NCBI RefSeq assembly: GCF_030123105.1
Contig: NZ_CP126095.1
Span: 1,488,001 to 1,552,000, forward strand
Length of the DNA: 64,000 nucleotides
From: Paenibacillus sp. G2S3
GTDB lineage: Bacteria > Bacillota > Bacilli > Paenibacillales > Paenibacillaceae
Direction: 5' to 3'
Of the stretch, positions 1 through 64,000 are shown in pieces. Within the stretch, counting starts at the first letter, position 1. Every line of letters begins with the position of its first letter. The translations under genes and the position numbers were made by a program. The notes under the pieces are model-generated. The model saw only the letters and a program-made list of their open reading frames with translations, made no database searches and was not told the origin of the DNA.

Positions 1-2489
1 AGATACGCTGCTTCCAGACGAAGCCGTTCATTTACGGACTGCTTTAAGTCTGTTAAGGATCGAACCCGTCCTCGTAGCTCCATAGCGTTCATGGGTTTCA
101 TTACATAGTCGTTCGCGCCCGAAACAAATCCGGTGTAAATGTCTTCCGGCTGGCTACGTGCGGTCAGAAGTAGAATAGGAAGCTCTGCTATGGTAAAACG
201 TTCACGAATTCTCTGTGTTAATTCATATCCGGACATCTGGGGCATCATTACATCTGTAATGATTAAATCCCATTGATCAGTATCCAGCTTAATTAAAGCA
301 TCAATTCCACTGGTTACCGTAACCATTTCATAGTCTTTAATGGACAATACGCTAGTAAGGATTTTCAGATTAACTGGATCATCGTCGACTGCAAGAATCT
401 TAGGTCTTCTTCCATCCGTTGATGTAGCAGATGTAGTGGCAATTTCGGATAGTGTAATCTGAGAACGCTTGTCCGTGTATTCAGTCACTGATGAGGGCTC
501 TGAATTGAGTTCTTGGATGTTTGAATCGGATATAGGCATAGTAAAAGTGAACGTTGAGCCTTTGCCAAGTGAAGATTTTACGCTAATCTCTCCACCGTGA
601 AGTTCAACCAGCTGTTTACAAATGCTTAAGCCTAGTCCTATTCCACCACTTATTGCTGTCACGCTTGAGTCTCCCTGTTCATAGGGTTGGAAGGCTCTAA
701 GCTGAGTTTCTTCGTTCATCCCAATGCCAGTATCCGTAATATGGATGCGCGCCACACCTTTATGTATATCCACATGGACCCTCACTGAGCCTACACTCGT
801 ATATTTCACAGCATTTTGAAGCAGATTGAACAAAATCTGAATGAGTCTTTTCTCATCTGCCACAATCGAAGGAAATGAGTCGGGAATCTCCGAGATCAGT
901 GCAATATGCTTACCTTCTGTTAGGAACCTGAGCATATCGAGCACGCCAACAACTACGGATTGAATGGGAACATTTCTTAACTGCAATTGAATGTTGCTTT
1001 CGCGAAGCTGTGATTGATCTAGAAGATCGTTTATCAGTAGTGACATACGTCTTCCGACGGTAATTAGCAGCTCTAGATTATTTGCGTTTTGATGCATTAA
1101 AGATTCTCTCTCACTGTCTAAGACGGTCTCAGCAATATTAATGATGCTATGCAGCGGATTTTTCAGCTCGTGAGAGGTATTAGCTAGGAAATCATCCTTT
1201 TGCGTAACGGTTCTTTGTAAGCTTTTTGCCAGGTTTTCAGTCTGCTTAGTATTCCAGAAATAACGCTTAAACCCAAAAGTCGCAAAGCATAAAAAGGCAA
1301 TAATCAAATCAAAAGGATAATAGGTGACGTCAACCAAATCGAAATTTTTGAACAATCCCCAATGTGTGCTGTTAATAATGGCTAAGATAGATAGCAATAG
1401 AAAAATAGAACCATCGTGGTTTTTAAGCGCAGATTTCACAAAGAGAATTACAACTTCTAATGACAGAACGAATATATTGATGAAAAAAATAGGCGTAAAT
1501 AATTCGTAATAGTGGACAACGGGACCGAGCAGTATAAAAAGGATATGTACCAAGGATAAGCTGGTTAGGATCTGAACACTTTTAATTTTTAAATTCTGGA
1601 ACATTAGTTGCTTGCTTGTCAGTAAGATGAATATAAAAGCCATAATATTAGATATGATTAATAGTTTTAAGCTCCATTGGTAGTTTAAGGGAAGCATATG
1701 GAGCAAAAGCTTGTCATCATCAATAAGTACAGTAGTTATAGCGGAAATTACCAACAGAAAAAAATAGATCAACATCTTTTGCCGCGGACCAATGGTATAT
1801 AATATTGCTGCATAGACTGCATGAAGTAGAAGGACGACACATAATAACAGTTGAAGACCTATGGAGACGTTCCTCTGGTGTGTTAAAGCTTTTTCGTTAC
1901 CAAATAAAATAGGTTTAAAAATACCGCCTGTATGAGCTAAAGAGTAGTTGGCTACCTGAATCACAATTTCAATCTCCGTCTTATCAGTTGTAAAAGATAC
2001 GGAGTAAGGTAGTTCACGAGCAACATAGTCTTCCTTCTTGGCAGCCGGAGAACCTGAATTTCCTAGTAGTTCACCATTGATATAAATTTCCGAAGAAGTC
2101 CGAACCCCGGATATGAGTATGCCATATGACTGCTTTTCGTTTTTATCTACAAGAATCCGTAACCGATAGGAGCCGTAGCCAAAAGCAGACTTTTCACCAT
2201 TATGAATGGCATCGTTCCACTGATCCGGGACTTCTATATATTTTTTAGGGGGAGCTTTGTTTATAGATTCTTTATTGAAAGTGGGAAGCAGCTTATTAGG
2301 ATAGAGCTCCCATTGCCCTTTTAAGGTAAGGAGCTTGTCTTGATTCAATTCTTTATTTCGTAAATCGAGTACTCCTTTGACTAATTGTGGTTGTATAGCA
2401 TGAGGCGAAGCCCATACCCAAAGGAAGCGGAAGCCAGTAAGCATTGTAAGAAATAACACGATAATTAGAAAAAGTTTTCTTTTAGTCAT
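1..2489 (-). CDS. Hybrid sensor histidine kinase with DISM-type sensor and receiver domain (3' end outside window)
   Basis: This is a membrane signalling kinase of which about 829 residues are visible; the C-terminus runs off the left edge. An N-terminal hydrophobic segment is followed by an extracellular jelly-roll-like domain (about 30-190, 7TMR-DISMED2-like) and about seven membrane segments (about 205-410, 7TMR-DISM-like). The HisKA phosphoacceptor His440 lies in [10 protein letters not shown]. HATPase motifs [15 protein letters not shown] and GGIGLGLS follow, then a receiver domain (about 696-815) with phosphoacceptor Asp746 in ITDVMMP and Lys798 in VMKPM. Paenibacillus proteins of this layout often carry a second YehU-like kinase module after the receiver; that part would be outside the window. 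The ribosome site before the ATG is weak. A Spo0A-box-like 7-mer sits just upstream. The ligand is unknown. Confidence 0.9.
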
Positions 2490-2504
2490 AGTAATTAAAC
2501 ATTA

Positions 2505-2511
2505 TTCGACA
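2505..2511. promoter_or_regulatory. Spo0A-box-like heptamer upstream of the hybrid kinase
   Basis: TTCGACA on the plus strand reads TTTTTTGTCGAAT on the minus strand, which fits the extended Spo0A box. It lies about 16 bp upstream of the kinase ATG, a position more compatible with repression than activation. A 7-mer occurs by chance several times in a window this size, so only location and flanking match support it. Confidence 0.3.
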
Positions 2512-2571
2512 AAAAACAATATATTCCTTTTTCGAAAATATTTCAAAAATTCAAATAAAGTTATGGATAAG

Positions 2572-2602
2572 TTGCAGGGGAGTAGAATTGGCTGGCGTCT
2601 AA
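2572..2602 (+). promoter_or_regulatory. Candidate ECF-type autoregulatory promoter
   Basis: TTGCAG at 2572-2577 is separated by 18 bp from CGTCTAA at 2596-2602. The CGTCTAA element resembles -10 elements used by several Firmicute ECF sigma factors, and ECF genes commonly drive their own promoter. Transcription would begin near 2609, almost on the GTG listed as the start of the sigma gene, which favours the downstream CTG start. The -35 element is a poor match. Confidence 0.3.
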
Positions 2603-2612
2603 CGTTATGTAG

Positions 2613-3173
2613 GTGAAGGAGGGGAGAAAGCTGGAAGAGGCGGAATGGATTTCTGCTGTGCTGAACGGTGAGCATCAGGCCTTTGGGCATTTGGTGACAC
2701 GTTATCAAGGCATGGTGTACAGAGTATGCGTCAAGATTACTGGAGAAGCCGAATCGGCCAAAGATATGGCCCAAGAGGTTTTTATAAAAGCATATAAAGC
2801 CCTCCCCTCCTTCAGAGGACAGTCCACCTTCTCGACATGGCTGTATCGGATAGCCTACCGAACCTGTTTGGACTGGAAACGGGCCAATGATAGGGAGTGG
2901 AAGCATCGGAGTGCAGCTGATTACACAGAGAATGATTGGGTAACTTCTCAAACACCAGAGCATGCGGTGCTAGAGCAGGAACAATCAGCTGAGCTGGGTG
3001 AGAATGTGAACAGCCTTGCGGAACCGTACCGGTCGGTCGTACAGCTGTACTATTTTCAGCGAAATTCTTATCAAGAGATAGCGGAGCAAAAGGGTGTTTC
3101 CGTTAAGACTATCGAATCACAGCTTTATCGTGCCAGACAGATGATGCGTAGACAAAGGGAGGAATTGCGATGA
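2613..3173 (+). CDS. RNA polymerase sigma factor, ECF (sigma-70) family
   Basis: This is an ECF sigma factor that would direct RNA polymerase to a stress or envelope regulon. Region 2 is seen in the stretches AKDMAQEVFIKAYKALPSF and FSTWLYRIAYRTCLDWKR, and the region 4 helix-turn-helix in YQEIAEQKGVSVKTIESQLYRAR. The first possible start is GTG at 2613, but it has no ribosome site upstream. An AAGGAGG at 2616-2622 lies 8 nt before an in-frame CTG at 2631, which would give a 180-residue protein beginning LEEAEWIS. The stop overlaps the next gene by ATGA, so the sigma and its probable anti-sigma are translationally coupled. Confidence 0.9.
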   Translation: MKEGRKLEEAEWISAVLNGEHQAFGHLVTRYQGMVYRVCVKITGEAESAKDMAQEVFIKAYKALPSFRGQSTFSTWLYRIAYRTCLDWKRANDREWKHRSAADYTENDWVTSQTPEHAVLEQEQSAELGENVNSLAEPYRSVVQLYYFQRNSYQEIAEQKGVSVKTIESQLYRARQMMRRQREELR

Positions 3174-3622
3174 ATTGTGCAATAGTGAAGGAATGGATGC
3201 CACATTACATTGACGGCCTACTGTCTCCAGATATGGAGCTGAGTATCCGGTTGCACATACAATCCTGTCCTGATTGCGCGCAGTGGCTGGAGGAAGCAAA
3301 GGAAATGTCCGCTCTTTGGTCAGAAATGGAAATGGACAGCGATTATCAGCATGAACAGATGGACTTTCCAGATCTCGCAGCAGGTGTTATGGCCCATATC
3401 GAGCAGCTCGAAACAGGACGCAGAGAGCGAGCGATTAAAGCGACAAGCGTAAGACGTCGTTTTGCTCCTAGAACCTCTTGGATGCATTATGCGGTGGCTG
3501 CCTGCTTGAGCTTCTTATTGTTACAATTTGGAGTTTTTGAGAATTTAGCTTATGGGATTACTGAAATTAATGGTCATGTGTCGAATTCGGTGACCCAATG
3601 GTTTGGTGGCTTTAGAAAATAG
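3170..3622 (+). CDS. Anti-sigma factor with zinc-finger (zf-HC2 / ZAS) domain
   Basis: This 150-residue protein is the probable membrane-bound inhibitor of the ECF sigma encoded immediately upstream, with which it overlaps by 4 nt. The ZAS signature His29-x3-Cys33-x2-Cys36 is intact in the N-terminal cytoplasmic part. A single hydrophobic segment (about 103-123) near the C-terminus would anchor it in the membrane with only a short extracellular tail. Family knowledge supports sigma binding through the N-terminal domain; the inducing signal cannot be read from sequence. Confidence 0.85.
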   Translation: MNCAIVKEWMPHYIDGLLSPDMELSIRLHIQSCPDCAQWLEEAKEMSALWSEMEMDSDYQHEQMDFPDLAAGVMAHIEQLETGRRERAIKATSVRRRFAPRTSWMHYAVAACLSFLLLQFGVFENLAYGITEINGHVSNSVTQWFGGFRK

Positions 3623-3703
3623 TCATAAAGAGATTTATAAATAATAGATGGATTCAGGTAAACTGAAAAAGTTTATGCTATCCAAATTTTAGGAGGATGT
3701 ATT

Positions 3704-4201
3704 ATGATTAAGAAGAGACGTTGGCTCACTTTTATGTTAGCTATGATTCCTGGTGTAGGTCATTTGTACTTAGGCTTCAAAAAGCAGGGGCTGCAGTTTA
3801 TGATCGGGGCTTCGTTATGTATTATGTTTATTCCGTCCGAGCCCATGATCTTCCCTTTTGCGTTAGCTGCACTATGGTTTTACCAATTGTTTGATGCCCT
3901 GCAGAAAGCGGCCTGGATGAAAATAACTGCTGCTGAACACGAGCGTATGATGTTCCATCCTGACAGCTTCGGAGAACCTTGGACGATGGGAATATCCTCT
4001 ATGCCGGGTTACCCACATGAAGATGTGAATCCAGCTTGGGTCGGTGTCGGATGTGTTGTTGCTGGGTTCCTAATGCTTGTGATCTCAGCATTTCCGACGC
4101 TTTGGAGAATGTTAATCGAGATTAACATTGGTACGATCTTGCTTTCACTGGGTCTGATAGCATACGGTCTGAAGATGCTAAGAAACAATACGAGAGCATA
4201 A
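3704..4201 (+). CDS. Multi-pass membrane protein of unknown function in the ECF cassette
   Basis: This 165-residue protein begins with a basic patch and MIPGVGHLYLGFKKQG, which resembles TM2-domain-like proteins (GxGHxYLG), followed by about four hydrophobic segments. A GGAGG site sits 8 nt before the ATG. It lies between the anti-sigma gene and a DUF4097 gene with short gaps, so it is probably a member of the same operon and envelope response. I cannot assign a biochemical role. Confidence 0.75.
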   Translation: MIKKRRWLTFMLAMIPGVGHLYLGFKKQGLQFMIGASLCIMFIPSEPMIFPFALAALWFYQLFDALQKAAWMKITAAEHERMMFHPDSFGEPWTMGISSMPGYPHEDVNPAWVGVGCVVAGFLMLVISAFPTLWRMLIEINIGTILLSLGLIAYGLKMLRNNTRA

Positions 4202-4218
4202 GAAACGGGGATTACACT

Positions 4219-5310
4219 ATGGGGAGATGGAAAATCGGGAGTTTCACCGCAGCCATAGGCTGCATTGCACTTGGTGTCATAATTGTGATGGCTCAGTATA
4301 ATATGATCAGCTATGAAATACTTGGTTATTTATGGCCAGCATTGTTGATCCTGTTCGGACTTGAAATGTTGCTCAGACTGTTTATCAAATCCGATGTCAA
4401 AAGTCGTGTAAGCGGTTGGGCAATCCTATTGATCATCCTGTTGGTTGGAGCAAGCAGTGCACAGAGCGTAATGGCCGGCGGCTCACTTAGCAGTTTAATC
4501 GGGAATACACATTTAACTCCACTAAGCGGTAATGTCGAAGTGAAAGACAATATTACGACGCTGAAAATCGTACTTCCAAGCGGAAAAGTGAAGGTCGAGG
4601 GAATAGATGGCAGCTCTTTGGATTATGAGGGAAGCTTACTGCTACCTGGAAAATCGCAAAGTGAAGCCGAAAGTGCGCTGGAAAAGAAATGGAAAGTGAA
4701 AACTGAGGGAGATACACTGATTATGGAGCTAGATACAGATCATAATTGGTTCTCTAATATTCAGTTTGGATTTAATACTAAAAGTCCTTATTTAAATGTA
4801 AGTGTACCTAGCAGCCTTGCCGTTGAGGTAGATACCAGCGACGGGTCAATAGAAGCCTGGGATTTAAAGTCTGGCTTACTGGTTGACACTAGTAATGGGG
4901 TTATAAATATTCATGATGTTGCTGGCGGGGTAGAGGCACATACCAGCAATGGATCACTAACTGTTCAGAACATCCAAGGTGGAGCGCAGCTCAAAAGCTC
5001 TAATGGTGCGATTATATTGGATAATATAGATGGAGCGTTGACCGCAAAGAGCAGCAACGGAAAGATCACTATTAATTCAGCGGTGACTGGAAAATGGAAA
5101 TGTTCGTCTAGTAACGGTAAGATTACGGTGGGATTGCCAACTGTATCCGATGCGAAGATTACAGCGGATACTAGCAATGGTTCGCTGAAGGGGAATGTCC
5201 CTTGGGATCGAGATGGGGACAGCTTTGGTACTGCCGTTCTTGGTAAAGGAACGTATACTGTGGACCTAAGTACGAGTAATGGAAGCGTGACCGTGGACAC
5301 AGCTGAATAA
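4219..5310 (+). CDS. Membrane-anchored DUF4097-family beta-strand repeat protein (LiaF-like N-terminus)
   Basis: The first about 85 residues hold three membrane segments like the LiaI/LiaF N-terminal region. The rest is a putative beta-solenoid of the DUF4097 family with a motif of the type SNG recurring about every 16-20 residues (DTSDGS, DTSNGV, HTSNGS, KSSNGA, KSSNGK, SSSNGK, DTSNGS, STSNGS). The repeats would project as a stacked beta-structure outside or under the membrane. It is the last gene of the sigma cassette and ends 15 nt before a strong terminator. Such proteins are widespread in Firmicute envelope-stress operons, but no catalytic activity is established. Confidence 0.8.
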   Translation: MGRWKIGSFTAAIGCIALGVIIVMAQYNMISYEILGYLWPALLILFGLEMLLRLFIKSDVKSRVSGWAILLIILLVGASSAQSVMAGGSLSSLIGNTHLTPLSGNVEVKDNITTLKIVLPSGKVKVEGIDGSSLDYEGSLLLPGKSQSEAESALEKKWKVKTEGDTLIMELDTDHNWFSNIQFGFNTKSPYLNVSVPSSLAVEVDTSDGSIEAWDLKSGLLVDTSNGVINIHDVAGGVEAHTSNGSLTVQNIQGGAQLKSSNGAIILDNIDGALTAKSSNGKITINSAVTGKWKCSSSNGKITVGLPTVSDAKITADTSNGSLKGNVPWDRDGDSFGTAVLGKGTYTVDLSTSNGSVTVDTAE

Positions 5311-5324
5311 GTACGATAATAAAG

Positions 5325-5375
5325 GGAGCTAAGGCTTCAGCAATTGGTTCTGCTGAAGCCTTAGCTCCTTTTTTT
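5325..5375 (+). terminator. Rho-independent terminator after the DUF4097 gene
   Basis: A perfect 18-bp stem (5325-5342 with 5351-5368) is followed by a run of seven or more T. It ends the sigma-factor operon and separates it from the convergent aldo/keto reductase. Confidence 0.92.
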
Positions 5376-5390
5376 CAAATTATAAGAAAC

Positions 5391-6371
5391 CTACCAAGCG
5401 TAAGCTTTAGGAGCTTCTCCGCCCGGTCCTGGGAAGATCTCATCTAGCCGTTTAAGGACAGACTCATCTAGTACAATCTCAAGACTGCGTAGTGCACTCT
5501 CAAATTGCTCCAGTGTGCGTGGTCCAATAATTGGTGCGGTCACAGCAGGATTGGCTAACAACCAAGCTAGCGCAACATTATCTTGTGGTTCCCCAAGCTC
5601 CATACATAAGCTTGCAAAAGCCTCAAGCTGATCTTTGTATTGCTCTACACGCTCAGCGTTTCCTCCACTGCGGCTGCCTTCTATTTTCTTAAGCGCATTG
5701 CGTCCCAGAAGACCTCCATCCAGTGGGCTCCAAGGAATAACACCTAACCCAAGATTGAGAGAAGCGGGTAATACTTCAAGTTCAGGAAGCCGACAGGTTA
5801 GACTGTATTTGTGCTGCTCAGAAACCAAACCTAAAAAGCCACGAGCCTTGGCTTCTTGTTGAGCTACAGCGATATCCCATCCCGCAAAGTTGCTGGAGCC
5901 GACATAACCAATCTTACCTTGGTTTACAGCAAGCTCGAAAGCCCCCCACAGCTCGTCCCAAGAGACACTACGATCCACATGGTGCATCTGGTACAATTCA
6001 ATATGATCAGTCTGAAGACGCTGCAGAGATCCCTCTAGATGGCGGCGTATAATATAAGAAGATAGTCCACCCTCATCATTAGGTCCGTCGAGCTTATCGC
6101 TCATAGCACCGTATACCTTGGTAGCCAGCACGACCTTTTCACGTCGCCCCCCACCTTGCTTAAACCAGCGTCCAATAATCGTTTCTGTCAGACCGGAATT
6201 CTCACCCCAGCCATAAATGTTAGCGGTATCAAAAAAATTAACACCTGCGTCCAGTGCAGTGTCCATAATGCGGAAGGCTTCTTGTTCATCTGTTTGTGGG
6301 CCGAAGTTCATTGTTCCGAGACATAGCCGACTGACCTTCATACCGGATTTGCCAAGCTTTGCATATTGCAC
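5391..6371 (-). CDS. Aldo/keto reductase
   Basis: This 326-residue NADPH-dependent oxidoreductase carries the family's TIM-barrel landmarks: the N-terminal LGKSGMKVSRLCLGTMNFG, the Asp and Tyr of FFDTANIYG, the Lys of VLATKVYG, and the His of IELYQMHHVD. The cofactor-binding segment PIIGPRTLEQFE is near the C-terminus. The start is a GTG with AAGGAG about 9 nt upstream. It stands alone, convergent with the DUF4097 operon. The substrate is unknown; related proteins reduce small aldehydes or act on sugars. Confidence 0.92.
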   Translation of the reverse strand: MQYAKLGKSGMKVSRLCLGTMNFGPQTDEQEAFRIMDTALDAGVNFFDTANIYGWGENSGLTETIIGRWFKQGGGRREKVVLATKVYGAMSDKLDGPNDEGGLSSYIIRRHLEGSLQRLQTDHIELYQMHHVDRSVSWDELWGAFELAVNQGKIGYVGSSNFAGWDIAVAQQEAKARGFLGLVSEQHKYSLTCRLPELEVLPASLNLGLGVIPWSPLDGGLLGRNALKKIEGSRSGGNAERVEQYKDQLEAFASLCMELGEPQDNVALAWLLANPAVTAPIIGPRTLEQFESALRSLEIVLDESVLKRLDEIFPGPGGEAPKAYAW

Positions 6372-6546
6372 TTCGCATTCACTCCTTAGGTAGATGATTT
6401 CAACTTAATTGTAAACAACTTATCAATCAAGGGCAAATTTTCCCAGTCTTTTTCTGGTGCTCGATAGCGTATCTTTTATGTTTTCAGAAACTTTTTTCAG
6501 CTTACAACGTATTTAAAATGGGGAAATTTAACAAGTGGGGGTTACT

Positions 6547-7614
6547 ATGAAAAAGAGCTTTAGTATTATTTTTGCTGCAACTATCGGAATGCTTGTATTC
6601 ACAAATCAGTCCTATGCTAATCCATCGATGTTACCTCCAAGCTTGGACAGTACAGATGCGCTTTATGTTAGTACCGATCTCGTCGCAATCATTGATCATA
6701 GCACTAACAAAGCTGACGTAGTCAATGTAACAACAAATAAGGTAGTCAACCTTACAAATGATGCTCATACGATTCTCGACCTTAACGTGATGAAGAATCC
6801 GCAAAAAATAGTGCTGCTCAAGAAATCAAATGGCAACGCAATTACGAAAACGGTCTTTACCTATGCTGGAGAGCAGATTAGTAAAACAGAAATACCGCTT
6901 AAAGCTGCGGCAGACAAAATCAAATGGGTTGCTCCTACGGGGAAAGTAAACGAACGAATCATGGTTCAATTTGGAGATTCCTTTAATCTTTATCAATATC
7001 CGTGGAATAAGCCAAGTGTAAGCTTTAATGCTAAGATTAACGATACCGAATATGAAAGTGTAAACGTTCAAGGCTGGGATTTTGTTGGATATCCTTATTT
7101 AGCTATAAAGTATCAAGCACAAGGTATAATGAGCGATGATTTCTTTGTGAGAACAATTAATTTATTTCACCATAATGAAAAAATGTTTAAAGACTTTAAT
7201 GCTGATATTAAGCTTAAATTTAATGGTGCGAATCTGGCCCTATACACTTCATACATTTACCAGCCAGCTCCAGCTAACGCGAAGCGTCCTGTTTCAGGTG
7301 ATTCTCAGAACGTGTTCCGTTTGATGAATGTTGCAACCGGAAGCGCACCAACCTCTATTAAGCAAGCTTTTAAAGAAGAGGGGAATCTTTCGGGGTGGAA
7401 GACGGACTTTATTAACAATCAAGTGTTTGTTGGAGATGTATTAGAACAAACCTGGTCATTATTCTCGCAAGAAGGAACTCAGATCTTAAAAGATCAAGAA
7501 TGGCCTGAAAATGGGAAAAGTAAATTTTTGAATTATAATCCAACTACAAAAACTGCTTATTTCCTGGATTATTCTGCTGGTGAAGTTTCAGTAATTGCAA
7601 ATCCAATTCATTAA
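6547..7614 (+). CDS. Secreted protein of unknown function
   Basis: I start this at ATG 6547 because GTGGGGG 5 nt upstream serves as ribosome site, and the N-terminus MKKSFSIIFAATIGMLVFTNQSYA cuts down to a signal peptide with an AxA-like cleavage site. The mature part (about 330 residues) is rich in beta-strand patterns and in short D/N motifs such as IIDHSTNKADVVN, DLNVMKN and YNPTTKTAYFLDYSAGEV. This hints at a beta-propeller-like fold, but no family is recognised. No cysteines suggest an exported fold without disulfides. It is monocistronic with its own terminator. Confidence 0.7.
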   Translation: MKKSFSIIFAATIGMLVFTNQSYANPSMLPPSLDSTDALYVSTDLVAIIDHSTNKADVVNVTTNKVVNLTNDAHTILDLNVMKNPQKIVLLKKSNGNAITKTVFTYAGEQISKTEIPLKAAADKIKWVAPTGKVNERIMVQFGDSFNLYQYPWNKPSVSFNAKINDTEYESVNVQGWDFVGYPYLAIKYQAQGIMSDDFFVRTINLFHHNEKMFKDFNADIKLKFNGANLALYTSYIYQPAPANAKRPVSGDSQNVFRLMNVATGSAPTSIKQAFKEEGNLSGWKTDFINNQVFVGDVLEQTWSLFSQEGTQILKDQEWPENGKSKFLNYNPTTKTAYFLDYSAGEVSVIANPIH

Positions 7615-7630
7615 TAGAACGTGAAAGTGC

Positions 7631-7666
7631 AGAGTCGCCACAGGGATATACCTGGACGGCTCTTTT
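7631..7666 (+). terminator. Rho-independent terminator after the secreted protein gene
   Basis: AGAGTCG pairs with CGGCTCT around an inner CAGG/CCTG stem and is followed by TTTT. One G-T pair and a small internal loop make it weaker than the other terminators here. Confidence 0.6.
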
Positions 7667-7823
7667 CATTACTCAAGAAAATCTTTCTTCATAATAAGTA
7701 TCTTATAGGCTCTGTCTATCAACTCAATAGAATCTATATCTTTGTCCTTTATGACTGGGTATGATACAACAATATAAAGAAGAACTATGTCTGTTAGAGC
7801 AGACCACTTGAGGAGTGACTGAG

Positions 7824-8906
7824 ATGAGTGAGGTTAAAAAAATCGCCGTAATCGCAGGGGACGGTATTGGACCTGAAGTAGTAGCTGAAGCCGAAAAAGT
7901 ATTGAAAGCAACGGAAGAAGTATTTGGTTATGCCTTTGAAACGGAGCACGCTCTATTTGGCGGCATTGCAATAGACGAAAGAGGCAACCCGCTACCGGAA
8001 GATACACTAGAAATCTGTCGCAGTGCAGACGCTGTATTACTGGGTGCTGTAGGCGGACCGAAGTGGGATAACAATTCGAAGGAGCTTCGTCCTGAAACCG
8101 GATTGCTAGGCATTCGTAAAGCGCTTGGATTGTTCTCAAACCTACGTCCAGCAGTCGTCTTTGATTGCCTTAAGGACGCTTCAACTTTAAAGCCGGAAGT
8201 GCTGGAAGGTACAGATCTTATGGTTGTTCGTGAGTTGACGGGTGGGATTTACTTCGGAGATAAATTACGCCGTCAAGGTGAACATGGTGAAGAAGCAGTA
8301 GATACCTGTGTATATAACGTAATGGAAGTGGAACGAATCGTACGTCAGGCTTTTGAAATCGCTGGCAAGCGTCGCAATAAGCTGGCAAGTGTGGATAAAG
8401 CGAATGTACTTGAAACTTCACGTTTATGGCGTGAGGTTGTTAATAAGATTGCTCCAGAATATCCTGAGGTAGAGGTTGAGCATGTACTCGTTGATAACTG
8501 CGCAATGCAGCTGCTGCGCCGTCCAGCCAGCTTTGATGTTATCGTTACCGAGAACATGTTTGGTGACATCCTGAGCGATGAGGCTGCGATGTTGACAGGC
8601 TCTATCGGTATGCTTGCTTCCGCTTCGATGGGTGATGGTAACTATGGTCTCTACGAGCCAGTCCACGGCTCTGCACCTGATATTGCCGGACAAGGGCTTG
8701 CAAACCCAATTGCTACAATCTTGTCCTTAGCGCTGATGTACCGTTTAACCTTTGGTTATGAGGATGCGGCTGCTGCGATAGAGGCTGCAGTGGCTGAAGT
8801 ATTGGATGCAGGACATCGCACAAGTGATATCGCTGTAGATAAGAGCAAAGCGATCAGTACATCTGAAATGGGCGACCTGATTGTTGCAGCTATCCGCAAA
8901 GCGTAA
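7824..8906 (+). CDS. leuB: 3-Isopropylmalate dehydrogenase
   Basis: This cytosolic enzyme oxidises (2R,3S)-3-isopropylmalate to 2-oxo-4-methyl-3-carboxypentanoate with NAD+ in leucine synthesis. Diagnostic segments are [30 protein letters not shown]-like [13 protein letters not shown], the substrate arginines in [11 protein letters not shown] and [14 protein letters not shown], the metal-binding [17 protein letters not shown], and [17 protein letters not shown] choose the ATG at 7824 because GAGGAG is 9 nt upstream; an earlier GTG at 7815 overlaps that site. At 360 residues it is normal length. The other leu genes are not in the window, so it is separated from them. Confidence 0.96.
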
Positions 8907-8951
8907 TGAAATTTAATTTGCAATTACGATTATAGAGAAATTCGTCTAAGA

Positions 8952-8980
8952 TTGACTTTGATTTTGTACGATGATACCAT
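8952..8980 (+). promoter_or_regulatory. Candidate sigma-A promoter of the peroxiredoxin gene
   Basis: TTGACT at 8952-8957 and TACCAT at 8975-8980 are spaced by 17 bp, placing transcription start near 8987, about 80 nt before the peroxiredoxin ATG. No good PerR box was recognised nearby. Confidence 0.45.
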
Positions 8981-9067
8981 TTGATATGTAGACAAGATGT
9001 AAAATTTTCCAGCATATCACGACAAGAAATGGTTGGTTTCTTGCATCATCAAAGGGAGATTTTGGCA

Positions 9068-9607
9068 ATGGCTGAACGTTTAGTAGGTAGACCAGCTCCA
9101 GATTTTACTATGCAGACCGTATCAGGTGATGGTAAGGATTTTGGCAAAGTAAGTCTGTCTGACTATCGTGGCAAATGGCTGGTATTCTTCTTTTATCCTC
9201 TGGACTTCACTTTTGTATGTCCGACTGAAATCACAGCTCTTAGTGATGCTGCAGCGCAGTTCGAAGCGCTTGATACAGAAATTCTCGGCGCAAGTATAGA
9301 TTCGATCCACAGCCATAAAGCATGGATTAATACACCTAAGGATTCCAATGGTCTTGGCCGTGTGAATTTCCCTCTTGCTGCTGACATTACGAAACAAGTT
9401 GCTAAAGAATACGGCATTCTGATTGAAGAAGAGGGTATTGCTTTGCGCGGATTGTTCATCATCGATCCAGAAGGCGAATTGAAATACCAAGTTGTTAATC
9501 ACAATGATGTCGGTCGCAGCGTAGAAGAAACACTTCGTGTTCTTCAAGCCCTGCAATCTGGCGGCTTATGCCCAATGAACTGGAAACCAGGTGACAGAAA
9601 CCTTTAA
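9068..9607 (+). CDS. Typical 2-Cys peroxiredoxin (AhpC/TSA family)
   Basis: This 179-residue thiol peroxidase reduces hydrogen peroxide and organic hydroperoxides in the cytosol. The peroxidatic Cys51 lies in DFTFVCPTE and the resolving Cys168 in GGLCPMNWKPG, the arrangement of typical 2-Cys enzymes of the Prx1/AhpC group. The start ATG at 9068 is preceded by AAGGGAGA; an upstream ATG at 8981 would add 29 residues with no homology. No ahpF reductase gene is adjacent, so the reductant is probably thioredoxin. The gene is monocistronic between its own promoter and terminator. Confidence 0.93.
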   Translation: MAERLVGRPAPDFTMQTVSGDGKDFGKVSLSDYRGKWLVFFFYPLDFTFVCPTEITALSDAAAQFEALDTEILGASIDSIHSHKAWINTPKDSNGLGRVNFPLAADITKQVAKEYGILIEEEGIALRGLFIIDPEGELKYQVVNHNDVGRSVEETLRVLQALQSGGLCPMNWKPGDRNL

Positions 9608-9648
9608 ATGATGTTACGCTATTATTTGATCTTTGATATTCTGATTTG

Positions 9649-9688
9649 GACCTCCTTGCAGAAGTTTTTTCTGTAAGGAGGTTTTTTG
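9649..9688 (+). terminator. Rho-independent terminator after the peroxiredoxin gene
   Basis: ACCTCCTTGCAG pairs with CTGTAAGGAGGT across a short loop, followed by TTTTTT. Confidence 0.9.
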
Positions 9689-9836
9689 CTCCAAAAAGTC
9701 TTAAATAAAAAAATGGATTTGAAAATAGGCGTGAAAAGTTATATTATGTCCTCGAGTGGAGGAATCTCCATTGGGGTAATGTAATACAATAATAAAAACT
9801 CAAATGGGTTAGTTATTTTAAGGAGGGCGAACAAAT

Positions 9837-10244
9837 ATGAGCTTTTGCTGTGGAGCGAGTATGGTAGGAACAAAGGGAACTCTTAAACATTATCGCACGC
9901 AAGTCCATAATGTTCCCCTGCTTTTTTGTCCGGTATGTCATCGTGTAGAGGTTCACTATAAGGTCGAGAATGAGTATGAGATCTTGGCGGAATACGCACA
10001 TGGAGACGGAGTTACTGATGTGGATTTTCAGGATTATGTCATGGAGGACGAAACTGCAATATTCGAGAATGTCATTAACCTCGAGAGTGAAGAGCCTCTA
10101 GCTATTGTGCGGAGTCAGATCGATATGGCGCTTGACCTGCTTGCTGTAGCCAAACAGATTGAGGATACGAAGTGGGAACGGGAATTGAAGAAAAGATTAG
10201 CTGTGATGAGTCAAAGACGCCTTCGTCTGCAACAGAAAGCGTAA
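9837..10244 (+). CDS. Small protein with Cys pairs, possibly zinc-binding
   Basis: This 135-residue cytosolic protein has a Cys-Cys at residues 4-5 and a CPVC at about 32-35, which could form a zinc-ribbon-like site as in YgiT-type zinc-finger proteins. The middle is acidic (GVTDVDFQDYVMEDET) and the C-terminal 40 residues form a basic amphipathic helix. AAGGAGG lies 10 nt before the ATG. It is monocistronic with a terminator. Proteins like this are seen as conserved hypotheticals in Paenibacillus, and I assign no function. Confidence 0.7.
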   Translation: MSFCCGASMVGTKGTLKHYRTQVHNVPLLFCPVCHRVEVHYKVENEYEILAEYAHGDGVTDVDFQDYVMEDETAIFENVINLESEEPLAIVRSQIDMALDLLAVAKQIEDTKWERELKKRLAVMSQRRLRLQQKA

Positions 10245-10611
10245 GATTATTTACAATTTGGGTCTGGCCCATTTCTTTATCAAGGCCTTCGCAACCGCGA
10301 GGGCCTTTAGCTTTTTCTATTTTCTTTTAAAAGAGTTTAAATCATTTGAACGAACTAATAGTGATAAATATAATTTGATGTGATATTTTATATGTCTTTG
10401 GAATCATTTTATGAATTTTTTTATCATTCGACAGTTTCTCTGATTGCGTTGTCTACTTCACTTGGATATGATTGGAATATAATTGAACCGGTTGGAAAAA
10501 GTGCAACGATTACCGAATGTTCTGGCGGCTTCGTCATATACTCAAATACATAGTAATTTGATGTCGCTTTAGCGTCTTCGTCAAATGCAGTAAAAGGGGG
10601 AACTTCGTATC
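10245..10611. other. Intergenic region upstream of the PAS kinase
   Basis: This 367-bp gap holds a terminator (10282-10317) for the preceding gene and an AT-rich stretch leading to the kinase gene. A Spo0A-box-like heptamer TTCGACA is at 10427-10433. TATAAT-like sequence occurs around 10478, but no well-spaced -35 element accompanies it. No ORF is supported. Confidence 0.5.
10282..10317 (+). terminator. Rho-independent terminator
   Basis: AAGGCCTTCGC pairs with GCGAGGGCCTT and is followed by TAGCTTTTT. Confidence 0.8.
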
Positions 10612-11715
10612 GTGATTAGCCAATATCAAGAAAGTCTTCTATTACCGGGAAGAACCTATCAATCAGGACCTGTGGATACTACATACGAGGATGTACTAGA
10701 GAATATTGACAGCGGAATCATGCTTTTTGATGAAGAGGGAGTTATAAGTTTTGTAAATAAGCAAATGTATGGGATGCTTGAATTAACCCGTCACTCCCTT
10801 GTTGGCTGTACAATATCACACCTGTTATCTAACGTTCGACTGAGCCGCTTTAAGAAAAAGCAAGTACTGCAAAGCTATAGAGAGATGGTATACAAAGGAA
10901 AATCTAATTATGAGTTTTTAGACGAGTATGGCCGGTACTGGAAGGTTACACTATGCTGTGGAGAACAAATGAAGGGGTGTTATTTGTTTACAGTTAAAGA
11001 AATCTCCGATTATAAGTTGATTGAGCAAACGGCTTACCAGAACGATAGTTTGGCTATGCTAGGTAAATTATCTGCATCTATTGCCCATGAAATCCGGAAT
11101 CCCTTAACCGCAATTCGTGGATTTATTCAATTGCTTCACCCGCATCTACAGCAGCTTGGGAAGCAGGAATATGGCAAGATTATTTTGGCAGAAATCGATC
11201 GTGCGAACGATATTATCCATGAATTTCTAACCTCTTCCAAGCCTTCAGTTCCTCAAGTGGGAATGATTCCTGTGTCAGCCTTGCTCAAGGAGGTTGTGCT
11301 GCTTACAGAGAGTGAAGCCTTGATGAAAGGTTGCCAGATCAATCTACATCCATTTCAGGAGGATATGATGATTTCTGGAGATGTAAAACAAATGAAGCAG
11401 GTAGTCCTCAACTTGATTAGAAACGCTATGGAGGCCGTTGCGGATAGAGCAGATGGTCTAATGGGTAAAATAGAGGTTGGAGCCCACAGAGAGGGTTCTG
11501 AGGTCCGTATGTTCATCTCTGATAACGGAAAGGGAATGGATATCCGTACACTGGACAGGTTATTTAGTCCATTTTTTACAACTAAGGAGAATGGGACAGG
11601 GCTAGGTCTTTCCGTGAGTGACCGAATCATCAAAAATCATGGCGGATGCATTTCTGTCAGTAGTAGAGTTAATGAAGGTACTCATTTTGTAATCTCATTG
11701 CCATTAATTCATTAA
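10612..11715 (+). CDS. Cytosolic PAS-domain sensor histidine kinase, sporulation-kinase type
   Basis: This 367-residue kinase has no membrane segment. A PAS domain spans about 25-130 (NIDSGIMLFDEEGVISFVN), followed by a HisKA helix with phosphoacceptor His159 in SIAHEIRNPLTAIRGF. The HATPase domain has the N box NLIRNAMEAV, DNGKGMD, FFTTKENGTGLGLSV and the closing GTHFVISLPL. The HEIRNPLTxxRGFxQLL segment is characteristic of KinA/KinE-type kinases that feed the Spo0F-Spo0A phosphorelay, and no response regulator gene is adjacent. The start is a GTG with AAGGGGG about 11 nt upstream. Input signal is unknown. Confidence 0.88.
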   Translation: MISQYQESLLLPGRTYQSGPVDTTYEDVLENIDSGIMLFDEEGVISFVNKQMYGMLELTRHSLVGCTISHLLSNVRLSRFKKKQVLQSYREMVYKGKSNYEFLDEYGRYWKVTLCCGEQMKGCYLFTVKEISDYKLIEQTAYQNDSLAMLGKLSASIAHEIRNPLTAIRGFIQLLHPHLQQLGKQEYGKIILAEIDRANDIIHEFLTSSKPSVPQVGMIPVSALLKEVVLLTESEALMKGCQINLHPFQEDMMISGDVKQMKQVVLNLIRNAMEAVADRADGLMGKIEVGAHREGSEVRMFISDNGKGMDIRTLDRLFSPFFTTKENGTGLGLSVSDRIIKNHGGCISVSSRVNEGTHFVISLPLIH

Positions 11716-11846
11716 TCCATTAGTACATTCGATTAGAATATAAAGTGTTTAAGAGGCTGATCCCTGCGGATAATACAGATGCAGAGATCAGCCTTGCTTA
11801 TGTTACAATGGGGATTGGTTTTGGGGGACAAATGGAGGTAGACACA

Positions 11847-13352
11847 ATGAATTTAGAATTTAAAAGTGGCAGTGCCATTAATGAAATACAGGGTGATGCC
11901 CTTATCCTTATCATCTCTGAGTCGGAGGTCCAACATGGCGGCCTCTCAGAGAGGTGGAATGACAGAATTCGCTTATTAGGGAAAACAGGTCTCTTTAGTG
12001 GGAAGCTGAATCAGACTTATGTACTACCTTTAGATCATCCATCCGGTTGTCCTGTGGCTATTTTGGTTGGAAAGGGGGACCAATCTCTTAGGACTGAAGA
12101 TCTACGTCAAATGGCGGCTCAGACAGCACGTGCAGCACTTCGATTGAAGGCGATACAGCTAGTGTTTCAGGTGCCTGAAGGTGTTCAGGAGCTAACATTA
12201 GATAGGGATATAATATCTATTGCTTACGCGTTGTCTGAGGGGTTGTTACTCGGTTCCTATCGTCGTCCCACATATAAGCAGGAGCAATCCCAATATACAG
12301 GTCCAAACTCGGTTATTTTCACTATGGAGAAGAAGCCAGAAGATACTTTCGAGCGTGACTGGAATCTGGGCATGCAGAGAGGGCTGGCTTTTGGTGAGGC
12401 TACGAATCTAGCACGGAACTTGACGAATATGCCCGGCAATCTGCTGACTCCATCTGACCTTGCTATGGCCGCTATAGAAGTTGCTGAACGTTATGGATTT
12501 CCTTCCGAAGTGCTGGACGAACGGGAAATTGAGCAAAAAGGAATGGGCGGATTATTCGCAGTCGGAAAAGGAAGTGTAAACCCTCCGCGAATGATCGTCA
12601 TCCGTTACCAAGGAACGGGGCACTGGGATAATGTAGTGGGGCTGGTCGGTAAAGGGATTACTTTTGATACAGGGGGAATTTCCTTAAAAAGAGCCCCAGG
12701 CATGGAAGAGCTAATCAGTGATATGGGGGGCGCAGCGGCTGTGCTTGGAGTAATGGAGGCACTCGGCCGGTTACGTCCACGAATTAATGTTGTAATGGTC
12801 ATTCCATCCGCTGAGAATATGCCTTCTGCTAATGCCTTTAAACCCGGGGATATTATTACGTCTATGAGCGGACGAACCATAGAAGTACTGAATACCGATG
12901 CAGAAGGCAGACTTGTACTTGGGGATGCATTGACCTATGCCCGGGAATGGGGAGCGAAACGTGTTATTGATGTCGCCACGCTGACCGGTGCAGTGTTGTC
13001 GACATTGGGAGATATAGCTACAGGCGCTGTTACTAACGACGAGGGATTTATGGAGCAGTTTCTGACAGCAGCTAACGTTTCAGGCGAAAAAATATGGCAG
13101 CTTCCGGCTTACCCGGAATTCCGCGAAATGCTTAAGAGTGAAGTGGCCGATATCCGTAACACCGCAGGAAGATTCGGGGGAGCCACTACCGCTGGGTTAT
13201 TCGTAGGTGAGTTTGCGGAAGGTCTGCCGTGGATACATCTAGATATTGCTGGAACAGCATTCCTATCTAAAGAACGTGGAGTAAATCCTAGAGGCGGTAC
13301 AGGTGTCATGGTTCGCACAATAGTTCAGTGGTTACTCAGCGAAAGCGAATGA
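11847..13352 (+). CDS. pepA: Leucyl aminopeptidase, M17 family
   Basis: This 501-residue cytosolic metallo-aminopeptidase removes N-terminal residues from peptides using two divalent metals. The M17 landmarks are VGKGITFDTGGISLK, which carries metal-ligand Lys and Asp, and the family signature NTDAEGRLVLGDALTYA with ligand Asp and Glu and the bicarbonate-binding Arg. The frame is open from 11745, but GGAGGT at 11834-11839 lies 8 nt before ATG 11847, and the added N-terminus has no family match. A strong terminator follows. Confidence 0.94.
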   Translation: MNLEFKSGSAINEIQGDALILIISESEVQHGGLSERWNDRIRLLGKTGLFSGKLNQTYVLPLDHPSGCPVAILVGKGDQSLRTEDLRQMAAQTARAALRLKAIQLVFQVPEGVQELTLDRDIISIAYALSEGLLLGSYRRPTYKQEQSQYTGPNSVIFTMEKKPEDTFERDWNLGMQRGLAFGEATNLARNLTNMPGNLLTPSDLAMAAIEVAERYGFPSEVLDEREIEQKGMGGLFAVGKGSVNPPRMIVIRYQGTGHWDNVVGLVGKGITFDTGGISLKRAPGMEELISDMGGAAAVLGVMEALGRLRPRINVVMVIPSAENMPSANAFKPGDIITSMSGRTIEVLNTDAEGRLVLGDALTYAREWGAKRVIDVATLTGAVLSTLGDIATGAVTNDEGFMEQFLTAANVSGEKIWQLPAYPEFREMLKSEVADIRNTAGRFGGATTAGLFVGEFAEGLPWIHLDIAGTAFLSKERGVNPRGGTGVMVRTIVQWLLSESE

Positions 13353-13376
13353 TTGGCTCTTCATAAACAACAAATA

Positions 13377-13434
13377 GAAACCTCGCCTTAGGACAATGGA
13401 TGCATGACCAACCATTTCAAAGGCGAGGTTTCTT
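13377..13434. terminator. Bidirectional terminator between pepA and the convergent small gene
   Basis: GAAACCTCGCCTT at 13377-13389 pairs with AAGGCGAGGTTTC at 13420-13432, with an inner AATGG/CCATT extension. A-rich and T-rich flanks on the two sides suit both strands. Confidence 0.8.
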
Positions 13435-13456
13435 TGCTTTGTAACAATGATAAAGA

Positions 13457-13603
13457 TTAATTAGTGCCACTGGATTTTTTAGCCTTCGATTGGGCAGTAA
13501 AGGATTGTATACCGTTCATAATTTTATCACGAGTTCCCTTATTCTTCAGTAAATAGGCTACGCCCAATGCGGCTGTTGTGAAAAATTTTTTTTTTGTATT
13601 CAT
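13457..13603 (-). CDS. 48-residue small basic protein of unknown function
   Basis: A short ORF starts at ATG 13603 with a strong AAGGAGGT 8 nt upstream. The product begins with MNTKKKFFTTAALGVAYLL, giving a basic start and a short hydrophobic stretch, followed by a basic, serine-rich hydrophilic tail ending KSSGTN. It may be a small membrane-associated protein. It is codirectional with the downstream-lying feo genes (about 100 bp apart) and could be the last gene of that transcript. No family is recognised. Confidence 0.6.
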   Translation of the reverse strand: MNTKKKFFTTAALGVAYLLKNKGTRDKIMNGIQSFTAQSKAKKSSGTN

Positions 13604-13706
13604 AGTGATTACCTCCTTGGTATAGTCTGTAGTTGCTTATAACAAACATACCCGAAAGCTATGAAAGCTAAACTATGAACCCTTACATATAACGGTTAGA
13701 GCAAGC

Positions 13707-13886
13707 CTATTTCTTCTTGTTAACAGGTGTTGAGCAGCAGGAGAGGGGAGAATCTAAAGACGCTGCTGAACAGGTCTTACCCTTATCACAGCCAGCACAA
13801 GCGCCTTGCTTGCCCTTTTGCACATGTCGATAGATGATCCAGCCTGAATAACCGAAGATTAGAGTGACGATTAGAACATTTATCAT
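13707..13886 (-). CDS. FeoB-associated Cys-rich small membrane protein
   Basis: This 59-residue protein has an N-terminal membrane helix (MINVLIVTLIFGYSGWIIY), a basic turn, and a Cys-rich cytoplasmic tail with CAGC, C39 and a CC pair. This matches the 'FeoB-associated Cys-rich membrane protein' group, which in Firmicutes takes the place of FeoC beside feoB. The gene follows feoB on the same strand with a 44-nt gap. A metal- or cluster-sensing or delivery role is inferred from family context, not shown. Confidence 0.8.
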   Translation of the reverse strand: MINVLIVTLIFGYSGWIIYRHVQKGKQGACAGCDKGKTCSAASLDSPLSCCSTPVNKKK

Positions 13887-13930
13887 TACGATGCCCCACT
13901 TTCATTAAGAGAATCAACAAATTACAAGTT

Positions 13931-15943
13931 CTACGACCAGCCTAGTAATCGCCCACCTTGGAAAATAACAAAAGATACGATATACGCCAGAGCAAGAGAA
14001 TAGCCAATGGAGAAGAAAGTCCATTTCCAAGAGGCTGTTTCCTTTTTGATAACCCCTACAGTGGCCAGACAAGGAATATATAATAGGATAAAGGCCATAA
14101 AGCTGATTGCACTCAACGGTGTAAAGACTTGTGAGATTTGATTCTCTAATCCAGCGGTGTCCGGTGCGTGATAAATGATATTCATCGTAGACACAACGAC
14201 CTCTTTCGCTAAAAATCCTGGAACCAAGGTAGAGCCAGCCTGCCACGTTCCGAAACCAAGCGGTTCCAGTAGTGGTGCAATCATGCCTCCGAATTTAGCT
14301 AGGAAGCTATGATCCATTTCAACATCAAATCCACCAGGACCAGCATAAGACATAAACCAAATAATTGCTGAGCCAGCTAGAATAATCGTTCCCGCTTTAC
14401 GAAGGAACCCTTTGCCCTTCTCCCAAGTGCTGCGCGATAAGGTTTTGATCTGCGGCATACGGTAAGGAGGGAGTTCGATGATGAAGACGGAGGATTCATT
14501 TTTGAATAAGTATTTAGAGAATACCTTACAAAGAATTAGGGCAAAAACAATACCCATAACATACATAGAGAGAACGGCAAACGCTTGTTGCTCAGGGAAG
14601 AATACAACTGCGAATAATGCATAAACAGGTAATCTTGCAGAACAAGACATCAGCGGCATTAACAGGGTTGTCAGCATACGGTCTTTGGGCTGTTCGATGC
14701 TTCGCGCCGCCATAATGGCTGGTACATTGCAACCAAAACCAATGATGAAGGGAATGAATGCTTTTCCGTTCAGTCCCATTCTTTCCATGGTGCTGTCCAT
14801 CAACAAGCAGACCCTTGCCATGTAACCGGAATCCTCCAGGAAGGAAATGATCAAAAAGAGAATGAAGATTTGCGGAACAAACACCAGTACACCGCCTACG
14901 CCACCGATGATGCCATCTACGATTAATGCATGCGTGAAGCTAGAGGCACCAATGGTCTGAAGCAGCGAGTTTGTTCCATCACTAATAGGGCCGGAAATCA
15001 AGCCATCTACGATATCCGATAGGGGGCCGCCAACCCAGTCAAATGTAGTCTTAAAGAGAGCATACATAAAGAAAATGAATAAGGGCAGTCCCAAAAAGCG
15101 ATGGGTCAGCACCGAATCTAATCTTTCTGTCAAGTTATGGGGCTTCTGAGCTGTCGTATCAAGGACTTCGGCACAAATATTGCGAATGTATTCCATGCGG
15201 TTCGAGCGAATCCATTGCGGGAGTGTCAGGGCGAGTTTTTTGATTTGTAGCTCACTCTGACAAGATTCACAGATATTCAGCAGTCTCGTAACATCTATAC
15301 GTGATTTCAGGAACTGAAGTATAACGGGATTCTGCTCCATTAGCTGTAGAGCGACCCAACGATGATTGGGTAGATCTTTTATAGAACGTAATTCCTTTTC
15401 TATAGAAGATATTGCTCGTTCGACTACCTCACCATAATCTAGCTTGAACTTTACAGCAGGAATTGCTGACGATTCCTCTAGGATGCTGAGCATCTGTACG
15501 CTGCCTTTACCAGTTCTTGCTATAAGGGGGAGGACCGTTACACCCAATCTTGATTGTAAAAGGGTTTGATTGATACGAATACCACGGGCATTAGCGACGT
15601 CAATCATATTAAGACCGAGTAAAGTAGGCTTGCCATACTCAAGTAGTTGAAGTGTGAGCAGCAGATTACGTTCCAGCTGGGAGGCATCCACGATATTAAT
15701 CAATGCTTCTGGGGATTCTTCTATAAGATATTGGGCTGCGACCCCTTCATCGCGTGAGAGTGGGTGAAGAGAATAGATGCCGGGCAAATCAATGAGCTTG
15801 CCTGCCCCGTTCTTCAGATTTCCGATCTTTTTCTCAACCGTAACCCCTGACCAGTTTCCTACATATTCGTATGAAGTCGTTAATGTATTGAAGAGAGAGG
15901 TCTTCCCTGTATTGGGATTGCCTACAAGAGCTATAGAACTCAA
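13931..15943 (-). CDS. feoB: Ferrous iron transporter FeoB
   Basis: This 670-residue inner-membrane protein imports Fe2+. The N-terminal G domain has G1 GNPNTGKTSLFN, G3 DLPGIYSL and G4 LNMID. A helical GDI-like spacer (about 165-250) and the polytopic permease with two Gate domains follow. The Gate Cys is in GFGCNVPAI. The start is a TTG at 15943 that overlaps the feoA stop codon (TTGA), so the two are translationally coupled. At 670 residues it is a normal length for a Firmicute FeoB. A Fur-box-like site lies upstream of feoA and would repress the operon in iron-replete cells. Confidence 0.96.
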   Translation of the reverse strand: MSSIALVGNPNTGKTSLFNTLTTSYEYVGNWSGVTVEKKIGNLKNGAGKLIDLPGIYSLHPLSRDEGVAAQYLIEESPEALINIVDASQLERNLLLTLQLLEYGKPTLLGLNMIDVANARGIRINQTLLQSRLGVTVLPLIARTGKGSVQMLSILEESSAIPAVKFKLDYGEVVERAISSIEKELRSIKDLPNHRWVALQLMEQNPVILQFLKSRIDVTRLLNICESCQSELQIKKLALTLPQWIRSNRMEYIRNICAEVLDTTAQKPHNLTERLDSVLTHRFLGLPLFIFFMYALFKTTFDWVGGPLSDIVDGLISGPISDGTNSLLQTIGASSFTHALIVDGIIGGVGGVLVFVPQIFILFLIISFLEDSGYMARVCLLMDSTMERMGLNGKAFIPFIIGFGCNVPAIMAARSIEQPKDRMLTTLLMPLMSCSARLPVYALFAVVFFPEQQAFAVLSMYVMGIVFALILCKVFSKYLFKNESSVFIIELPPYRMPQIKTLSRSTWEKGKGFLRKAGTIILAGSAIIWFMSYAGPGGFDVEMDHSFLAKFGGMIAPLLEPLGFGTWQAGSTLVPGFLAKEVVVSTMNIIYHAPDTAGLENQISQVFTPLSAISFMAFILLYIPCLATVGVIKKETASWKWTFFSIGYSLALAYIVSFVIFQGGRLLGWS

Positions 15944-16185
15944 GATACGTTCACCTCAATCAGGGAAGCTTCTTTTCGGCGGATGGCGAACAGCTGTCCG
16001 TTACATTCAAGTGTAATCGGTCCCCAAAAAGGTCCCTTTCCTTTAAGACGAATGCTCACACCCTCTGACACTCCGAGATCAGCAAGACGACGGCGTAGAA
16101 TGGGGTTCATTCCTTCTATTTTATGAATATTTCCAGCAGCACCAGGTTGTAATTCCAGTAAGGAACAGCAGGTAGAAGTAGCTAT
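15940..16185 (-). CDS. feoA: FeoA-domain protein, apparently without a standard start codon
   Basis: This about 81-residue SH3-like protein supports FeoB-mediated ferrous iron uptake. The segment LLELQPGAAGNIHKIEG, then NPILRRRLADLGVSEGVSI, then KGKGPFWGPITLECNG and the closing FAIRRKEASLIEV follow the FeoA pattern throughout. The frame is open upstream to a TGA, yet contains no ATG, GTG or TTG. GGAGG lies 7 nt before an ATA at 16185, followed by codons for ATSTCCSL, so an ATA start at the optimal distance fits best. An ATT at 16191 is too close to the ribosome site. A sequencing error or ATG-to-ATA mutation is possible. The stop overlaps the feoB start. Confidence 0.85.
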   Translation of the reverse strand: MATSTCCSLLELQPGAAGNIHKIEGMNPILRRRLADLGVSEGVSIRLKGKGPFWGPITLECNGQLFAIRRKEASLIEVNVS

Positions 16186-16206
16186 TGTAATCCCTCCAAA
16201 AGAGAT

Positions 16207-16221
16207 TGAGAATCAATCTCA
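16207..16221. promoter_or_regulatory. Fur-box-like 7-1-7 palindrome upstream of feoAB
   Basis: TGAGAATCAATCTCA matches the Bacillus Fur 7-1-7 consensus TGATAATnATTATCA at 11 of 14 positions. It is embedded in a longer perfect palindrome (GAGATTGA, 3 nt, TCAATCTC). It lies about 25 bp upstream of the feoA ribosome site, where Fur with iron would block transcription. Regulation is inferred. Confidence 0.65.
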
Positions 16222-16367
16222 ACTGTTTTCTTGTAATGTAGCATTTTTAAGTGTTTGTATACTGTGATATTTGTCCCTGACCTCCTGTGATAATTACTTT
16301 AAAGTGCTAAAGGCGAAATACCTTTACAATTTATTCTTCATTAAAGTATGATTGAACGATATAAATT

Positions 16368-16384
16368 GCATAGTAAAGCTATGC
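16368..16384. repeat. Operator-like inverted repeat upstream of the aldolase-family gene
   Basis: GCATAG and CTATGC are separated by 5 nt. A TATAAT at 16392-16397 follows closely, so the palindrome could overlap a promoter, although no well-spaced -35 element is seen. Confidence 0.35.
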
Positions 16385-16445
16385 TAGAGGTTATAATGAT
16401 TGCAATAGCGGATACGATGATTGCAGGAATTGAAGGGAGATAATT

Positions 16446-17405
16446 ATGAAGACTAATCAATGTAAGATTGTTGACTGCACCATTCGCGATGGGGGGCTAG
16501 TTAACAACTGGGATTTCAGTGTGGAATTTGTGCAAAATTTGTATGCCGGCTTGAATGAGGCTGGTGTTGACTATATGGAAATCGGTTATAAGAACTCCCC
16601 TAAACTGCTCAAAGGAGCAGAAGGTGCTGGACCATGGCGTTTTCTGAACGATGATTTCTTACGTAAGGTTATCCCGCAAAAGGGACATACTAAGCTTTCC
16701 GCTCTGGTTGATATCGGTCGTGTGGATGAGAATGATATTTTACCTCGCAGCGAAAGTATGCTGGATCTAATTCGTGTGGCTTGTTATAGCAAAGATGTGG
16801 AGAAAGCCTTGCAGCTGGTACAAACATTCCATGATCTAGGCTATGAGACAACGATCAACATTATGGCTTTGTCTAATGTAATGGAGAATGAATTATTAGA
16901 AGCTTTCGAAATGATTCGTGAGAGCGTAGTTGATGTGGTATACATTGTGGATTCATACGGTAGTCTAGATCACAATGATATCAATTACTTGGTTGAGAAG
17001 TTCAAGACTCATCTGCCAAACAAACGCCTGGGCGTTCATACCCATAATAATCTTCAACTGGCGTTCTCCAATACATTGATTGCTGCTGAGAAAGGTGTAG
17101 AGCTGCTGGACGCTTCCTGTTATGGAATGGGACGTGCTGCCGGAAATTGTCCTACCGAGCTGCTTGTGACTCATTTGAAGAATACACGCTACACTTTGCG
17201 TCCTGTAATTGATATTATTGAACGTCTGATGATTCCTTTACGTGAAAAGGAAGAGTGGGGCTATATCATTCCTTACATGATCACTGGAACGCTTGATGAG
17301 CATCCACGTTCGGCTATGGCGCTTCGCGCATCAGCGGATAAGGATAAAGCGGTTGATTTCTATGATAAGCTTACAACGCCAGAGGTTAACTTCGGCGATA
17401 AATAA
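16446..17405 (+). CDS. DRE-TIM metallolyase family protein (HMGL-like aldolase domain)
   Basis: This 319-residue TIM-barrel protein belongs to the family of 4-hydroxy-2-oxovalerate aldolase, HMG-CoA lyase and isopropylmalate synthase. The metal-binding start DCTIRDGGLVNNWDF contains the family's Asp-Arg pair. IVDSYGSL follows, and the paired metal histidines are in LGVHTHNNLQLAFSN, then GMGRAAGNCPTELLV. There is no second domain of the kind seen in leucine or citramalate synthases. It stands alone between a promoter region with a palindrome and its own terminator. The substrate is unknown. Members are often annotated simply 'aldolase catalytic domain'. Confidence 0.85.
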   Translation: MKTNQCKIVDCTIRDGGLVNNWDFSVEFVQNLYAGLNEAGVDYMEIGYKNSPKLLKGAEGAGPWRFLNDDFLRKVIPQKGHTKLSALVDIGRVDENDILPRSESMLDLIRVACYSKDVEKALQLVQTFHDLGYETTINIMALSNVMENELLEAFEMIRESVVDVVYIVDSYGSLDHNDINYLVEKFKTHLPNKRLGVHTHNNLQLAFSNTLIAAEKGVELLDASCYGMGRAAGNCPTELLVTHLKNTRYTLRPVIDIIERLMIPLREKEEWGYIIPYMITGTLDEHPRSAMALRASADKDKAVDFYDKLTTPEVNFGDK

Positions 17406-17731
17406 ATCTGTTGTTTAGAAGCACTGAACCCGTTCGTAGGGGGAAGTGCTTTTTTTATTGAATAAAAATTCTGTGAATTTCTTTGATAAATTATTGTTAC
17501 ATTTTTCGCAAAAATACTTACCGTTCTAATAAGAAGCCTGAAGGTATTTATGCTTGCCTGCTTGAAGAAAATGGTTTATATTTATGCAAGATTTGTGAAT
17601 AATCATTATAAAAATACTACCTCACAAAAAGAAATGTAACTTTAAAGACCGATCTAGCCGATATTTATACATAGGACAAGACTATACATAGTTGCTTAAT
17701 AATCGACATCATTTTCAGACGCGAGGGACCT
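17406..17731. other. Intergenic region, terminator then AT-rich leader
   Basis: The first 50 bp hold the terminator of the preceding gene. The remaining about 270 bp is AT-rich and leads to the MASE3-GGDEF-EAL gene. I see no ORF, riboswitch-like fold or well-formed promoter in it. Confidence 0.5.
17420..17457 (+). terminator. Rho-independent terminator after the aldolase-family gene
   Basis: AGCACT at 17420-17425 pairs with AGTGCT at 17445-17450, with an inner CCC/GGG, followed by TTTTTTT. Confidence 0.82.
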
Positions 17732-19858
17732 ATGAGACAAGAAGAGAAAAAGACAATTCAAGCGGCTATAATAGGAGCCTTACTGTTCCTATTCATTCAA
17801 ATTTTCCATACATCGCTAAACCGATTGGACAATTGGGATATTGTTTCTGCACTCTATCTCATTGTTGGCTGCTGTACAGTCGCTTTTGGATTTGCGATAT
17901 TTGCACAGGGCTGGTTGTTTTTCTCTAGCAGATTATCTAAAGGAAGATTATATGTCGCTGCTCTTTTTGGTGGAATATGTATTATTGATTTCTTGCATAC
18001 ACTTGGTTTTGTAGCATTTCCATTGATTTCATCGTTTATAACCCCTGAGGAATCAAGGTGGCTGCTTACCTTTTCACGACTATCCAGCGGGCTGGGTATA
18101 TTGTTTATTTTTAGTAGAGAAGACAAACCTGTGACCGTTATCGAAAAAAGAAATGTATTCAGAATCGCCTTCATGTTGATTGTGCTCTTTATCGCATTAT
18201 TTGTTTTTATCCACTCGGCAGTGCCAGATTTATTTACTAAGCCTTGGATGAGTACAATTAAACAATTCGTTGATCTGGCAGTGCTTTTTGTTTATTTAGC
18301 AGGTGTTGCTGTCATCGTGTTTCCTGGGCATAATGAAAAGTCAGCCTCGCTGCTTGTGATTATTCGGGCACTTATCTTTTTCTCGCTAGGCCAGGCTTTT
18401 TTTATGACTCCCTTAAGTGGCGGGAATATTGATGATCTCTTTGGGATGTTATGTAGCGGAGTTGCATATTACCAGTTGCTTACCGGCGTGTATCGCCTGA
18501 CGATTGAAGAGCCATTTTACGAGAAACAGTTGGCTGAAGAACGGATCAATTATTTGGCGTATCATGATGATTTAACAGGACTTCCAAATAGACGTCGGCT
18601 GACACAGCGTGTAGAAGAAATGATTGATGCTGGAGAGACGGACACATGCGATCAATTCTCAGCTTTGGCCATTATGAATATTAATCATTTTAAGAATATA
18701 AATGACTCTCTAGGACATTATGCCGGAGACCTTTTATTAAAATTGGTGTCCGAGCGGCTTGGTAATGAAGCTAGACCGAGTGAAGAGCTGTATAGCATGG
18801 GAGCGGACGAGTTTGCTTTTCTAATGACAGAAAGAGCAAGTCTTGGAGAATGCTTGGCGCGAGCTACTGAGTTACTTAGATTATTTGAAGCACCCGTAAA
18901 TATAGAATCTGGCGAGTACCATATCTCGCTTAGCTTGGGGATGAGTATTTATCCTGGTGACGGGGAAACTGCTGAACATCTAATTCAAAATGCAGATACT
19001 GCGGTTCATAATGCGAAGGAACAGGGAGTGGAGATTCGTCGTTACATCCCAGCCATGCAGATGAAGGCAAAGGAACGACTGAAGCTGGAAAATGACCTTC
19101 GAAGAGCGCTCGAGCGTAATGAGTTCTATCTCTTATATCAGCCAAAGGTGCAGCTGGAGACGGAAGAGATTGTAGGTATGGAGGCTTTATTGCGCTGGAA
19201 TCATCCGAAGCGTGGAATTGTCTCACCTAATGAGTTTATTCCATTAGCTGAGGATAGTGGGCTGATTGTTCCGATTGGGGAATGGGTACTGAAGACGGCA
19301 TGTCTTCAAACTAAACAGTGGCAGCTAGCAGGCTACCAGCCGATATGCGTCTCTATCAACTTATCTATGCGTCAATTCCTTCAGCCGAACCTGGCTGGTA
19401 AAATTCATTCCATTCTAAGCGATATTGGATTGGATCCAAGTTATGTCGATCTTGAAATTACAGAGAGTATGACATTGGACAAAGAAACGGCTTTTGATCA
19501 GCTGAAGCGCTTGAAGGATCTAGGCGTATTCATTAGCATCGATGATTTTGGTACAGGCTATAGCTCATTGCACTATTTGAAGGATATGCCGATCGACAGG
19601 CTGAAGATTGACAGATCGTTTGTCTCCGAGGTGATGGAGGATAGTAATAATGCCGCTATAGTCTCCACGATTACTTCTATGGCGCATCATTTGAAGCTTA
19701 AGGTTACAGCAGAAGGGGTGGAGAACAAGGAGCAGCTGCAGTTTTTGCGCGAGCAGCATTGCCATGAAGCTCAAGGATTTTTGTTTAGTAAACCTATTCA
19801 AGCGGACGAATTTGAGGCAATATTTTTAAAAAAGGCTCCGCTCGGCGCTTCCTTGTAA
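17732..19858 (+). CDS. Cyclic-di-GMP signalling protein: MASE3 sensor, degenerate GGDEF, intact EAL
   Basis: This 708-residue membrane protein should break down cyclic-di-GMP. The first about 250 residues hold about seven membrane segments of MASE3 type. The GGDEF domain (about 278-438) has GADEF at 357-361 in place of GGDEF, and NINHFKNIND, where the first metal Asp of the usual DxDxFK is Asn. Cyclase activity is therefore unlikely. The EAL domain keeps EALLRW (484-489), the loop DDFGTGYSSL and the KIDRSFV motif, so phosphodiesterase activity is expected. The GGDEF part may act as a GTP-sensing regulatory domain. It is monocistronic. Confidence 0.92.
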   Translation: MRQEEKKTIQAAIIGALLFLFIQIFHTSLNRLDNWDIVSALYLIVGCCTVAFGFAIFAQGWLFFSSRLSKGRLYVAALFGGICIIDFLHTLGFVAFPLISSFITPEESRWLLTFSRLSSGLGILFIFSREDKPVTVIEKRNVFRIAFMLIVLFIALFVFIHSAVPDLFTKPWMSTIKQFVDLAVLFVYLAGVAVIVFPGHNEKSASLLVIIRALIFFSLGQAFFMTPLSGGNIDDLFGMLCSGVAYYQLLTGVYRLTIEEPFYEKQLAEERINYLAYHDDLTGLPNRRRLTQRVEEMIDAGETDTCDQFSALAIMNINHFKNINDSLGHYAGDLLLKLVSERLGNEARPSEELYSMGADEFAFLMTERASLGECLARATELLRLFEAPVNIESGEYHISLSLGMSIYPGDGETAEHLIQNADTAVHNAKEQGVEIRRYIPAMQMKAKERLKLENDLRRALERNEFYLLYQPKVQLETEEIVGMEALLRWNHPKRGIVSPNEFIPLAEDSGLIVPIGEWVLKTACLQTKQWQLAGYQPICVSINLSMRQFLQPNLAGKIHSILSDIGLDPSYVDLEITESMTLDKETAFDQLKRLKDLGVFISIDDFGTGYSSLHYLKDMPIDRLKIDRSFVSEVMEDSNNAAIVSTITSMAHHLKLKVTAEGVENKEQLQFLREQHCHEAQGFLFSKPIQADEFEAIFLKKAPLGASL

Positions 19859-19909
19859 AATATAAGAAAGTATAAGTTTCACACCATACTCTATGTCTTA
19901 TATTTCTCG

Positions 19910-19955
19910 CATAAACGCCTTCGGCGTCCTTATAAGGACGCCGAGGACGTTTATG
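19910..19955. repeat. Long inverted repeat downstream of the EAL gene
   Basis: CATAAACG pairs with CGTTTATG, and after one mismatch CTTCGGCGTCCTT pairs with AAGGACGCCGAGG, giving a stem of about 20 bp with a tiny loop. There is no T-run after it on the plus strand, only A-rich sequence, so it is not a classical terminator in that direction. It sits about 70 bp upstream of tRNA-Gly. Confidence 0.6.
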
Positions 19956-20022
19956 CTTGAACAAAAAAATGTTGATTTTTATTTCTGGGGGTGATACAAT
20001 ATCTCTTGTACTCACTTCTTAT

Positions 20023-20096
20023 GCGGGTGTAGTTCAATGGTAGAACTTCAGCCTTCCAAGCTGATAGCGTGGGTTCGATTCCCATCACCCGCTCCA
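20023..20096 (+). tRNA. tRNA-Gly (anticodon TCC), CCA encoded
   Basis: The cloverleaf is complete: acceptor GCGGGTG pairs with CACCCGC, the D arm is GTTC/GAAC, and the anticodon stem TCAGC/GCTGA encloses loop CTTCCAA with anticodon TCC at 20055-20057. The T arm is TGGG-TTCGATT-CCCA. A discriminator T and an encoded CCA end at 20096. It reads GGA codons. It is a single gene with its own terminator at 20111-20137. Confidence 0.96.
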
Positions 20097-20110
20097 TAAT
20101 TCAAACTTCC

Positions 20111-20137
20111 AAATCCTTGCGATGCAAGGATTTTTTT
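20111..20137 (+). terminator. Rho-independent terminator of the tRNA-Gly gene
   Basis: AAATCCTTGC and GCAAGGATTT pair around a 3-nt GAT loop, ending in a T-run. Confidence 0.88.
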
Positions 20138-20181
20138 ATGTTTTGGTAGATGATTGTGTTATGAACTGATCGTAGATTATC

Positions 20182-20222
20182 AAAAAGGCATGCTCCTCAA
20201 AGAAGAGGAGCATGCCTTTTTA
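20182..20222. terminator. Bidirectional terminator
   Basis: AAAAAGGCATGCTCCTC pairs perfectly with GAGGAGCATGCCTTTTT around AAAGAA. It is symmetric, so it can end the convergent dipeptidase transcript on the minus strand as well as plus-strand read-through. Confidence 0.88.
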
Positions 20223-20239
20223 TATACTACCTGTTTCTC

Positions 20240-21595
20240 TTAAACAGTCTTCAAGAACTCAACAATGGTGAGCAGTCCCTTATCAAAGTTCTCCAGGTTG
20301 AAATGCTCATCCGGTGCATGCAGGTTCTCATCATCAAGACCAAAGCCCATCAGGACCACTGGTGCTTCAAGTACACGGGAGAAGCTTTCCATGATCGGAA
20401 TGGAGCCACCGTCTTTGGTGAAGAGGGCGCGGGTTCCGTATACTTTGCCGTAAGCGTCTGCTGCAGTTTGCAGTATAGGGTTCGATGGATCGATGTTAAA
20501 GGCACGTGCCTTTTCCATTTGCTTCACATGTACTTTCGCTCCGGTTTGGATATTAGCCTTCAGATGCGCCTCAACAGCATCAAGAATATGCTGTGGATCC
20601 TGATCGCCAACGAGACGGCAGGTAATCTTGGCATGTGCTTCTTTCGGGATAACCGTCTTGCTACCTTCGCCTTGGAAACCGCCATAGACACCGTTAAGCT
20701 CAAGTGTTGGGCGAGCACCAATACGTTCTACAAAGGAATAACCTTCTTCGCCGTATAATGCATCGAGTCCAAGTCCTTCACGGATTTTATCTTCATTTAC
20801 GCCTTGCTTCACGAATTCCTCACGAAGCATTGGAGAAAGTTCGGGTACACCATCATAGAAGCCTTCAACAGAAACACGACCTTTGTCGTCATGAAGGGAG
20901 CTGAGCAAGGACACGAGAGCGTGCAGTGCATTTGGAACGCCACCGCCGTAAGATCCGGAGTGAAGGTCTGTAAGAGCTGTAGTTACGCTCACTTCAAGTG
21001 ATCCTAGGCCACGTAGTCCTGTGCAAATTGCAGGGCGACCACGTTCCAGCAGGGAAGTATCGGAGACTAGTACTGCATCCGCAGCCAGCTTCTCTTTGTT
21101 AGCTTCCAGGAATGGAGGGAGATTTGCGCTACCGATTTCTTCTTCGCCTTCGATGCAGAGCTTGATGTTAACAGGAAGAGTGCCTTCTTGTTTCAGAATC
21201 GCTTCAATCGCTTTGAGGTGAATGAACACTTGTCCTTTGTCATCCGTTGCTCCGCGTGCATACAGCTTGCCGTCACGGATCTCAGGTTCAAATGGAGGCG
21301 TGGTCCACAGATTTAGCGGATCTACTGGCTGCACATCGTAATGTCCGTATACAAGAATGGTTGGCTTACCCGGAGCATGAAGATAGTCAGCATATATGAC
21401 GGGATGTCCCGCTGTGGGATGAAGTTCAATGTTCTCAAGTCCGGCTTTCTTTAGTGTGTCTGTCAGCCAATGGGCTGCAGCTAGTACATCGTCCTTATGC
21501 TCTGACAAGGCAGAAATACTTGGAATCTTGAGCCATTGTTTTAATTCTTCGAGATGTTCATCCCGGTGTGTTGAAAAATACGTTTCGTATGACAT
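20240..21595 (-). CDS. M20-family dipeptidase
   Basis: This 451-residue cytosolic zinc peptidase most likely hydrolyses dipeptides. Metal ligands and catalytic residues are visible in order: His of VYGHYDVQP, bridging Asp of ARGATDDKGQ, the catalytic Glu pair in EGEEEIGS, Asp of VLVSDTS, and the C-terminal His of LHAPDEHF. A dimerisation 'lid' domain lies between about 180 and 380. The ribosome site AAGGAGG is about 11 nt upstream. It is the Paenibacillus-type 'dipeptidase' related to carnosinase-like M20 proteins; exact substrate is unknown. Confidence 0.93.
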   Translation of the reverse strand: MSYETYFSTHRDEHLEELKQWLKIPSISALSEHKDDVLAAAHWLTDTLKKAGLENIELHPTAGHPVIYADYLHAPGKPTILVYGHYDVQPVDPLNLWTTPPFEPEIRDGKLYARGATDDKGQVFIHLKAIEAILKQEGTLPVNIKLCIEGEEEIGSANLPPFLEANKEKLAADAVLVSDTSLLERGRPAICTGLRGLGSLEVSVTTALTDLHSGSYGGGVPNALHALVSLLSSLHDDKGRVSVEGFYDGVPELSPMLREEFVKQGVNEDKIREGLGLDALYGEEGYSFVERIGARPTLELNGVYGGFQGEGSKTVIPKEAHAKITCRLVGDQDPQHILDAVEAHLKANIQTGAKVHVKQMEKARAFNIDPSNPILQTAADAYGKVYGTRALFTKDGGSIPIMESFSRVLEAPVVLMGFGLDDENLHAPDEHFNLENFDKGLLTIVEFLKTV

Positions 21596-21753
21596 AGTGA
21601 GTATGTACCTCCTTAAGTTTTGCTGCGCAAAACCGGCTTCGTAAGCGCCTGGGCATGAGCTTCATCGCCATGCGTGACCGTCTTGTTTAGCATTCTATAG
21701 GAATCATTATACTGGAGAACTCACTATGGATCAAAAGCGATCGGATAAATAAC

Positions 21754-22437
21754 TTACCAGATGATTGTAGCCGGCGTCACACCTTGAGGAAAAGTGTCTT
21801 CCGCTTTGTCTTTATTTACATACATGTCATACCAAGCGTCAGCAATGAGCCCCGGATCTGTAGCTGTGCCTGGCTTGATAAATACGCCTAGAGCAAGATG
21901 TCCTACATAGATTCCTTGAGGAGATAAGTCAGCATGAAGATTGAGGGCATAATTTCTTAGTCCACTTAGTGCGATACCTACATTACCCATCATCTGCATC
22001 GGATAGATGGAGGACAGACCGGTGGTGAATAGTAGCGCTCCGCTGCGTTTCTCCAGCATTTCAGGCAATACTTGCTCTACGCTTCTGATCGCGCCTACAA
22101 CCAGAGCTTGGAAAGCATCTAGTGCATTCTCCTCAGTAACTTGAGAAGCTGGAGTAGGCGGGTAGTTGCCACTTGTAGGGCTGAACTCAAGCACATCGAT
22201 AAAGCCGTATTTCGCCTTGATGTCGCGGAAGGCAGCAATTACTTGTTCTTTATTGTATACATCTGCTGGAAAAGCAGCGGCCTCGATATTCAGTGATCGA
22301 AGCTCTTCTACGAGGGTATTTAATTTATCTGCATTACGAGAGATTAAGGCGACTTGAAATCCATTTGCTCCGAATTTTTTGGCGATGGAGAGTCCTAAGC
22401 CCGGGCCAGCACCCAGGATAGCTATCGTTTTTTTCAT
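21754..22437 (-). CDS. SDR-fold protein lacking the usual catalytic Tyr-x3-Lys
   Basis: This 227-residue Rossmann-fold protein starts with AILGAGPGLGLSIAKKFG, an NAD(P)-binding glycine motif, and has ISRNADKL, which favours NADP. Where classical SDRs have YxxxK, this has MGNVGIALSGLRNYALNL, so both catalytic residues appear absent. It may be an atypical oxidoreductase or a redox sensor. It is divergent from an HxlR-family regulator with 113 bp between the two true starts, so it is the probable regulatory target. Confidence 0.85.
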   Translation of the reverse strand: MKKTIAILGAGPGLGLSIAKKFGANGFQVALISRNADKLNTLVEELRSLNIEAAAFPADVYNKEQVIAAFRDIKAKYGFIDVLEFSPTSGNYPPTPASQVTEENALDAFQALVVGAIRSVEQVLPEMLEKRSGALLFTTGLSSIYPMQMMGNVGIALSGLRNYALNLHADLSPQGIYVGHLALGVFIKPGTATDPGLIADAWYDMYVNKDKAEDTFPQGVTPATIIW

Positions 22438-22464
22438 AATTAATAGTTCCTTTCCGGTTGTTGA

Positions 22465-22477
22465 TTACTAACAGTAA
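22465..22477. promoter_or_regulatory. Palindrome in the SDR/HxlR divergent promoter
   Basis: TTACT-AAC-AGTAA is a perfect 5-3-5 inverted repeat about 28 bp upstream of the SDR start codon. It is a plausible operator for the HxlR regulator encoded alongside. Confidence 0.4.
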
Positions 22478-22550
22478 CCATGATAGACTGATTAAGCTTA
22501 AGGGACAAGAAGGCACTATTAGATGCTTTAGTAACATGGAGGTAACCACT

Positions 22551-22946
22551 ATGGAACATTCAATGGACGAACCCATTCGGCTCATGCCGACGCTGGAGGA
22601 TTGCTCCATTACCCGCCAAATTCTCGACAGGGTTGGGGACAAATGGAGTGTGCTCATCATTGTCAATTTGGGTGCAGAAGCATTGCGGTTTAAAGAACTG
22701 CAGCGGCGTTCTGGTGGTATATCACAACGGATGCTGACCCAGACCCTGCGTCATTTAGAAAGAGATGGTATAGTTTGGCGTAAAGTCACACCTACGGTAC
22801 CTTTGACTGTTGAATATGGTCTGACGAGTTTAGGAGAGTCCTTACTGGATCCTCTAACCGCTCTTGTAGAGTGGGTCAATAGAAACAACGCTGAAATCGC
22901 CAAAGCGCGTATCGGGTATGATAGTCAGCACGAAACGCAAGAGTAA
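22551..22946 (+). CDS. HxlR-family winged-helix transcriptional regulator
   Basis: This 131-residue DNA-binding protein has the HxlR pattern: CSITRQILDRVGDKWSVLIIVNLG, then LRFKELQRRSGGISQRMLTQTLRHLERDGIV and the wing RKVTPTVPLTVEYGLT. Usual family proteins start with a Cys a few residues before the first helix, used for thiol or aldehyde sensing in relatives such as HypR and YodB; here a Cys is present in EDCSIT. The start at 22551 is chosen because GGAGGT is 8 nt upstream. It probably controls the divergent SDR gene. Confidence 0.9.
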   Translation: MEHSMDEPIRLMPTLEDCSITRQILDRVGDKWSVLIIVNLGAEALRFKELQRRSGGISQRMLTQTLRHLERDGIVWRKVTPTVPLTVEYGLTSLGESLLDPLTALVEWVNRNNAEIAKARIGYDSQHETQE

Positions 22947-22988
22947 CAAGCTAGGAGTACAATTTACTGGGATAGAGGATGGATTATT

Positions 22989-23942
22989 TTGCAAAAGAAA
23001 AGTGGAAAGAACACATTTATATATACGTACACCTGTTCAGAGGATGAGTTATCTCTATGCCAGATGGAGCTTCGTTGTCTTTTTGGTGAGGAAGTGCCTT
23101 CTTCAATCTTTAAGAGTGAGGTAGAGGTGGATGTAAGCCGTAGTCCCTTCATTAAAGAACGAATTGATGTCATGTACGAGGGAGATAGCTTGCCTGAGAT
23201 TTATGATCAGACGGAGCAGGTGGAGCTTGGCGGTAAGACGTTTAAGGTTATTTTTGTGAAGACCAATGATCTATCCCCTGCGGACAAAATAGAATATGAT
23301 GAGCGTAGAGTGATCGAGCGAGAAATCGGGCTGCGTATTGAAGGGGAAGCGGATGTAAACCATCCTGAGTTGGTATACGGTATTGTTACGCTGGGCGGTC
23401 GTTGGTACTTTGGATCTTATCATAAGAACAAAGCCACCTGGTTCCGTCAAATGAAAAAGCCACGCAGCTACTCTATCGCGCTTAGCACACGAGTAGCCCG
23501 AGCTGCGGTCAATATAGCCGTTCCGAATCCGGAAGGGATAAGAGCGATCGATCCTTGCTGCGGCATCGGAACAGTAATGGTAGAAGCCCTGTCGATGGGA
23601 ATCAATATGGTCGGACGTGACATTAACCCACAGATCGCTATCGGTGCTAGAACGAATATTGCTCATTTTGGATTCACAAGTGAGGTAACGCTTGGGGATA
23701 TTGCTGATATCACAGAACATTACGACGTAGCTATTGTAGATATGCCTTATAATCTATATTCTAGTATTACACCTGAGGAACAGTTTGCGATTCTAGTGAA
23801 TGCACGCCGTATTGCAGATCGAGTGGTTATCGTTGCGATTGAGCCGATGGATGAGATGATCACTGAAGCTGGATTTACTATAATCGACCGTTGTGAAGCT
23901 AAAAAAGGTTTGTTCTCCCGTCATTTAATGCTTTGCCAGTAA
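22989..23942 (+). CDS. Putative SAM-dependent RNA methyltransferase (UPF0020 / Trm-G10-like)
   Basis: This 317-residue protein has an N-terminal substrate-recognition part (about 1-150) and a C-terminal Rossmann methyltransferase domain. Motif I is AIDPCCGIGTVMVEAL, the acidic motif II is in VGRDINPQIAIGA, and the catalytic motif IV is DMPYNLYS in place of the N-6-methylase type NPPY. This places it near the THUMP/UPF0020 RNA guanine or adenine methyltransferases. The start is TTG with AGAGGATGG upstream. It overlaps the open frame of the next gene only if that gene used an upstream start, so the two are probably co-transcribed. Confidence 0.85.
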   Translation: MQKKSGKNTFIYTYTCSEDELSLCQMELRCLFGEEVPSSIFKSEVEVDVSRSPFIKERIDVMYEGDSLPEIYDQTEQVELGGKTFKVIFVKTNDLSPADKIEYDERRVIEREIGLRIEGEADVNHPELVYGIVTLGGRWYFGSYHKNKATWFRQMKKPRSYSIALSTRVARAAVNIAVPNPEGIRAIDPCCGIGTVMVEALSMGINMVGRDINPQIAIGARTNIAHFGFTSEVTLGDIADITEHYDVAIVDMPYNLYSSITPEEQFAILVNARRIADRVVIVAIEPMDEMITEAGFTIIDRCEAKKGLFSRHLMLCQ

Positions 23943-23974
23943 TCCTAATGAAGTCATTTAAAAGGGGTGCAGCA

Positions 23975-24592
23975 ATGGAGCAGAAATGGTTAACCTGGGC
24001 TAAAGAAATACAGGCCATCGCACAGACTGGACTAACTTATGCTAAAGATGTCTATGATATAGAACGGTATCAAGCTTTGCGGGAGCTAAGTGTGGATATC
24101 CTCGCTAATTATACGTACGAAAGCAAGGAGAGAATAAGACTCTCCTTTGCTAGTGATGGTGGCTATTCTACGCCGAAAGTGGATATCCGCGGTGTTGTTT
24201 TTCAGGAAGACAGAATTCTGCTTGTCCGCGAGAAATTGGATGGAAAGTGGGCGCTTCCCGGGGGCTGGGGAGACATCGGTCTGTCACCGAGTGAAGTCGT
24301 TGTTAAGGAGATTCAAGAGGAATCAGGATTTGAGACAGAAGCAATTCGCTTGCTTGCTGTTCTAGATAAGAAATTTCATAACCATCCTCCGGAGCCGTAT
24401 CACGTGTACAAGTTTTTTATTTTGTGCAGAATTGTAGGCGGCGAGGCGATGCGAGGGGTGGAGACGAGTGAAGTATCTTTTTTTGCTGAAGATGAACTGC
24501 CTGAGCTCTCAGTAGAGAGGAATACAGAGGCGCAGATTCGGACGATGTTTGAATATTTACGAAATCCAGAAAAAGTAGTAATATTGGACTAA
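23975..24592 (+). CDS. Nudix hydrolase with N-terminal NUDIX_N domain
   Basis: This 205-residue enzyme likely hydrolyses a nucleoside diphosphate linked to another moiety, with ADP-ribose-like substrates in relatives such as YjhB. The first 60 residues form the helical NUDIX_N domain (WLTWAKEIQAIAQTGLTY). The Nudix box reads GWGDIGLSPSEVVVKEIQEE then SG, with Lys replacing the usual Arg of REUxEE. ATG 23975 follows AAAAGGGG; the open frame extends 42 nt further upstream into the preceding gene. It is probably in an operon with the methyltransferase gene. Confidence 0.9.
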   Translation: MEQKWLTWAKEIQAIAQTGLTYAKDVYDIERYQALRELSVDILANYTYESKERIRLSFASDGGYSTPKVDIRGVVFQEDRILLVREKLDGKWALPGGWGDIGLSPSEVVVKEIQEESGFETEAIRLLAVLDKKFHNHPPEPYHVYKFFILCRIVGGEAMRGVETSEVSFFAEDELPELSVERNTEAQIRTMFEYLRNPEKVVILD

Positions 24593-24664
24593 GAATTTGC
24601 ATATGATGTATGACTTCCGTAAAGTGATGTTTTTAATGATTTAAATGATGGGTAATAACTATTG

Positions 24665-24678
24665 TGTAAGCACTTACA
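24665..24678. promoter_or_regulatory. cre-like palindrome (possible CcpA site)
   Basis: TGTAAGCACTTACA is a perfect inverted repeat and matches the B. subtilis cre consensus TGWAARCGYTWNCA at 13 of 14 positions, with CA for the central CG. It lies about 115 bp upstream of the small membrane protein start. Catabolite control is inferred only. Confidence 0.4.
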
Positions 24679-24792
24679 ATGTTGAACCGCTGAGCCTTTA
24701 TATCTAAAAAAAGTCAATATTCTAGGTTTTTGGGTCGAGCGGTCTACATTTTTTCCTCTACTGTGACGATAAGAATTTTAGGAGGGGATCGC

Positions 24793-24945
24793 ATGGAACA
24801 AGAAGAGTTGAGCATTCCATTGAAACAGGAAAATGTAGTGCGTCCTGCAGAGGGCAATATTGCCACTGGGCTGGTTTGGGGTATCTTAATCAGCATTCCG
24901 TTATGGATCTCTGTGATTGGCTGGATTCTGGGGTTTTGGCGCTGA
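24793..24945 (+). CDS. 50-residue single-pass membrane protein
   Basis: AGGAGGGG lies 6 nt before ATG 24793. The product has a hydrophilic 25-residue N-terminus (MEQEELSIPLKQENVVRPAE) and one C-terminal membrane helix rich in Trp and Ile ending at WILGFWR. No family is recognised. It has its own terminator and a cre-like palindrome upstream. Confidence 0.6.
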   Translation: MEQEELSIPLKQENVVRPAEGNIATGLVWGILISIPLWISVIGWILGFWR

Positions 24946-24993
24946 GCCGTATTTTAATAATTATCTAACTCTATTAGTTGTATAGTATACATC

Positions 24994-25030
24994 AAAGGCG
25001 GTCTCTTCGTAACGGAAGGGCCGCCTTTTT
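24994..25030. terminator. Terminator between the small membrane protein and convergent ASCH gene
   Basis: AAAGGCGGTC pairs with GGCCGCCTTT (one mismatch) and is followed by TTTTT on the plus strand. Confidence 0.78.
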
Positions 25031-25045
25031 AGTTTCCTGAGTTTC

Positions 25046-25513
25046 TCAAGATTTCGAATATACCAGTCTAAAGTTCTCGCAAACTACCTTCATCTTTGGA
25101 TCAAAAGGCTTCTTCAAGAAAGTTAAGGATTCTCTGCTGAAGAAAATCTCATGCTCATGGCGCCACGACTCTAGCGTTCTGTCATCCTCGCCTTCGCTAT
25201 AGGCAAAGTCAGCGCCTACCTCATCAAAGGGTGTGATTTGCACATCTGTCGTAACGATCACGGCTTGCGGATTACCATGACCATCCAGCAAAATACTGTG
25301 TCGACCAATTTCCGGTAAGGTCTCGTCACAGACTGCATAAATTTCATAGTTCGAAGCGGTTCCTGTCTTAATCCCGCGGATCACCAGATCCAGCAGTTCA
25401 TCGGCCATTTGAGGGCTGTCGCCAAAGGCCCAAGCTTCGTAGTTATCTGCTGCTTGTGGATGAAGCTGGGTGTATTCTTCCCAAAAAAGCTTAATCTTCG
25501 TTTCGTTGCTCAT
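25046..25513 (-). CDS. ASCH-domain protein (YhfF-like)
   Basis: This 155-residue protein has the ASCH beta-barrel pattern related to PUA domains: the acidic helix FWEEY, then WAFGDSPQMADELLDLVIRG, the basic GIKTGTASNYEIY, and ILLDGHGNPQAVIVTTDVQI. ASCH proteins bind nucleic acids, and some are N4-acetylcytidine amidohydrolases, which share the short GxKxxT-type active region. It follows the ABC-F gene by 26 nt on the same strand and is probably co-transcribed. Confidence 0.85.
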   Translation of the reverse strand: MSNETKIKLFWEEYTQLHPQAADNYEAWAFGDSPQMADELLDLVIRGIKTGTASNYEIYAVCDETLPEIGRHSILLDGHGNPQAVIVTTDVQITPFDEVGADFAYSEGEDDRTLESWRHEHEIFFSRESLTFLKKPFDPKMKVVCENFRLVYSKS

Positions 25514-25539
25514 ATTCGTATCTCCTCGTTGAATAAACG

Positions 25540-27504
25540 TTAGTGTCCAGCAGTTTCCATCCAGCCCGCATAAAGCTCATCTAGTTGCTCTTGCACCGTA
25601 TCGCGTTCTTTCTGTAGCTCGGCGAGCTCTGCAGCATTGCTACTGATCTGTGGATCTAGCATTTTGGCATCGATTTCTCCAAGCTGCTCCTCAACCTCTG
25701 CAATAGCCTTTTCCCAATCAAAGTGGATACTTTTCTTGCGGGAACTGGACGAATTAGCCGTGGTGCCATTCACGGAACCGTTAGATTGAGGCTTACCGGA
25801 ACGTGCAGTGGTTCCATCTGAAGAGGAAGGCTTAGGCTGATCAGAAATAGAGGCTGATGCTGCTAATGCCTGTTCAGCTTGCTTCTCCTTGTAATACTCA
25901 TAATTGCCGTTGAAGACTCCAAATCGTCCACTTTCAATGGACCAGAGCTTATGGAACAGGCGATTAATGAAATAGCGGTCATGTGAAACGGCCAGTACTG
26001 TACCTGGAAATTCCTCTAACGCTTCCTCTAGTGCCTCACGGGAGTCAATATCTAGATGGTTCGTTGGTTCATCTAGTATCAGCAGGTTTGGTTTGCGATG
26101 CATCAACACAGCGAAACGAAGGCGGGTCCATTCTCCTCCGGATAGATTCGTGATGTCTTTGAACACATCAGCACCATAGAACAGGAAACGTGCAAGCTGC
26201 CCGCGAGCTTCTCCTTCTTCTAGTCCGGCTTCTTCACGGAAGTAGCGGAGTACAGATTGTTTGTTATTGTCAGGGACAGCCTCTTGCGCGAGATAGCCGA
26301 CAACGGTTCTTGAACCAAGCGTGCAGCTTCCGGTGTCTGGCGTTTCCTGACCTAATATAATTCTTAAAAGCGTACTTTTCCCTGCTCCGTTACCACCGAT
26401 AAGTGCCGTAGTCTCTCCGTAGCGAAGTACTTCGTTTGCATCTGTAAACAGGCTTCGCTCTCCATAGGCTTTACCGATATCCTCTAGAATGACGACTTGA
26501 TTCCCGGAGCGATCATTTTGTTCTAGCTGCAAATCCATCGATTTGCGCTCCAGAATAGGACGTTTAACCTTCACCATACGATCCAGTGCTTTTTGCATGG
26601 AAGCTGCTCTCCGGTAAAAGGCAGGGTTAGGGGGAGTCCCACGATTCCCAAATTCGATGAGGCGTTTGATGCTCTCCTGCATTTGTTTTATTTTTTTCTG
26701 CTGCTCTTGATAATCAGCGAATTGTTGAAGTAGACGTGTTTCCTTCTCTACTTGATAGCCGCTGTAGTTGGTATGAAAGGTAAAGGCTTCGCCATCCTCA
26801 ATCTCGATCACTTTTTTGACTACAGCGTCCAGGAAGTAGCGATCATGGGAAATGGCAAGCACTGTACCGTCATAGCTCTGTAAGTACTGCTCTAACCACT
26901 CAATGGCGTTCATGTCTAGATGATTGGTTGGCTCATCGAGTAGAAGTACATCAGGTCTACGTAGCAGCAGCTCTGCGAGTCCGACTTTAGTCTTCTCACC
27001 ACCTGAAAGAGAGGTGAAGAGGCGGTTATATTGCCCAGTTCCGATTCCTAGACCAGAGGCAACTCGCTGAATGGTGGATTCAATTTCGTAGCCTCCTGCG
27101 GTCTCAAATTTATCCTGAAGGCTACCATATTCTTTCAGCAGGCGATTCCATAGTGTTTCATCCGTTCCGGTATTGAAGGTGGACATTTCAAGCTCCAGCT
27201 CTCGCAGGCGTTGTTGCCACTGCAGAGGCTCAGCAAAACTACGTTGTAGAACCTCATATACGGTTTCTTTTTCGTTAACCTCTTGAATTTGAGCCAGCAT
27301 ACCAACTACGCTACCTTTGCGAATTGAAATTTGCCCTTGATCGGGGCGCTCTTCGCCATTCAGCAGGTGGAAAAGCGTAGTTTTACCGCAACCATTGCGA
27401 CCGATGAGACCGATTTTTTCTCCTTGGCGGATATCGAAGGTAATGCTATTTAATACGAGCTGTGCACCGTGGTATTTTTGAACATTTTGGCATTGAATAA
27501 TCAT
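25540..27504 (-). CDS. ABC-F family ATPase (ribosome-associated, possible antibiotic protection)
   Basis: This 654-residue soluble protein has two ABC ATPase domains and no membrane segment. Walker A motifs are GRNGCGKTT and GGNGAGKST, signatures are LSGGEKTKVGLAEL and LSGGEWTRLRFAVL, and both Walker B motifs are followed by the ABC-F mark DEPTNHLD. The interdomain P-site linker (about 245-320) is charged and ends with a coiled segment. A C-terminal extension of about 100 residues has a Ser-rich stretch and a coiled coil. ABC-F proteins bind the ribosomal E site, and some eject antibiotics. The leader with uORF and terminator upstream makes antibiotic-induced attenuation likely. Confidence 0.93.
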   Translation of the reverse strand: MIIQCQNVQKYHGAQLVLNSITFDIRQGEKIGLIGRNGCGKTTLFHLLNGEERPDQGQISIRKGSVVGMLAQIQEVNEKETVYEVLQRSFAEPLQWQQRLRELELEMSTFNTGTDETLWNRLLKEYGSLQDKFETAGGYEIESTIQRVASGLGIGTGQYNRLFTSLSGGEKTKVGLAELLLRRPDVLLLDEPTNHLDMNAIEWLEQYLQSYDGTVLAISHDRYFLDAVVKKVIEIEDGEAFTFHTNYSGYQVEKETRLLQQFADYQEQQKKIKQMQESIKRLIEFGNRGTPPNPAFYRRAASMQKALDRMVKVKRPILERKSMDLQLEQNDRSGNQVVILEDIGKAYGERSLFTDANEVLRYGETTALIGGNGAGKSTLLRIILGQETPDTGSCTLGSRTVVGYLAQEAVPDNNKQSVLRYFREEAGLEEGEARGQLARFLFYGADVFKDITNLSGGEWTRLRFAVLMHRKPNLLILDEPTNHLDIDSREALEEALEEFPGTVLAVSHDRYFINRLFHKLWSIESGRFGVFNGNYEYYKEKQAEQALAASASISDQPKPSSSDGTTARSGKPQSNGSVNGTTANSSSSRKKSIHFDWEKAIAEVEEQLGEIDAKMLDPQISSNAAELAELQKERDTVQEQLDELYAGWMETAGH

Positions 27505-27578
27505 ATATATTCTCCTTTAAGAATGCCCTTTGTACCGCCAGAACCCTAAATCGAAACTGGAATTCTGTAAAAAACCAT

Positions 27579-27613
27579 AAAAAAAGACCGTAGGGAAATT
27601 TCCCCACGGCCTT
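27579..27613 (-). terminator. Leader terminator (attenuator) upstream of the ABC-F gene
   Basis: On the minus strand AAGGCCGTGGGGAAA pairs with TTTCCCTACGGTCTT and is followed by a run of T. It lies between the 55-codon leader ORF and the ABC-F start, about 75 nt before the latter, so it would stop transcription unless relieved. Confidence 0.85.
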
Positions 27614-27625
27614 ATCATTCTCCGG

Positions 27626-27793
27626 TTAACTGATCCGTCCGGGTGATGGCAGGAAAGGCATTTCACAATTGTGTAGTGTTATTAAATTCATAAAAATGGA
27701 CAGACTTCTCCCGTTATCGCCATTTACATGAGCAATGCCAGCTATCGCTTTAGGTAGCCGACTCATAACACTGTTGGTCCAATTGTGATCCAT
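27626..27793 (-). CDS. 55-codon leader ORF preceding the ABC-F attenuator
   Basis: This short ORF starts at ATG 27793 with a purine-rich site (GGGGTGTGGAAGG) upstream and ends in TAA 13 nt before the attenuator stem. Its product begins MDHNWTNSVMSRLPKAI and ends MPFLPSPGRIS, with no membrane segment or known domain. Its placement directly after a promoter and before a terminator matches antibiotic-sensing leader peptides of ABC-F and erm genes, although 55 residues is long for that role. An alternative is a stand-alone small protein. Confidence 0.55.
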   Translation of the reverse strand: MDHNWTNSVMSRLPKAIAGIAHVNGDNGRSLSIFMNLITLHNCEMPFLPSPGRIS

Positions 27794-27828
27794 TCCTTCC
27801 ACACCCCTTTCTTAACAAATTTAATGAC

Positions 27829-27857
27829 AGTGTAAACAATATTCGGAAATTTAGCAA
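27829..27857 (-). promoter_or_regulatory. Candidate promoter of the ABC-F leader transcript
   Basis: On the minus strand TTGCTA (27857-27852) and TACACT (27834-27829) are spaced by 17 bp. Transcription would begin near 27822, giving a 5' UTR of about 30 nt before the leader ORF. Confidence 0.45.
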
Positions 27858-27970
27858 GTAAAAAGATGGCAGAGAGAAGTTTTACACGGCATAGAATATG
27901 AATTATGGAATAATATGGTTATATGTGAGGGCGGGTCACTAAAAAATAACAGATGAAAAGGGGAGGTTAT

Positions 27971-28348
27971 ATGGCACTTTTTGACGGATTGATGGGTAAT
28001 GCATCACAAGTAAATCTAGCGGAGGTACAGCGGGAATATGCACAAATTCTTGCCCCTCAAGAGAAAATTGAACGAGCCTACAAGCTGATTAGAGATATGT
28101 TTATTTTTACAGACAAACGATTGATTCTGGTGGATAAACAGGGACTGACGGGCAAAAAGACGGATTATCATTCCATCCCATACAAAAGCATCTCGCATTA
28201 TTCCGTGGAGACGGCAGGGCACTTTGATCTGGATGCGGAGCTATGTATCTATATTTCTAGCAGCACTATGCCGCTCAAGAAGACCTTTAATAAATCCGTG
28301 AATATTTATGAGGTACAGGCGGTATTATCACAATATATTTTAAAATAG
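27971..28348 (+). CDS. Bacterial PH-domain protein
   Basis: This 125-residue protein matches the bPH_1 (DUF1696, YvbH-like) pattern: MALFDGLMGNASQVN, then MFIFTDKRLILVDKQGLTGKK, the beta-strand motif YHSIPYKSISHYSVET and the closing AVLSQYILK helix. The GGGGAGG ribosome site precedes ATG 27971. A structural or ligand-binding role is presumed; the ligand is unknown. It is monocistronic and ends within 6 bp of the convergent chromate transporter gene. Confidence 0.85.
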   Translation: MALFDGLMGNASQVNLAEVQREYAQILAPQEKIERAYKLIRDMFIFTDKRLILVDKQGLTGKKTDYHSIPYKSISHYSVETAGHFDLDAELCIYISSSTMPLKKTFNKSVNIYEVQAVLSQYILK

Positions 28349-28353
28349 TTTAG

Positions 28354-28896
28354 TTAGACAGTGTAGCGGAGTACCAGACCACCATAGACAAAAGCGGCTA
28401 AGATGACTAAGGCTGGATGCAGCTTAAGCCGCTTGATAGCCCAAAATGCGATTGCGGCAATGAGTAGTGTCTGCCAGATTCCGATGGAGTCCGCAGGACC
28501 TTTGGCCATTGTCCAAGTGAGTACAGCCATCATAACTGCTATAACTGGTTGAACAAGCAATGTCATCCCTTTCACTACGGGGGATTGCTTGTATTTTTGC
28601 ATGACCTCTAACAGGATAATAAGCGCTGCAGCGGAGGGGAGAACGGTTGCTAACAAAGCTACGATGAGTCCTAACCAGCCGTAGACATCATAGCCGACGT
28701 AAGCTGCGATTTTGGTAGCAATCGGGCCAGGCAGAGCGTTGCCAAGTGCAAGCATGTTAGAAAATTGTTCATCGGTCAGCCAGCCGTAATGGGGAACGAT
28801 TTCTTGATACATCAATGGAATAGAGGAAGGACCACCGCCATATCCAAGCAAATTCGCCATGAAAAATCCGTATATGAGCTCTAGCCAGTCCATCAA
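28354..28896 (-). CDS. chrA: Chromate transporter half-protein (second of pair)
   Basis: This 180-residue membrane protein is one CHR domain: GYGGGPSSIPLMYQEIV and NALPGPIATKIAAYVGY are the family's conserved N-terminal motifs. Short-chain CHR proteins work as heterodimers, and the partner is encoded immediately upstream with an ATGA overlap. The pair would expel or transport chromate as an inner-membrane protein; actual substrate could be another oxyanion. Confidence 0.88.
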   Translation of the reverse strand: MMDWLELIYGFFMANLLGYGGGPSSIPLMYQEIVPHYGWLTDEQFSNMLALGNALPGPIATKIAAYVGYDVYGWLGLIVALLATVLPSAAALIILLEVMQKYKQSPVVKGMTLLVQPVIAVMMAVLTWTMAKGPADSIGIWQTLLIAAIAFWAIKRLKLHPALVILAAFVYGGLVLRYTV

Positions 28897-29471
28897 TTTG
28901 ATCCTCCTTGTTGTTTCTTTGCGATGATCCGGTAATGAACGGCTCCGTATCCAAGAAAAAGTACGATTACGATAGCTGGATGTATGTGAATTATTTGTAG
29001 CAGAAGTAAGGCGATAAGGATGAAGACAGCGCTGAGATATTTTCCTAGCCCTTTATAGGCTTTTTGCGCAAACTCATATGCCATTATTCCTAACATGACA
29101 GCAATGACAGGAGATACCCCCGCGATCATTCCAGCTACTACTTTTGATCCACTTAAATAATTCACAGCCGATAAAAGTATGACCATAGTCATACAGCTAG
29201 GTAAAATATGTGCCAGAACCGATAGTAAAGCCCCTCTAACTCCTCGAAGTTTATACCCGAGATAAGCCGCCATTTTGGTGGCAATAGGTCCCGGTAGAGC
29301 GTTGGCAATCGCCAATGTCTCCCCGAATTCATCATCACTTAGCCAAGTGTAGCGAGTTACCGCATCATGCCGGATCAAAGGAATCACGGAAGGTCCTCCT
29401 CCATAGCCGATAATCCCAGTTCTGAACATGGCGATAGCTAATTGTACATAGTCTTTATGGATGGATTTCAC
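28893..29471 (-). CDS. chrA: Chromate transporter half-protein (first of pair)
   Basis: This 192-residue protein is the other CHR domain with GYGGGPSVIPLIRHDAV and NALPGPIATKMAAYLGY. I choose GTG 29471 as start because GGGAGG lies 6 nt upstream; earlier in-frame codons would add 13 residues without homology. It overlaps the second half-gene by 4 nt. Together they replace the single long-chain ChrA of other bacteria. Confidence 0.87.
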   Translation of the reverse strand: MKSIHKDYVQLAIAMFRTGIIGYGGGPSVIPLIRHDAVTRYTWLSDDEFGETLAIANALPGPIATKMAAYLGYKLRGVRGALLSVLAHILPSCMTMVILLSAVNYLSGSKVVAGMIAGVSPVIAVMLGIMAYEFAQKAYKGLGKYLSAVFILIALLLLQIIHIHPAIVIVLFLGYGAVHYRIIAKKQQGGSN

Positions 29472-29678
29472 GTGAAACCTCCCTTTGTTTTTAGAGCTCA
29501 TTCTATACAATTCATATGTGTGAAGCTACGAGGTTGACTAGCAATTAACTAATCTTTGTGCATGGATCACAAAAAAAAGATGTTAATTTTGCGGGTTAGT
29601 GTAATCGATTGACAAGGGATTTTTATGTAATGTTAAATGACATTAAATGAGTGAAAAGTTTATAGGGAGATGGGGAGC

Positions 29679-31256
29679 ATGGCGGAGAAACCTGTAATAG
29701 GCACCAAAACAATGGTCGTCAGTCCTCATTATTTAGCTTCGATTGCAGGTGCACGCATTTTGGAAAAAGGGGGGAATGCCTTTGATGCGGCAGTGGCGGT
29801 CAGTGCTACGCTCGCTGTTGTCTACCCGCATATGACGGGGCTGGGTGGGGATTCGTTTTGGTTGACCTATAGCGCGCAAGAGGCGCGTGTCCGGGCGTAT
29901 AACGGAAGCGGACGATCGGGTTATGGAGTTCGCAGGAGTTGCTTTGGTGGAGAGGGAGCTATCCCGAGGCGAGGTATCCGTAGCGCCATCACTGTGCCGG
30001 GGATGGTGGATAGCTGGGATGCCATGCTGAGCACGTATGGCCGCTTATCGCTGGCGGAGGTGCTAGAACCAGCCATCGGCTACGCCCAAGGAGGGTTTCC
30101 GCTGTCGCCGGACCAGCGGAATAATACGCTGCTTGCAGGAGCGGCGTTGTCGGCGGAGGCTTCGGCGATTTATATGCCAGGTGGAGTGGCTATGTCTGCT
30201 GGATCGAGATTTCAGCAGACACAACTTGCGACAACCCTGAGGACGTTGGCAGCGGGTGGGCGGGACGCTTTTTACAAGGGGAAGATTGCAGAAGATATCT
30301 GTGTGTATATGCTGGCAGCTGGGGGTTATCTCACACGGGATGACTTTGCGGATCATCAGGGGGATTGGGTGGAGCCAATTCATACGCAATATCACGGGCG
30401 TACGGTGTATCAAGTTCCTCCAAATTCACAAGGATTTACAGGACTGATGAGTCTTAATATATTGGAGCATTTTAATTTCGGAGAAATTGAGCATGGCTCT
30501 TATGAATATTATCACCTGCTTGTTGAGGCGCTGAAGCTGAGCTTTCGCGATCGGGATAAGGTGCTTACAGATCCGGTTTTTAGTGCTATTCCTTTGGTGC
30601 AGTTGCTGGATAAGAACTATGCAGGGCAACTAGCCCCTACGATCTCGATGCAAAAAGCGGCACAGCTGACAAGTCAGCCTATCGGCAGTGATACTGCATA
30701 TGCTGCGGTTGTGGATGAGGAGGGGAATTCGGTCTCCTTTATTCAGAGTCTATATTTTGAGTTTGGATCAGGTGTGGTGGCTGGGAATACAGGAATTCTG
30801 CTGCAGAATCGGGGTTCATTTTTCTCGCTGGACCCTGGGCATGTTAATACGCTTGAGCCACATAAGCGCAGCTTTCACACGCTGATGCCAGCGATGGCCT
30901 GCCGTGAGGGAAAACCTGCGATTTTGTACGGTACGCAAGGTGGTGAAGGTCAAGCGCAGACCCAAACGCTACTTCTTACAAGGATGCTGCATTATGGAAT
31001 GAACCCGCAAATGGCTGTAAGTAAGCCGCGATTTGTGTGGGGAAGAACGTGGGGGGAGCCTACGCAGGAGTTAAAGGTGGAAGGTAGGGTAGCGGATGAG
31101 GTGCTGGTAGGTCTGTCAGGAGCCGGTCATTCTGTGCGAAAAGTTGACGCTTATGACGGCATCGTGGGTCATGCCCACGTGATTTCCATAGATGACAATG
31201 GGTATCGTAGTGGAGGGACGGATCCGCGCTGCGATGGCGCGGCGATTGGTTGGTAG
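29679..31256 (+). CDS. Gamma-glutamyltransferase-family Ntn hydrolase, candidate oxamate amidohydrolase (HpxW-like)
   Basis: This 525-residue protein belongs to the GGT family of self-processing Ntn hydrolases: PHMTGLGGDSFWL, VPPNSQGFTGL, and nucleophile Thr339 in IGSDTAYAAVVDEEGNSVSF, followed by GSGVVAGNTGILLQNRG. It has no signal peptide, unlike secreted GGT, so it acts in the cytosol. Klebsiella HpxW, a GGT-family oxamate amidohydrolase in uric acid degradation, is also cytosolic and about this long. With the amidase gene downstream and purine genes around it, hydrolysis of oxamate to oxalate and ammonia is a reasonable inference, not proof. ATG 29679 follows GGGAGATGGGG; an ATG 9 nt earlier is possible. 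Confidence 0.85.
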   Translation: MAEKPVIGTKTMVVSPHYLASIAGARILEKGGNAFDAAVAVSATLAVVYPHMTGLGGDSFWLTYSAQEARVRAYNGSGRSGYGVRRSCFGGEGAIPRRGIRSAITVPGMVDSWDAMLSTYGRLSLAEVLEPAIGYAQGGFPLSPDQRNNTLLAGAALSAEASAIYMPGGVAMSAGSRFQQTQLATTLRTLAAGGRDAFYKGKIAEDICVYMLAAGGYLTRDDFADHQGDWVEPIHTQYHGRTVYQVPPNSQGFTGLMSLNILEHFNFGEIEHGSYEYYHLLVEALKLSFRDRDKVLTDPVFSAIPLVQLLDKNYAGQLAPTISMQKAAQLTSQPIGSDTAYAAVVDEEGNSVSFIQSLYFEFGSGVVAGNTGILLQNRGSFFSLDPGHVNTLEPHKRSFHTLMPAMACREGKPAILYGTQGGEGQAQTQTLLLTRMLHYGMNPQMAVSKPRFVWGRTWGEPTQELKVEGRVADEVLVGLSGAGHSVRKVDAYDGIVGHAHVISIDDNGYRSGGTDPRCDGAAIGW

Positions 31257-31304
31257 GGTGAGATGAGAGTAGGAAGAATTTGGGTCGGAGGTAGGTTGCA
31301 GGCA

Positions 31305-31338
31305 ACACCTTGAAGTGCAAGGCTTCTTAGAAAGGTGT
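31305..31338 (+). repeat. Hairpin between the GGT-family gene and the amidase gene
   Basis: ACACCTT pairs with AAGGTGT and encloses GAAG/CTTC. There is no T-run, so it is not a standard terminator. It may be an mRNA processing or stabilising structure within an operon. Confidence 0.35.
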
Positions 31339-31446
31339 AACAGAAAGCCCTAGTTTATTGGACATGAGATTTTAGAAGGATGATTAGAATCTTAGACGAG
31401 TTGATTAAGATCTTAGAAGGGATGTTGAGGGGAGGAGGAAGGGGAT

Positions 31447-32700
31447 ATGGTGGATAATCGGTATGGTGCATTTATCGATCCTCAGCTAACAGTCGGATGT
31501 TTAGGGAACGGGATATTGGACGGACTGACCTTTGCGGTGAAAGATGTGTATGCGGTAGCAGGGCACAGTTCTTCTGCTGGTAATCCAGATTGGCTGCGGA
31601 GCCACAATCCGTCTAAAGAACATGCGGCAGTAGTACGTCAGTTGCTCCAATCGGGAGCGACGCTTCGAGGAGCGACTCATACGGATGAGCTGATGTACAG
31701 TCTGGGTGGTGAGAATCATCATTATGGGACGCCGATAAATCCCCGTGCCACAGGCTGTATCCCAGGCGGTTCTTCTAGTGGATCGGCAGTAGCGGTAGCT
31801 TCTGGTAGTGTTGATTTTGCGCTCGGAACAGATACGGGTGGTTCTATTCGAGTCCCTTCAGCTTATTGTGGAGTATATGGCTTTCGGCCAACGCATGGTG
31901 CTGTGGATATGGAAGGTGTGATTCCATTGTCGCCGCAATTTGATGCGGTAGGCTGGATAGCGGATCGTATGGATGTGCTCCAGAAGGTTGGGGAGGTTTT
32001 GCTTGGGTTTGGGCGCATGGATGAAAAAGTAACGATGAGCATAGATGGGAATTTAGAATTGAGGGATAATTTACAAAAGAACATAGTAGATCCTATACAA
32101 AAGAACATGGGAACTTTATTTGTTGCTACGGACTGTTGGGATTTAGTGGCTCCCAAGGATGTAAGTATTCTAGTGGACGGATTGAATCGCTTGCGGACTG
32201 GTGCTGATCATTTCCTCAAAAGTGAAATAGCTCGAGAAGGGTTAAAAGTCTGGATGGATGTCTTTCGAGTGCTACAAGGCAATGAGATCTGGACAACCCA
32301 TAGCGCCTGGATTGAGAAGGTAAAGCCAGTTTTTGGGCCTGATATTGCAGCCCGGTTCTCTTGGGCTGCCAGCTTAGCGGGCAAGGACCATAGTATCGCT
32401 CAGAATAAGGGAAAGGAGATTTCTACCCAGTTGTGCCAGCTGCTGGGAGAAGATAATTGTCTTGTGATTCCGACAGTACCTGGTTCTGCACCGCTGCGTG
32501 GTGGGGATTTACGTCAATTGGAGGAGAACCGTAGTGGGGCGATGATGTTGAGCTGTATAGCAGGACTGGCTGGCCTACCTCAAGTAACATTACCTATGCT
32601 CTCTACAAATGGACTGCCGCTGGGATTGTCCGTTATCGCCGGATATGGTCAGGATCTTCGGTTGCTCTCATGGGTGAAGGAGATTTGGCGGCGACCTTGA
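31447..32700 (+). CDS. Amidase-signature-family hydrolase, candidate oxalurate amidohydrolase
   Basis: This 417-residue Ser-cisSer-Lys amidase has the catalytic Lys in LTFAVKDVYAVAG, the cis-Ser in CIPGGSSSGSAVAVA and the nucleophile Ser in GTDTGGSIRVPSAYCG. GGAGGAAGGGG precedes ATG 31447. Its closest functional setting is the Klebsiella HpxY / AtzE-type amidase next to the GGT-family HpxW, so oxalurate hydrolysis is a reasoned guess. The small partner subunit (HpxX/AtzG) that AtzE-like enzymes need was not found beside it. It could be a different amidase acting on another ureide. Confidence 0.88.
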   Translation: MVDNRYGAFIDPQLTVGCLGNGILDGLTFAVKDVYAVAGHSSSAGNPDWLRSHNPSKEHAAVVRQLLQSGATLRGATHTDELMYSLGGENHHYGTPINPRATGCIPGGSSSGSAVAVASGSVDFALGTDTGGSIRVPSAYCGVYGFRPTHGAVDMEGVIPLSPQFDAVGWIADRMDVLQKVGEVLLGFGRMDEKVTMSIDGNLELRDNLQKNIVDPIQKNMGTLFVATDCWDLVAPKDVSILVDGLNRLRTGADHFLKSEIAREGLKVWMDVFRVLQGNEIWTTHSAWIEKVKPVFGPDIAARFSWAASLAGKDHSIAQNKGKEISTQLCQLLGEDNCLVIPTVPGSAPLRGGDLRQLEENRSGAMMLSCIAGLAGLPQVTLPMLSTNGLPLGLSVIAGYGQDLRLLSWVKEIWRRP

Positions 32701-32862
32701 GGTGATGATTCTTGAGATGATCGATGAAATTGGTTTTAAAAAAATGATCTGAACGTGGCGAAGTAGGTTCAATAATGATGTCTTAGAGTAAAAAGATAAA
32801 TTCAGCGCTCAAATGTTGGTATAAGACCAGTGGTTCAATAAACACCTCCATGTGAAGAAAAA

Positions 32863-33082
32863 GAACGGTATAAATCCGGCTGAATCCGAGAAATAGGCTC
32901 ATATAGCTGAAAAGAACGGTATAAATCCCGTAGAATTCGAGAAATAGGCCTATATAGCTGAAAAGAACGGTATAAATCCCGTTGAATCCAAGAAATAAGC
33001 TCATTTAGTCGGAAAGAGGGGTATAAGTACCCCAGAATCCAGTCATTCTGACGATATAGCCGGAAGGAGGGGTATAAATCCC
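32863..33082. repeat. Five-copy 51-bp tandem repeat with a structured core
   Basis: Unit cores start at 32863, 32914, 32965, 33016 and 33067, exactly 51 bp apart. Each core is a short stem with an 8-nt TATAAATC-type loop: ACGG/CCGT in copies 2 and 3, and GGGG/CCCC in copies 4 and 5. Copy 1 is weaker (CGG/CCG). Linkers share GAATCCGAGAAATAGGCTC-like and ATATAGC-like text. Paired changes in the stems while the loop is kept suggest selection on nucleic-acid structure. Confidence 0.85.
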
Positions 33083-33132
33083 CCACACCACTAAGGTTAG
33101 CCGCGACACGCTCACATTTTATCTGAACATGC

Positions 33133-33163
33133 AAACAAAGCACCTTCCACAAAGAAGGTGCCC
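33133..33163 (-). terminator. Terminator of ridA
   Basis: GCACCTTC and GAAGGTGC form an 8-bp stem with a 6-nt loop; on the minus strand it is followed by TTTGTTTG. Confidence 0.7.
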
Positions 33164-33179
33164 ATGCCCCGTTCAAGAT

Positions 33180-33563
33180 CTATTCTACGAATGCTTCGAC
33201 TTCTATTTCTACTAACAATAGTGGATCAATGAGTGCTTTTACCTCTACCATGGTTGCTACAGGCTGAATATCTTTGAAGAATTCACCGTGTGCTTTGCCG
33301 ACTTCTTCCCAACGGGAAATGTCTGTCACGAACATTCTTGTTCTAATTACATGTGACAAATCAGCATCTAGCTGGTTTAGCGCTTTTTCGATGGTATGTA
33401 GGATGAATTTCGTCTGCGCGTATGGATCACCTACACCGACTACTTCCCCGTCTTGCATGGCTGTTGTTCCTGCGACTTCGATACGATTGCCGATTCGAAT
33501 GGCGCGAGAATATCCAACTACCGACTCCCACGGTGAACCTGTAAACACTTGTTTTTTACTCAA
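33180..33563 (-). CDS. ridA: RidA-family protein (YjgF/YER057c/UK114)
   Basis: This 127-residue trimeric protein likely hydrolyses reactive enamine/imine intermediates. The family Arg is in VIRTRMFVTDISRWEEVG and the conserved C-terminal Glu in VEIEVEAFVE. The start is TTG at 33563 with GGAGGGG upstream. It is transcribed away from pucR across a shared intergenic region with two palindromes, which puts it in the purine regulon. It may protect against unstable intermediates of ureidoglycine or aminotransferase chemistry. Confidence 0.92.
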   Translation of the reverse strand: MSKKQVFTGSPWESVVGYSRAIRIGNRIEVAGTTAMQDGEVVGVGDPYAQTKFILHTIEKALNQLDADLSHVIRTRMFVTDISRWEEVGKAHGEFFKDIQPVATMVEVKALIDPLLLVEIEVEAFVE

Positions 33564-33665
33564 AAGATCCCCTCCAAATCCATTCTAATATTATCCGATC
33601 TTATTATAATTCTAACACGAGAACTATCAGCTAAATATTAATAATTCATCAGTTACACTCATTTA

Positions 33666-33684
33666 ATGTTATATTAACTAACAT
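33666..33684. promoter_or_regulatory. Palindrome ATGTTA-N7-TAACAT, copy 1 (ridA side)
   Basis: ATGTTA at 33666-33671 and TAACAT at 33679-33684 enclose 7 nt. The same arms and spacing recur at 33737-33759. This is a candidate operator for PucR in the ridA/pucR divergent promoter region, where no typical B. subtilis PucR box is visible. Confidence 0.5.
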
Positions 33685-33734
33685 AAAAATCATTAAAATT
33701 TAATTTCACTCTATTCAAGGAGGTTCATTTTAAT

Positions 33735-33761
33735 TATAATGTTACATAAAATAACATTATA
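33735..33761. promoter_or_regulatory. Palindrome ATGTTA-N7-TAACAT, copy 2 (pucR side)
   Basis: TATAATGTTA (33735-33744) and TAACATTATA (33752-33761) form a perfect 10-bp inverted repeat around CATAAAA, about 40 bp upstream of the pucR start codon. Its arms contain the same ATGTTA/TAACAT pair and spacing as copy 1, which suggests one DNA-binding protein. Confidence 0.5.
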
Positions 33762-33801
33762 AATCAGAAGTGGTTCTATTGATCCTAAAAGGAGGGATGG
33801 C

Positions 33802-35376
33802 ATGCATCTTACGGTTGAAGAAGCGTTGTCCATTTATCCTTTGTCCGAGGCGAAGCTTATCGCGGGGTCCAAGGGGAAACATCGAATTGTGAAATCGATT
33901 AATGTGATGGACGCACCTGATATTTCGGATTGGATCAAAGAAGGCGAGATGCTGCTAACGACAGCCTATTTAATCAAGGACAATCTGGAGGATGCCTCTG
34001 CTTTGCTGCAGACACTGAATCGTAGGGGATCATCGGCCTTGGGCATTAAGCTGGGAAGATTTTGGGATGAAGTACCGGAGCAGCTAATCGCAGAAGCGGA
34101 GAGTCTTAATTTCCCATTAATCCAGTTGCCGTTCCAGTTCACTTTTTCGGATCAGATGAATGGCCTGTTTCGCGCCGAGCTTAGCCGGAGTACGAATGTC
34201 TTGCAGAACATAATGGAGAAGCAGAAAAAGCTGATGCAATTCGCCTTGCGATCAGTCCGCAGCCGTCCATTGTTTGACTCGGTGTCTGAAGTGATTGGCC
34301 ATTCACTTGTGGTGGTTAGCGCACGCGGGGATGTAATCTACAACAATTCTGATTATCAGACCTCACAGCTGCTGGAGGGGTGGCCTTGGCAGAAACGGAA
34401 TCAACGTTTTCGTATAGAAGATCGTATGGGTTATCGCACACCACTAATGCAAGGAGAAAAGTGCTCAGGATTTTTATTGTATTGTTCCATCGACCCTTTA
34501 TTGCTCCCGGTGGAAGAGAGCTTGTTCGTTCAGGGCGCTGAACTTATTTCATATCATATTCATTCAGGATACGAGGATTATTTTGAACAGGCAGAACATA
34601 GAGAGTTCAGCGGATTGCTGAGACGTTGTTTGAGTGGTAACTTATCTTACTCCGATTTAGCACAGTCTGCTGTAAAGCTGGAGATAGAGCTGCTTCAATC
34701 CCCATTCTGTCTCTTATTAACCGATATTGCTACGACGAGTGAGGAACGCCAAAGTGAGCTGCTTAGATTAAAAGAAGAATACACTGAACATCCCGTACTG
34801 CGGGAATTAAAGGCCATTCATATGATTGTAGATCAAGGATTATTGTCCATTTATCCGGCAGATCGTCAGAGTCCCGAGCAATTTCGGGCTCTAATTCAGG
34901 CTTGTTTTGACAACCTGAAGTTTAACAAGGGAGATTATCCGCGAGCAGCGATAAGTAGTTGTAAAGTGAAGCCGGAGGGAGTGAAGGAGGCTTTTGCGGA
35001 GGTAAAGGAATGTATGGGAATGCTTCAGCTTGAGGGAGTGCATGGGAATGTTGTGCATTACCGGCAGCTTGAGCTTTCCTTGCTTCTTGGGCAAATCCCG
35101 ACAGAGGTCATGGAGAAATATTGCAACGGAACGCTTAGAGGGCTGCTTAGCCGTGAGCCGGAGTATGTACGAGAAATGCTACGGACGCTGGAGGTTTATC
35201 TAGAGAACGATGGGCATGTCAATGAGACAGCCAAAAAGCTGTTTATTCATCGGAACACGGCTACCTACCGGATCGAGAAGCTTAGTGAGCTCTTGGATGT
35301 CGATTTTAAAAAAATAAATGATCTAATGAGGCTGAAGCTAGTGTTCATGTTTCGGAGAATGCTTGGGCGGGACTAA
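33802..35376 (+). CDS. pucR: PucR-family transcriptional regulator of purine catabolism
   Basis: This 524-residue regulator has the N-terminal PucR domain (LTVEEALSIYPLSEAKLIAG and DWIKEGEMLLTTAYLI) and, after a GGDEF-like central region, the C-terminal HTH_30 with YLENDGHVNETAKKLFIHRN and TATYRIEKLSELL. In B. subtilis PucR activates purine degradation genes under nitrogen limitation with allantoin-type effectors. AAGGAGGG precedes ATG 33802. It stands first before the pucA-like to pucG-like genes and diverges from ridA, so control of this whole cluster is expected. Confidence 0.92.
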   Translation: MHLTVEEALSIYPLSEAKLIAGSKGKHRIVKSINVMDAPDISDWIKEGEMLLTTAYLIKDNLEDASALLQTLNRRGSSALGIKLGRFWDEVPEQLIAEAESLNFPLIQLPFQFTFSDQMNGLFRAELSRSTNVLQNIMEKQKKLMQFALRSVRSRPLFDSVSEVIGHSLVVVSARGDVIYNNSDYQTSQLLEGWPWQKRNQRFRIEDRMGYRTPLMQGEKCSGFLLYCSIDPLLLPVEESLFVQGAELISYHIHSGYEDYFEQAEHREFSGLLRRCLSGNLSYSDLAQSAVKLEIELLQSPFCLLLTDIATTSEERQSELLRLKEEYTEHPVLRELKAIHMIVDQGLLSIYPADRQSPEQFRALIQACFDNLKFNKGDYPRAAISSCKVKPEGVKEAFAEVKECMGMLQLEGVHGNVVHYRQLELSLLLGQIPTEVMEKYCNGTLRGLLSREPEYVREMLRTLEVYLENDGHVNETAKKLFIHRNTATYRIEKLSELLDVDFKKINDLMRLKLVFMFRRMLGRD

Positions 35377-35414
35377 GGTCTGGGTTGAAATGCAAACACG
35401 GAGGAGGGAGCCTC

Positions 35415-36539
35415 GTGAATACACATGAGATCGCAATGCATATTCAAACCCATAAGGCGCCTGCGGTGCTGGCAACACTGATTGAGGTGGAGGGGCATTC
35501 GTATCGTAAACCCGGAGCGGTGATGCTCTTTTTTGAAGAGGGCACGATTGGGAGTCTGAGTCCAGGATGTCTGGAAAGCGATCTGCAGCTACGTACCTCT
35601 GAGATATGGGAACGAGGGCTACCCGAAATTGTGGAATACAATATGTTGTCTCCGGATGATCTGTCCTGGGGTGAGACTGTCGGCTGCGGGGGCAAGATCA
35701 AAGTGGTGCTTGAACCTGTGCAGGGGAAGTTAAATGAGCTTTTGGTGCAGGTGAGTGACAGACTGGCGGCGGGAGAACGGTTGGTTCTGTTTCGGGAGGT
35801 AGTGGAGAGGGGGTTTACCTATAAGCTGGAGCAGGATATTGATACTTCACTATCGCAGAACAAGCAACAACCGAAATTATCCCACTCGGCAAAAGAAAGC
35901 ATGGCGGCAGGTCGCTTTATGGCCGCTCCAGCTGAATTGACAGCATTTCATACGTCTTTTGTGCCCAAACCGCGGCTTGTGATTTTTGGTGGAGGACGTG
36001 ATGTGGTTCCGATTGCAGAGCTTGCTAACAAAGTTGGCTTTCGGATTGTGGTAGCCGATTGGCGCGAAGGGAGTTTGCAAAATGAGTTTCCTCGCGCTGA
36101 ACGAATCATTTGTTCTTCTACGGAGGTTGTTCAACGTGTGGGTGTAGCTCAGCGGGATTATGTGCTGATTTGTAGTCATCAACTTGGGCGGGATAGACAG
36201 TTCCTGGAGAGTGTAATTCCGCTAGCTCCGCTATACATCGGGGTTATTGGTTCAAAAGCGCGGATAGCTCTTTTACTGGAAGGGCTTGAAGCTCCTCCCT
36301 CTTTACATGCACCTGTAGGACTGCCCATTGGTGGAGAAGGTCCCGAGGAAATTGCGGTCAGTATTATAGCAGAAATTATTCAAATTAGAAGGGCGGGCTT
36401 ACGAGAGCTGCCTAAAGGAGTGGATAGTATTGAAGGTAGCAGGAATATATTTGGCAGCAGGGCAGAGCAGGCGGATGGGCGTGGCCAAGGTTTCGCTGAA
36501 ATTATCACAGGAGGTCTCGCTCGGGAGCGTCGCGCTTAG
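35415..36539 (+). CDS. pucA: XdhC/CoxI-family protein, xanthine dehydrogenase maturation (PucA-like)
   Basis: This 374-residue protein should insert sulfurated molybdenum cofactor into xanthine dehydrogenase. The N-terminal XdhC part has SYRKPGAVM and IGSLSPGCLESDLQ, where the usual GGCLE is PGCLE. The C-terminal Rossmann part has RLVIFGGGRDVVPIAELANKVGF and VIGSKARIALLLEGL. GTG 35415 is chosen because GGAGGAGGG lies just upstream, 38 nt after pucR. The last about 36 residues overlap the next gene by 110 nt and look like a poorly conserved tail. Confidence 0.9.
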   Translation: MNTHEIAMHIQTHKAPAVLATLIEVEGHSYRKPGAVMLFFEEGTIGSLSPGCLESDLQLRTSEIWERGLPEIVEYNMLSPDDLSWGETVGCGGKIKVVLEPVQGKLNELLVQVSDRLAAGERLVLFREVVERGFTYKLEQDIDTSLSQNKQQPKLSHSAKESMAAGRFMAAPAELTAFHTSFVPKPRLVIFGGGRDVVPIAELANKVGFRIVVADWREGSLQNEFPRAERIICSSTEVVQRVGVAQRDYVLICSHQLGRDRQFLESVIPLAPLYIGVIGSKARIALLLEGLEAPPSLHAPVGLPIGGEGPEEIAVSIIAEIIQIRRAGLRELPKGVDSIEGSRNIFGSRAEQADGRGQGFAEIITGGLARERRA

Positions 36540-37053
36540 TGAATTGGATCGCTGTAATCTTGAACCGCTTATCGTAGTGGTGCGTGCGGATGACAACTTG
36601 GAATGGCTGCCACCCGCGATTGCGCCGCAAGGGACTAGACGTACCGAAACCTGCTTAACCGCACATTTGGGATTATCTTTTTCCCTTCGCTGCGGACTTA
36701 ATGCTGTGCTGCCTTTGCAGCCGGATGCTGTAGTTGTGGCACTCGCGGATCAGCCTTTTATTACTACGGCATTAGTGAATCGTCTAATACAAACGTTTGA
36801 ACAATCACCGGAGATGGATTATGTGGCTAGTGTCAGCAACGGATCGGCTATGCCGCCGGCTTTGTTTTCGAAGACATTGTTTCCAGCACTACAGGGATTG
36901 GATGGGGATCGCGGAGCGGCAGCGATTTTGCGTTCACCTGATTATAAGGGGATTGTTCTGGAGTCTGAATCCGCCCACTATTTCATGGATGCAGATACAG
37001 AGGAGGATTTCGGGGAGATTCAGGAACAATGGATGCTGAGAAACGGAAAATAG
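36430..37053 (+). CDS. pucB: MobA-like molybdenum cofactor cytidylyltransferase (PucB-like)
   Basis: This 207-residue nucleotidyltransferase would convert Mo-molybdopterin to the dinucleotide form used by xanthine dehydrogenase. The signature IYLAAGQSRRMGVAKVSL is present, with the metal Asp in VVALADQPFITTALV and a C-terminal DADTEEDFGEI. The start is TTG 36430, with AAAGGAG 9 nt upstream, inside the xdhC-like gene. The 110-nt overlap in another frame is unusual. It acts with the XdhC-like protein on xanthine dehydrogenase assembly. Confidence 0.9.
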   Translation: MKVAGIYLAAGQSRRMGVAKVSLKLSQEVSLGSVALSELDRCNLEPLIVVVRADDNLEWLPPAIAPQGTRRTETCLTAHLGLSFSLRCGLNAVLPLQPDAVVVALADQPFITTALVNRLIQTFEQSPEMDYVASVSNGSAMPPALFSKTLFPALQGLDGDRGAAAILRSPDYKGIVLESESAHYFMDADTEEDFGEIQEQWMLRNGK

Positions 37054-37293
37054 AAATGTAATCGAGAAAGTAATCCCCCAAAAGTATTCCTTTTCCACAT
37101 TGAGTCATATAATGTGACATACAATAACCTCTTCCAAATACAATTTAGTGCATATCACACAAAAAAAGCTCTGATTCTTATCATCAAACACAAACGTATG
37201 TTATATAAATTTACGCAAAGGCCGCCTCTAAGTATAGTAGAAGTACATTTATGGTTGCAGCCATGATGAGAGATGATTTGGAGGAGGAGAATT
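37054..37293. promoter_or_regulatory. Leader region of the importer/xanthine dehydrogenase transcript
   Basis: A 240-bp AT-rich gap precedes the BMP lipoprotein gene and probably holds a promoter. A half-site ATGTTA at 37198-37203 is followed 7 nt later by TTACGC, a poor second arm compared with the ridA/pucR palindromes. No purine riboswitch core is seen. Confidence 0.3.
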
Positions 37294-38454
37294 ATGAAAA
37301 AAAGGGGTCAGTTCATAACATCTTGTCTTGCATTAATGGTTCTGATGACGGTGGCTTTGGTGGGGTGTGGCAGCAATAATAATACTTCTACAAATGCAAC
37401 GGAGGCACCAGCGGCAACTACAGCGGCAACAGAGGCAACTGCAACAACAGAACCGGCTGCCAAGAAACCAACGGTTGCTTTTGTGTATATCGGACCTCCA
37501 GGAGATGGCGGCTATACGTACCAACATGATCAAGGACGGCTGTATATGGAGAAGGAGCTTGGCATTAAAGCCGACTTTGTAGAAAATGTCCCTGAAAGTG
37601 CCGATGCTGAACGAATCATCACAGAGCTTGCGCAATCACATGACATCGTGTTTACAACGAGCTTTGGATATATGGATTTTACATTGAATGTAGCAAGCAA
37701 ATTTCCTAATGTGAAGTTCCTGCATGCTTCTGGTTACAAAACCGCAGAGAACATGGGGACTTACTTCGGGAAGAATTATCAAGCCAGTTATTTGAGCGGG
37801 ATTGCGGCAGGGAAAATGACCAAAAATAATCAGCTGGGTTATGTCGGTGCTTTTCCGATCAGCGAAGTGATTTATAACTTGAATGCTTTTACCCTTGGAG
37901 CACAGAGCGTCAACCCTGATGTAAAGGTGAATGTGGTTTGGACGAATACATGGTATGACCCGACGACCGAGCGTCAAGCGGCAATCAGTTTGCTGGATAA
38001 AGGGGCGGATGTGCTTTTGGCTTATCAGGATTCTCCTGCTACGCTGCAGGCTGCTGCTGAACGGGGCGCTTTTGCCGGGGGGAATGACTCGGATATGAGC
38101 AAATACGCTCCGGACAATTATTTAACAAATCCAGTATGGAATTGGGGTCCTTATTACGTAAAAGCTGTGCAGGCAGTGATGGATGGAACGTGGAAAAGCG
38201 AGCAATATTCCGGAGATATGGCTGACGGTATGGTAGAGCTGGCTCCTTTCGGGAACAAAATTCCAGATGATGTGAAAAAGCTTGTCGAGGACGCTAAAGC
38301 TAAAATCATCAGTGGTGAGCTTGATGTTTTTACCGGACCCATTTCGGATAACCAAGGTAATGTTAAAGTTCAGGACGGCCAAAAGCTGACCCTGGAGGAA
38401 GTGCTGGGCATGAATTGGCTCGTAAAAGGTGTGGAAGGAACCATCCCGCAATAA
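37294..38454 (+). CDS. BMP-family substrate-binding lipoprotein (nucleoside/purine importer)
   Basis: This 386-residue lipoprotein begins with a signal peptide and lipobox ALVGC, with lipidated Cys25, then a 35-residue Thr/Ala-rich linker. The BMP/PnrA-like domain reads FVYIGPPGDGGYTYQHDQGR, then VENVPESADAERIITELA, and LGYVGAFPISEVIYN. Relatives bind purine nucleosides (PnrA, B. subtilis NupN). GGAGGAGG lies just before ATG 37294. It is the first gene of a four-gene importer in the xanthine dehydrogenase operon, so its ligand is likely a purine or ureide such as xanthine, urate or allantoin. Confidence 0.9.
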   Translation: MKKRGQFITSCLALMVLMTVALVGCGSNNNTSTNATEAPAATTAATEATATTEPAAKKPTVAFVYIGPPGDGGYTYQHDQGRLYMEKELGIKADFVENVPESADAERIITELAQSHDIVFTTSFGYMDFTLNVASKFPNVKFLHASGYKTAENMGTYFGKNYQASYLSGIAAGKMTKNNQLGYVGAFPISEVIYNLNAFTLGAQSVNPDVKVNVVWTNTWYDPTTERQAAISLLDKGADVLLAYQDSPATLQAAAERGAFAGGNDSDMSKYAPDNYLTNPVWNWGPYYVKAVQAVMDGTWKSEQYSGDMADGMVELAPFGNKIPDDVKKLVEDAKAKIISGELDVFTGPISDNQGNVKVQDGQKLTLEEVLGMNWLVKGVEGTIPQ

Positions 38455-38563
38455 TGCGTAACCGTACTAAATAAAATGTGCAGGATCTATGGGTGGGGCG
38501 GATTCCATGAAGCGGAAACTACCCCACCCGTACTACAACTTGAAGGAAGGAGGGGCATAGGCC

Positions 38564-40096
38564 ATGCGGGGAACTTCAGTTGAAATGCGGGGAATTGTGA
38601 AAAAATTCGGCTCGGTAACCGCCAGTGATCAAGTCGACTTTTCGGCAAATGCGGGGGAGATTCATGCACTGCTTGGTGAGAATGGGGCAGGTAAAAGTAC
38701 GGTGATGAGCATGCTGTCCGGGGTGTACAGAGCAGACGAAGGCGAAATCTTCATTCATGGAAAAGCTGCTCACATCCGTTCTCCTAAAGATGCAGCACAG
38801 CTTGGTGTAGGTATGGTGTTTCAGAACTTTAGGCTGGTGCAAAGTCTCACTGCTGCGGAAAATATCGTGCTTGGCGAAAAGTCGTCTTTCTGGCGTGGGC
38901 GTAAGTGGATGAAGAACAAACGTAAGGAAATAGAGAAATTAGCTGAACGATTTGGATTGAATTTCCCCGTGGATCGCCCGATCTGGCAGCTGTCCGTCGG
39001 TGAACAGCAACGTGTTGAAATCGTTAAGACGCTGTATCGTGGGGCGGACATTATTATTCTGGATGAACCAACCTCTGTGCTGACCCCGGGAGAGGTAGAA
39101 CAGCTGTTTGAAACACTGCGGGTCATGAAGCAGGCTGGGAAGACGGTCATTATGACCACTCATAAAATGAAAGAGGTTATGGCATCCTCCGATCGGATTT
39201 CCGTCATGCGCAAAGGAAAAATGATTGCCACACTGACCACGGCGGATACGGATGAATTGGAGCTGGCTCGCCTAATGGTAGGCAAAGAAGTAACCATTAC
39301 AAGGCAAGAACGGGAGGCTACCGAAGGAGACGCTCTGTTAGAAGTAAAGGGCTTGGACGTATATGCCGATCATGGACGAAAAGCGTTGGATCATCTATCA
39401 CTGAATGTTTGCAAAGGAGAGATCGTAGGCGTAGCTGGGGTAGCTGGAAATGGGCAAAAAGAGCTGGCCGAAGTATTAACAGGTCTTAGGGGATGGAAAA
39501 GTGGTGAGATCACTTTTGATGGAAAGACGGTGAAATCTGCTTCGGTAAGAGGGGCAATTGATTCGGGAATCTCCCACGTGCCGGAGAACCGGATGAAGAG
39601 CGGTTTAGCCGGGCGTCTCGGATCGGTGGATAATCTTTTATTCAAATCCTATCGTTCAGAGGAGCACTCTAAATATGGTTTCCTGAAGTCTGCGAAGAAC
39701 CGTTCGTGGTCAGAGGAGCTGGTCCAGCGCTTTAATGTCAAAACTCCTGAGCTTGAGACGCCAGTACAGCAATTGTCAGGTGGCAATCAGCAGAAGCTGC
39801 TCTTTGCACGTGAGATCAGTCATCGGCCGAAGCTGATGGTCGCTGTTCATCCTACGCAAGGACTGGATGTAGGCGCTACGTCAGGTGTTCACGACCTTCT
39901 TATGGAGCTGCGCAGTTCAGGTAGTGGCGTGCTGTTAATTTCGGAGGATTTAGATGAATTGCTTCAGTTGTCCGACCGGATTCTAGTAATCTACAACGGC
40001 TCCATCATTGGTGAGAGTACGCATGAGGAAGCGAATCGAGAGAGCATCGGTTTATTGATGGCTGGTATTCATAACAGAGAGGAGAGCGCCGTATGA
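38564..40096 (+). CDS. Importer ATP-binding protein with two ABC domains (NupO-like)
   Basis: This 510-residue duplicated ATPase powers the BMP-type importer. Domain 1 has Walker A GENGAGKST, signature LSVGEQQRVEI and Walker B IIILDEPTSVL. Domain 2 has the family's divergent Walker A GVAGNGQKEL, signature LSGGNQQKLLFAREI and LMVAVHPTQGLDVGA where Asp is replaced. The asymmetry is normal for RbsA/NupO-type ATPases. GGAAGGAGG precedes ATG 38564. It overlaps the first permease gene by ATGA. Confidence 0.93.
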   Translation: MRGTSVEMRGIVKKFGSVTASDQVDFSANAGEIHALLGENGAGKSTVMSMLSGVYRADEGEIFIHGKAAHIRSPKDAAQLGVGMVFQNFRLVQSLTAAENIVLGEKSSFWRGRKWMKNKRKEIEKLAERFGLNFPVDRPIWQLSVGEQQRVEIVKTLYRGADIIILDEPTSVLTPGEVEQLFETLRVMKQAGKTVIMTTHKMKEVMASSDRISVMRKGKMIATLTTADTDELELARLMVGKEVTITRQEREATEGDALLEVKGLDVYADHGRKALDHLSLNVCKGEIVGVAGVAGNGQKELAEVLTGLRGWKSGEITFDGKTVKSASVRGAIDSGISHVPENRMKSGLAGRLGSVDNLLFKSYRSEEHSKYGFLKSAKNRSWSEELVQRFNVKTPELETPVQQLSGGNQQKLLFAREISHRPKLMVAVHPTQGLDVGATSGVHDLLMELRSSGSGVLLISEDLDELLQLSDRILVIYNGSIIGESTHEEANRESIGLLMAGIHNREESAV

Positions 40097-41235
40097 GTCT
40101 GGAGAATGGAAGAAATACTGCAGCAGCTGTTCTTGAACCTATTCCAGCCCACTCCGGGAAACGATCCTCTCTACGTTTGGAATACGATGCAAGCCGTATC
40201 CGTTCTCCTTGGTGGACTCCTATTGTATCTATCATTCTAGCGTTATTGCTATGTGCCTTATTTATCGCAGCAAATGGGATGAATCCGGTACTGGTCTACG
40301 AGAAAATGTTCCGTGGTGCATTTGGTACTACGTATGGCCTTACAGAAACCATGGTAAAGGCGATCCCCTTACTCCTGTGTGGGCTTGGAATTGCTGTAGC
40401 TTACCGCATTTCCATATGGAATATTGGAGCAGAAGGTCAGCTGACCGTTGGTGCTATGGCGGCAACTGCGGTCACGATTTATTTTCCTAATTTATCTTCA
40501 TTCTGGTCTTTATCCTTAATGCTGCTGTTCGGCATTGCGGCGGGAGCGCTTTGGGGACTGCTGACCGCTATCCCCCGGACGCATTTTGGAGTGAATGAGC
40601 TGATTACTTCATTAATGCTGAATTATGTTGCTCTGTTAGCACTCGATTATGTGGTATTCGGACCCTGGAAGGATCCTAAAGGGTTTAATTTCCCAGGATC
40701 GCCAAAGTTTACTGCGGCTCAGTCCCTGCCTGTTCTCGGAAGTACAAGACTTCATATCGGACTGTTATTTGGACTTATCGCCGTTATGATCTATTACCTG
40801 ATGATTCGTTTCACCAAATGGGGATACGAGCTTCGTCTGATTGGGGCCAATCCTGTGGCTGCTAGATACGCCGGAATTCATATCAAGCGGCATATTATTA
40901 TCGTCATGCTGATTAGTGGGGGGCTCGCCGGTATCGCTGGAATGGCCGAGGTCTCCGGTGTTACACACAAGCTGATGCAGGGCATCTCCCCGGGTTATGG
41001 GTATACCGCCATTATTGTGGCTTGGCTGGCTAAATTGAATCCACTCGGTCTAATCGTTACTTCCATTCTGTTCGGTGGCCTAATTGTCGGTGGATATAGT
41101 GTTCAGACCATTGGGCTACCCTCTTCGATTTCGGAAATGCTGCAGGGCTCCATCCTGTTTTTCCTGATTGCGGGCGATATGATTTACCGTTTCCGTATCC
41201 GCCGTAGCGGGGTTCAGTTGAAGGGAGGGAGGTAG
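40093..41235 (+). CDS. Importer permease 1 (NupP-like)
   Basis: This 380-residue inner-membrane protein has about ten membrane segments and the BPD_transp_2 signature in MWNIGAEGQLTVGAMAATA-like SIWNIGAEGQLTVGAMAAT and in FGVNELITSLMLNYVALLAL. A hydrophilic N-terminus of about 45 residues precedes the first helix. It overlaps the ATPase gene by 4 nt and is followed 3 nt later by the second permease gene, so the importer is a tight operon. Confidence 0.92.
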   Translation: MSLENGRNTAAAVLEPIPAHSGKRSSLRLEYDASRIRSPWWTPIVSIILALLLCALFIAANGMNPVLVYEKMFRGAFGTTYGLTETMVKAIPLLLCGLGIAVAYRISIWNIGAEGQLTVGAMAATAVTIYFPNLSSFWSLSLMLLFGIAAGALWGLLTAIPRTHFGVNELITSLMLNYVALLALDYVVFGPWKDPKGFNFPGSPKFTAAQSLPVLGSTRLHIGLLFGLIAVMIYYLMIRFTKWGYELRLIGANPVAARYAGIHIKRHIIIVMLISGGLAGIAGMAEVSGVTHKLMQGISPGYGYTAIIVAWLAKLNPLGLIVTSILFGGLIVGGYSVQTIGLPSSISEMLQGSILFFLIAGDMIYRFRIRRSGVQLKGGR

Positions 41236-41238
41236 CCG

Positions 41239-42168
41239 ATGGATTTTACAACACAGCTACTTATTGCTGCAATATCCGCAGGGACCCCACTGCTGCTGGC
41301 TACTCTGGGAGGCATTCTAAATGAACGAGCCGGCATTATCCAGCTTGGAGCTGAAGGTTTGATGCTGATGGGAGCAGTCACCACTTGTATTGTGTATATT
41401 CGCTCTGGAAACCTGCTGCTAGCTCTGCTGGCTACCGTGGCTGTGACGGCTGTGCTTGGTTTGCTGCATTCTTTTCTCTGTGTGACCTTGCGGGCGAACC
41501 AAACGATGTCCGGTCTTGCGATGACCTTGTTCGGAAGTGGATTGAGTGCTTATCTGGGCAAGCCGATCAGTGGCATTCCTTTGCCGGGAACATCCCCTAA
41601 GCTGCATCTGGCTTGGCTTGAGAATGTTCCGGTGATCGGTCCGATATTCGGCAACATGGACTACCTGACCTGGTTTAGCCTGCTGCTAGTGCTCGCTCTG
41701 CATTTGCTAATTCACCGCACCTCGTGGGGCTTGCATTTGCGGGCAGTCGGAGACAGCCCGGCAACCGCTGATGTGATGGGGATTCGTGTAGAGCTTATCC
41801 GTTATAGCTACGTAATCGTCGGGGCTGCCCTCATCGGTCTGGCCGGAGCGGATATGGTTTTGGCTTACGCGCCAACCTGGAATGAAGGACTTACGGCCGG
41901 TCGAGGCTGGATTGCCGTGGGTTTAGTGATTTTCGCCAGATGGAATCCGCTGCGTGCCTTGTTCTGCGCCTACTTTTTTGGGGCATTGGATTCACTTGGC
42001 TTCCGTATTCAATTACTGGGCAGTGCAGTTCCGCCCTATTTTCTCAAAATGATTCCGTACCTTGTGACCATTCTAGTCCTGATGTACCTGGGGTACCGCA
42101 ATCGCAACAAACCATCAGGCACACCGGAGGCGCTCGGAGTTCCTTATATTCGGGAACAAAGGTTTTAG
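41239..42168 (+). CDS. Importer permease 2 (NupQ-like)
   Basis: This 309-residue permease pairs with the previous one. It has about nine membrane segments with GGILNERAGIIQLGAEGLML at the start and LRANQTMSGLAMTLFGSGLS, typical of the second permease in BMP-type importers. The next gene, the FAD subunit of xanthine dehydrogenase, follows after 46 nt, which joins uptake to the oxidation step. Confidence 0.92.
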   Translation: MDFTTQLLIAAISAGTPLLLATLGGILNERAGIIQLGAEGLMLMGAVTTCIVYIRSGNLLLALLATVAVTAVLGLLHSFLCVTLRANQTMSGLAMTLFGSGLSAYLGKPISGIPLPGTSPKLHLAWLENVPVIGPIFGNMDYLTWFSLLLVLALHLLIHRTSWGLHLRAVGDSPATADVMGIRVELIRYSYVIVGAALIGLAGADMVLAYAPTWNEGLTAGRGWIAVGLVIFARWNPLRALFCAYFFGALDSLGFRIQLLGSAVPPYFLKMIPYLVTILVLMYLGYRNRNKPSGTPEALGVPYIREQRF

Positions 42169-42214
42169 GGGAAGCAATAGGAGCAATCTGGTACTCAAAA
42201 GGGAGGCGGAGTGT

Positions 42215-43114
42215 ATGGGAGTTTTACGGGAAGAGGATGGAAGGCTACCTGATGTAATTCAGCCCCGCAGCCTGCACGAAGCTTGGGAGAGGAAAATGGC
42301 GCTTGGGGACAGTGCCCGATACGTTGCGGGTGGGACACTGCTGAGAACAGGGTGGGAGAATGGAACGGCGCTAATGCCCAAACAGCTAATTGATCTCAGG
42401 CAGATCTCAGGTCTCACGGACATCACTTTAACGGAATTTCACTTATCTCTGGGTGCTCTTGTTCCACTTTCCCAGTGCCGCAGCGATGAGCATTTGCAGG
42501 CAGTGGCTCCAGCGCTGCAAGAGGCCGCACGCTGCATAGCTGCCCCGTCGATTCGTAACCTCGCCACGCTCGGAGGCAATATTGCTTCTGGCTTCGGTGA
42601 TATTCTACCTGCGTTACTGGTCTATGATGCTGAATTGATCTCCTTTGACGGTAAATTTATGACGGCTCTGCCTTTGCTAGAATGGCTAAACAATCACTGG
42701 AGCGGGATAAAACCTGCGGCAGATCTTGTGGCTGAGATTCGCATATCGCCTGCTCGCCGAGAGAATCCGTTAACGGATAGGCTGGAAATCTTCCGTAAGG
42801 TTGGCCGTAGAGAAGCTTTCACCCCATCGCTTGTAACGGTAGCGATATCCGCAGCGATTGATACTGAACATCGTTTACACGAGGTTCGTATCGCAGCAGG
42901 TGGGGGTTCAGGGCGGCCGCAGCGGCTAAGTAGAGCTGAAGCTATACTTGAAGATGTGGTGTATACAGAGGCGCTGTTGCCTGCTCTATATGAAGTGGTT
43001 GAAAACAGCTTTGAGACGTATAACGATCCCTTTGCCACAGAGCTTTACAAGAAAAAAACGGCTGGAAACCTGGTTGTAGCTGAGCTATGGAAGGCTATGA
43101 ATAGGCGGAGTTAA
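42215..43114 (+). CDS. pucC: Xanthine dehydrogenase FAD-binding subunit (PucC-like)
   Basis: This 299-residue subunit carries the FAD that passes electrons from the iron-sulfur clusters to NAD+. The VAO/PCMH-type fold shows YVAGGTLLRTGW, the FAD site ATLGGNIASGFGDILPALLV and the C-terminal CO_deh_flav_C domain (FRKVGRREAFTPSLVTVAIS, then AAGGGSGRPQRLSRAEAIL). GGGAGG precedes ATG 42215. It is followed by the molybdenum and 2Fe-2S subunits in the same order as in B. subtilis pucCDE. Confidence 0.92.
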   Translation: MGVLREEDGRLPDVIQPRSLHEAWERKMALGDSARYVAGGTLLRTGWENGTALMPKQLIDLRQISGLTDITLTEFHLSLGALVPLSQCRSDEHLQAVAPALQEAARCIAAPSIRNLATLGGNIASGFGDILPALLVYDAELISFDGKFMTALPLLEWLNNHWSGIKPAADLVAEIRISPARRENPLTDRLEIFRKVGRREAFTPSLVTVAISAAIDTEHRLHEVRIAAGGGSGRPQRLSRAEAILEDVVYTEALLPALYEVVENSFETYNDPFATELYKKKTAGNLVVAELWKAMNRRS

Positions 43115-43148
43115 GAGGTGAGAGATTCCACGAAAGGAGCGAGGGAAA

Positions 43149-45443
43149 ATGCTGCTGAATAAGGAATCCAGCGGGAGCCGCTGGCGTACACGGCCCGACG
43201 GAGAGGGCAAGGTATCCGGCAAGCTGCAGTATTTGACCGACATGAGGGCGGAAGAAATGTTGATCGGCCGCGTGCTCCGCAGTCAACAGGCGCATGCCCG
43301 TATTTTATCCGTGCGAATAGAGAAGGCCCTGGAGGTTCCGGGTGTACACGCTGTAATTACCCATGAGGATGTGCCCGGACTTAACGGTTTTGGTATAGCC
43401 TTGCCGCATCAACCGGTATTTTGCAGTGATCGTGTACGTTACACTGGCGATGCGATTGCGGCAGTAGCGGCTGAGACGGATGAAATTGCGGAAAATGCCT
43501 TATCCCTTATCGAAGTGGATTATGAGCTTCTACCCTTACTGGAGAATCCGGAAGAGGCGATGAAGACGGATGCTATTCTTCTACATGCCGAGGGAAACGT
43601 GCTTCATCGTACGGAATACCGCAAGGGGCAACCGGAAGCGGTATTTAAGGATTGCTGCCACGTAGTGGAGGAGACATATTACACACCTCGCCAAATGCAC
43701 ACCTATATGGAGACTGAGGGTGGATTGTTTATCCCCGAAGATAACGGACGGCTTACCGTGTATTCAGCTACACAGCATGGGTTGATGGATCGGATGCAGC
43801 TATCCAGAATTCTGGCTATTCCTCAAGAAGATATTCGCGTCATCTCGAGTCCGATCGGCGGTTCTTTTGGAGGAAAAGACGAACTAAATGTACAGCCATA
43901 CGGAGCACTGCTCGCCTTGCGGACACTTCGTCCAGTCAGACTGCATAATTCGAGAGCTGAATCGGTTCGTGCAGGACTTAAACGTCACCCTATGAAAATC
44001 ACCATGAAAACTGGCTGCGACCACGAAGGAATCATCAAGGCACATCAGGTCAAAATTATTTCAGATACAGGAGCTTACGCAACGCTGGGCGCGGAGGTGC
44101 TCAACTTCGCGACAGAACATGTGATGGGCCCTTACATCATCGATCATATAGATGTAGAAGGTTTCGCTGTATATACCAATAACGGTGTGTCCGGTGAATT
44201 TCGAGGGTTTGGCGGCAATCAGGCGATTTTTGCTTTGGAAGGACAGATCGATCGTTTGGCTGAGCGCTTACAGATCGATCCGTGGGAAATGCGCCGCCGC
44301 AATTTGCGTAAATATGGAGATCTGGGGCCACTGGGTCAGGAAATTGCTCAGACTGACGGCGCCTTTCAGGTGTGGGATGCGCTGGCGTGTTCGCCCCTGA
44401 TGACTGAGCCTGCGTCTACTGATAGTGGATCAGGCTTCGTGGAACCATGGATCGTCACCGGAACGGGTGCTGCGATAGCTATGCATGGTGCAGGACTTGG
44501 TTACGGTATCCCCGATCCGGCGGGTGGCCGGCTGTCTCTGACGCTAGATGGCAAGATTGAGGCGGTGTTTGGTTACGAGGAGTTTGGTCAGGGCTTAATC
44601 GCGACCATGGAACAAATGCTGATTGAACGGTTTGGCTTGGCAGCAGAGGATATCAGCATCGTCATTGGCGATACGGATGTTGTGCCTGATAGCGGATCAA
44701 GTACTGCTTCACGTTCGACAAGCATGATGTGGATGGCTCTTCAACGGCTGCAGCCTGACTTTACCGCTCGAGTGTTGCAGGCAGCGGTGACAATAAAACC
44801 GAAGCTGGATATCACCGAAATGAAGCTAGGACCTGGCGGGATTTGGCAAAAAGATGGCGGCCTTCTTCTGACGTACAAGGAGCTGGCATTGAGGATTTCA
44901 GAACCCATTGTTTGTAATACGAAGTTTACTTATCCAACCACGCCCTTTAAAAGAGTGGGAGCACATTTCCTATACACCTATTCCGCTATCGCGGTCCGCG
45001 TGGAGGTTAACCTGCTTACAGGACGTGTCCGTGTGTTGGATCAATATCATGCGGTAGCTGCGGGACCGGTGGCTAATCCACAAGGTTACCTCGGGCAGAT
45101 TGAAGGTGGCAGCAGTATGGCGGTGGGCTTCACCTTGTCAGAGGATGCTGTAATGTCAGGCGGCAGCTATGTCACCAAAAATTTAGACACCTATTTGGTG
45201 CCGACCATTGCCGACATGAATGGCAGCATTCAAGTGCAGCCGATAGAGGATTTGCCGGATCATGATACGTATGGTCCTCGTGGCATTGGAGAGGTGGGTT
45301 CCGTCAATTTAGCTCCGGCAGTCGCATCAGCCATATTTCAGGCTGTAGGGAAACGGGTAACCAAGCTGCCCATTGATCCCGAATGGCTGCAATCTACGCC
45401 GTTTATTCCACAAAAGGCGGTGAATATCCATGCCGAGCACTAA
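43149..45443 (+). CDS. pucD: Xanthine dehydrogenase molybdenum-binding subunit (PucD-like)
   Basis: This 764-residue catalytic subunit hydroxylates hypoxanthine and xanthine to urate. The N-terminal a/b hammerhead domain is RWRTRPDGEGKVSGKLQYL, and cofactor-binding segments include PIGGSFGGKDELNVQ and FRGFGGNQAIFALEGQID, with DSGSSTASRSTSM near the active site. The catalytic Glu lies in GPRGIGEVGSVNLAPAV. AAGGAGCGAGGG lies ahead of ATG 43149. It overlaps the iron-sulfur subunit by 14 nt, indicating coupled translation. Confidence 0.94.
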   Translation: MLLNKESSGSRWRTRPDGEGKVSGKLQYLTDMRAEEMLIGRVLRSQQAHARILSVRIEKALEVPGVHAVITHEDVPGLNGFGIALPHQPVFCSDRVRYTGDAIAAVAAETDEIAENALSLIEVDYELLPLLENPEEAMKTDAILLHAEGNVLHRTEYRKGQPEAVFKDCCHVVEETYYTPRQMHTYMETEGGLFIPEDNGRLTVYSATQHGLMDRMQLSRILAIPQEDIRVISSPIGGSFGGKDELNVQPYGALLALRTLRPVRLHNSRAESVRAGLKRHPMKITMKTGCDHEGIIKAHQVKIISDTGAYATLGAEVLNFATEHVMGPYIIDHIDVEGFAVYTNNGVSGEFRGFGGNQAIFALEGQIDRLAERLQIDPWEMRRRNLRKYGDLGPLGQEIAQTDGAFQVWDALACSPLMTEPASTDSGSGFVEPWIVTGTGAAIAMHGAGLGYGIPDPAGGRLSLTLDGKIEAVFGYEEFGQGLIATMEQMLIERFGLAAEDISIVIGDTDVVPDSGSSTASRSTSMMWMALQRLQPDFTARVLQAAVTIKPKLDITEMKLGPGGIWQKDGGLLLTYKELALRISEPIVCNTKFTYPTTPFKRVGAHFLYTYSAIAVRVEVNLLTGRVRVLDQYHAVAAGPVANPQGYLGQIEGGSSMAVGFTLSEDAVMSGGSYVTKNLDTYLVPTIADMNGSIQVQPIEDLPDHDTYGPRGIGEVGSVNLAPAVASAIFQAVGKRVTKLPIDPEWLQSTPFIPQKAVNIHAEH

Positions 45444-45984
45444 TTCGAATTCGAATCTAAATGAAGAGAACCTTGATCCTGCTTCGTCTGCGGAAGCTTT
45501 CACAGAGGAGAAGTTCACCTTCAAGTGCAACCTCAATGGCAAAGCAATATCCACCGTGATTCCCCCTTCTCGACGGCTTTTAAATGTCATACGTGAAGAT
45601 TTGGAGCTGACCGGAACGAAGCGCTCTTGTGAGATTGGCCGCTGCGGAGCCTGTATGGTCCTGGTCGATGGACATCCGGTGAATTCATGTCTGGCGATGG
45701 CCTATCAATGCTCAGGTGCCGAAATTACAACAATTGAGGGTCTTAGTGAGGCGGGGCTGCATCCCGTTCAGCGTGCTTTTTTAGAAGAAGGCGGGTTCCA
45801 ATGCGGTTATTGTACGCCAGGGATGGTCATCTCGGTGGTTGCCCTGCTGGATGAGAATCCGCATCCTACTCAGGCTGAAGTAGAGGAAGCTTTATCGGGT
45901 AACATTTGTCGCTGTACAGGATACGGAGGCATTTTGCGAGCTGTCAATAAAGCTATAGGAGGTGGAGTGGATGGTCGTTTCTGA
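45430..45984 (+). CDS. pucE: Xanthine dehydrogenase 2Fe-2S subunit (PucE-like)
   Basis: This 184-residue subunit holds two [2Fe-2S] clusters. The plant-type ferredoxin ligands are in CEIGRCGACMV with a further Cys in NSCLAM. The second cluster is CGYCTPGMVIS and GNICRCTGYGGI. An N-terminal extension of about 35 residues is low in similarity to relatives. It overlaps pucD by 14 nt. The next gene's reading frame opens before its stop, so the operon continues without gap. Confidence 0.95.
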   Translation: MPSTNSNSNLNEENLDPASSAEAFTEEKFTFKCNLNGKAISTVIPPSRRLLNVIREDLELTGTKRSCEIGRCGACMVLVDGHPVNSCLAMAYQCSGAEITTIEGLSEAGLHPVQRAFLEEGGFQCGYCTPGMVISVVALLDENPHPTQAEVEEALSGNICRCTGYGGILRAVNKAIGGGVDGRF

Positions 45985-46492
45985 ATACAGGTATACGCTG
46001 GAAGAGATAAATGCCATGAGTATAACGGATTTTGTGAAGCATCTAGGCGGCATTTTTGAACATTCACCGTGGGTGGCAGAGGAGGCTTATAAGCAGATCC
46101 CGTTCCATTCTATAGAGCATTTGCATAGCACCATGATGCAAACCGTTCTGAGTGCTGATCGGAGCCGAATGGAGGGACTATTAAAAGCTCACCCAGATTT
46201 AGCGACTAGGCTGCAAGTTACGCCTTTGTCAGCATCAGAGCAGCAGGGAGCTGGTCTGGATCGGCTAACAACGGAAGAGTTTACTCTCCTGAGTGATCTG
46301 AATAGAAAATATACAGACAAATTTCAGTTCCCTTTTATTCTAGCAGTTCGTGGCAAAAACAAAGATGACATTATCAACGCCATTGAAGCGCGGGTAGAAC
46401 GATCCCCTCAGGAGGAATGGGTGCAAGCTTTTTTTGAGATCGGCCTTATTACGAAATTCCGCCTAAGCGATTTAATCATTCATTCATCATAA
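45971..46492 (+). CDS. uraD: OHCU decarboxylase (separate from uricase)
   Basis: This 173-residue enzyme decarboxylates 2-oxo-4-hydroxy-4-carboxy-5-ureidoimidazoline to (S)-allantoin. Family landmarks are FVKHLGGIFEHSPWVAEEAY, the catalytic His region HSIEHLHSTMMQTV, a GAGLDRLTTEEFTLLSDLN segment and KFQFPFILAVRGKNKDDI. In B. subtilis this is the N-terminal half of PucL fused to uricase; here it is a separate gene. ATG 45971 follows AGGAGGT and overlaps the pucE stop region. Confidence 0.92.
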   Translation: MVVSEYRYTLEEINAMSITDFVKHLGGIFEHSPWVAEEAYKQIPFHSIEHLHSTMMQTVLSADRSRMEGLLKAHPDLATRLQVTPLSASEQQGAGLDRLTTEEFTLLSDLNRKYTDKFQFPFILAVRGKNKDDIINAIEARVERSPQEEWVQAFFEIGLITKFRLSDLIIHSS

Positions 46493-46510
46493 TCGGGGAG
46501 GGTGTCAGCC

Positions 46511-47461
46511 ATGCTGGAACCAATTAACGGACGTACTATGTTTTATGGAAAAAGCGATGTTCTAACCTATCGTACCTATGCAAAGCCGCTGGCCGTTACC
46601 CCCGTTCCCGAATCTTCATTTACGGGCTGTGACAACATTATATTCGCGCATAATATTACATTTGCCGTTACGGGCGAAGCCTTTCTTCCTTCTTTTTCAG
46701 AGGGGGATAATTCAATGGTGGTAGCTACTGATTCTATGAAAAATTTCATTCTGCGCAATACCGCCGACTACACGGGCAGCACAACGGAAGGATTACTGCA
46801 GCTTCTGAGCAGCCGTTTTATCGATAGATACAGTCATGTCACCGCGGTTTCCGTTTCCGCAGACCGTTTGCCTTTTGAACAGGTAATGGTGCCTGGGGGC
46901 GAGGGGCTTAGGCAGAGTCATTTAGTGCTGCGTCACTCCAATAATGAATCCTATTCGGCTTCGCTGACAGTAAAACGTGGGGAAAATGGGACTGAGGTTG
47001 TCGCTCATGAATGCCGGTTGAAGGATTTACAGCTGATTAAAGTGAGCGGGAGCTCGTTTTATGGATTTATCCGAGATGAATATACGACATTGCCAGAAAG
47101 CTTTGACCGTCCGCTTTATATTTTTCTGAATATTAACTGGACCTACGATGATGTGGAGCATGCTTTGGATGGAGATCAGGGTCAATATGTGGCTGCGGAG
47201 CAGATTCGTGATATCGCCCATAGCGCTTTTCATGAGCTCAATAGCCCTTCGATTCAATCGTTGATTTATCAAATTGGACTACGCGTGTTGTCCCGTTTCC
47301 CTCAATTGTCTACCGTTTCGTTTGAGTCTAATAACCGGACTTGGGAAACGATTGTTGAGCCTGAAGAAACCAAGGGCGGCGTGTTCACCGAACCTCGTCC
47401 GCCTTATGGCTTTCAGGGATTTTCTGTTAGCCGTGCAGATCTGGCTGGAGAAACAGCTTAA
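46511..47461 (+). CDS. uox: Urate oxidase (uricase)
   Basis: This 316-residue cofactor-free enzyme oxidises urate to 5-hydroxyisourate. The catalytic Lys is likely in MFYGKSDVLTYRTY, and the Thr-Asp of the active site in MVVATDSMKNFILRNT. A GSTTEGLLQLLSSRFIDRY segment and the C-terminal duplicated T-fold follow. GGGGAGG lies 9 nt before ATG 46511, 18 nt after the OHCU decarboxylase gene. The stop codon shares its last base with the start of the HIU hydrolase gene. Confidence 0.93.
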   Translation: MLEPINGRTMFYGKSDVLTYRTYAKPLAVTPVPESSFTGCDNIIFAHNITFAVTGEAFLPSFSEGDNSMVVATDSMKNFILRNTADYTGSTTEGLLQLLSSRFIDRYSHVTAVSVSADRLPFEQVMVPGGEGLRQSHLVLRHSNNESYSASLTVKRGENGTEVVAHECRLKDLQLIKVSGSSFYGFIRDEYTTLPESFDRPLYIFLNINWTYDDVEHALDGDQGQYVAAEQIRDIAHSAFHELNSPSIQSLIYQIGLRVLSRFPQLSTVSFESNNRTWETIVEPEETKGGVFTEPRPPYGFQGFSVSRADLAGETA

Positions 47462-47865
47462 TGAGCGGGCGTCTTACCACCCATGTGCTGGATCTGTCGC
47501 GGGGCATTCCTGCTGCAGGACTGACACTACAGCTCTGGAAGCTTACGGAGGGAGTGAGCAAGCTCCTGTGTGAAGTAGTCACGAACAGTGACGGGAGGCT
47601 GGATGCTCCGCTGCTGGAGGGGAGCGAGCTGGAGGCTGGCTGCTATGAGCTGTTGTTTATGGTCGGCGATTATTATCGTAGAGCTGATGCCGAGGAGTCG
47701 GCTGTTGGCATAGGAGTACCTGAAAGCTCAGTAGACGCTAAACGTGAGACGTCTTTTTTTCTAGAACAAATCCCCATTCGCTTTCAGATAGGAAGCTCTA
47801 TAGACCACTACCATGTACCTTTGTTAGTAGCTCCTGGTGGGTACAGCACGTATCGAGGAAGTTAG
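47461..47865 (+). CDS. pucM: 5-Hydroxyisourate hydrolase (transthyretin-like, PucM-like)
   Basis: This 134-residue tetrameric enzyme opens the 5-hydroxyisourate ring to OHCU. Family motifs are the N-terminal LTTHVLDLSRGIPAAGL with catalytic His, the Arg in QIPIRFQIGSS, and the C-terminal HYHVPLLVAPGGYSTYRGS, which ends in the diagnostic YRGS. Its ATG overlaps the uricase stop (TAATG), a tight translational coupling. It lies directly after uricase, the enzyme whose unstable product it uses. Confidence 0.95.
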   Translation: MSGRLTTHVLDLSRGIPAAGLTLQLWKLTEGVSKLLCEVVTNSDGRLDAPLLEGSELEAGCYELLFMVGDYYRRADAEESAVGIGVPESSVDAKRETSFFLEQIPIRFQIGSSIDHYHVPLLVAPGGYSTYRGS

Positions 47866-47898
47866 GGAAGATTCGATGACCGGAGGAGGAGGCAGCTC

Positions 47899-49293
47899 AT
47901 GAAGGAGCCCTATGAACTTGTGATTAAGAATGGTAATGTAGTGCTGCCTGATCAGGTGCTTAAGCTGGATATTGCTGTTTCAGAGGGAAAGATCGTCGCA
48001 TTGGGCGAGGAGCTTTCGGCTGCACCACTGACCCAAGTCATCGACGCAGATGGGCTCTATGTCCTCCCCGGTATGATTGATATGCATGTGCACTTTAATG
48101 AGCCAGCGCTGGGACATTGGGAAGGCTTTCGCAGCGGTTCTGCGGCGTTGGCAGCTGGAGGCTGCACAACCTATGCAGATATGCCGCTTAACGGCAATCC
48201 ACCTACGGTGAACGAGGCTGCACTCCAGCAAAAGCTAAATGCTGCGGCTGGCAATTCCGTGGTTGATTATGTGCTGTGGGGGGGTCTCGTTCCGGGAAAT
48301 CTGGACGATTTGGAAGCATTGGCAGCTGCTGGCGTCACTGGATTTAAAGCCTTTCTCTCCAATCCCGGAGGGGAAGGCGAAGGTAGATTCCGCGAAGTGG
48401 ATGAGGATACGCTCTTTCAAGGGATGCAGCGAATTGCTGCTTTGGGCGGAATTCTCGCCCTTCATGCCGAAAGTGAGGCCATCACGGCAGTGTTGACCGC
48501 CGATGCCGTGCGAAATGGCAGAAGCAGTGCCTGTGATTTTGCGGCTTGCCGCCCTGCTGAGGCAGAGCTGGAGGCAGTCAGCAGGGCGCTGCTGTACAGC
48601 GAACGGACTGGATGTCGGCTGCATTTTGTCCATATCAGCACAGCCACCGCCATTGAGAAAATCTATGAAGCCAAGCTTCGAGGGCTGGACGTCTCGGCTG
48701 AAACCTGTCCACATTATCTGGTGCTCACAGAAAGGGAGATGGAGGATCTAGGTCCTGTGGCGAAGTGTGCGCCTCCGCTGCGGAGTGAGCTGGAGCAGGA
48801 GAAGTTATGGGAGATGCTTGCCCAAGGCAAAATCGACCTGATCGCTTCAGATCATTCTCCGTGTCCGACGGAATTGAAGATGCGACCGGAGTTGTCTTTT
48901 TTTGAGGCTTGGGGTGGGATCTCAGGTGCGCAAAGCAGCCTGGAGCTTATGTTCCATGAAGGTGTGAATGTCCGCGGCTTGCCGATTACCTTAATCTCTC
49001 GCCTGCTTGCCGGGCAACCCGCAAAACGTTTTGGGCTGGATCATCTTAAAGGCGCTATAGCGCTAGGGCTGGATGCCGATCTAGTTCTGTTGAATCCAAA
49101 CGCGACCTACACGCTAAATGCTGAGGATTTGTTATATCGCCACAAGCACAGCCCTTACATCGGAAAAACTCTATCCTGCAAGGTAGCTGCGACGATATGC
49201 CGTGGACGGGTGGTCTATACCTCTGATGCAGGAGTGATTGCCGAGGAAGGTGGACAGTGGCTGCGGATTAGGAAGGAGCAGTATAGCCTATGA
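47899..49293 (+). CDS. pucH: Allantoinase (PucH-like)
   Basis: This 464-residue zinc amidohydrolase converts allantoin to allantoate. The metal-binding HxH is in DMHVHFNEPALGHWEGF, the carboxylated Lys in AAAGVTGFKAFLSN, further His in LHAESEA and FVHISTA, and the catalytic Asp in IASDHSPCP. ATG 47899 is preceded by CGGAGGAGG. It overlaps the next gene by ATGA. Confidence 0.94.
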   Translation: MKEPYELVIKNGNVVLPDQVLKLDIAVSEGKIVALGEELSAAPLTQVIDADGLYVLPGMIDMHVHFNEPALGHWEGFRSGSAALAAGGCTTYADMPLNGNPPTVNEAALQQKLNAAAGNSVVDYVLWGGLVPGNLDDLEALAAAGVTGFKAFLSNPGGEGEGRFREVDEDTLFQGMQRIAALGGILALHAESEAITAVLTADAVRNGRSSACDFAACRPAEAELEAVSRALLYSERTGCRLHFVHISTATAIEKIYEAKLRGLDVSAETCPHYLVLTEREMEDLGPVAKCAPPLRSELEQEKLWEMLAQGKIDLIASDHSPCPTELKMRPELSFFEAWGGISGAQSSLELMFHEGVNVRGLPITLISRLLAGQPAKRFGLDHLKGAIALGLDADLVLLNPNATYTLNAEDLLYRHKHSPYIGKTLSCKVAATICRGRVVYTSDAGVIAEEGGQWLRIRKEQYSL

Positions 49294-50549
49294 ACGATTC
49301 CAGAGTCCAAGCATCGACCCAGAAGCTGCTCGAGCTGCTTGAGGAGCTGGCGGCATATACCGCGCCTGGTCCGGGAGTTACCAGATTGCTATACACGGAG
49401 GAATGGGGACAGGCACAGACTTTTTTGCAGCAAAAAATGGCTGAGTTTGGTTTAAAGGTTACCATCGATAAGGTGGGTAATGTATATGGACGCCTATGTG
49501 GACGCAGTCCGGAGCAAAAGATCATTTTAACCGGATCACATATCGATACCGTGGTTAATGGCGGCAAATATGATGGTGCTTATGGGGTTGCCGCAGCCAT
49601 GCTTGCGCTTCAAGATTTGCAGATGAATTATGGTCAGCCGAAGCGAACGCTTGAGGTCGTATCTTTTTGTGAAGAAGAGGGGAGCCGATTTCCGCTTGCT
49701 TATTGGGGCTCGGGTCATGTTACGGAAAGGTATGACGGAAATGAAGCAGCAGCCTGTAAGGACGCTGATGGAATATCATTACAGGCAGCAATGGCGGAAT
49801 TCAGTTTTTTGCAGGGCACAACGGCTGGGGATGTCTCTAAGATTACAGGAGCCAGAAATGATATCGGCGCTTTTGTAGAGCTGCACATTGAGCAGGGAAT
49901 TATTCTGGAGAAAACAGACACGCAGATAGGCGTAGTTCTGGGGATTGTTGGACAGAGACGTTACATGGTTAAGGTTAGAGGTGTGGCTAATCATGCTGGC
50001 ACAACGCCGATGTTGATGCGGCATGATGCACTGACTAGTGTGGTAGAAATGCTCTATGTACTGGAAGGTGCTGCTAAAGCGGCAGGTGAACCACTTGTGG
50101 CAACCTCAGGGAAGCTTGAGGTGTATCCGAATACGCCAAATGTGATTCCGGGTGAAGTTCTTTTTACATTAGATATCCGGCACAGTGAAGAGGATGAACT
50201 AGAGTGTTTCTGTATGAGGCTTTTTTCGCAATATCATGAAATCGTCGCAAAACGTGGAGTAACCTTGGAGGTTACGCCTGTGCTTCATACACTCCCTGCA
50301 CCTATGGATACTAAGCTCTCTACAGCGCTGGAAAATATCTGCCTAAAACAGGGCAAAACCTACCGTACGATGGTAAGTGGAGCGGGACATGATGCCCAGC
50401 TGTTTGTACCGCGTTGCCCCACTGCGATGATTTTTGTACCCAGTCGTGCGGGTATCAGCCATTCACCGGAAGAGTATACTTCCCCCGAGCAGCTAGCTGC
50501 TGGGCTTGAGGTGCTGACGGCGATGCTATACGAGTTAGCTTATGAATAG
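49290..50549 (+). CDS. pucF: Allantoate amidohydrolase (PucF-like)
   Basis: This 419-residue M20-family enzyme hydrolyses allantoate to ureidoglycine (via ureidoglycine amine) with release of CO2 and ammonia. Metal ligands are seen in GSHIDTVVNGGKYDGAYGV, the EEEGSRFP pair with catalytic Glu, and the later HIEQG and AGHDAQ histidines. The dimerisation domain (about 210-320) has NHAGTTPMLMRHDAL. It is coupled to allantoinase by a 4-nt overlap. A hairpin lies in the 71-nt gap after it. Confidence 0.93.
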   Translation: MNDSRVQASTQKLLELLEELAAYTAPGPGVTRLLYTEEWGQAQTFLQQKMAEFGLKVTIDKVGNVYGRLCGRSPEQKIILTGSHIDTVVNGGKYDGAYGVAAAMLALQDLQMNYGQPKRTLEVVSFCEEEGSRFPLAYWGSGHVTERYDGNEAAACKDADGISLQAAMAEFSFLQGTTAGDVSKITGARNDIGAFVELHIEQGIILEKTDTQIGVVLGIVGQRRYMVKVRGVANHAGTTPMLMRHDALTSVVEMLYVLEGAAKAAGEPLVATSGKLEVYPNTPNVIPGEVLFTLDIRHSEEDELECFCMRLFSQYHEIVAKRGVTLEVTPVLHTLPAPMDTKLSTALENICLKQGKTYRTMVSGAGHDAQLFVPRCPTAMIFVPSRAGISHSPEEYTSPEQLAAGLEVLTAMLYELAYE

Positions 50550-50559
50550 AGAGTTCGCT

Positions 50560-50599
50560 GAAACGGAGCCCGTCCCTTAAAGGACGGCATAGCCGTTTC
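50560..50599 (+). repeat. Intra-operon hairpin between the pucF-like and pucG-like genes
   Basis: GAAACGG (50560-50566) pairs with CCGTTTC (50593-50599) and encloses CCGTCC/GGACGG. There is no T-run. It may slow decay or process the mRNA; it is not expected to end transcription fully. Confidence 0.55.
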
Positions 50600-50620
50600 T
50601 ACTTGAAGGGAGAGATCATC

Positions 50621-51853
50621 ATGAAGCGTTACGAAGATTTGTCACCGTCCCTGCGCTGCATTATGACTCCGGGTCCGGTGGAGGTTGATCCGCGTGTGCT
50701 GCGGGCGATGTCTTTTCCGGTGCTGGGGCAGTTTGATCCAGAGTTCACCGATATGATGAATGAAACGATGGAGATGCTGCGAGAGCTGTTTGCTACCCGA
50801 AATGCATGGGCTTACCCTATAGATGGGACCTCTCGTGCAGGTATTGAAGCGGTGATGGTCAGCTTGATCCTGCCGGGTGAGCGTGTGCTGATTCCGATCT
50901 TTGGCCGCTTTGGACATCTGCTTCATGAGATTGCTGAGCGCTGTGGCGCTGAGGTATTCGTTCTGGAAAAACCTTGGGGAAGTGTGTTTGAACCGGGGGA
51001 AGTAATAGCGGCTATGGAGACTTTTAAGCCAAATGTGGTGGCGATGGTGCATGGTGAGACCTCTACAGGGCGTGTGCAGCCACTTGCGGAAATTGGCAGA
51101 GCCTGCCGCCAGATGGATGCTCTTTTTATAGTTGATGCAGTTGCAACTCTAGGGGGCATTCCTGTCGAAACGGATGCTTGGATGCTGGATGCGGTCGTAG
51201 GAGGTACACAGAAATGCCTATCCGTACCTTCCGGAATGGCACCGATAACGTATAATGATCGCGCAGAAGCTAAGCTCATGACCCGGAAGCGAGTGGAGCG
51301 TGGGATCAGAACTAGTGATGTTCAGCCTGGTGAATTGTCTTTTGTCCGCAGCAATTATTTCGATCTAGGCATGCTTCAGGATTATTGGAGCCCGCAGCGT
51401 CTTAATCATCATACAGAAATGACCTCTATGCTCTATGCACTGCGGGAAGGCTTGCGGATTGCGCTTGAAGAAGGACTGGATGCCAGATTCGCCAGACATC
51501 TGCTCCATGAAAAAGCACTTATAGCTGGGTTAACAGCGATGGGGCTTGAGCTTTACGGGGAGCCTTCCTGCAAACTTACCGTTGTCACCTGTGTGCTGAT
51601 TCCTGAGGGCATAGACGGGGAGTCCGTACGCACGCTGCTGCTGGAGCGGTTCGGCATTGAAATTGCCAGCTCCTTTGGACCTCTGAAAGGAAAGATCTGG
51701 CGTATTGGCACGATGGGCTTTAGCTGCCGTACGAATAATGTGCTGCGTTTGCTTGGAGCGCTGGAAGCAGCTTTGCTACGAAACGGATTTGGAGTTGCTT
51801 GCGGACTTGGTGTTCAGGCGGCACTTGACGTATATGAGGAAAACGTAAGATAA
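50621..51853 (+). CDS. pucG: (S)-Ureidoglycine-glyoxylate aminotransferase (PucG-like)
   Basis: This 410-residue class V aminotransferase moves the amino group of ureidoglycine to glyoxylate, giving oxalurate and glycine. The PLP Lys is in AVVGGTQKCLSVPSG, and the N-terminal MTPGPVEVDPRVLRAMSF, the NAWAYPIDGTSRAGIEA segment and HHTEMTSMLYAL are typical of PucG. AAGGGAGAG precedes ATG 50621. It ends the main operon, and a strong terminator follows. Confidence 0.92.
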   Translation: MKRYEDLSPSLRCIMTPGPVEVDPRVLRAMSFPVLGQFDPEFTDMMNETMEMLRELFATRNAWAYPIDGTSRAGIEAVMVSLILPGERVLIPIFGRFGHLLHEIAERCGAEVFVLEKPWGSVFEPGEVIAAMETFKPNVVAMVHGETSTGRVQPLAEIGRACRQMDALFIVDAVATLGGIPVETDAWMLDAVVGGTQKCLSVPSGMAPITYNDRAEAKLMTRKRVERGIRTSDVQPGELSFVRSNYFDLGMLQDYWSPQRLNHHTEMTSMLYALREGLRIALEEGLDARFARHLLHEKALIAGLTAMGLELYGEPSCKLTVVTCVLIPEGIDGESVRTLLLERFGIEIASSFGPLKGKIWRIGTMGFSCRTNNVLRLLGALEAALLRNGFGVACGLGVQAALDVYEENVR

Positions 51854-51927
51854 TCGTTGGAATAGATGCTGGCGGGTGAGTTCATACCAGGGGCACGTCC
51901 GGAGTGTTGGACAATCTTTGGATTAAG

Positions 51928-51967
51928 AAAACGGCTATCATCTATAGGGATGACAGAGCCGTTTTTT
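51928..51967 (+). terminator. Terminator of the purine operon
   Basis: AAAACGGCT at 51928-51936 pairs with AGCCGTTTT around an inner TCATC/GATGA stem and is followed by TTTTTT. Confidence 0.88.
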
Positions 51968-52084
51968 CGTACAATATCAGATTTGCCAATCATGATAGCA
52001 ACACAGCCGATGGTTAGGCAATCCTCTATTATTATGAATCTATTCACTACATCAAGAACGCACTTGGATACTAACGGGGGAGAG

Positions 52085-53905
52085 ATGAAGATGACAGCTT
52101 TTACAAGAAAGCCTTTAGCAGATTGTGTACCTGAGCTAGTGGCTACGGCAAGAGGAGATAAACCAGCAACACTGGTAATTACAGGCGGGAAGCTGGTCAA
52201 TGTTTGCTCTGGTGAAATTTTGGAAGGAATGTCTGTTGGTATACAAGGTGGACGTATCGCTTATGTTGGTAAAGATGTGACACATATGATTGGTGAAGGA
52301 ACAGAGGTTATTGAGGCGAACGGCAAGTATATAGCTCCAGGACTACTCGATGGCCATTGTCATATTGAGAGTACACAGCTGACCGTTACTGAATTCTCTC
52401 GTGCGGTTCTGCCGCTAGGCACAACAGGTGGTTTCTTTGATGCCCATGAAATTGCTAATGTATTTGGCCTGAAGGGTATTGGGTTGATGCTGGATGAAAT
52501 GCGGGGTACGCCTTTAGCTGCTTACATGCAGGTAGCTTCTTGTGTACCTGCGGCAGGTGCAGAATTCGAGACAACGGGAGCTTCTATTGGACCAGATGAA
52601 GTGGCAGAAGCCTTTACTTGGGGACCCGATGTGATTGCGCTGGGTGAAGTGATGAACTTTCCTGGCGTTGTTTATGGGGATGAGAAAATGCTGGGGGAAA
52701 TTCAAGCTACGCTGCGGGCAGGCAGATTTGTAGATGGTCATTTCACATGGCCTTCCAGCGACTGGAGACTGCCCGTGTATGCTGCGGCAGGTGTGACTGG
52801 CGATCATGAATGTGTGACGGCAGACGATGTGATTGAGCGCGTTCGACTAGGGATGTATGCCAAAATGCGCCGTGGTTCAGCTTGGCATGATGTAGCTAAA
52901 ACAATTACAGCCCATACAGAACACGGAATTGATACACGCCGAATGATGCTGGTAACGGATGATCGTAGCTCAGAATCCTTGCGAGATGAAGGGCATATGA
53001 ATTTCGTTCTACGCGATGCTATTGCTCAAGGTGTGAAGCCTAAAACGGCTATCCAAATGGCCACCATTAATACTGCTGAACGCTTCGGTCTAGCGCGCGA
53101 TATTGGTTCTATTACTCCGGGTTCTTATGCAGATATCATCCTTCTGGACGGGAATTTGGCAGATATTAATGTAGTGCTGACCATTGCCGCAGGTGTAGTA
53201 GTTGCCGAGAACGGTGTGATGACAGCAGAGCTTGCTAAATTCACTTATCCGGAGGAAGTGTTGGCTTCGGTACACTTGCCACAGCGTCCTACCGCAGAAG
53301 ATTTTATCATCGCTGCGCCAATTGAAGCAGGTGAACTTACTACAAGGGTAATTAAAGTAAGAGAAAATCATGTGGAGACCATTGAGCGTATGGTTTCAAT
53401 ACCTGTAGTTGCGGGGCAGCTGGATGTAAATGCTGTAGAAGGTCTATGCAAAATCGCCGTGCTCGAACGGCATAAAGGTACAGGCAATAAATCCGTGGCC
53501 GTTGTAGAAGGCATTGGATTTAAAGAGCCAGCTGCCATTGCGATGACAGTTGCCCATGATAGCCACAATGTACTGGTCATCGGCAACGATGATGAGTTAA
53601 TGGCTAAAGCTGCAAATGCGGTCGCTGATGCCCAGGGTGGAGTTTGCATGATCACATCCGGTGGAGAAACATTATTCCCGCTGGCCATTGCCGGTCTAAT
53701 GTCCACAGAGCCATTTGAGATTGCTGCGGAGAAATCTGCTGCGATCAGCACAGCGCTATATGATGCCGGTTGTACTTTGAACTATGCATTTATGACTTTA
53801 TCGCTGCTTGCATTGGCGGTTATACCGACGTTACGCATCACAGATAAAGGACTTGTTCGGATCTCGCCTGAAGGCATAAAGTTAGTGCCGCTTTTTGTTA
53901 ACTAA
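52085..53905 (+). CDS. adeC: Adenine deaminase
   Basis: This 606-residue metal-dependent deaminase converts adenine to hypoxanthine, which feeds xanthine dehydrogenase. The amidohydrolase core has LLDGHCHIESTQLTVTEF with the metal HxH, LPLGTTGGFFDAHEIANVFG, GDHECVTADD and DDRSSESLRDEGHM. The C-terminal domain includes the family's conserved SHNVLVIGNDDELMAKAANA. ATG 52085 follows GGGGGAGAG; the open frame extends to 51866 across the preceding terminator, so that longer form is not credible. It has its own transcript after the purine operon terminator. Confidence 0.94.
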   Translation: MKMTAFTRKPLADCVPELVATARGDKPATLVITGGKLVNVCSGEILEGMSVGIQGGRIAYVGKDVTHMIGEGTEVIEANGKYIAPGLLDGHCHIESTQLTVTEFSRAVLPLGTTGGFFDAHEIANVFGLKGIGLMLDEMRGTPLAAYMQVASCVPAAGAEFETTGASIGPDEVAEAFTWGPDVIALGEVMNFPGVVYGDEKMLGEIQATLRAGRFVDGHFTWPSSDWRLPVYAAAGVTGDHECVTADDVIERVRLGMYAKMRRGSAWHDVAKTITAHTEHGIDTRRMMLVTDDRSSESLRDEGHMNFVLRDAIAQGVKPKTAIQMATINTAERFGLARDIGSITPGSYADIILLDGNLADINVVLTIAAGVVVAENGVMTAELAKFTYPEEVLASVHLPQRPTAEDFIIAAPIEAGELTTRVIKVRENHVETIERMVSIPVVAGQLDVNAVEGLCKIAVLERHKGTGNKSVAVVEGIGFKEPAAIAMTVAHDSHNVLVIGNDDELMAKAANAVADAQGGVCMITSGGETLFPLAIAGLMSTEPFEIAAEKSAAISTALYDAGCTLNYAFMTLSLLALAVIPTLRITDKGLVRISPEGIKLVPLFVN

Positions 53906-54223
53906 AATTAACTGAATAATAATTAGGCAAAAGACTGTTTTGAGGTCGTTTATGACCATTCAGAACAGTTTTTTGTTGAAAAAATAAGAAAGACAAAGTT
54001 TTTAAATATACATATTAAACAGATGGACAAAGATTGAAACATTTTTCTATGGAAATAATGAAAAAATATTAACAAAGCGTAGTCAGCTGACGATAATAAT
54101 GTTAAATTAGATAAAAATTAAAGTGAATGGTTGGAGTTAATTTTACATTATTGGCATAAAACGAAATTATAGATATCATCAGGTTTCAGGTAACCCAACT
54201 AAGAGGGACGAGGTGCATGAGAG
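53906..54223. other. Intergenic region, terminator then AT-rich leader
   Basis: A strong adeC terminator at 53934-53974 opens this 318-bp gap. The rest is AT-rich and leads to the IDEAL-domain gene. No further ORF or regulatory motif stands out. Confidence 0.55.
53934..53974 (+). terminator. Terminator of adeC
   Basis: ACTGTTTTGA pairs with TCAGAACAGT (one G-T pair) around an inner GGTC/GACC and is followed by TTTTTT. Confidence 0.85.
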
Positions 54224-54676
54224 ATGATCAGACTAGAAACGCAAGACATTCTGAATATTAGCATGAAGCAAATTGCTACTATTTTTAAAATGAAGCCGCT
54301 TGAGCTGAGATTTGTCACCGATTTTCAGGGTGAGAAATATCTCTTAACCAATGATAAGCTACACCTCAGCAACCAGCAGTATTGGGCAAAGGTTATGGAA
54401 TGTGTCTTTGATGATCATGTTAGACCTGTGCTAATGTGTGAGGTGTTATATTTCCTTCGTAACGAATTTTTGGAAAGTGATATCAAGATATGCTTCTCTT
54501 ATGATTACGCAGAGGATGGGAATGGAGAAGCCACAGCAACGGCTGAAGTATCGTTTAATGATTCGGCTGATTTGCAGCCGAGTGAGATTGCCGAGCTGAT
54601 CGACTTTGCATTGACCTTACAGGACAAGCAATGGTTCCATGAACTGACTACTAAATATAAGCAGCTTACAGCATAA
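54224..54676 (+). CDS. IDEAL-domain-containing protein
   Basis: This 150-residue protein is Firmicute-specific in type. The C-terminal 30 residues IAELIDFALTLQDKQWFHEL-like helix match the IDEAL domain pattern (LIDxALxxxDKxxFxEL). The N-terminal about 100 residues have alternating beta patterns (LELRFVTDFQGEKYLLTN, VLMCEVLYFLRNEFLESD) without a recognised fold name. The function is unknown; IDEAL-domain proteins may act as adaptors. It ends at a terminator shared with convergent hemH. Confidence 0.7.
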   Translation: MIRLETQDILNISMKQIATIFKMKPLELRFVTDFQGEKYLLTNDKLHLSNQQYWAKVMECVFDDHVRPVLMCEVLYFLRNEFLESDIKICFSYDYAEDGNGEATATAEVSFNDSADLQPSEIAELIDFALTLQDKQWFHELTTKYKQLTA

Positions 54677-54715
54677 GCATCTTAGTGATCCTTAGATCCT
54701 ATGAACGGACACAGC

Positions 54716-54764
54716 AAACCGTCTTATCTCAGCAGAGAATATCTGCGGACAAGACGGTTTTTTT
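54716..54764. terminator. Bidirectional terminator between the IDEAL gene and hemH
   Basis: AAACCGTCTT pairs with AAGACGGTTT and encloses GCAGA/TCTGC, with a T-run on the plus side and A-rich sequence on the other. Confidence 0.88.
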
Positions 54765-54767
54765 GTA

Positions 54768-55781
54768 TTACCAGCCCATGGCATTTCGTTCAACATGCTG
54801 AGCTAAAAAATGAAGCCAGTCCTCATGATTATTCAAGCAGGGAATCGCAGTGAAGTCTTCTGCAAGTCCTCCTCCAGCCTCAAATTGCTCACGCCCTTCT
54901 ATTGCCAGCTCATGCAACGTTTCCAAACAATCGGTTACAAGGCCTGGTGAGAAAATCAAAGGTCTACGAATTCCTCGCCCAGCAAGCTCTCCTAAAACAT
55001 CTGCAGTAGAGGGTCCTACCCACTCTTCGCGTCCGAAGCGTGATTGAAAAGTAAGCTGCCAGCTTCCGGATTCCCAATTCATAGCAGATGCGAGAAGGCG
55101 TGCTGTTTCCATACATTGCTCTGGATAGGGATCGCCTGTATCTGCATAACGTTTGGGGATCCCGTGGAAGGTCAGCACGAAATAATCAGGATCAGAGCTT
55201 AGAAGTGCGATTTGCTCCAGCAAATGCGACTTCATGGCTGCGATATAACCGGGTTCATTGTAGTATGCATCTATAAATCTGAGAGCAGGAATAAGGCGCT
55301 TCGTTACTGGTCCAGTGGAGCTTTGGCGTCCTAGTGCAGCAAAACTCGCCTGATCGAATACGGAAGCAGTCGTAGTGGACGAATATTGAGGGAATAAAGG
55401 CACTATGAGGATGCGTGTGACTCCGGCAGCTGCCAATTTGTTCATCGCTTGTTCCATACTTGGTTCGCTATACGCTAAGCCAAGCTCTACTTGATACCGT
55501 GGGCCTAGAAGCGCTTGCAAACCCGATTGCTGAGCTAAGGAGTGGGAGAGTAGAGGTGATCCTTCTGTTGTCCATATTTGTCTATACAGCTCAGCTGACC
55601 TCCGGGGACGTGTCCGCAGAATAATGCCACGCAGCAAAGGCTGCCAGAACAAAGGTGAATAATCTATGATTCGGCGATCGGATAAAAAGCGTTTCAGATA
55701 AGGACGTACCGCTTTTGCAGTAGGTGCAGTAGGTGTGCCAATTTGGGCGATTATAACTCCAATAGGTGGCTGTTTGTTCAA
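54768..55781 (-). CDS. hemH: Ferrochelatase of the E. coli (protoporphyrin) type
   Basis: This 337-residue enzyme inserts ferrous iron into a porphyrin. Its segments read GVIIAQIGTPTAPTAKAVRP, then YLKRFLSDRRIIDYSPLFWQ, with LTFHGIPKRYADTGDPYPEQ carrying the catalytic His, FQSRFGREEWVGP, and TDCLETLHEL with the catalytic Glu. These match E. coli HemH closely, where Firmicute coproporphyrin ferrochelatases instead read FSAHSLP at the His. TTG 55781 is chosen because AAGGAG lies 8 nt upstream; the frame is open 48 nt further. It could be an acquired or second ferrochelatase, and the porphyrin used is not settled by sequence. Confidence 0.9.
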   Translation of the reverse strand: MNKQPPIGVIIAQIGTPTAPTAKAVRPYLKRFLSDRRIIDYSPLFWQPLLRGIILRTRPRRSAELYRQIWTTEGSPLLSHSLAQQSGLQALLGPRYQVELGLAYSEPSMEQAMNKLAAAGVTRILIVPLFPQYSSTTTASVFDQASFAALGRQSSTGPVTKRLIPALRFIDAYYNEPGYIAAMKSHLLEQIALLSSDPDYFVLTFHGIPKRYADTGDPYPEQCMETARLLASAMNWESGSWQLTFQSRFGREEWVGPSTADVLGELAGRGIRRPLIFSPGLVTDCLETLHELAIEGREQFEAGGGLAEDFTAIPCLNNHEDWLHFLAQHVERNAMGW

Positions 55782-56276
55782 AGCTTTGAACTCCTTTCCC
55801 ATGTTAGAGATCGTTCTAAAATAGCACATCTATTCTTGGATACACAATAATCGAGATCACTTTATCTATATTGGGAAGAGGAAGTTGGTGTATTTGTTTG
55901 GAAAAAACAATGGAAAATCACATTTATGAGTCAATAGTGATGTTTCTTATAGGGGATGTGATTTTAGATACAGAGGAGTTGCGGAAAAGTTTGGTAGTAT
56001 CAAACCAGAAATTGCTTGAAAAAGCGTCTTCATTTTTTTCTAACATTATATGTGAATTATTTCACCTTTTATGCGGGTTATTGTAAAAAGGAAGGAATGA
56101 ATAGATTTTAGGCATTCTTTTTTTGGAGTTTATGGGTCGTGCATAGGCATGAGAGGGGGGATGAGTTCTTATGAAGAGAGAAGTGATGCTTCATAAGAAG
56201 AGAAGGGGCGCCGTGAAAGGTAAGTTTGGTTAAGAAAAGCTATATATCACTGGGGATTTGGTAAAGGAGAATTTTA
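55782..56276. other. Intergenic region upstream of the FMN-binding protein gene
   Basis: This 495-bp stretch between divergent genes shows no convincing gene. A frame of 71 codons at 55871-56086 lacks a good ribosome site and family match. A weak hairpin followed by a T-run lies at about 56095-56124 and might end a short transcript. A promoter for the downstream gene is expected near 56130-56260 but no clear element is seen. Confidence 0.45.
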
Positions 56277-58559
56277 TTGAAAAAACTAATTTCTTTAACG
56301 GTTAGCGCGGCAATATTGTTAGCACCATTTGCTTACACACTTAATGTGCCTGCTTTGAACTTGAAGGTGGACGCAGTATCCGCAGCTTCTGAAGAAGCGG
56401 ATGCACCAGCAGCCAAACCAACAGCAAAACCAGCAGCAACAGCAAAGCCAGTAGCAACTCCAAAAGCAACAGCAAAACCAGTAGCAACACCAAAGCCAAC
56501 AGCAAAACCAGTAGAAACACCAAAAGCAACGGTAAAACCTGTAGCAACACCAAAGGCAACAGCCGCAACGACAAAACCAACTACAACGCCAAAAGCAACC
56601 GTTGTTCCAGCAGCTACAGTAGTTCCAACTGCGACTGTTAAGCCTGTGCCTACAACATTGCCGGTTACAGTTAAAGAAAATGTATATCAAGATGGAGTTT
56701 ATGTAGCTTATGGCGATGCTTACTCTAAAGGTACCGAAGGCGCTAAGATCGAAATTAAAGATGGGAAAATTACTAGCATCGATCTCCGGAGAACCAGCCC
56801 TAAGCTGATCGATCGAGATGCCCGTAACAATTATAGCGCTTTATGGCAAGCTTATGGATTGATGAAGAATAAATTGATTGGCAAGACAAGAGATGGAGCA
56901 GCTGCAGTAGATGCTGTTTCGGGAGCTACACGCTCTAGTAATGGATGGAAATTGTCTGTAGACAGAGCGTTTGAAAGAGCTCTAACAGTGAAAGATACAG
57001 ATGCAATTTACTTTGATGGTGTTCATATGGGCATAGATCCTACAGGTAAATATGCAGTATTTGCAACCTACGAATCCAATAAGCTCACAGCTGTTAAAGT
57101 GTACCCGCTGAACAGTGCTGGTGATTTCGTAGATGAGAAGGCTTACACAGCTGAGCAATCCGCAGCAGTTGCAGCTATAACGCCAGCATTGCTGGCTAAA
57201 GGAACAGCTGCTGAGTCTGTTGCAGGACTCGAAGCCGACTTTAAGGCTGCGATTAATGCTTTCTGGGATGCTGAGCAGAATGCAAAGATTAACAATACTT
57301 CTGCTTATGTAGATGGTTTCTATTCCTCTTATGGAACTGCTAGAAGTGTTGGTGTTGAAAGAGCTGACATCGTGATTCGCAACGGTAAGTTAGTGGATGT
57401 GAAGCTGTTCAGACTTGGGAACAACCTCATTGACAGAGGCGCAACGGCTTATGCAGAAGTTGTAAAGGCTAATGCTCCAATGACAGCTAAGTTGCTTGCT
57501 AATGGATCTTACTTCGCTAACTATGATGAGAAAGTAGATGGAATTTCTGGCGCTACAGAAAGCAGTCACGGCTGGAATCAGGCTGTAGAGAGAGCTTTCG
57601 AAAAAGCACTAAAAGTTCCTGGTGAAGCTAAATATTTTGACGGGAAATTCGCAGGTGTAGATAACCAATCTAAGGTGTTACTACTTGTTGATGCTGCTTC
57701 AGATACAGTTACAAACATTAAATTAAGCTTGTTTGGAACTGACGGTAAGCTAATCGCTGATGACAAGCTAAGTGCAGAACAAAAATCGCTGGTGGGTACA
57801 CTTACTTCAGGATTACTTGAAAAAGGTGTGCAAATGTCCGATATCACGGGTCAAGAAGAATTATCCGCAGCTGCCAAAGCTGCACTGACTGATACTTTGA
57901 CTAATGCATCAAAGGTTCAAGGAACCTACAAAGACGGGACCTTCACTGCATTTGGTGATGCCTATGATAAAGGGACTAACAGAGCAGACGTTACTCTTCG
58001 TAACGGTAAAATCGTAAATGTTGCCTTGTATCGTGTAGGAATGAATCTTGTAGATAGAGGCAAAGCTGCTTACCCAGAGGTAGTGAAAGCAATTCCACAA
58101 TTGACTTCCAGCTTCCTTGCAGCAGGTACTAGAGAAGGTGTGCAAGATGTAGACGCTGTTTCCGGTGCAACTAGTAGTAGTGTAGCTCTCAAGACTGCGG
58201 TGGATAGAGCATACGGAAAAGCTGAGATTGTTGAGGCTAACAAAGCAGCTTACTTCGATGGAATCTTCATTGGTGTGAGTGCAGATAAGCTTGTAAATGT
58301 CATGACGTATGTAGAACATGGCGTTCCTGTTAAAATGCTCGTTTACTATCTAGATAAAAACGGAAGCACAAGAACGGTCAACCAATTGACAGACGCTGAG
58401 CTGGTTGTGAAGAGCGAGATTGAGTCGACTTCAACGGGCTATAGCTTGCACAAGTATGGATATCGCGCAGCAGCCTTCGGAAATAACGATGCCGAGAAAG
58501 AAGTATCTGCTAAAGTGGTAGAAGCTATTAAATCAGCGCTTGAATCCGCTGGTAAATAA
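56277..58559 (+). CDS. Secreted multi-domain FMN-binding (flavinylated) protein
   Basis: This 760-residue exported protein starts with TTG 56277 after AAAGGAGA and carries a signal peptide (about 1-36). A 90-residue Ala/Lys/Pro/Thr-rich linker (about 42-130, AKPVATPK type) would span the wall. Three FMN_bind domains hold the covalent-flavin motif D-x-x-SGAT: Thr218 in DAVSGATRSS, Thr427 in DGISGATESS and Thr632 in DAVSGATSSS. Each is followed by a sequence of related length lacking the motif (for example AKYFDGKFAGVDNQ, AAYFDGIFIGVSADK), so canonical and degenerate modules alternate. Relatives such as Listeria PplA take part in extracellular electron transfer after flavinylation by ApbE. There is no lipobox Cys here. 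Confidence 0.85.
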   Translation: MKKLISLTVSAAILLAPFAYTLNVPALNLKVDAVSAASEEADAPAAKPTAKPAATAKPVATPKATAKPVATPKPTAKPVETPKATVKPVATPKATAATTKPTTTPKATVVPAATVVPTATVKPVPTTLPVTVKENVYQDGVYVAYGDAYSKGTEGAKIEIKDGKITSIDLRRTSPKLIDRDARNNYSALWQAYGLMKNKLIGKTRDGAAAVDAVSGATRSSNGWKLSVDRAFERALTVKDTDAIYFDGVHMGIDPTGKYAVFATYESNKLTAVKVYPLNSAGDFVDEKAYTAEQSAAVAAITPALLAKGTAAESVAGLEADFKAAINAFWDAEQNAKINNTSAYVDGFYSSYGTARSVGVERADIVIRNGKLVDVKLFRLGNNLIDRGATAYAEVVKANAPMTAKLLANGSYFANYDEKVDGISGATESSHGWNQAVERAFEKALKVPGEAKYFDGKFAGVDNQSKVLLLVDAASDTVTNIKLSLFGTDGKLIADDKLSAEQKSLVGTLTSGLLEKGVQMSDITGQEELSAAAKAALTDTLTNASKVQGTYKDGTFTAFGDAYDKGTNRADVTLRNGKIVNVALYRVGMNLVDRGKAAYPEVVKAIPQLTSSFLAAGTREGVQDVDAVSGATSSSVALKTAVDRAYGKAEIVEANKAAYFDGIFIGVSADKLVNVMTYVEHGVPVKMLVYYLDKNGSTRTVNQLTDAELVVKSEIESTSTGYSLHKYGYRAAAFGNNDAEKEVSAKVVEAIKSALESAGK

Positions 58560-58590
58560 GCGATTTTCAATCAATTGTTAATCTATAAAT

Positions 58591-58639
58591 GGGGTTATTC
58601 TAGAGCCATATTATGGCCCGTGGAGTAACCTCCTTTTTC
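58591..58639 (+). terminator. Terminator after the FMN-binding protein gene
   Basis: GGGGTTA pairs with TAACCTC region and the inner GCCATA/TATGGC extends the stem, followed by CTTTTT. Confidence 0.75.
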
Positions 58640-58757
58640 TACCTGTACATAAAAATGAAAATAGATCGTATAGTGATTAAAGGGATTTTGGACGTGAGTG
58701 TCTAAAGTTTAATATAGAGAGCAGGTTCAAAGCCTGTTATTAATAGGAGGCTTCAAC

Positions 58758-59714
58758 ATGACACAAATTAAACAGCTCGCTCCACAGGATGAATTTGTTG
58801 GCTTTTATCTCTTAAGAGAGCTAGCAATTAAACAAACGAACGGTACCCCTCCAAAGGATTACTTTGACCTAGTCTTGGGGGATTCGAGTGGACAATTGTC
58901 CGCAAAATATTGGGATGCCAGCACTACCGATAAAGAAACTTTTTTTCCTATGGCACTGGTGAAGGTTCGCGGGATTGCGCACACTTATCGAGAGAAATTG
59001 CAAATCAAAGTAACCAAAATCAGATTGGTGAACGATGAGGATGGCGTTGCGCTTACGGATTTCATTCGTTCCGCTCCTATTCGTCCAGTAGACCTTATTC
59101 ATACGATTAAAGGGGTTATGGCAAGTATCACAGATCCGGAGATTGCTTCAATTGTCTCCTTTTGTGTAAACAAAGTGGAAGAGAAATTGATGCATTATCC
59201 GGCTGCCAAGACGCATCATCATGCTTATTTTGCCGGACTTGCTTATCATATGGTTCGTATGCTGGAGATCGGGGATTTTCTGTGCAAGCAGCGTCCGTTC
59301 TTGAATCCGGATTTGATGAAGGCTGGAATTATTCTGCATGATATCGCGAAGCCGGAGGAGATGATCTCTCAGCTCGGAATTGTCTCAGAGTATAGCGTTC
59401 AGGGTAAATTGATAGGTCATATCTCGATGGCTTCTAACTGGATTACGGAAGCGGCCATCCGCTTAGACATTGATTTGAATTCGGAGAAGGTTCTGGCATT
59501 ACAGCATCTCGTATTGTCACACCATAACCTGGGCGAATGGGGCAGTCCTGTTCAGCCGCAGACGGCTGAGGCCGTAGCACTGCATCATATTGACGCGATG
59601 GATGCGAAGCTGCAAATGGTAGAGGATGCGCTAGATACCACGCCAGAAACCGAAGAATGGACGCCGTTCATTAGAGGTCTGGAGAATAAGGCAGTTTATC
59701 GGATGAAAATCTAG
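58758..59714 (+). CDS. yhaM: 3'-5' exoribonuclease YhaM-type
   Basis: This 318-residue nuclease has an N-terminal OB-fold (about 10-90, YWDASTTDKETFFPMALVKV) and a C-terminal HD domain. The HD metal ligands are in HHHAYFAGLAYH, ILHDIAKPEE, and the later HLVLSHHN and HHIDAMDAKLQMVEDAL, which matches YhaM. It degrades RNA, and in vitro also DNA, in the 3'-5' direction and trims transcript ends in Firmicutes. AGGAGGC precedes ATG 58758. It is monocistronic. Confidence 0.93.
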   Translation: MTQIKQLAPQDEFVGFYLLRELAIKQTNGTPPKDYFDLVLGDSSGQLSAKYWDASTTDKETFFPMALVKVRGIAHTYREKLQIKVTKIRLVNDEDGVALTDFIRSAPIRPVDLIHTIKGVMASITDPEIASIVSFCVNKVEEKLMHYPAAKTHHHAYFAGLAYHMVRMLEIGDFLCKQRPFLNPDLMKAGIILHDIAKPEEMISQLGIVSEYSVQGKLIGHISMASNWITEAAIRLDIDLNSEKVLALQHLVLSHHNLGEWGSPVQPQTAEAVALHHIDAMDAKLQMVEDALDTTPETEEWTPFIRGLENKAVYRMKI

Positions 59715-59781
59715 CGTGTTGCGTTGATCTTGGTTGGTGATCTGGATGAACCGATGGGATGTTCACTGATCGCTGAGAGAA

Positions 59782-59970
59782 TATACGGAATTCTTACCTA
59801 TAATTAGCCCGCAAAGGTTCAATTTGTAGTCATTATACGGAATTCCTCCCTGTAATTCTTATGAAATGCTTCAATTACACCTGAACCTTAAGAAAATATA
59901 GGGATAAATTCCCTATACCTCCGTCGTATAGAGCTTAAACGCAGAATTACAGGGAGCTATTCTCTATAGT
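59782..59970. repeat. Degenerate, partly inverted intergenic repeats
   Basis: TATACGGAATTC occurs at 59782 region and again 52 bp later. The segment 59832-59860 is matched at about 22 of 29 positions by the reverse complement of 59942-59970 (both carrying CTCCCTGTAATTCT). Between them TATAGGG-ATAAATT-CCCTATA (59897-59917) is a perfect stem with a loop like that of the 51-bp array. Confidence 0.6.
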
Positions 59971-60041
59971 GCAAACTGCGAGATATGGCTATAATTCAAT
60001 TGACCTTTACAGAAGAAAAAAGTATATTCCTCCATCTATGC

Positions 60042-60083
60042 AAAACACCCAACGAGCTGTAATGAGCCTGTTGGGTGTTTTTT
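60042..60083. terminator. Bidirectional terminator between yhaM and the exonuclease gene
   Basis: AAAACACCCAAC pairs with GTTGGGTGTTTT across 16 nt and is followed by TT; the A-run and T-run suit both strands. Confidence 0.85.
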
Positions 60084-60104
60084 GCTAAATAACTTAATAT
60101 ATTC

Positions 60105-60743
60105 TTATAAATAGAAGTTTTTCGTTCTTTGATTGTTCACAGGTTTCTTAGCAGGTTTACTCTTTCGAGCAGAAAAAGGAGTGTATCCCTCAGCAAACAT
60201 TGTTCCGCTAGTATACCCTTGGCTGCTAGAGAGCAAAAGCGGGTCCAGGTGTGATTCTCGCTCCATAAGCATTAATAGAACCAAGGCGGCTGCGCGCGCG
60301 TCATCGAGAGCGTCATGGTGCTTCAGCTTAATACCGAAATGCTCGGAGACTACATTAAGTTTATGAGAGGGAAGGTCGGGCAGCATTTTTTTGCCTAATA
60401 AATATGTACATAAGTATTGAAAGCTTGGATAGCTTAGGGACATTCCATCTAGGCAATACCGCAGTACACTCATATCAAAAGCGGCATTGTGTGCCACAAC
60501 AGTTTGCCCGTGCAGCAAAGGTTCAACGGTGGGCCACAGTTCATCGAAGGTGGGTTGACCGATTACCATGGAGGGTGTGATACCATGTATCGAAATGTTC
60601 ATGCCGTCAAAACGCTGCTGGGGGTCAATTAGCCATGAATGTTCTGTGGTGATCACACCACCTCTAACTTCCACAAGTCCCAAAGCACAGGCGCTGGATC
60701 GACTGGAATTCGCCGTTTCAAAGTCTATTGCAATAAAGTCCAT
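60105..60743 (-). CDS. DnaQ-like 3'-5' exonuclease (DEDDh)
   Basis: This 212-residue protein has the RNase T/DnaQ exonuclease core: catalytic Asp and Glu in FIAIDFETAN, Asp in AHNAAFDMSVLRYCL, and His and Asp in HHDALDDARAAALVL. A basic C-terminal tail (SARKSKPAKKPVNNQRTKN) of about 25 residues may bind nucleic acid. It is a stand-alone exonuclease like those of Bacillus DinG/PolC paralogues but without a helicase domain. The substrate is unknown. Confidence 0.9.
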   Translation of the reverse strand: MDFIAIDFETANSSRSSACALGLVEVRGGVITTEHSWLIDPQQRFDGMNISIHGITPSMVIGQPTFDELWPTVEPLLHGQTVVAHNAAFDMSVLRYCLDGMSLSYPSFQYLCTYLLGKKMLPDLPSHKLNVVSEHFGIKLKHHDALDDARAAALVLLMLMERESHLDPLLLSSSQGYTSGTMFAEGYTPFSARKSKPAKKPVNNQRTKNFYL

Positions 60744-60896
60744 TCGTAAAGCTCCTTATCTATCATATATACATTCATATTAAAGTAGTAAAATAATAAA
60801 TACAATCTAGTACAAGTACAAAAGAAAAGCCAGGATATTCTACATAATAGAATTGTCATGGCTTTTAGGGCTGTGGTTATTAATTATAGTTATACT

Positions 60897-61784
60897 CTAT
60901 ACTTCTCCCCCAGCAGCGATGTAAGCATCAAGTACCCGTTTGAGTGCTGCTTTTTGATTTGCACTGATGGTTCTATCCTCTTTTCGTTGATCTCCTTCAA
61001 GACGCATAATGGTTTTCTCGGATTCAATGAGCTGAGTCAACATCTTGATTTGTGATTTGTTGAGTGTTTCATCATGATATTCCCAAACCCCCGGACTATT
61101 AATATCCGTGCTCATATCTCTTTCTGCTCCCATAAATCCAGGGTCTATTTCAAATTTTTGACCATCTATATTAAAGACGTAATTCTTAATGAATATCCAG
61201 CTATCACCGGTGTATTGTATTTTTAAGCGTAGCCCAGAGGTTATTTGTCCATCCTTGATTCCAAAATAAGCGTAAATGCCATTTTCATTGATGTACTTTG
61301 GCGCTTCTTTATCTTGATACCATGTAATGCCTTCAACTTCATCTACTGTTTTCACCATTTGTGCAAGAGCCGCATCTTGCTTGGCTTTGATAGCAGCAGC
61401 TTCTTTTTCTTTTTTCTCTGCATCCGCTTTAGCATCTGCATCTGCTTTTTTCTTTGCTTCTGCTTCTGCAGCAGCCTTCGCCTCTGCGTCAGCCTTCGCC
61501 TCTGCGTCAGCCGTAACCTGCTCAGCATCATTTTGGGCTTCAGCACTTACAGTAGTCGAATTATCATTGCTGTTTGTCGAAGTTTTGGTAGTCGTATCTG
61601 CTGTTTGAAGGGTTTTATCTGAGTCGGAGTTTCCAGCAACCACTGTAAATACAATCATTAAAATAAAGGAAAGCAGGGATAAAATAAATTTAATCTTTGC
61701 AGGTTTTTTCCGTATTGCGGAGACAATCCCAATGATTCCAAGTGTAATAAAAGCGAGAAAACAAATAACGATTAAAAATGCCAT
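60897..61784 (-). CDS. Membrane protein with an Ala/Glu/Lys repeat tract and C-terminal domain
   Basis: This 295-residue protein begins with two membrane segments (about 1-25 and 30-50), then a Thr/Asn/Ser linker, a highly charged tract rich in AEAKADAEAK-type steps (about 90-135) that should form a long helix, and a C-terminal domain of about 155 residues with GITWYQDKEAPKYINENGIY and YAYFGIKDGQITSGLRLKI. The C-terminal domain resembles those in some phage or plasmid proteins, but no mobile element surrounds it. The function is unknown. Confidence 0.65.
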   Translation of the reverse strand: MAFLIVICFLAFITLGIIGIVSAIRKKPAKIKFILSLLSFILMIVFTVVAGNSDSDKTLQTADTTTKTSTNSNDNSTTVSAEAQNDAEQVTADAEAKADAEAKAAAEAEAKKKADADAKADAEKKEKEAAAIKAKQDAALAQMVKTVDEVEGITWYQDKEAPKYINENGIYAYFGIKDGQITSGLRLKIQYTGDSWIFIKNYVFNIDGQKFEIDPGFMGAERDMSTDINSPGVWEYHDETLNKSQIKMLTQLIESEKTIMRLEGDQRKEDRTISANQKAALKRVLDAYIAAGGEV

Positions 61785-62031
61785 TTTACAATTCCCCCTA
61801 AGATAAAAAAGGTGTTTTTGTGTAAAGAATCCACATTTTATGAATATTGGATAACTATTCTACGTATAGTTTAATAGAAAGATGCGGTTTTATCACCATA
61901 ATTTTCTTTTTTATAACAAAATATTGAATTGATTTGATAGTTTCGTTATCTTGCTATCCTATTCAAGAATCCGTACACTGCGAAATAGGTGTTGTATATT
62001 ATTGTTAAGCTCAGATACGGGAGGAAATGCT

Positions 62032-62649
62032 TTGGGAGCTGTAATCACTAAATTTTTTGAATATGGGCAAGCAGAAATCGATTACCTCGGAAGTGTGGAC
62101 CCAGTGCTAGGTGCGGCGATGGAGCCAATGGGGAAAGTGGAACGTGTGATTATTCCGGATCTTTTCACTGCGCTTATCTATGCCATAGTGGGTCAGCTAA
62201 TATCAGTCAAGGAAGTTCGAACCATCTGGACAAGAATGCAGACTCAATTCGGAGAAATAACTCCACATCAGCTAGCTAAACACACAGCGGATGAGATTCA
62301 GGGCTGCGGTATGACGATGAAAAAGGCGGTTTGTATTCATGACATTTCCAAGCTGATTGCTGATGGGGAGTTTAAGCTGGAGGAATTGCATGGGTTATCA
62401 GATCAAGAGGTTATTCAAAAACTCATGAAGCTAAAAGGAATTGGCAAGTGGACAGCAGAGATGATGCTAATCAATTGTATGGAGCGCCCAGATGTAGTTA
62501 GTTGGGGAGATATCGCTATCCGTCGAGGTATGATGAAGCTGTATGGGCTTGATACGCTTACCAAAGAGCAATTCGAACAATACCGTCTCAGGTACTCACC
62601 ACACGGTTCAGTAGCATCCATATATTTATGGGAGATTTCATTTCAATAA
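62032..62649 (+). CDS. DNA-3-methyladenine glycosylase, AlkA-like (HhH-GPD)
   Basis: This 205-residue base-excision enzyme removes alkylated purines. The helix-hairpin-helix is in LMKLKGIGKWTAEMMLI, and the catalytic Asp in VSWGDIAIRRGM. TTG 62032 is chosen because GGGAGG lies 8 nt before it; an ATG 81 nt upstream lacks family match. It lacks the AlkA N-terminal domain, as in many shorter Firmicute enzymes. The next gene, an AlkD-like glycosylase, follows 22 nt later and is probably co-transcribed. Confidence 0.88.
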   Translation: MGAVITKFFEYGQAEIDYLGSVDPVLGAAMEPMGKVERVIIPDLFTALIYAIVGQLISVKEVRTIWTRMQTQFGEITPHQLAKHTADEIQGCGMTMKKAVCIHDISKLIADGEFKLEELHGLSDQEVIQKLMKLKGIGKWTAEMMLINCMERPDVVSWGDIAIRRGMMKLYGLDTLTKEQFEQYRLRYSPHGSVASIYLWEISFQ

Positions 62650-62671
62650 TTAATAAGCAGGGAGCATTACA

Positions 62672-63376
62672 GTGGACAAAACAATTAAGGAACAGCTAGT
62701 GGAGTTAGCAGATGCGGACTACCAGAAGTTTTCTGCGGCTTTACTTCCGACGATTGATAATGTGATAGGGGTACGTTTACCGGAGCTGCGTAAGCTCGCC
62801 AAAACCATTGCAAAGGGGGACTGGAGAGCTTATTTGGAGCACGCCGAGTCTGATTATTTTGAAGAAGTAATGCTGCAAGGTATGGTACTTGGTTATGTGA
62901 AGACTGATCTTGAAGAAATTCTGCATTATATTGCAAACTTTATTCCTAAAATCGATAACTGGTCGGTATGTGATAGCTTTTGCACAGGGCTGAAGTTTAC
63001 CTTGAAGAATAAAGAGCAGATGTGGGACTTTATAGTGCCGTACCTTTTATCTGAAAAAGAATATGAAATTCGATTTGCGGTAGTAATGATGCTGAATTTC
63101 TTTATCGAAGAGGCGTACATCAACCAGGTTTTACAACTTCTCGATAAGGTCAGACATGAAGGATATTATGTAAAAATGGCGGTTTCTTGGGCGCTTTCGA
63201 TGTGTTATGTGAAGATGCCTGCGGCTACGATAGGTTATTTGAGAACCAACACTTTAGATGATTTCACCTATAACAAGGCTTTGCAGAAAATCACAGAGTC
63301 TTACCGTGTAGATCCGGAAACGAAAAAAATGATTCGCGGGATGAAGAGGAATAGAAAAAACAAGCCCCTTATTTAG
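62672..63376 (+). CDS. DNA alkylation repair protein, AlkD-like (HEAT-repeat glycosylase)
   Basis: This 234-residue all-helical protein is an AlkD-type glycosylase for positively charged N3/N7-alkyl bases. Helix patterns NVIGVRLPELRKLAKTIAKG and FEEVMLQGMVLGY, then IDNWSVCDSFC, and RFAVVMMLNFF match the DNA-alkylation-repair family; the Trp, Asp and Arg of the cleft are in WSVCD and EIRFAVV. The start is GTG at 62672. It follows the AlkA-like gene directly, so two enzymes of different fold repair the same lesion class. Confidence 0.88.
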   Translation: MDKTIKEQLVELADADYQKFSAALLPTIDNVIGVRLPELRKLAKTIAKGDWRAYLEHAESDYFEEVMLQGMVLGYVKTDLEEILHYIANFIPKIDNWSVCDSFCTGLKFTLKNKEQMWDFIVPYLLSEKEYEIRFAVVMMLNFFIEEAYINQVLQLLDKVRHEGYYVKMAVSWALSMCYVKMPAATIGYLRTNTLDDFTYNKALQKITESYRVDPETKKMIRGMKRNRKNKPLI

Positions 63377-63404
63377 CTCAATAGCTGAGAAATAAGGGAC
63401 TTGT
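63355..63404 (-). terminator. Terminator of the PspA-type gene, overlapping the AlkD-like stop
   Basis: CAAGCCCCTTATTT pairs with AAATAAGGGACTTG (one mismatch). On the minus strand it is followed by TTTTTT. It overlaps the end of the AlkD-like gene. Confidence 0.72.
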
Positions 63405-63412
63405 TAGTATAT

Positions 63413-64000
63413 TTATTTTTTGTCGGTATTGATTTTCCGGTTGCGGATACGTTCAATTTCATCGTCAACAGCACTACGAAGGTTGGGATCAATGGACGAA
63501 GCAACGCCTGCGCCTAAGTTGGATTTATACTTGGAGTTTTCCGCCAGAGCTTCCCACTCGAAAATTTTCTCTTCCATTCGTTCGAAGCCACGTGAAGCAG
63601 TACCTACATTCGGTCCTTTTACACTGTTGCTATGAGGAGCTGAGCTTAGTGTTTCTGTGGCTTGTTGAGCACGAGCGATAAGTTCAGTTCTTTTCGCTTT
63701 AAGATGTTCGCGCTCTTCTTTAGCTCTAGCGATATTGATCTCCAGCTCTGCCAGGGATTGCTGAGTTTGTGCCTGACTATTGATACTCTCTTCCAGCTGT
63801 TCTGCATACCGCAGCTTGGCCATAAGTGCAAGGCGTGCTCTTTCTTCATTTCCTTGCTCAACGGCTTGAACGGCTTCGGCTTCGCTTTGCTCTATCAACT
63901 GTGTATATTCTTGCTTGCGACGTTCCAATACACTCGCTGTAACTTTTAAATCACGCTCATTGCGCTCTGCCGTAGCTATTTCGTTCTCAAGATCGCGTAG
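63413..64000 (-). CDS. PspA/IM30-family protein (5' end outside window)
   Basis: About 196 C-terminal codons of a coiled-coil protein are visible, and the frame stays open to the right edge, so the ATG-like TTG at 63928 is internal. The long heptad stretches (EEREHLKAKRTELIARAQ and EEQGNEERARLALMAKLRY-like) are typical of PspA/IM30 proteins that line and stabilise the cytoplasmic membrane under stress. The C-terminus reads FERMEEKIFEWEALAE, also typical. Confidence 0.85.
   Translation of the reverse strand, partial: LRDLENEIATAERNERDLKVTASVLERRKQEYTQLIEQSEAEAVQAVEQGNEERARLALMAKLRYAEQLEESINSQAQTQQSLAELEINIARAKEEREHLKAKRTELIARAQQATETLSSAPHSNSVKGPNVGTASRGFERMEEKIFEWEALAENSKYKSNLGAGVASSIDPNLRSAVDDEIERIRNRKINTDKK

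Follow-up and report, generated by a model that had tools for sequence, protein, structure and literature searches.

The island in the window, a 64,000-nucleotide stretch of the Paenibacillus sp. G2S3 genome, appears on balance to be a purine-to-oxalate nitrogen-recovery unit, in which we infer that an amidase converts oxalurate to oxamate and an HpxW-like enzyme converts oxamate to oxalate. In B. subtilis, puc enzymes take purines to ureidoglycine, and PucG converts ureidoglycine and glyoxylate to oxalurate and glycine. To our knowledge, the fate of PucG-made oxalurate in Firmicutes is an open end of this pathway. Gene company, a shared operator and the missing urease are all compatible with nitrogen recovery from oxalurate. 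New here are the non-HpxY amidase, a possible urease-linked split of two oxalurate exits, the shared candidate operator and a pair of chromate-transporter-family (CHR) genes travelling with the module. The two hydrolase genes have testable candidate substrates, would account for full recovery of purine nitrogen in a Paenibacillus without urease, and offer a candidate function for the YwrD family. They also caution against taking every protein annotated "ggt" for a gamma-glutamyltransferase. Danchin 2016 (PMC5270733) discusses the fate of oxalurate and also ties B. subtilis YwrD, a Bacillus counterpart of HpxW, to purine catabolism. The preliminary description had called the route undescribed for such a Firmicute; the link between YwrD and purine catabolism is already in print.

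Layout of the island and the proposed route

The GGT-family gene is followed by the amidase gene, then by PucR and a purine operon ending with adenine deaminase at 53905 (Table 1). Profile matches among window ORFs recovered every gene named in the preliminary description and run from xanthine dehydrogenase through PucG in one unit, as in the B. subtilis-type puc pathway. Like the B. subtilis puc regulon, the window has the enzymes from xanthine to oxalurate, PucR and nitrogen control; it differs in having uricase and OHCU decarboxylase as two separate genes and a BMP-type ABC transporter (37273–42168), and it adds the terminal adenine deaminase and a candidate oxalurate exit. That transporter is likely for purines/nucleosides or ureides; no PucI/J/K permease gene is among those annotated in the window. 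The earlier claim of "ridA, pucR and the whole puc set" holds for pucR and the puc enzymes but not for such a permease. RidA is present, on the minus strand, and does not belong to the conserved module because a close match occurs in only one of 80 named loci (L139) plus one further locus (L032). PucG is identified from family and place; none of the NCBIfam models matching its ORF is a PucG model. A gap of 190 bp between the GGT-like gene and the amidase argues against assuming cotranscription.

In the proposed route, the puc enzymes would degrade purines by way of urate and allantoin as far as ureidoglycine, from which PucG would give oxalurate. The amidase would cut oxalurate at the carbamoyl side, releasing oxamate, ammonia and CO2, and the HpxW-like Ntn hydrolase, by analogy with HpxW, would turn oxamate into oxalate and ammonia via its autoprocessed N-terminal Thr, with Arg381 as candidate holder of the carboxylate. 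Oxalate would then be removed by an oxalate decarboxylase whose gene lies at another place in the genome (582.8 bits, cut-off 254.2), and perhaps be exported by the divergent CHR pair. Because a search of the genome found no urease, and no urea carboxylase above the cut-off, it is through this urea-free exit that the cell would recover the final two nitrogens. Another enzyme that consumes oxalurate and yields oxamate is the oxamic transcarbamylase AllFGH of E. coli (PMC11326118), which differs in making carbamoyl phosphate and in its genes (allFGH).

Table 1. Annotated features of the island (positions in the window)
Feature	Coordinates	Strand	Evidence
Half-size CHR membrane protein, second of pair	28354..28896	-	PF02417 146.4 bits
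Half-size CHR membrane protein, first of pair, divergent from GGT-like gene	28893..29510	-	PF02417 140.7 bits
Palindrome TTTGTGCATGGATCACAAA, candidate operator of GGT-like gene, perhaps also of CHR pair	29555..29573	.	conservation in near relatives
GlnR/TnrA box TGTNAN7TNACA, exact, in GGT-like promoter	29626..29642	+	pattern match
HpxW-like GGT-family Ntn hydrolase, candidate oxamate amidohydrolase	29670 (or 29679)..31256	+	PF01019, TIGR00066, tree, residues, 5hft match
Amidase-signature enzyme, PRK08310 family, 417 aa; candidate oxalurate-opening enzyme	31447..32700	+	family models, triad, co-occurrence with PucG and GGT-A
RidA family	33180..33563	-	PF01042
GlnR/TnrA-type box 5' of pucR, distal	33667..33683	+	pattern match
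GlnR/TnrA-type box 5' of pucR, proximal	33740..33756	+	pattern match, conservation
PucR-family regulator	33802..35376	+	PF07905, PF13556
XdhC/PucA-like molybdenum-enzyme maturation factor	35385..36539	+	PF13478, PF02625
PucB-like nucleotidyltransferase	36430..37053	+	TIGR03202 169.1 bits, below cut-off 235.05
Second palindrome copy TTAGTGCATATCACACAAA, upstream of transporter/xanthine dehydrogenase operon	37145..37163	.	conservation, exact genome-wide match
BMP-type ABC transporter (binding protein, ATPase, two permeases)	37273..42168	+	PF02608, PF00005, PF02653
Xanthine dehydrogenase PucC, PucD, PucE	42215..45984	+	TIGR03199, TIGR03196, TIGR03198; cut-off passed by PucD only
OHCU decarboxylase	45962..46492	+	TIGR03164 above cut-off
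Uricase	46502..47461	+	TIGR03383 above cut-off
Hydroxyisourate hydrolase (HIUase)	47461..47865	+	TIGR02962 above cut-off
Allantoinase PucH	47899..49293	+	TIGR03178 above cut-off
Allantoate deiminase PucF	49290..50549	+	top NCBIfam match NF006768 (allantoate deiminase), 521.8 bits vs 532
PucG, ureidoglycine-glyoxylate aminotransferase (class-V aminotransferase)	50603..51853	+	PF00266 and place
Adenine deaminase family	51866..53905	+	TIGR01178 466.7 bits vs 472.5; PF13382

The GGT-like protein and its amidase neighbour

As described earlier, a GGT-family protein (480.7 bits to PF01019, the sole match found in the genome) precedes an amidase-signature enzyme. The former is 528 aa long from position 29670 and 525 aa from 29679, the start with the better-spaced ribosome site by eye. 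Its predicted nucleophile is Thr342 from the first start and Thr339, as originally reported, from the second; this residue lines up with the first residue of 5hft_B, the small chain of HpxW, giving a Thr-first small chain. By eye, no signal peptide was seen, and the predicted fold matches GGT-family structures (model pLDDT 84.2).

The protein passes the gamma-glutamyltransferase equivalog model TIGR00066 (515.8, cut-off 357.85) and relatives are named ggt in public annotation, as would suit a true intracellular gamma-glutamyl hydrolase that neighbours the puc genes by chance. Tree placement and a lost gamma-glutamyl pocket make this highly improbable, and we reject a true GGT identity. In a 54-row tree, the protein falls within a 40-row clade (support 100/98) that also holds Klebsiella HpxW (5hft) and the plasmid HpxW of an A. 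caldus hpxXYZ cluster, which carries DUF4089, AtzE and HpxZ genes. This clade is separate from the 2nlz/2i3o-type and classical GGT, so the clustering with true GGT that the preliminary description had named as evidence against its proposal did not occur. Small-chain matches follow the same order (173.9 bits to 5hft_B, 124.9 to 2nlz and 70.5 to the best classical GGT). At the pocket positions that we take to be Arg114, Asn411, Gln430, Asp433, Ser462 and Ser463 in EcGGT, the window protein has Ser80, Tyr362, Arg381, Phe384, His403 and Thr404, and HpxW has Ser, Tyr, Arg, Ala, His and Thr. These changes rule out a true GGT, yet they are no proof of oxamate as substrate, because five of the six are common to 2nlz and HpxW has Ala at 384. 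YwrD, moreover, is reported as unimportant for glutathione use in B. subtilis (title of Minami 2004).

Within the tree, the motif GR[TN]WG occurs in 38/40 HpxW-clade rows and 0/14 others, and position 364 is Glu or Asp in 40/40 and 2/14, respectively. We know of no enzyme assay for a clade member other than HpxW. Lactate permease genes adjoin clade members in four loci (L070, L109, L132 and L135); oxamate is an isostere of lactate and pyruvate. An OFA-family transporter gene adjoins a clade member in Salinigranum.

The amidase scores 199.3 bits to the amidase-signature family model, has the Ser-Ser-Lys triad Lys32-Ser109-Ser133 and passes the PRK08310 model (445.6 bits, cut-off 391). We rejected it as HpxY/AtzE (TIGR02715 187 bits, cut-off 425.75); its identity to the plasmid HpxY is 31% over 389 columns. 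Of the HpxW-like and HpxY-like terminal steps previously suggested, the first is thus supported by the tree and the second survives as a proposed function, not as a family assignment. Like Klebsiella hpxWXYZ, the window combines a same-clade Ntn hydrolase, a link to purine catabolism and an amidase-signature partner, but it differs in the amidase family and in the Firmicute puc operon and CHR pair alongside. The HpxW-type neighbours hpxX, AtzE and hpxZ were not seen: no hpxZ is among the annotated window genes, and PF13318 (hpxX, AtzG-like) gave no match, with controls also silent and ORFs below 90 aa listed in 31200–34000 only.

Gene company across the family and the urease question

We scored 148 family genomes for GGT-A, GGT-B, amidase and PucG, and compared urease and urea carboxylase among those with PucG, counting ten GGT-family matches of 44–50%, among them seven genomes without a PucG match, as neither GGT type. 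GGT-A is found in 58 genomes and the amidase in 72; 56/58 GGT-A genomes have the amidase, with the pair at most 12 kb apart in 54. PucG occurs in 93 genomes, including 65 of the 72 with the amidase (65/93), and 90/93 carry either the amidase or GGT-B. PucG is present in all 37 GGT-B genomes, within 5 kb in 29.

Another substrate source exists, since 7/58 GGT-A genomes lack PucG and a number of GGT-A/amidase pairs belong to non-purine clusters, where their company is an ABC transporter and creatininase, isochorismatase, S15-type, amidohydrolase and cupin genes. It is conceivable, if somewhat doubtful, that the pair serves more generally to salvage small oxalyl or similar amides, with purines as one source; the amidase would strip off an amide or carbamoyl group before the Ntn hydrolase completes the reaction. 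The lactate permease genes above, and chemoreceptor genes, beside other HpxW-clade members would fit, as would the similar company of biuH, FAH-family, creatininase and gatA-like amidohydrolase genes reported for ammonia-oxidising archaea (PMC12625717). However, PucG is present in 51/58 GGT-A genomes, and in the window's genus the candidate operator is shared with the purine transporter.

Among PucG-containing genomes, the amidase is present in 29/31 without urease and urea carboxylase and in 36/62 with either one, although the amidase–urease link is not independent of genus and only g13 is informative (2/8 versus 2/2). One possibility, to which we give limited credence, is that urease separates two oxalurate exits: GGT-B would make oxalate and urea, which urease finishes, and urease-free genomes, the window's among them, would make oxamate with the amidase, with or without GGT-A to finish it. 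Urease is present in 24/24 PucG-containing genomes that have GGT-B but lack both the amidase and GGT-A, compared with 0/8 of those with the amidase and neither GGT type and 21/45 of those with GGT-A and amidase. GGT-B also lies directly behind PucG in most genomes (start-to-start distance no more than 1,636 bases, roughly the length of a gene, in 27/37), and in the rows seen it has Asp at position 364, as opposed to Glu in HpxW and in the window protein. Conversely, independent events are few, since urease and gene type covary by genus; urea carboxylase exceeds the cut-off in 3/8 amidase-only genomes (G093, G108 and G124); GGT-B falls within the HpxW clade, whose sole assayed member acts on oxamate; and Asp at 364 is shared by clade members whose genes are not beside PucG.

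The amidase lies within 5 kb of PucG in 9/65 genomes, near xanthine/uracil-type and allantoin-type permeases and a PucR. Seven of these nine lack both GGT types, although one of the seven, G093, carries a GGT-family gene (44%) that falls outside the HpxW clade. Such genomes would suit an amidase that cuts oxalurate on the oxalyl side to give oxalate and urea, the HpxW-like enzyme serving another amide. We consider this unlikely: it does not explain why the HpxW-like gene is such a constant companion, and because urease is missing from 13/14 PucG-containing genomes in the window's genus, the urea nitrogen would be lost unless recovered by urea carboxylase, which the strain's own genome does not show.

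Shared operator, nitrogen control and the CHR pair

The palindrome TTTGTGCATGGATCACAAA recurs 5' of the GGT-like gene with at most one mismatch in 20/20 near Paenibacillus loci (shuffles 0.1%); among 60 more distant named loci, it occurs in none at that threshold and in nine at up to two mismatches. The second palindrome, TTAGTGCATATCACACAAA, is found with at most two mismatches in 15/17 near relatives, mostly at -128 (shuffles 1.1%). The pattern TTNGTGCAN5CACAAA has exactly two matches in the 6.7 Mb genome, at these two sites. The palindrome is a candidate operator common to the GGT-like gene and the operon of the purine transporter, and is probably that of PucR. ATGTTA-N7-TAACAT is present 5' of pucR at up to one mismatch in 17/17 relatives, and the box in the GGT-like promoter is apparently not conserved (this narrower form in 1/20 relatives at up to two mismatches). 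GlnR would act above the shared operator, through pucR; in P. polymyxa WLY78, the pucR promoter is bound by GlnR (PMC9948412).

A tandem pair of half-size CHR genes (28354–29510, minus strand), absent from the preliminary description, diverges from the GGT-like gene. In 54 of 80 named loci, the GGT-like gene has a CHR gene no more than 6 kb away. If the pair carries oxalate, this would be a natural substrate for a family known for chromate resistance. Rather speculatively, Paenibacillaceae might have two chemically different oxalurate exits by urease status, one through an HpxW-clade enzyme behind PucG (urea and oxalate) and one through the new non-HpxY amidase (oxamate) and a second HpxW-clade enzyme, with YwrA/YwrB-type CHR pairs as oxalate/oxamate exporters for which chromate is accidental. 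The window's GGT-like protein, with no export signal seen by eye, would resemble B. subtilis YwrD, the comparison with YwrD covering the gene context of relatives; we know of no amidase partner of YwrD in B. subtilis. Unlike the ywr-type context, window ORFs of 20001–56000 include no Lrp gene. In Bacillus methanolicus, Anoxybacillus, Priestia and others, a CHR pair and an Lrp-type regulator adjoin group A genes, comparable to ywrA, ywrB and ywrC in B. subtilis, where the gene order is presumably ywrA-B-C-D.

Gene content of the purine island

The genome of Paenibacillus sp. G2S3 (G000) is a single contig of 6.70 Mb with the window at G000:C1:1488001-1552000, and the closest of the named loci is that of Paenibacillus sp. 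VTT E-133291, whose GGT-like protein is 93% identical. A pair of chromate-transporter family (CHR) genes is followed by the GGT-family gene, the amidase gene, RidA (minus strand), pucR, xdhC, pucB and a BMP-type ABC transporter, and then by pucCDE, OHCU decarboxylase, uricase, HIUase, allantoinase, allantoate deiminase, an aminotransferase and adenine deaminase. The aminotransferase is of class V and occupies the PucG position. Scores are above the curated cut-offs for PucD, OHCU decarboxylase, uricase, HIUase and allantoinase; for PucB, PucC, PucE, PucF and adenine deaminase the expected model is top or nearly top with a score below its cut-off. RidA, counted in the module by the preliminary description, was dropped after comparison of the named loci, across which its membership was not borne out. 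The 16-base core of a tandem array beside it occurs three times in the window, always inside the array.

Features of the purine island and of the remaining genome
Feature	Position	Strand	Remark
CHR gene pair, half-size	28354-29510	minus	divergent from GGT-like gene
Palindrome	29555-29573		
GGT-like gene	29670 (or 29679)-31256	plus	candidate oxamate amidohydrolase
Amidase gene	31447-32700	plus	candidate oxalurate-opening enzyme
Tandem array	32859-33082		between amidase and RidA; 51-base unit, 3.3 copies, alternatively 102-base unit
GlnR/TnrA-type box	33667-33683		upstream of pucR
GlnR/TnrA-type box, proximal	33740-33756		upstream of pucR; kept in near relatives
Palindrome	37145-37163		
Oxalate decarboxylase gene	G000:C1:5919893-5920987		own genome

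Kinship of the GGT-like protein and its amidase neighbour

The GGT-like protein, the sole PF01019 match found in the genome, groups with Klebsiella HpxW. In a maximum-likelihood tree of 54 rows it falls with the HpxW structure 5hft in a 40-row clade (support 100/98), which also holds an A. caldus plasmid protein encoded beside DUF4089, AtzE and HpxZ genes; 2nlz, 2i3o and two classical GGTs lie outside. The proposal of an HpxW-like protein is thus upheld by the tree, and the clustering with true GGT that had been named as evidence against it was not seen. Positions within the clade are less sure because L138, L136, L110, 2i3o and 4y23 were flagged as long branches and 5hft for odd letter make-up. 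The small-chain half matches HpxW (5hft_B) with 173.9 bits over all 187 residues, 2nlz with 124.9 and the best classical GGT with 70.5, and the large-chain half is about equally near 2nlz (180.8) and 5hft_A (176.8).

Residues that form the gamma-glutamyl pocket in E. coli GGT are replaced in the window protein; these changes exclude a true GGT, yet cannot alone single out HpxW because 2nlz has five of the six. What separates the HpxW clade, judged from the alignment, is the motif GR[TN]WG (38/40 clade rows vs 0/14 others) together with Glu or Asp at position 364 (40/40 vs 2/14). Trp461 was rejected as a lone diagnostic residue, E. coli GGT having Trp in the same alignment column. An AlphaFold model (26-sequence alignment, pLDDT 84.2, pTM 0.89) confirms the fold, and only that. 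Foldseek ranks 2nlz first and the 5hft large chains 44-45, an order irrelevant to membership of the HpxW group because 5hft was deposited as separate halves.

By family the amidase differs from the HpxY-like enzyme first proposed: it has the catalytic triad and passes the PRK08310 model, and scores far below the AtzE cut-off. We take its sequence to resemble plant AMI1-type amidases. A search for AtzG carries no weight either way, its control also being without a match.

Co-occurrence, urease and possible exits from oxalurate

We surveyed 148 genomes of the family, setting two classes of GGT-like proteins by identity to the window protein rather than by a full tree. Among the matches listed, GGT-A (62-100% identity, including one 303-residue match in G088) is present in 58 genomes and GGT-B (50-54%) in 37; ten matches of 44-50% among those listed, and those under about 44%, were assigned to neither. 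The amidase is found in 72/148 genomes and PucG in 93/148. GGT-A and the amidase occur together in 56 genomes, at most 12 kb apart in 54. Fisher P values for the comparisons in this survey are uncorrected for kinship. All 37 GGT-B genomes have PucG, within 5 kb in 29 and at about one gene length in 27 of these. In 9 genomes no more than 5 kb separates the amidase from PucG, and 7 of these genomes lack both GGT-A and GGT-B; scanned loci of this kind carry a xanthine/uracil-type permease (PF00860), an allantoin/cytosine-type permease (PF02133) and a PucR-family regulator. Amidase or GGT-B is present in 90/93 PucG genomes, and 7 genomes have one of them without PucG. Among the 44-50% matches listed, 7/10 come from genomes without a PucG match.

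Presence of urease differs between these classes. Among PucG genomes, urease is found in 24/24 that have GGT-B but no amidase or GGT-A, in 0/8 that have the amidase but neither GGT class, and in 21/45 with GGT-A and amidase. The amidase is present in 29/31 PucG genomes that have neither urease nor urea carboxylase and in 36/62 that have one of the two. TIGR02712, the model behind the urea carboxylase count, matches 148/148 genomes, of which only the 46 over its cut-off were counted; the 102 below it are taken to be biotin carboxylase. In G2S3 itself the urease gamma subunit was not found (the search control was positive in three genomes including B. subtilis) and no urea carboxylase match exceeded the cut-off. 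In our view the pattern favours a urea-free job for the amidase. It is also the seed of a rival with two exits, in which GGT-B would convert oxalurate to oxalate and urea where urease is present and the amidase route would serve where urease is missing. By genus only g13 is informative (2/8 vs 2/2, same direction), so the amidase-urease link rests on few events; tested within genera, it is not independent.

We regard as moderately probable the two-step reading, in which the amidase would open oxalurate to oxamate and the HpxW-like enzyme would release oxalate. We hold it at that level because GGT-A and the amidase are also found without PucG, some clusters are non-purine, an FAH-family protein is a neighbour and the substrates are predicted. 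The oxalate decarboxylase encoded elsewhere in the genome is a likely consumer of oxalate made by the island.

The idea behind the HpxW-like step is already known: Danchin 2016 (PMC5270733) describes B. subtilis YwrD as very similar to HpxW and as co-evolving with the majority of the enzymes of xanthine degradation. What is new is the amidase of another family, together with the urease-linked split and the shared operator: no description of this amidase or of the Paenibacillus route was found in the literature searched, and a search of open-licence PMC literature found nothing on Paenibacillus with allantoin and oxalurate.

Gene contexts were read for 60 family matches (one, L085, holding no GGT-like gene), 20 class matches, 20 amidase/PucG places and 7 plasmid matches out of 270 records. 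A catabolic cluster recurs at L040, L041, L046, L049, L091, L120, L158, L167 and L204 with parts of a set comprising an ABC transporter, creatininase, isochorismatase, S15-type hydrolase, amidohydrolase, cupin, FAH-family protein, amidase and GGT-A. A comparable company of biuH, FAH, creatininase and gatA-like genes is reported from ammonia-oxidising archaea (PMC12625717). The FAH-family protein (PF01557) often follows the amidase and lies beside it in the purine clusters of L050, L071, L112, L118, L121 and others; the known purine pathway offers no role for it.

Shared palindrome and transporter neighbours

In the window's genus the palindrome TTTGTG-N7-CACAAA links the GGT-like gene with the purine operon. 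Near relatives were represented by 20 named loci out of 80 (L139-L157 and L162), fewer where a gene lies outside the locus. In them the palindrome occurs upstream of the GGT-like gene in 20/20 at up to one mismatch (shuffles 0.1%) and of the transporter operon in 15/17 at up to two (shuffles 1.1%), and was found upstream of pucR in 0/17 and directly upstream of the amidase in 0/19. The 60 more distant named loci have it in 0 at up to one mismatch and in 9 at up to two. A refined pattern has exactly two exact matches in the G2S3 genome, both in this region; up to one mismatch gives 11 rows, one place being counted on both strands, and the backwards control 1. Three non-exact places were inspected, two within ORFs (L226, L223) and one between ORFs (L228). 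We infer PucR as the natural candidate for this palindrome.

The boxes upstream of pucR match the GlnR control published for P. polymyxa WLY78 (PMC9948412). A GlnR/TnrA box linking the GGT-like gene to puc was rejected: it is exact in the window promoter, and a narrower form occurs in 1/20 relatives.

In 54/80 named loci CHR genes are found no more than 6 kb from the GGT-like gene, and 38 of these loci also have an Lrp-type regulator. CHR genes are within four ORFs of 23/67 GGT-family proteins with GR[TN]WG vs 3/20 without; the whole G2S3 genome gave four CHR matches. In B. subtilis the Lrp-type regulator ChrS is YwrC, with ywrD adjoining it. For the CHR family the published role is the export of chromate. 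Since the pathway here is predicted to end in oxalate, one guess is that the CHR pair exports oxalate or oxamate; a search of open-licence PMC literature found nothing linking a chromate transporter with oxalate. The company of CHR genes and an Lrp-type regulator resembles B. subtilis ywrB/ywrA with ChrS (PMC8940164). L122-L124 show the order CHR-CHR-Lrp-amidase without a GGT-like gene.

An L-lactate permease gene adjoins an HpxW-clade gene in four lineages (L070, L109, L132, L135), suggesting oxamate uptake, and an OFA-family transporter adjoins a clade member in Salinigranum; both point the same way as oxalate/oxamate transport. Lactate permease is within four ORFs of 3/67 proteins with GR[TN]WG and 2/20 without (both in L109), and a search of open-licence PMC literature found nothing joining it to an oxamate hydrolase. 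The Salinigranum locus has an amidase too, only 27% identical to that of the window. Chemotaxis receptor genes adjoin HpxW-clade genes at L099, L100, L101, L105, L106 and L107, one gene from each of two clusters being confirmed by Pfam.
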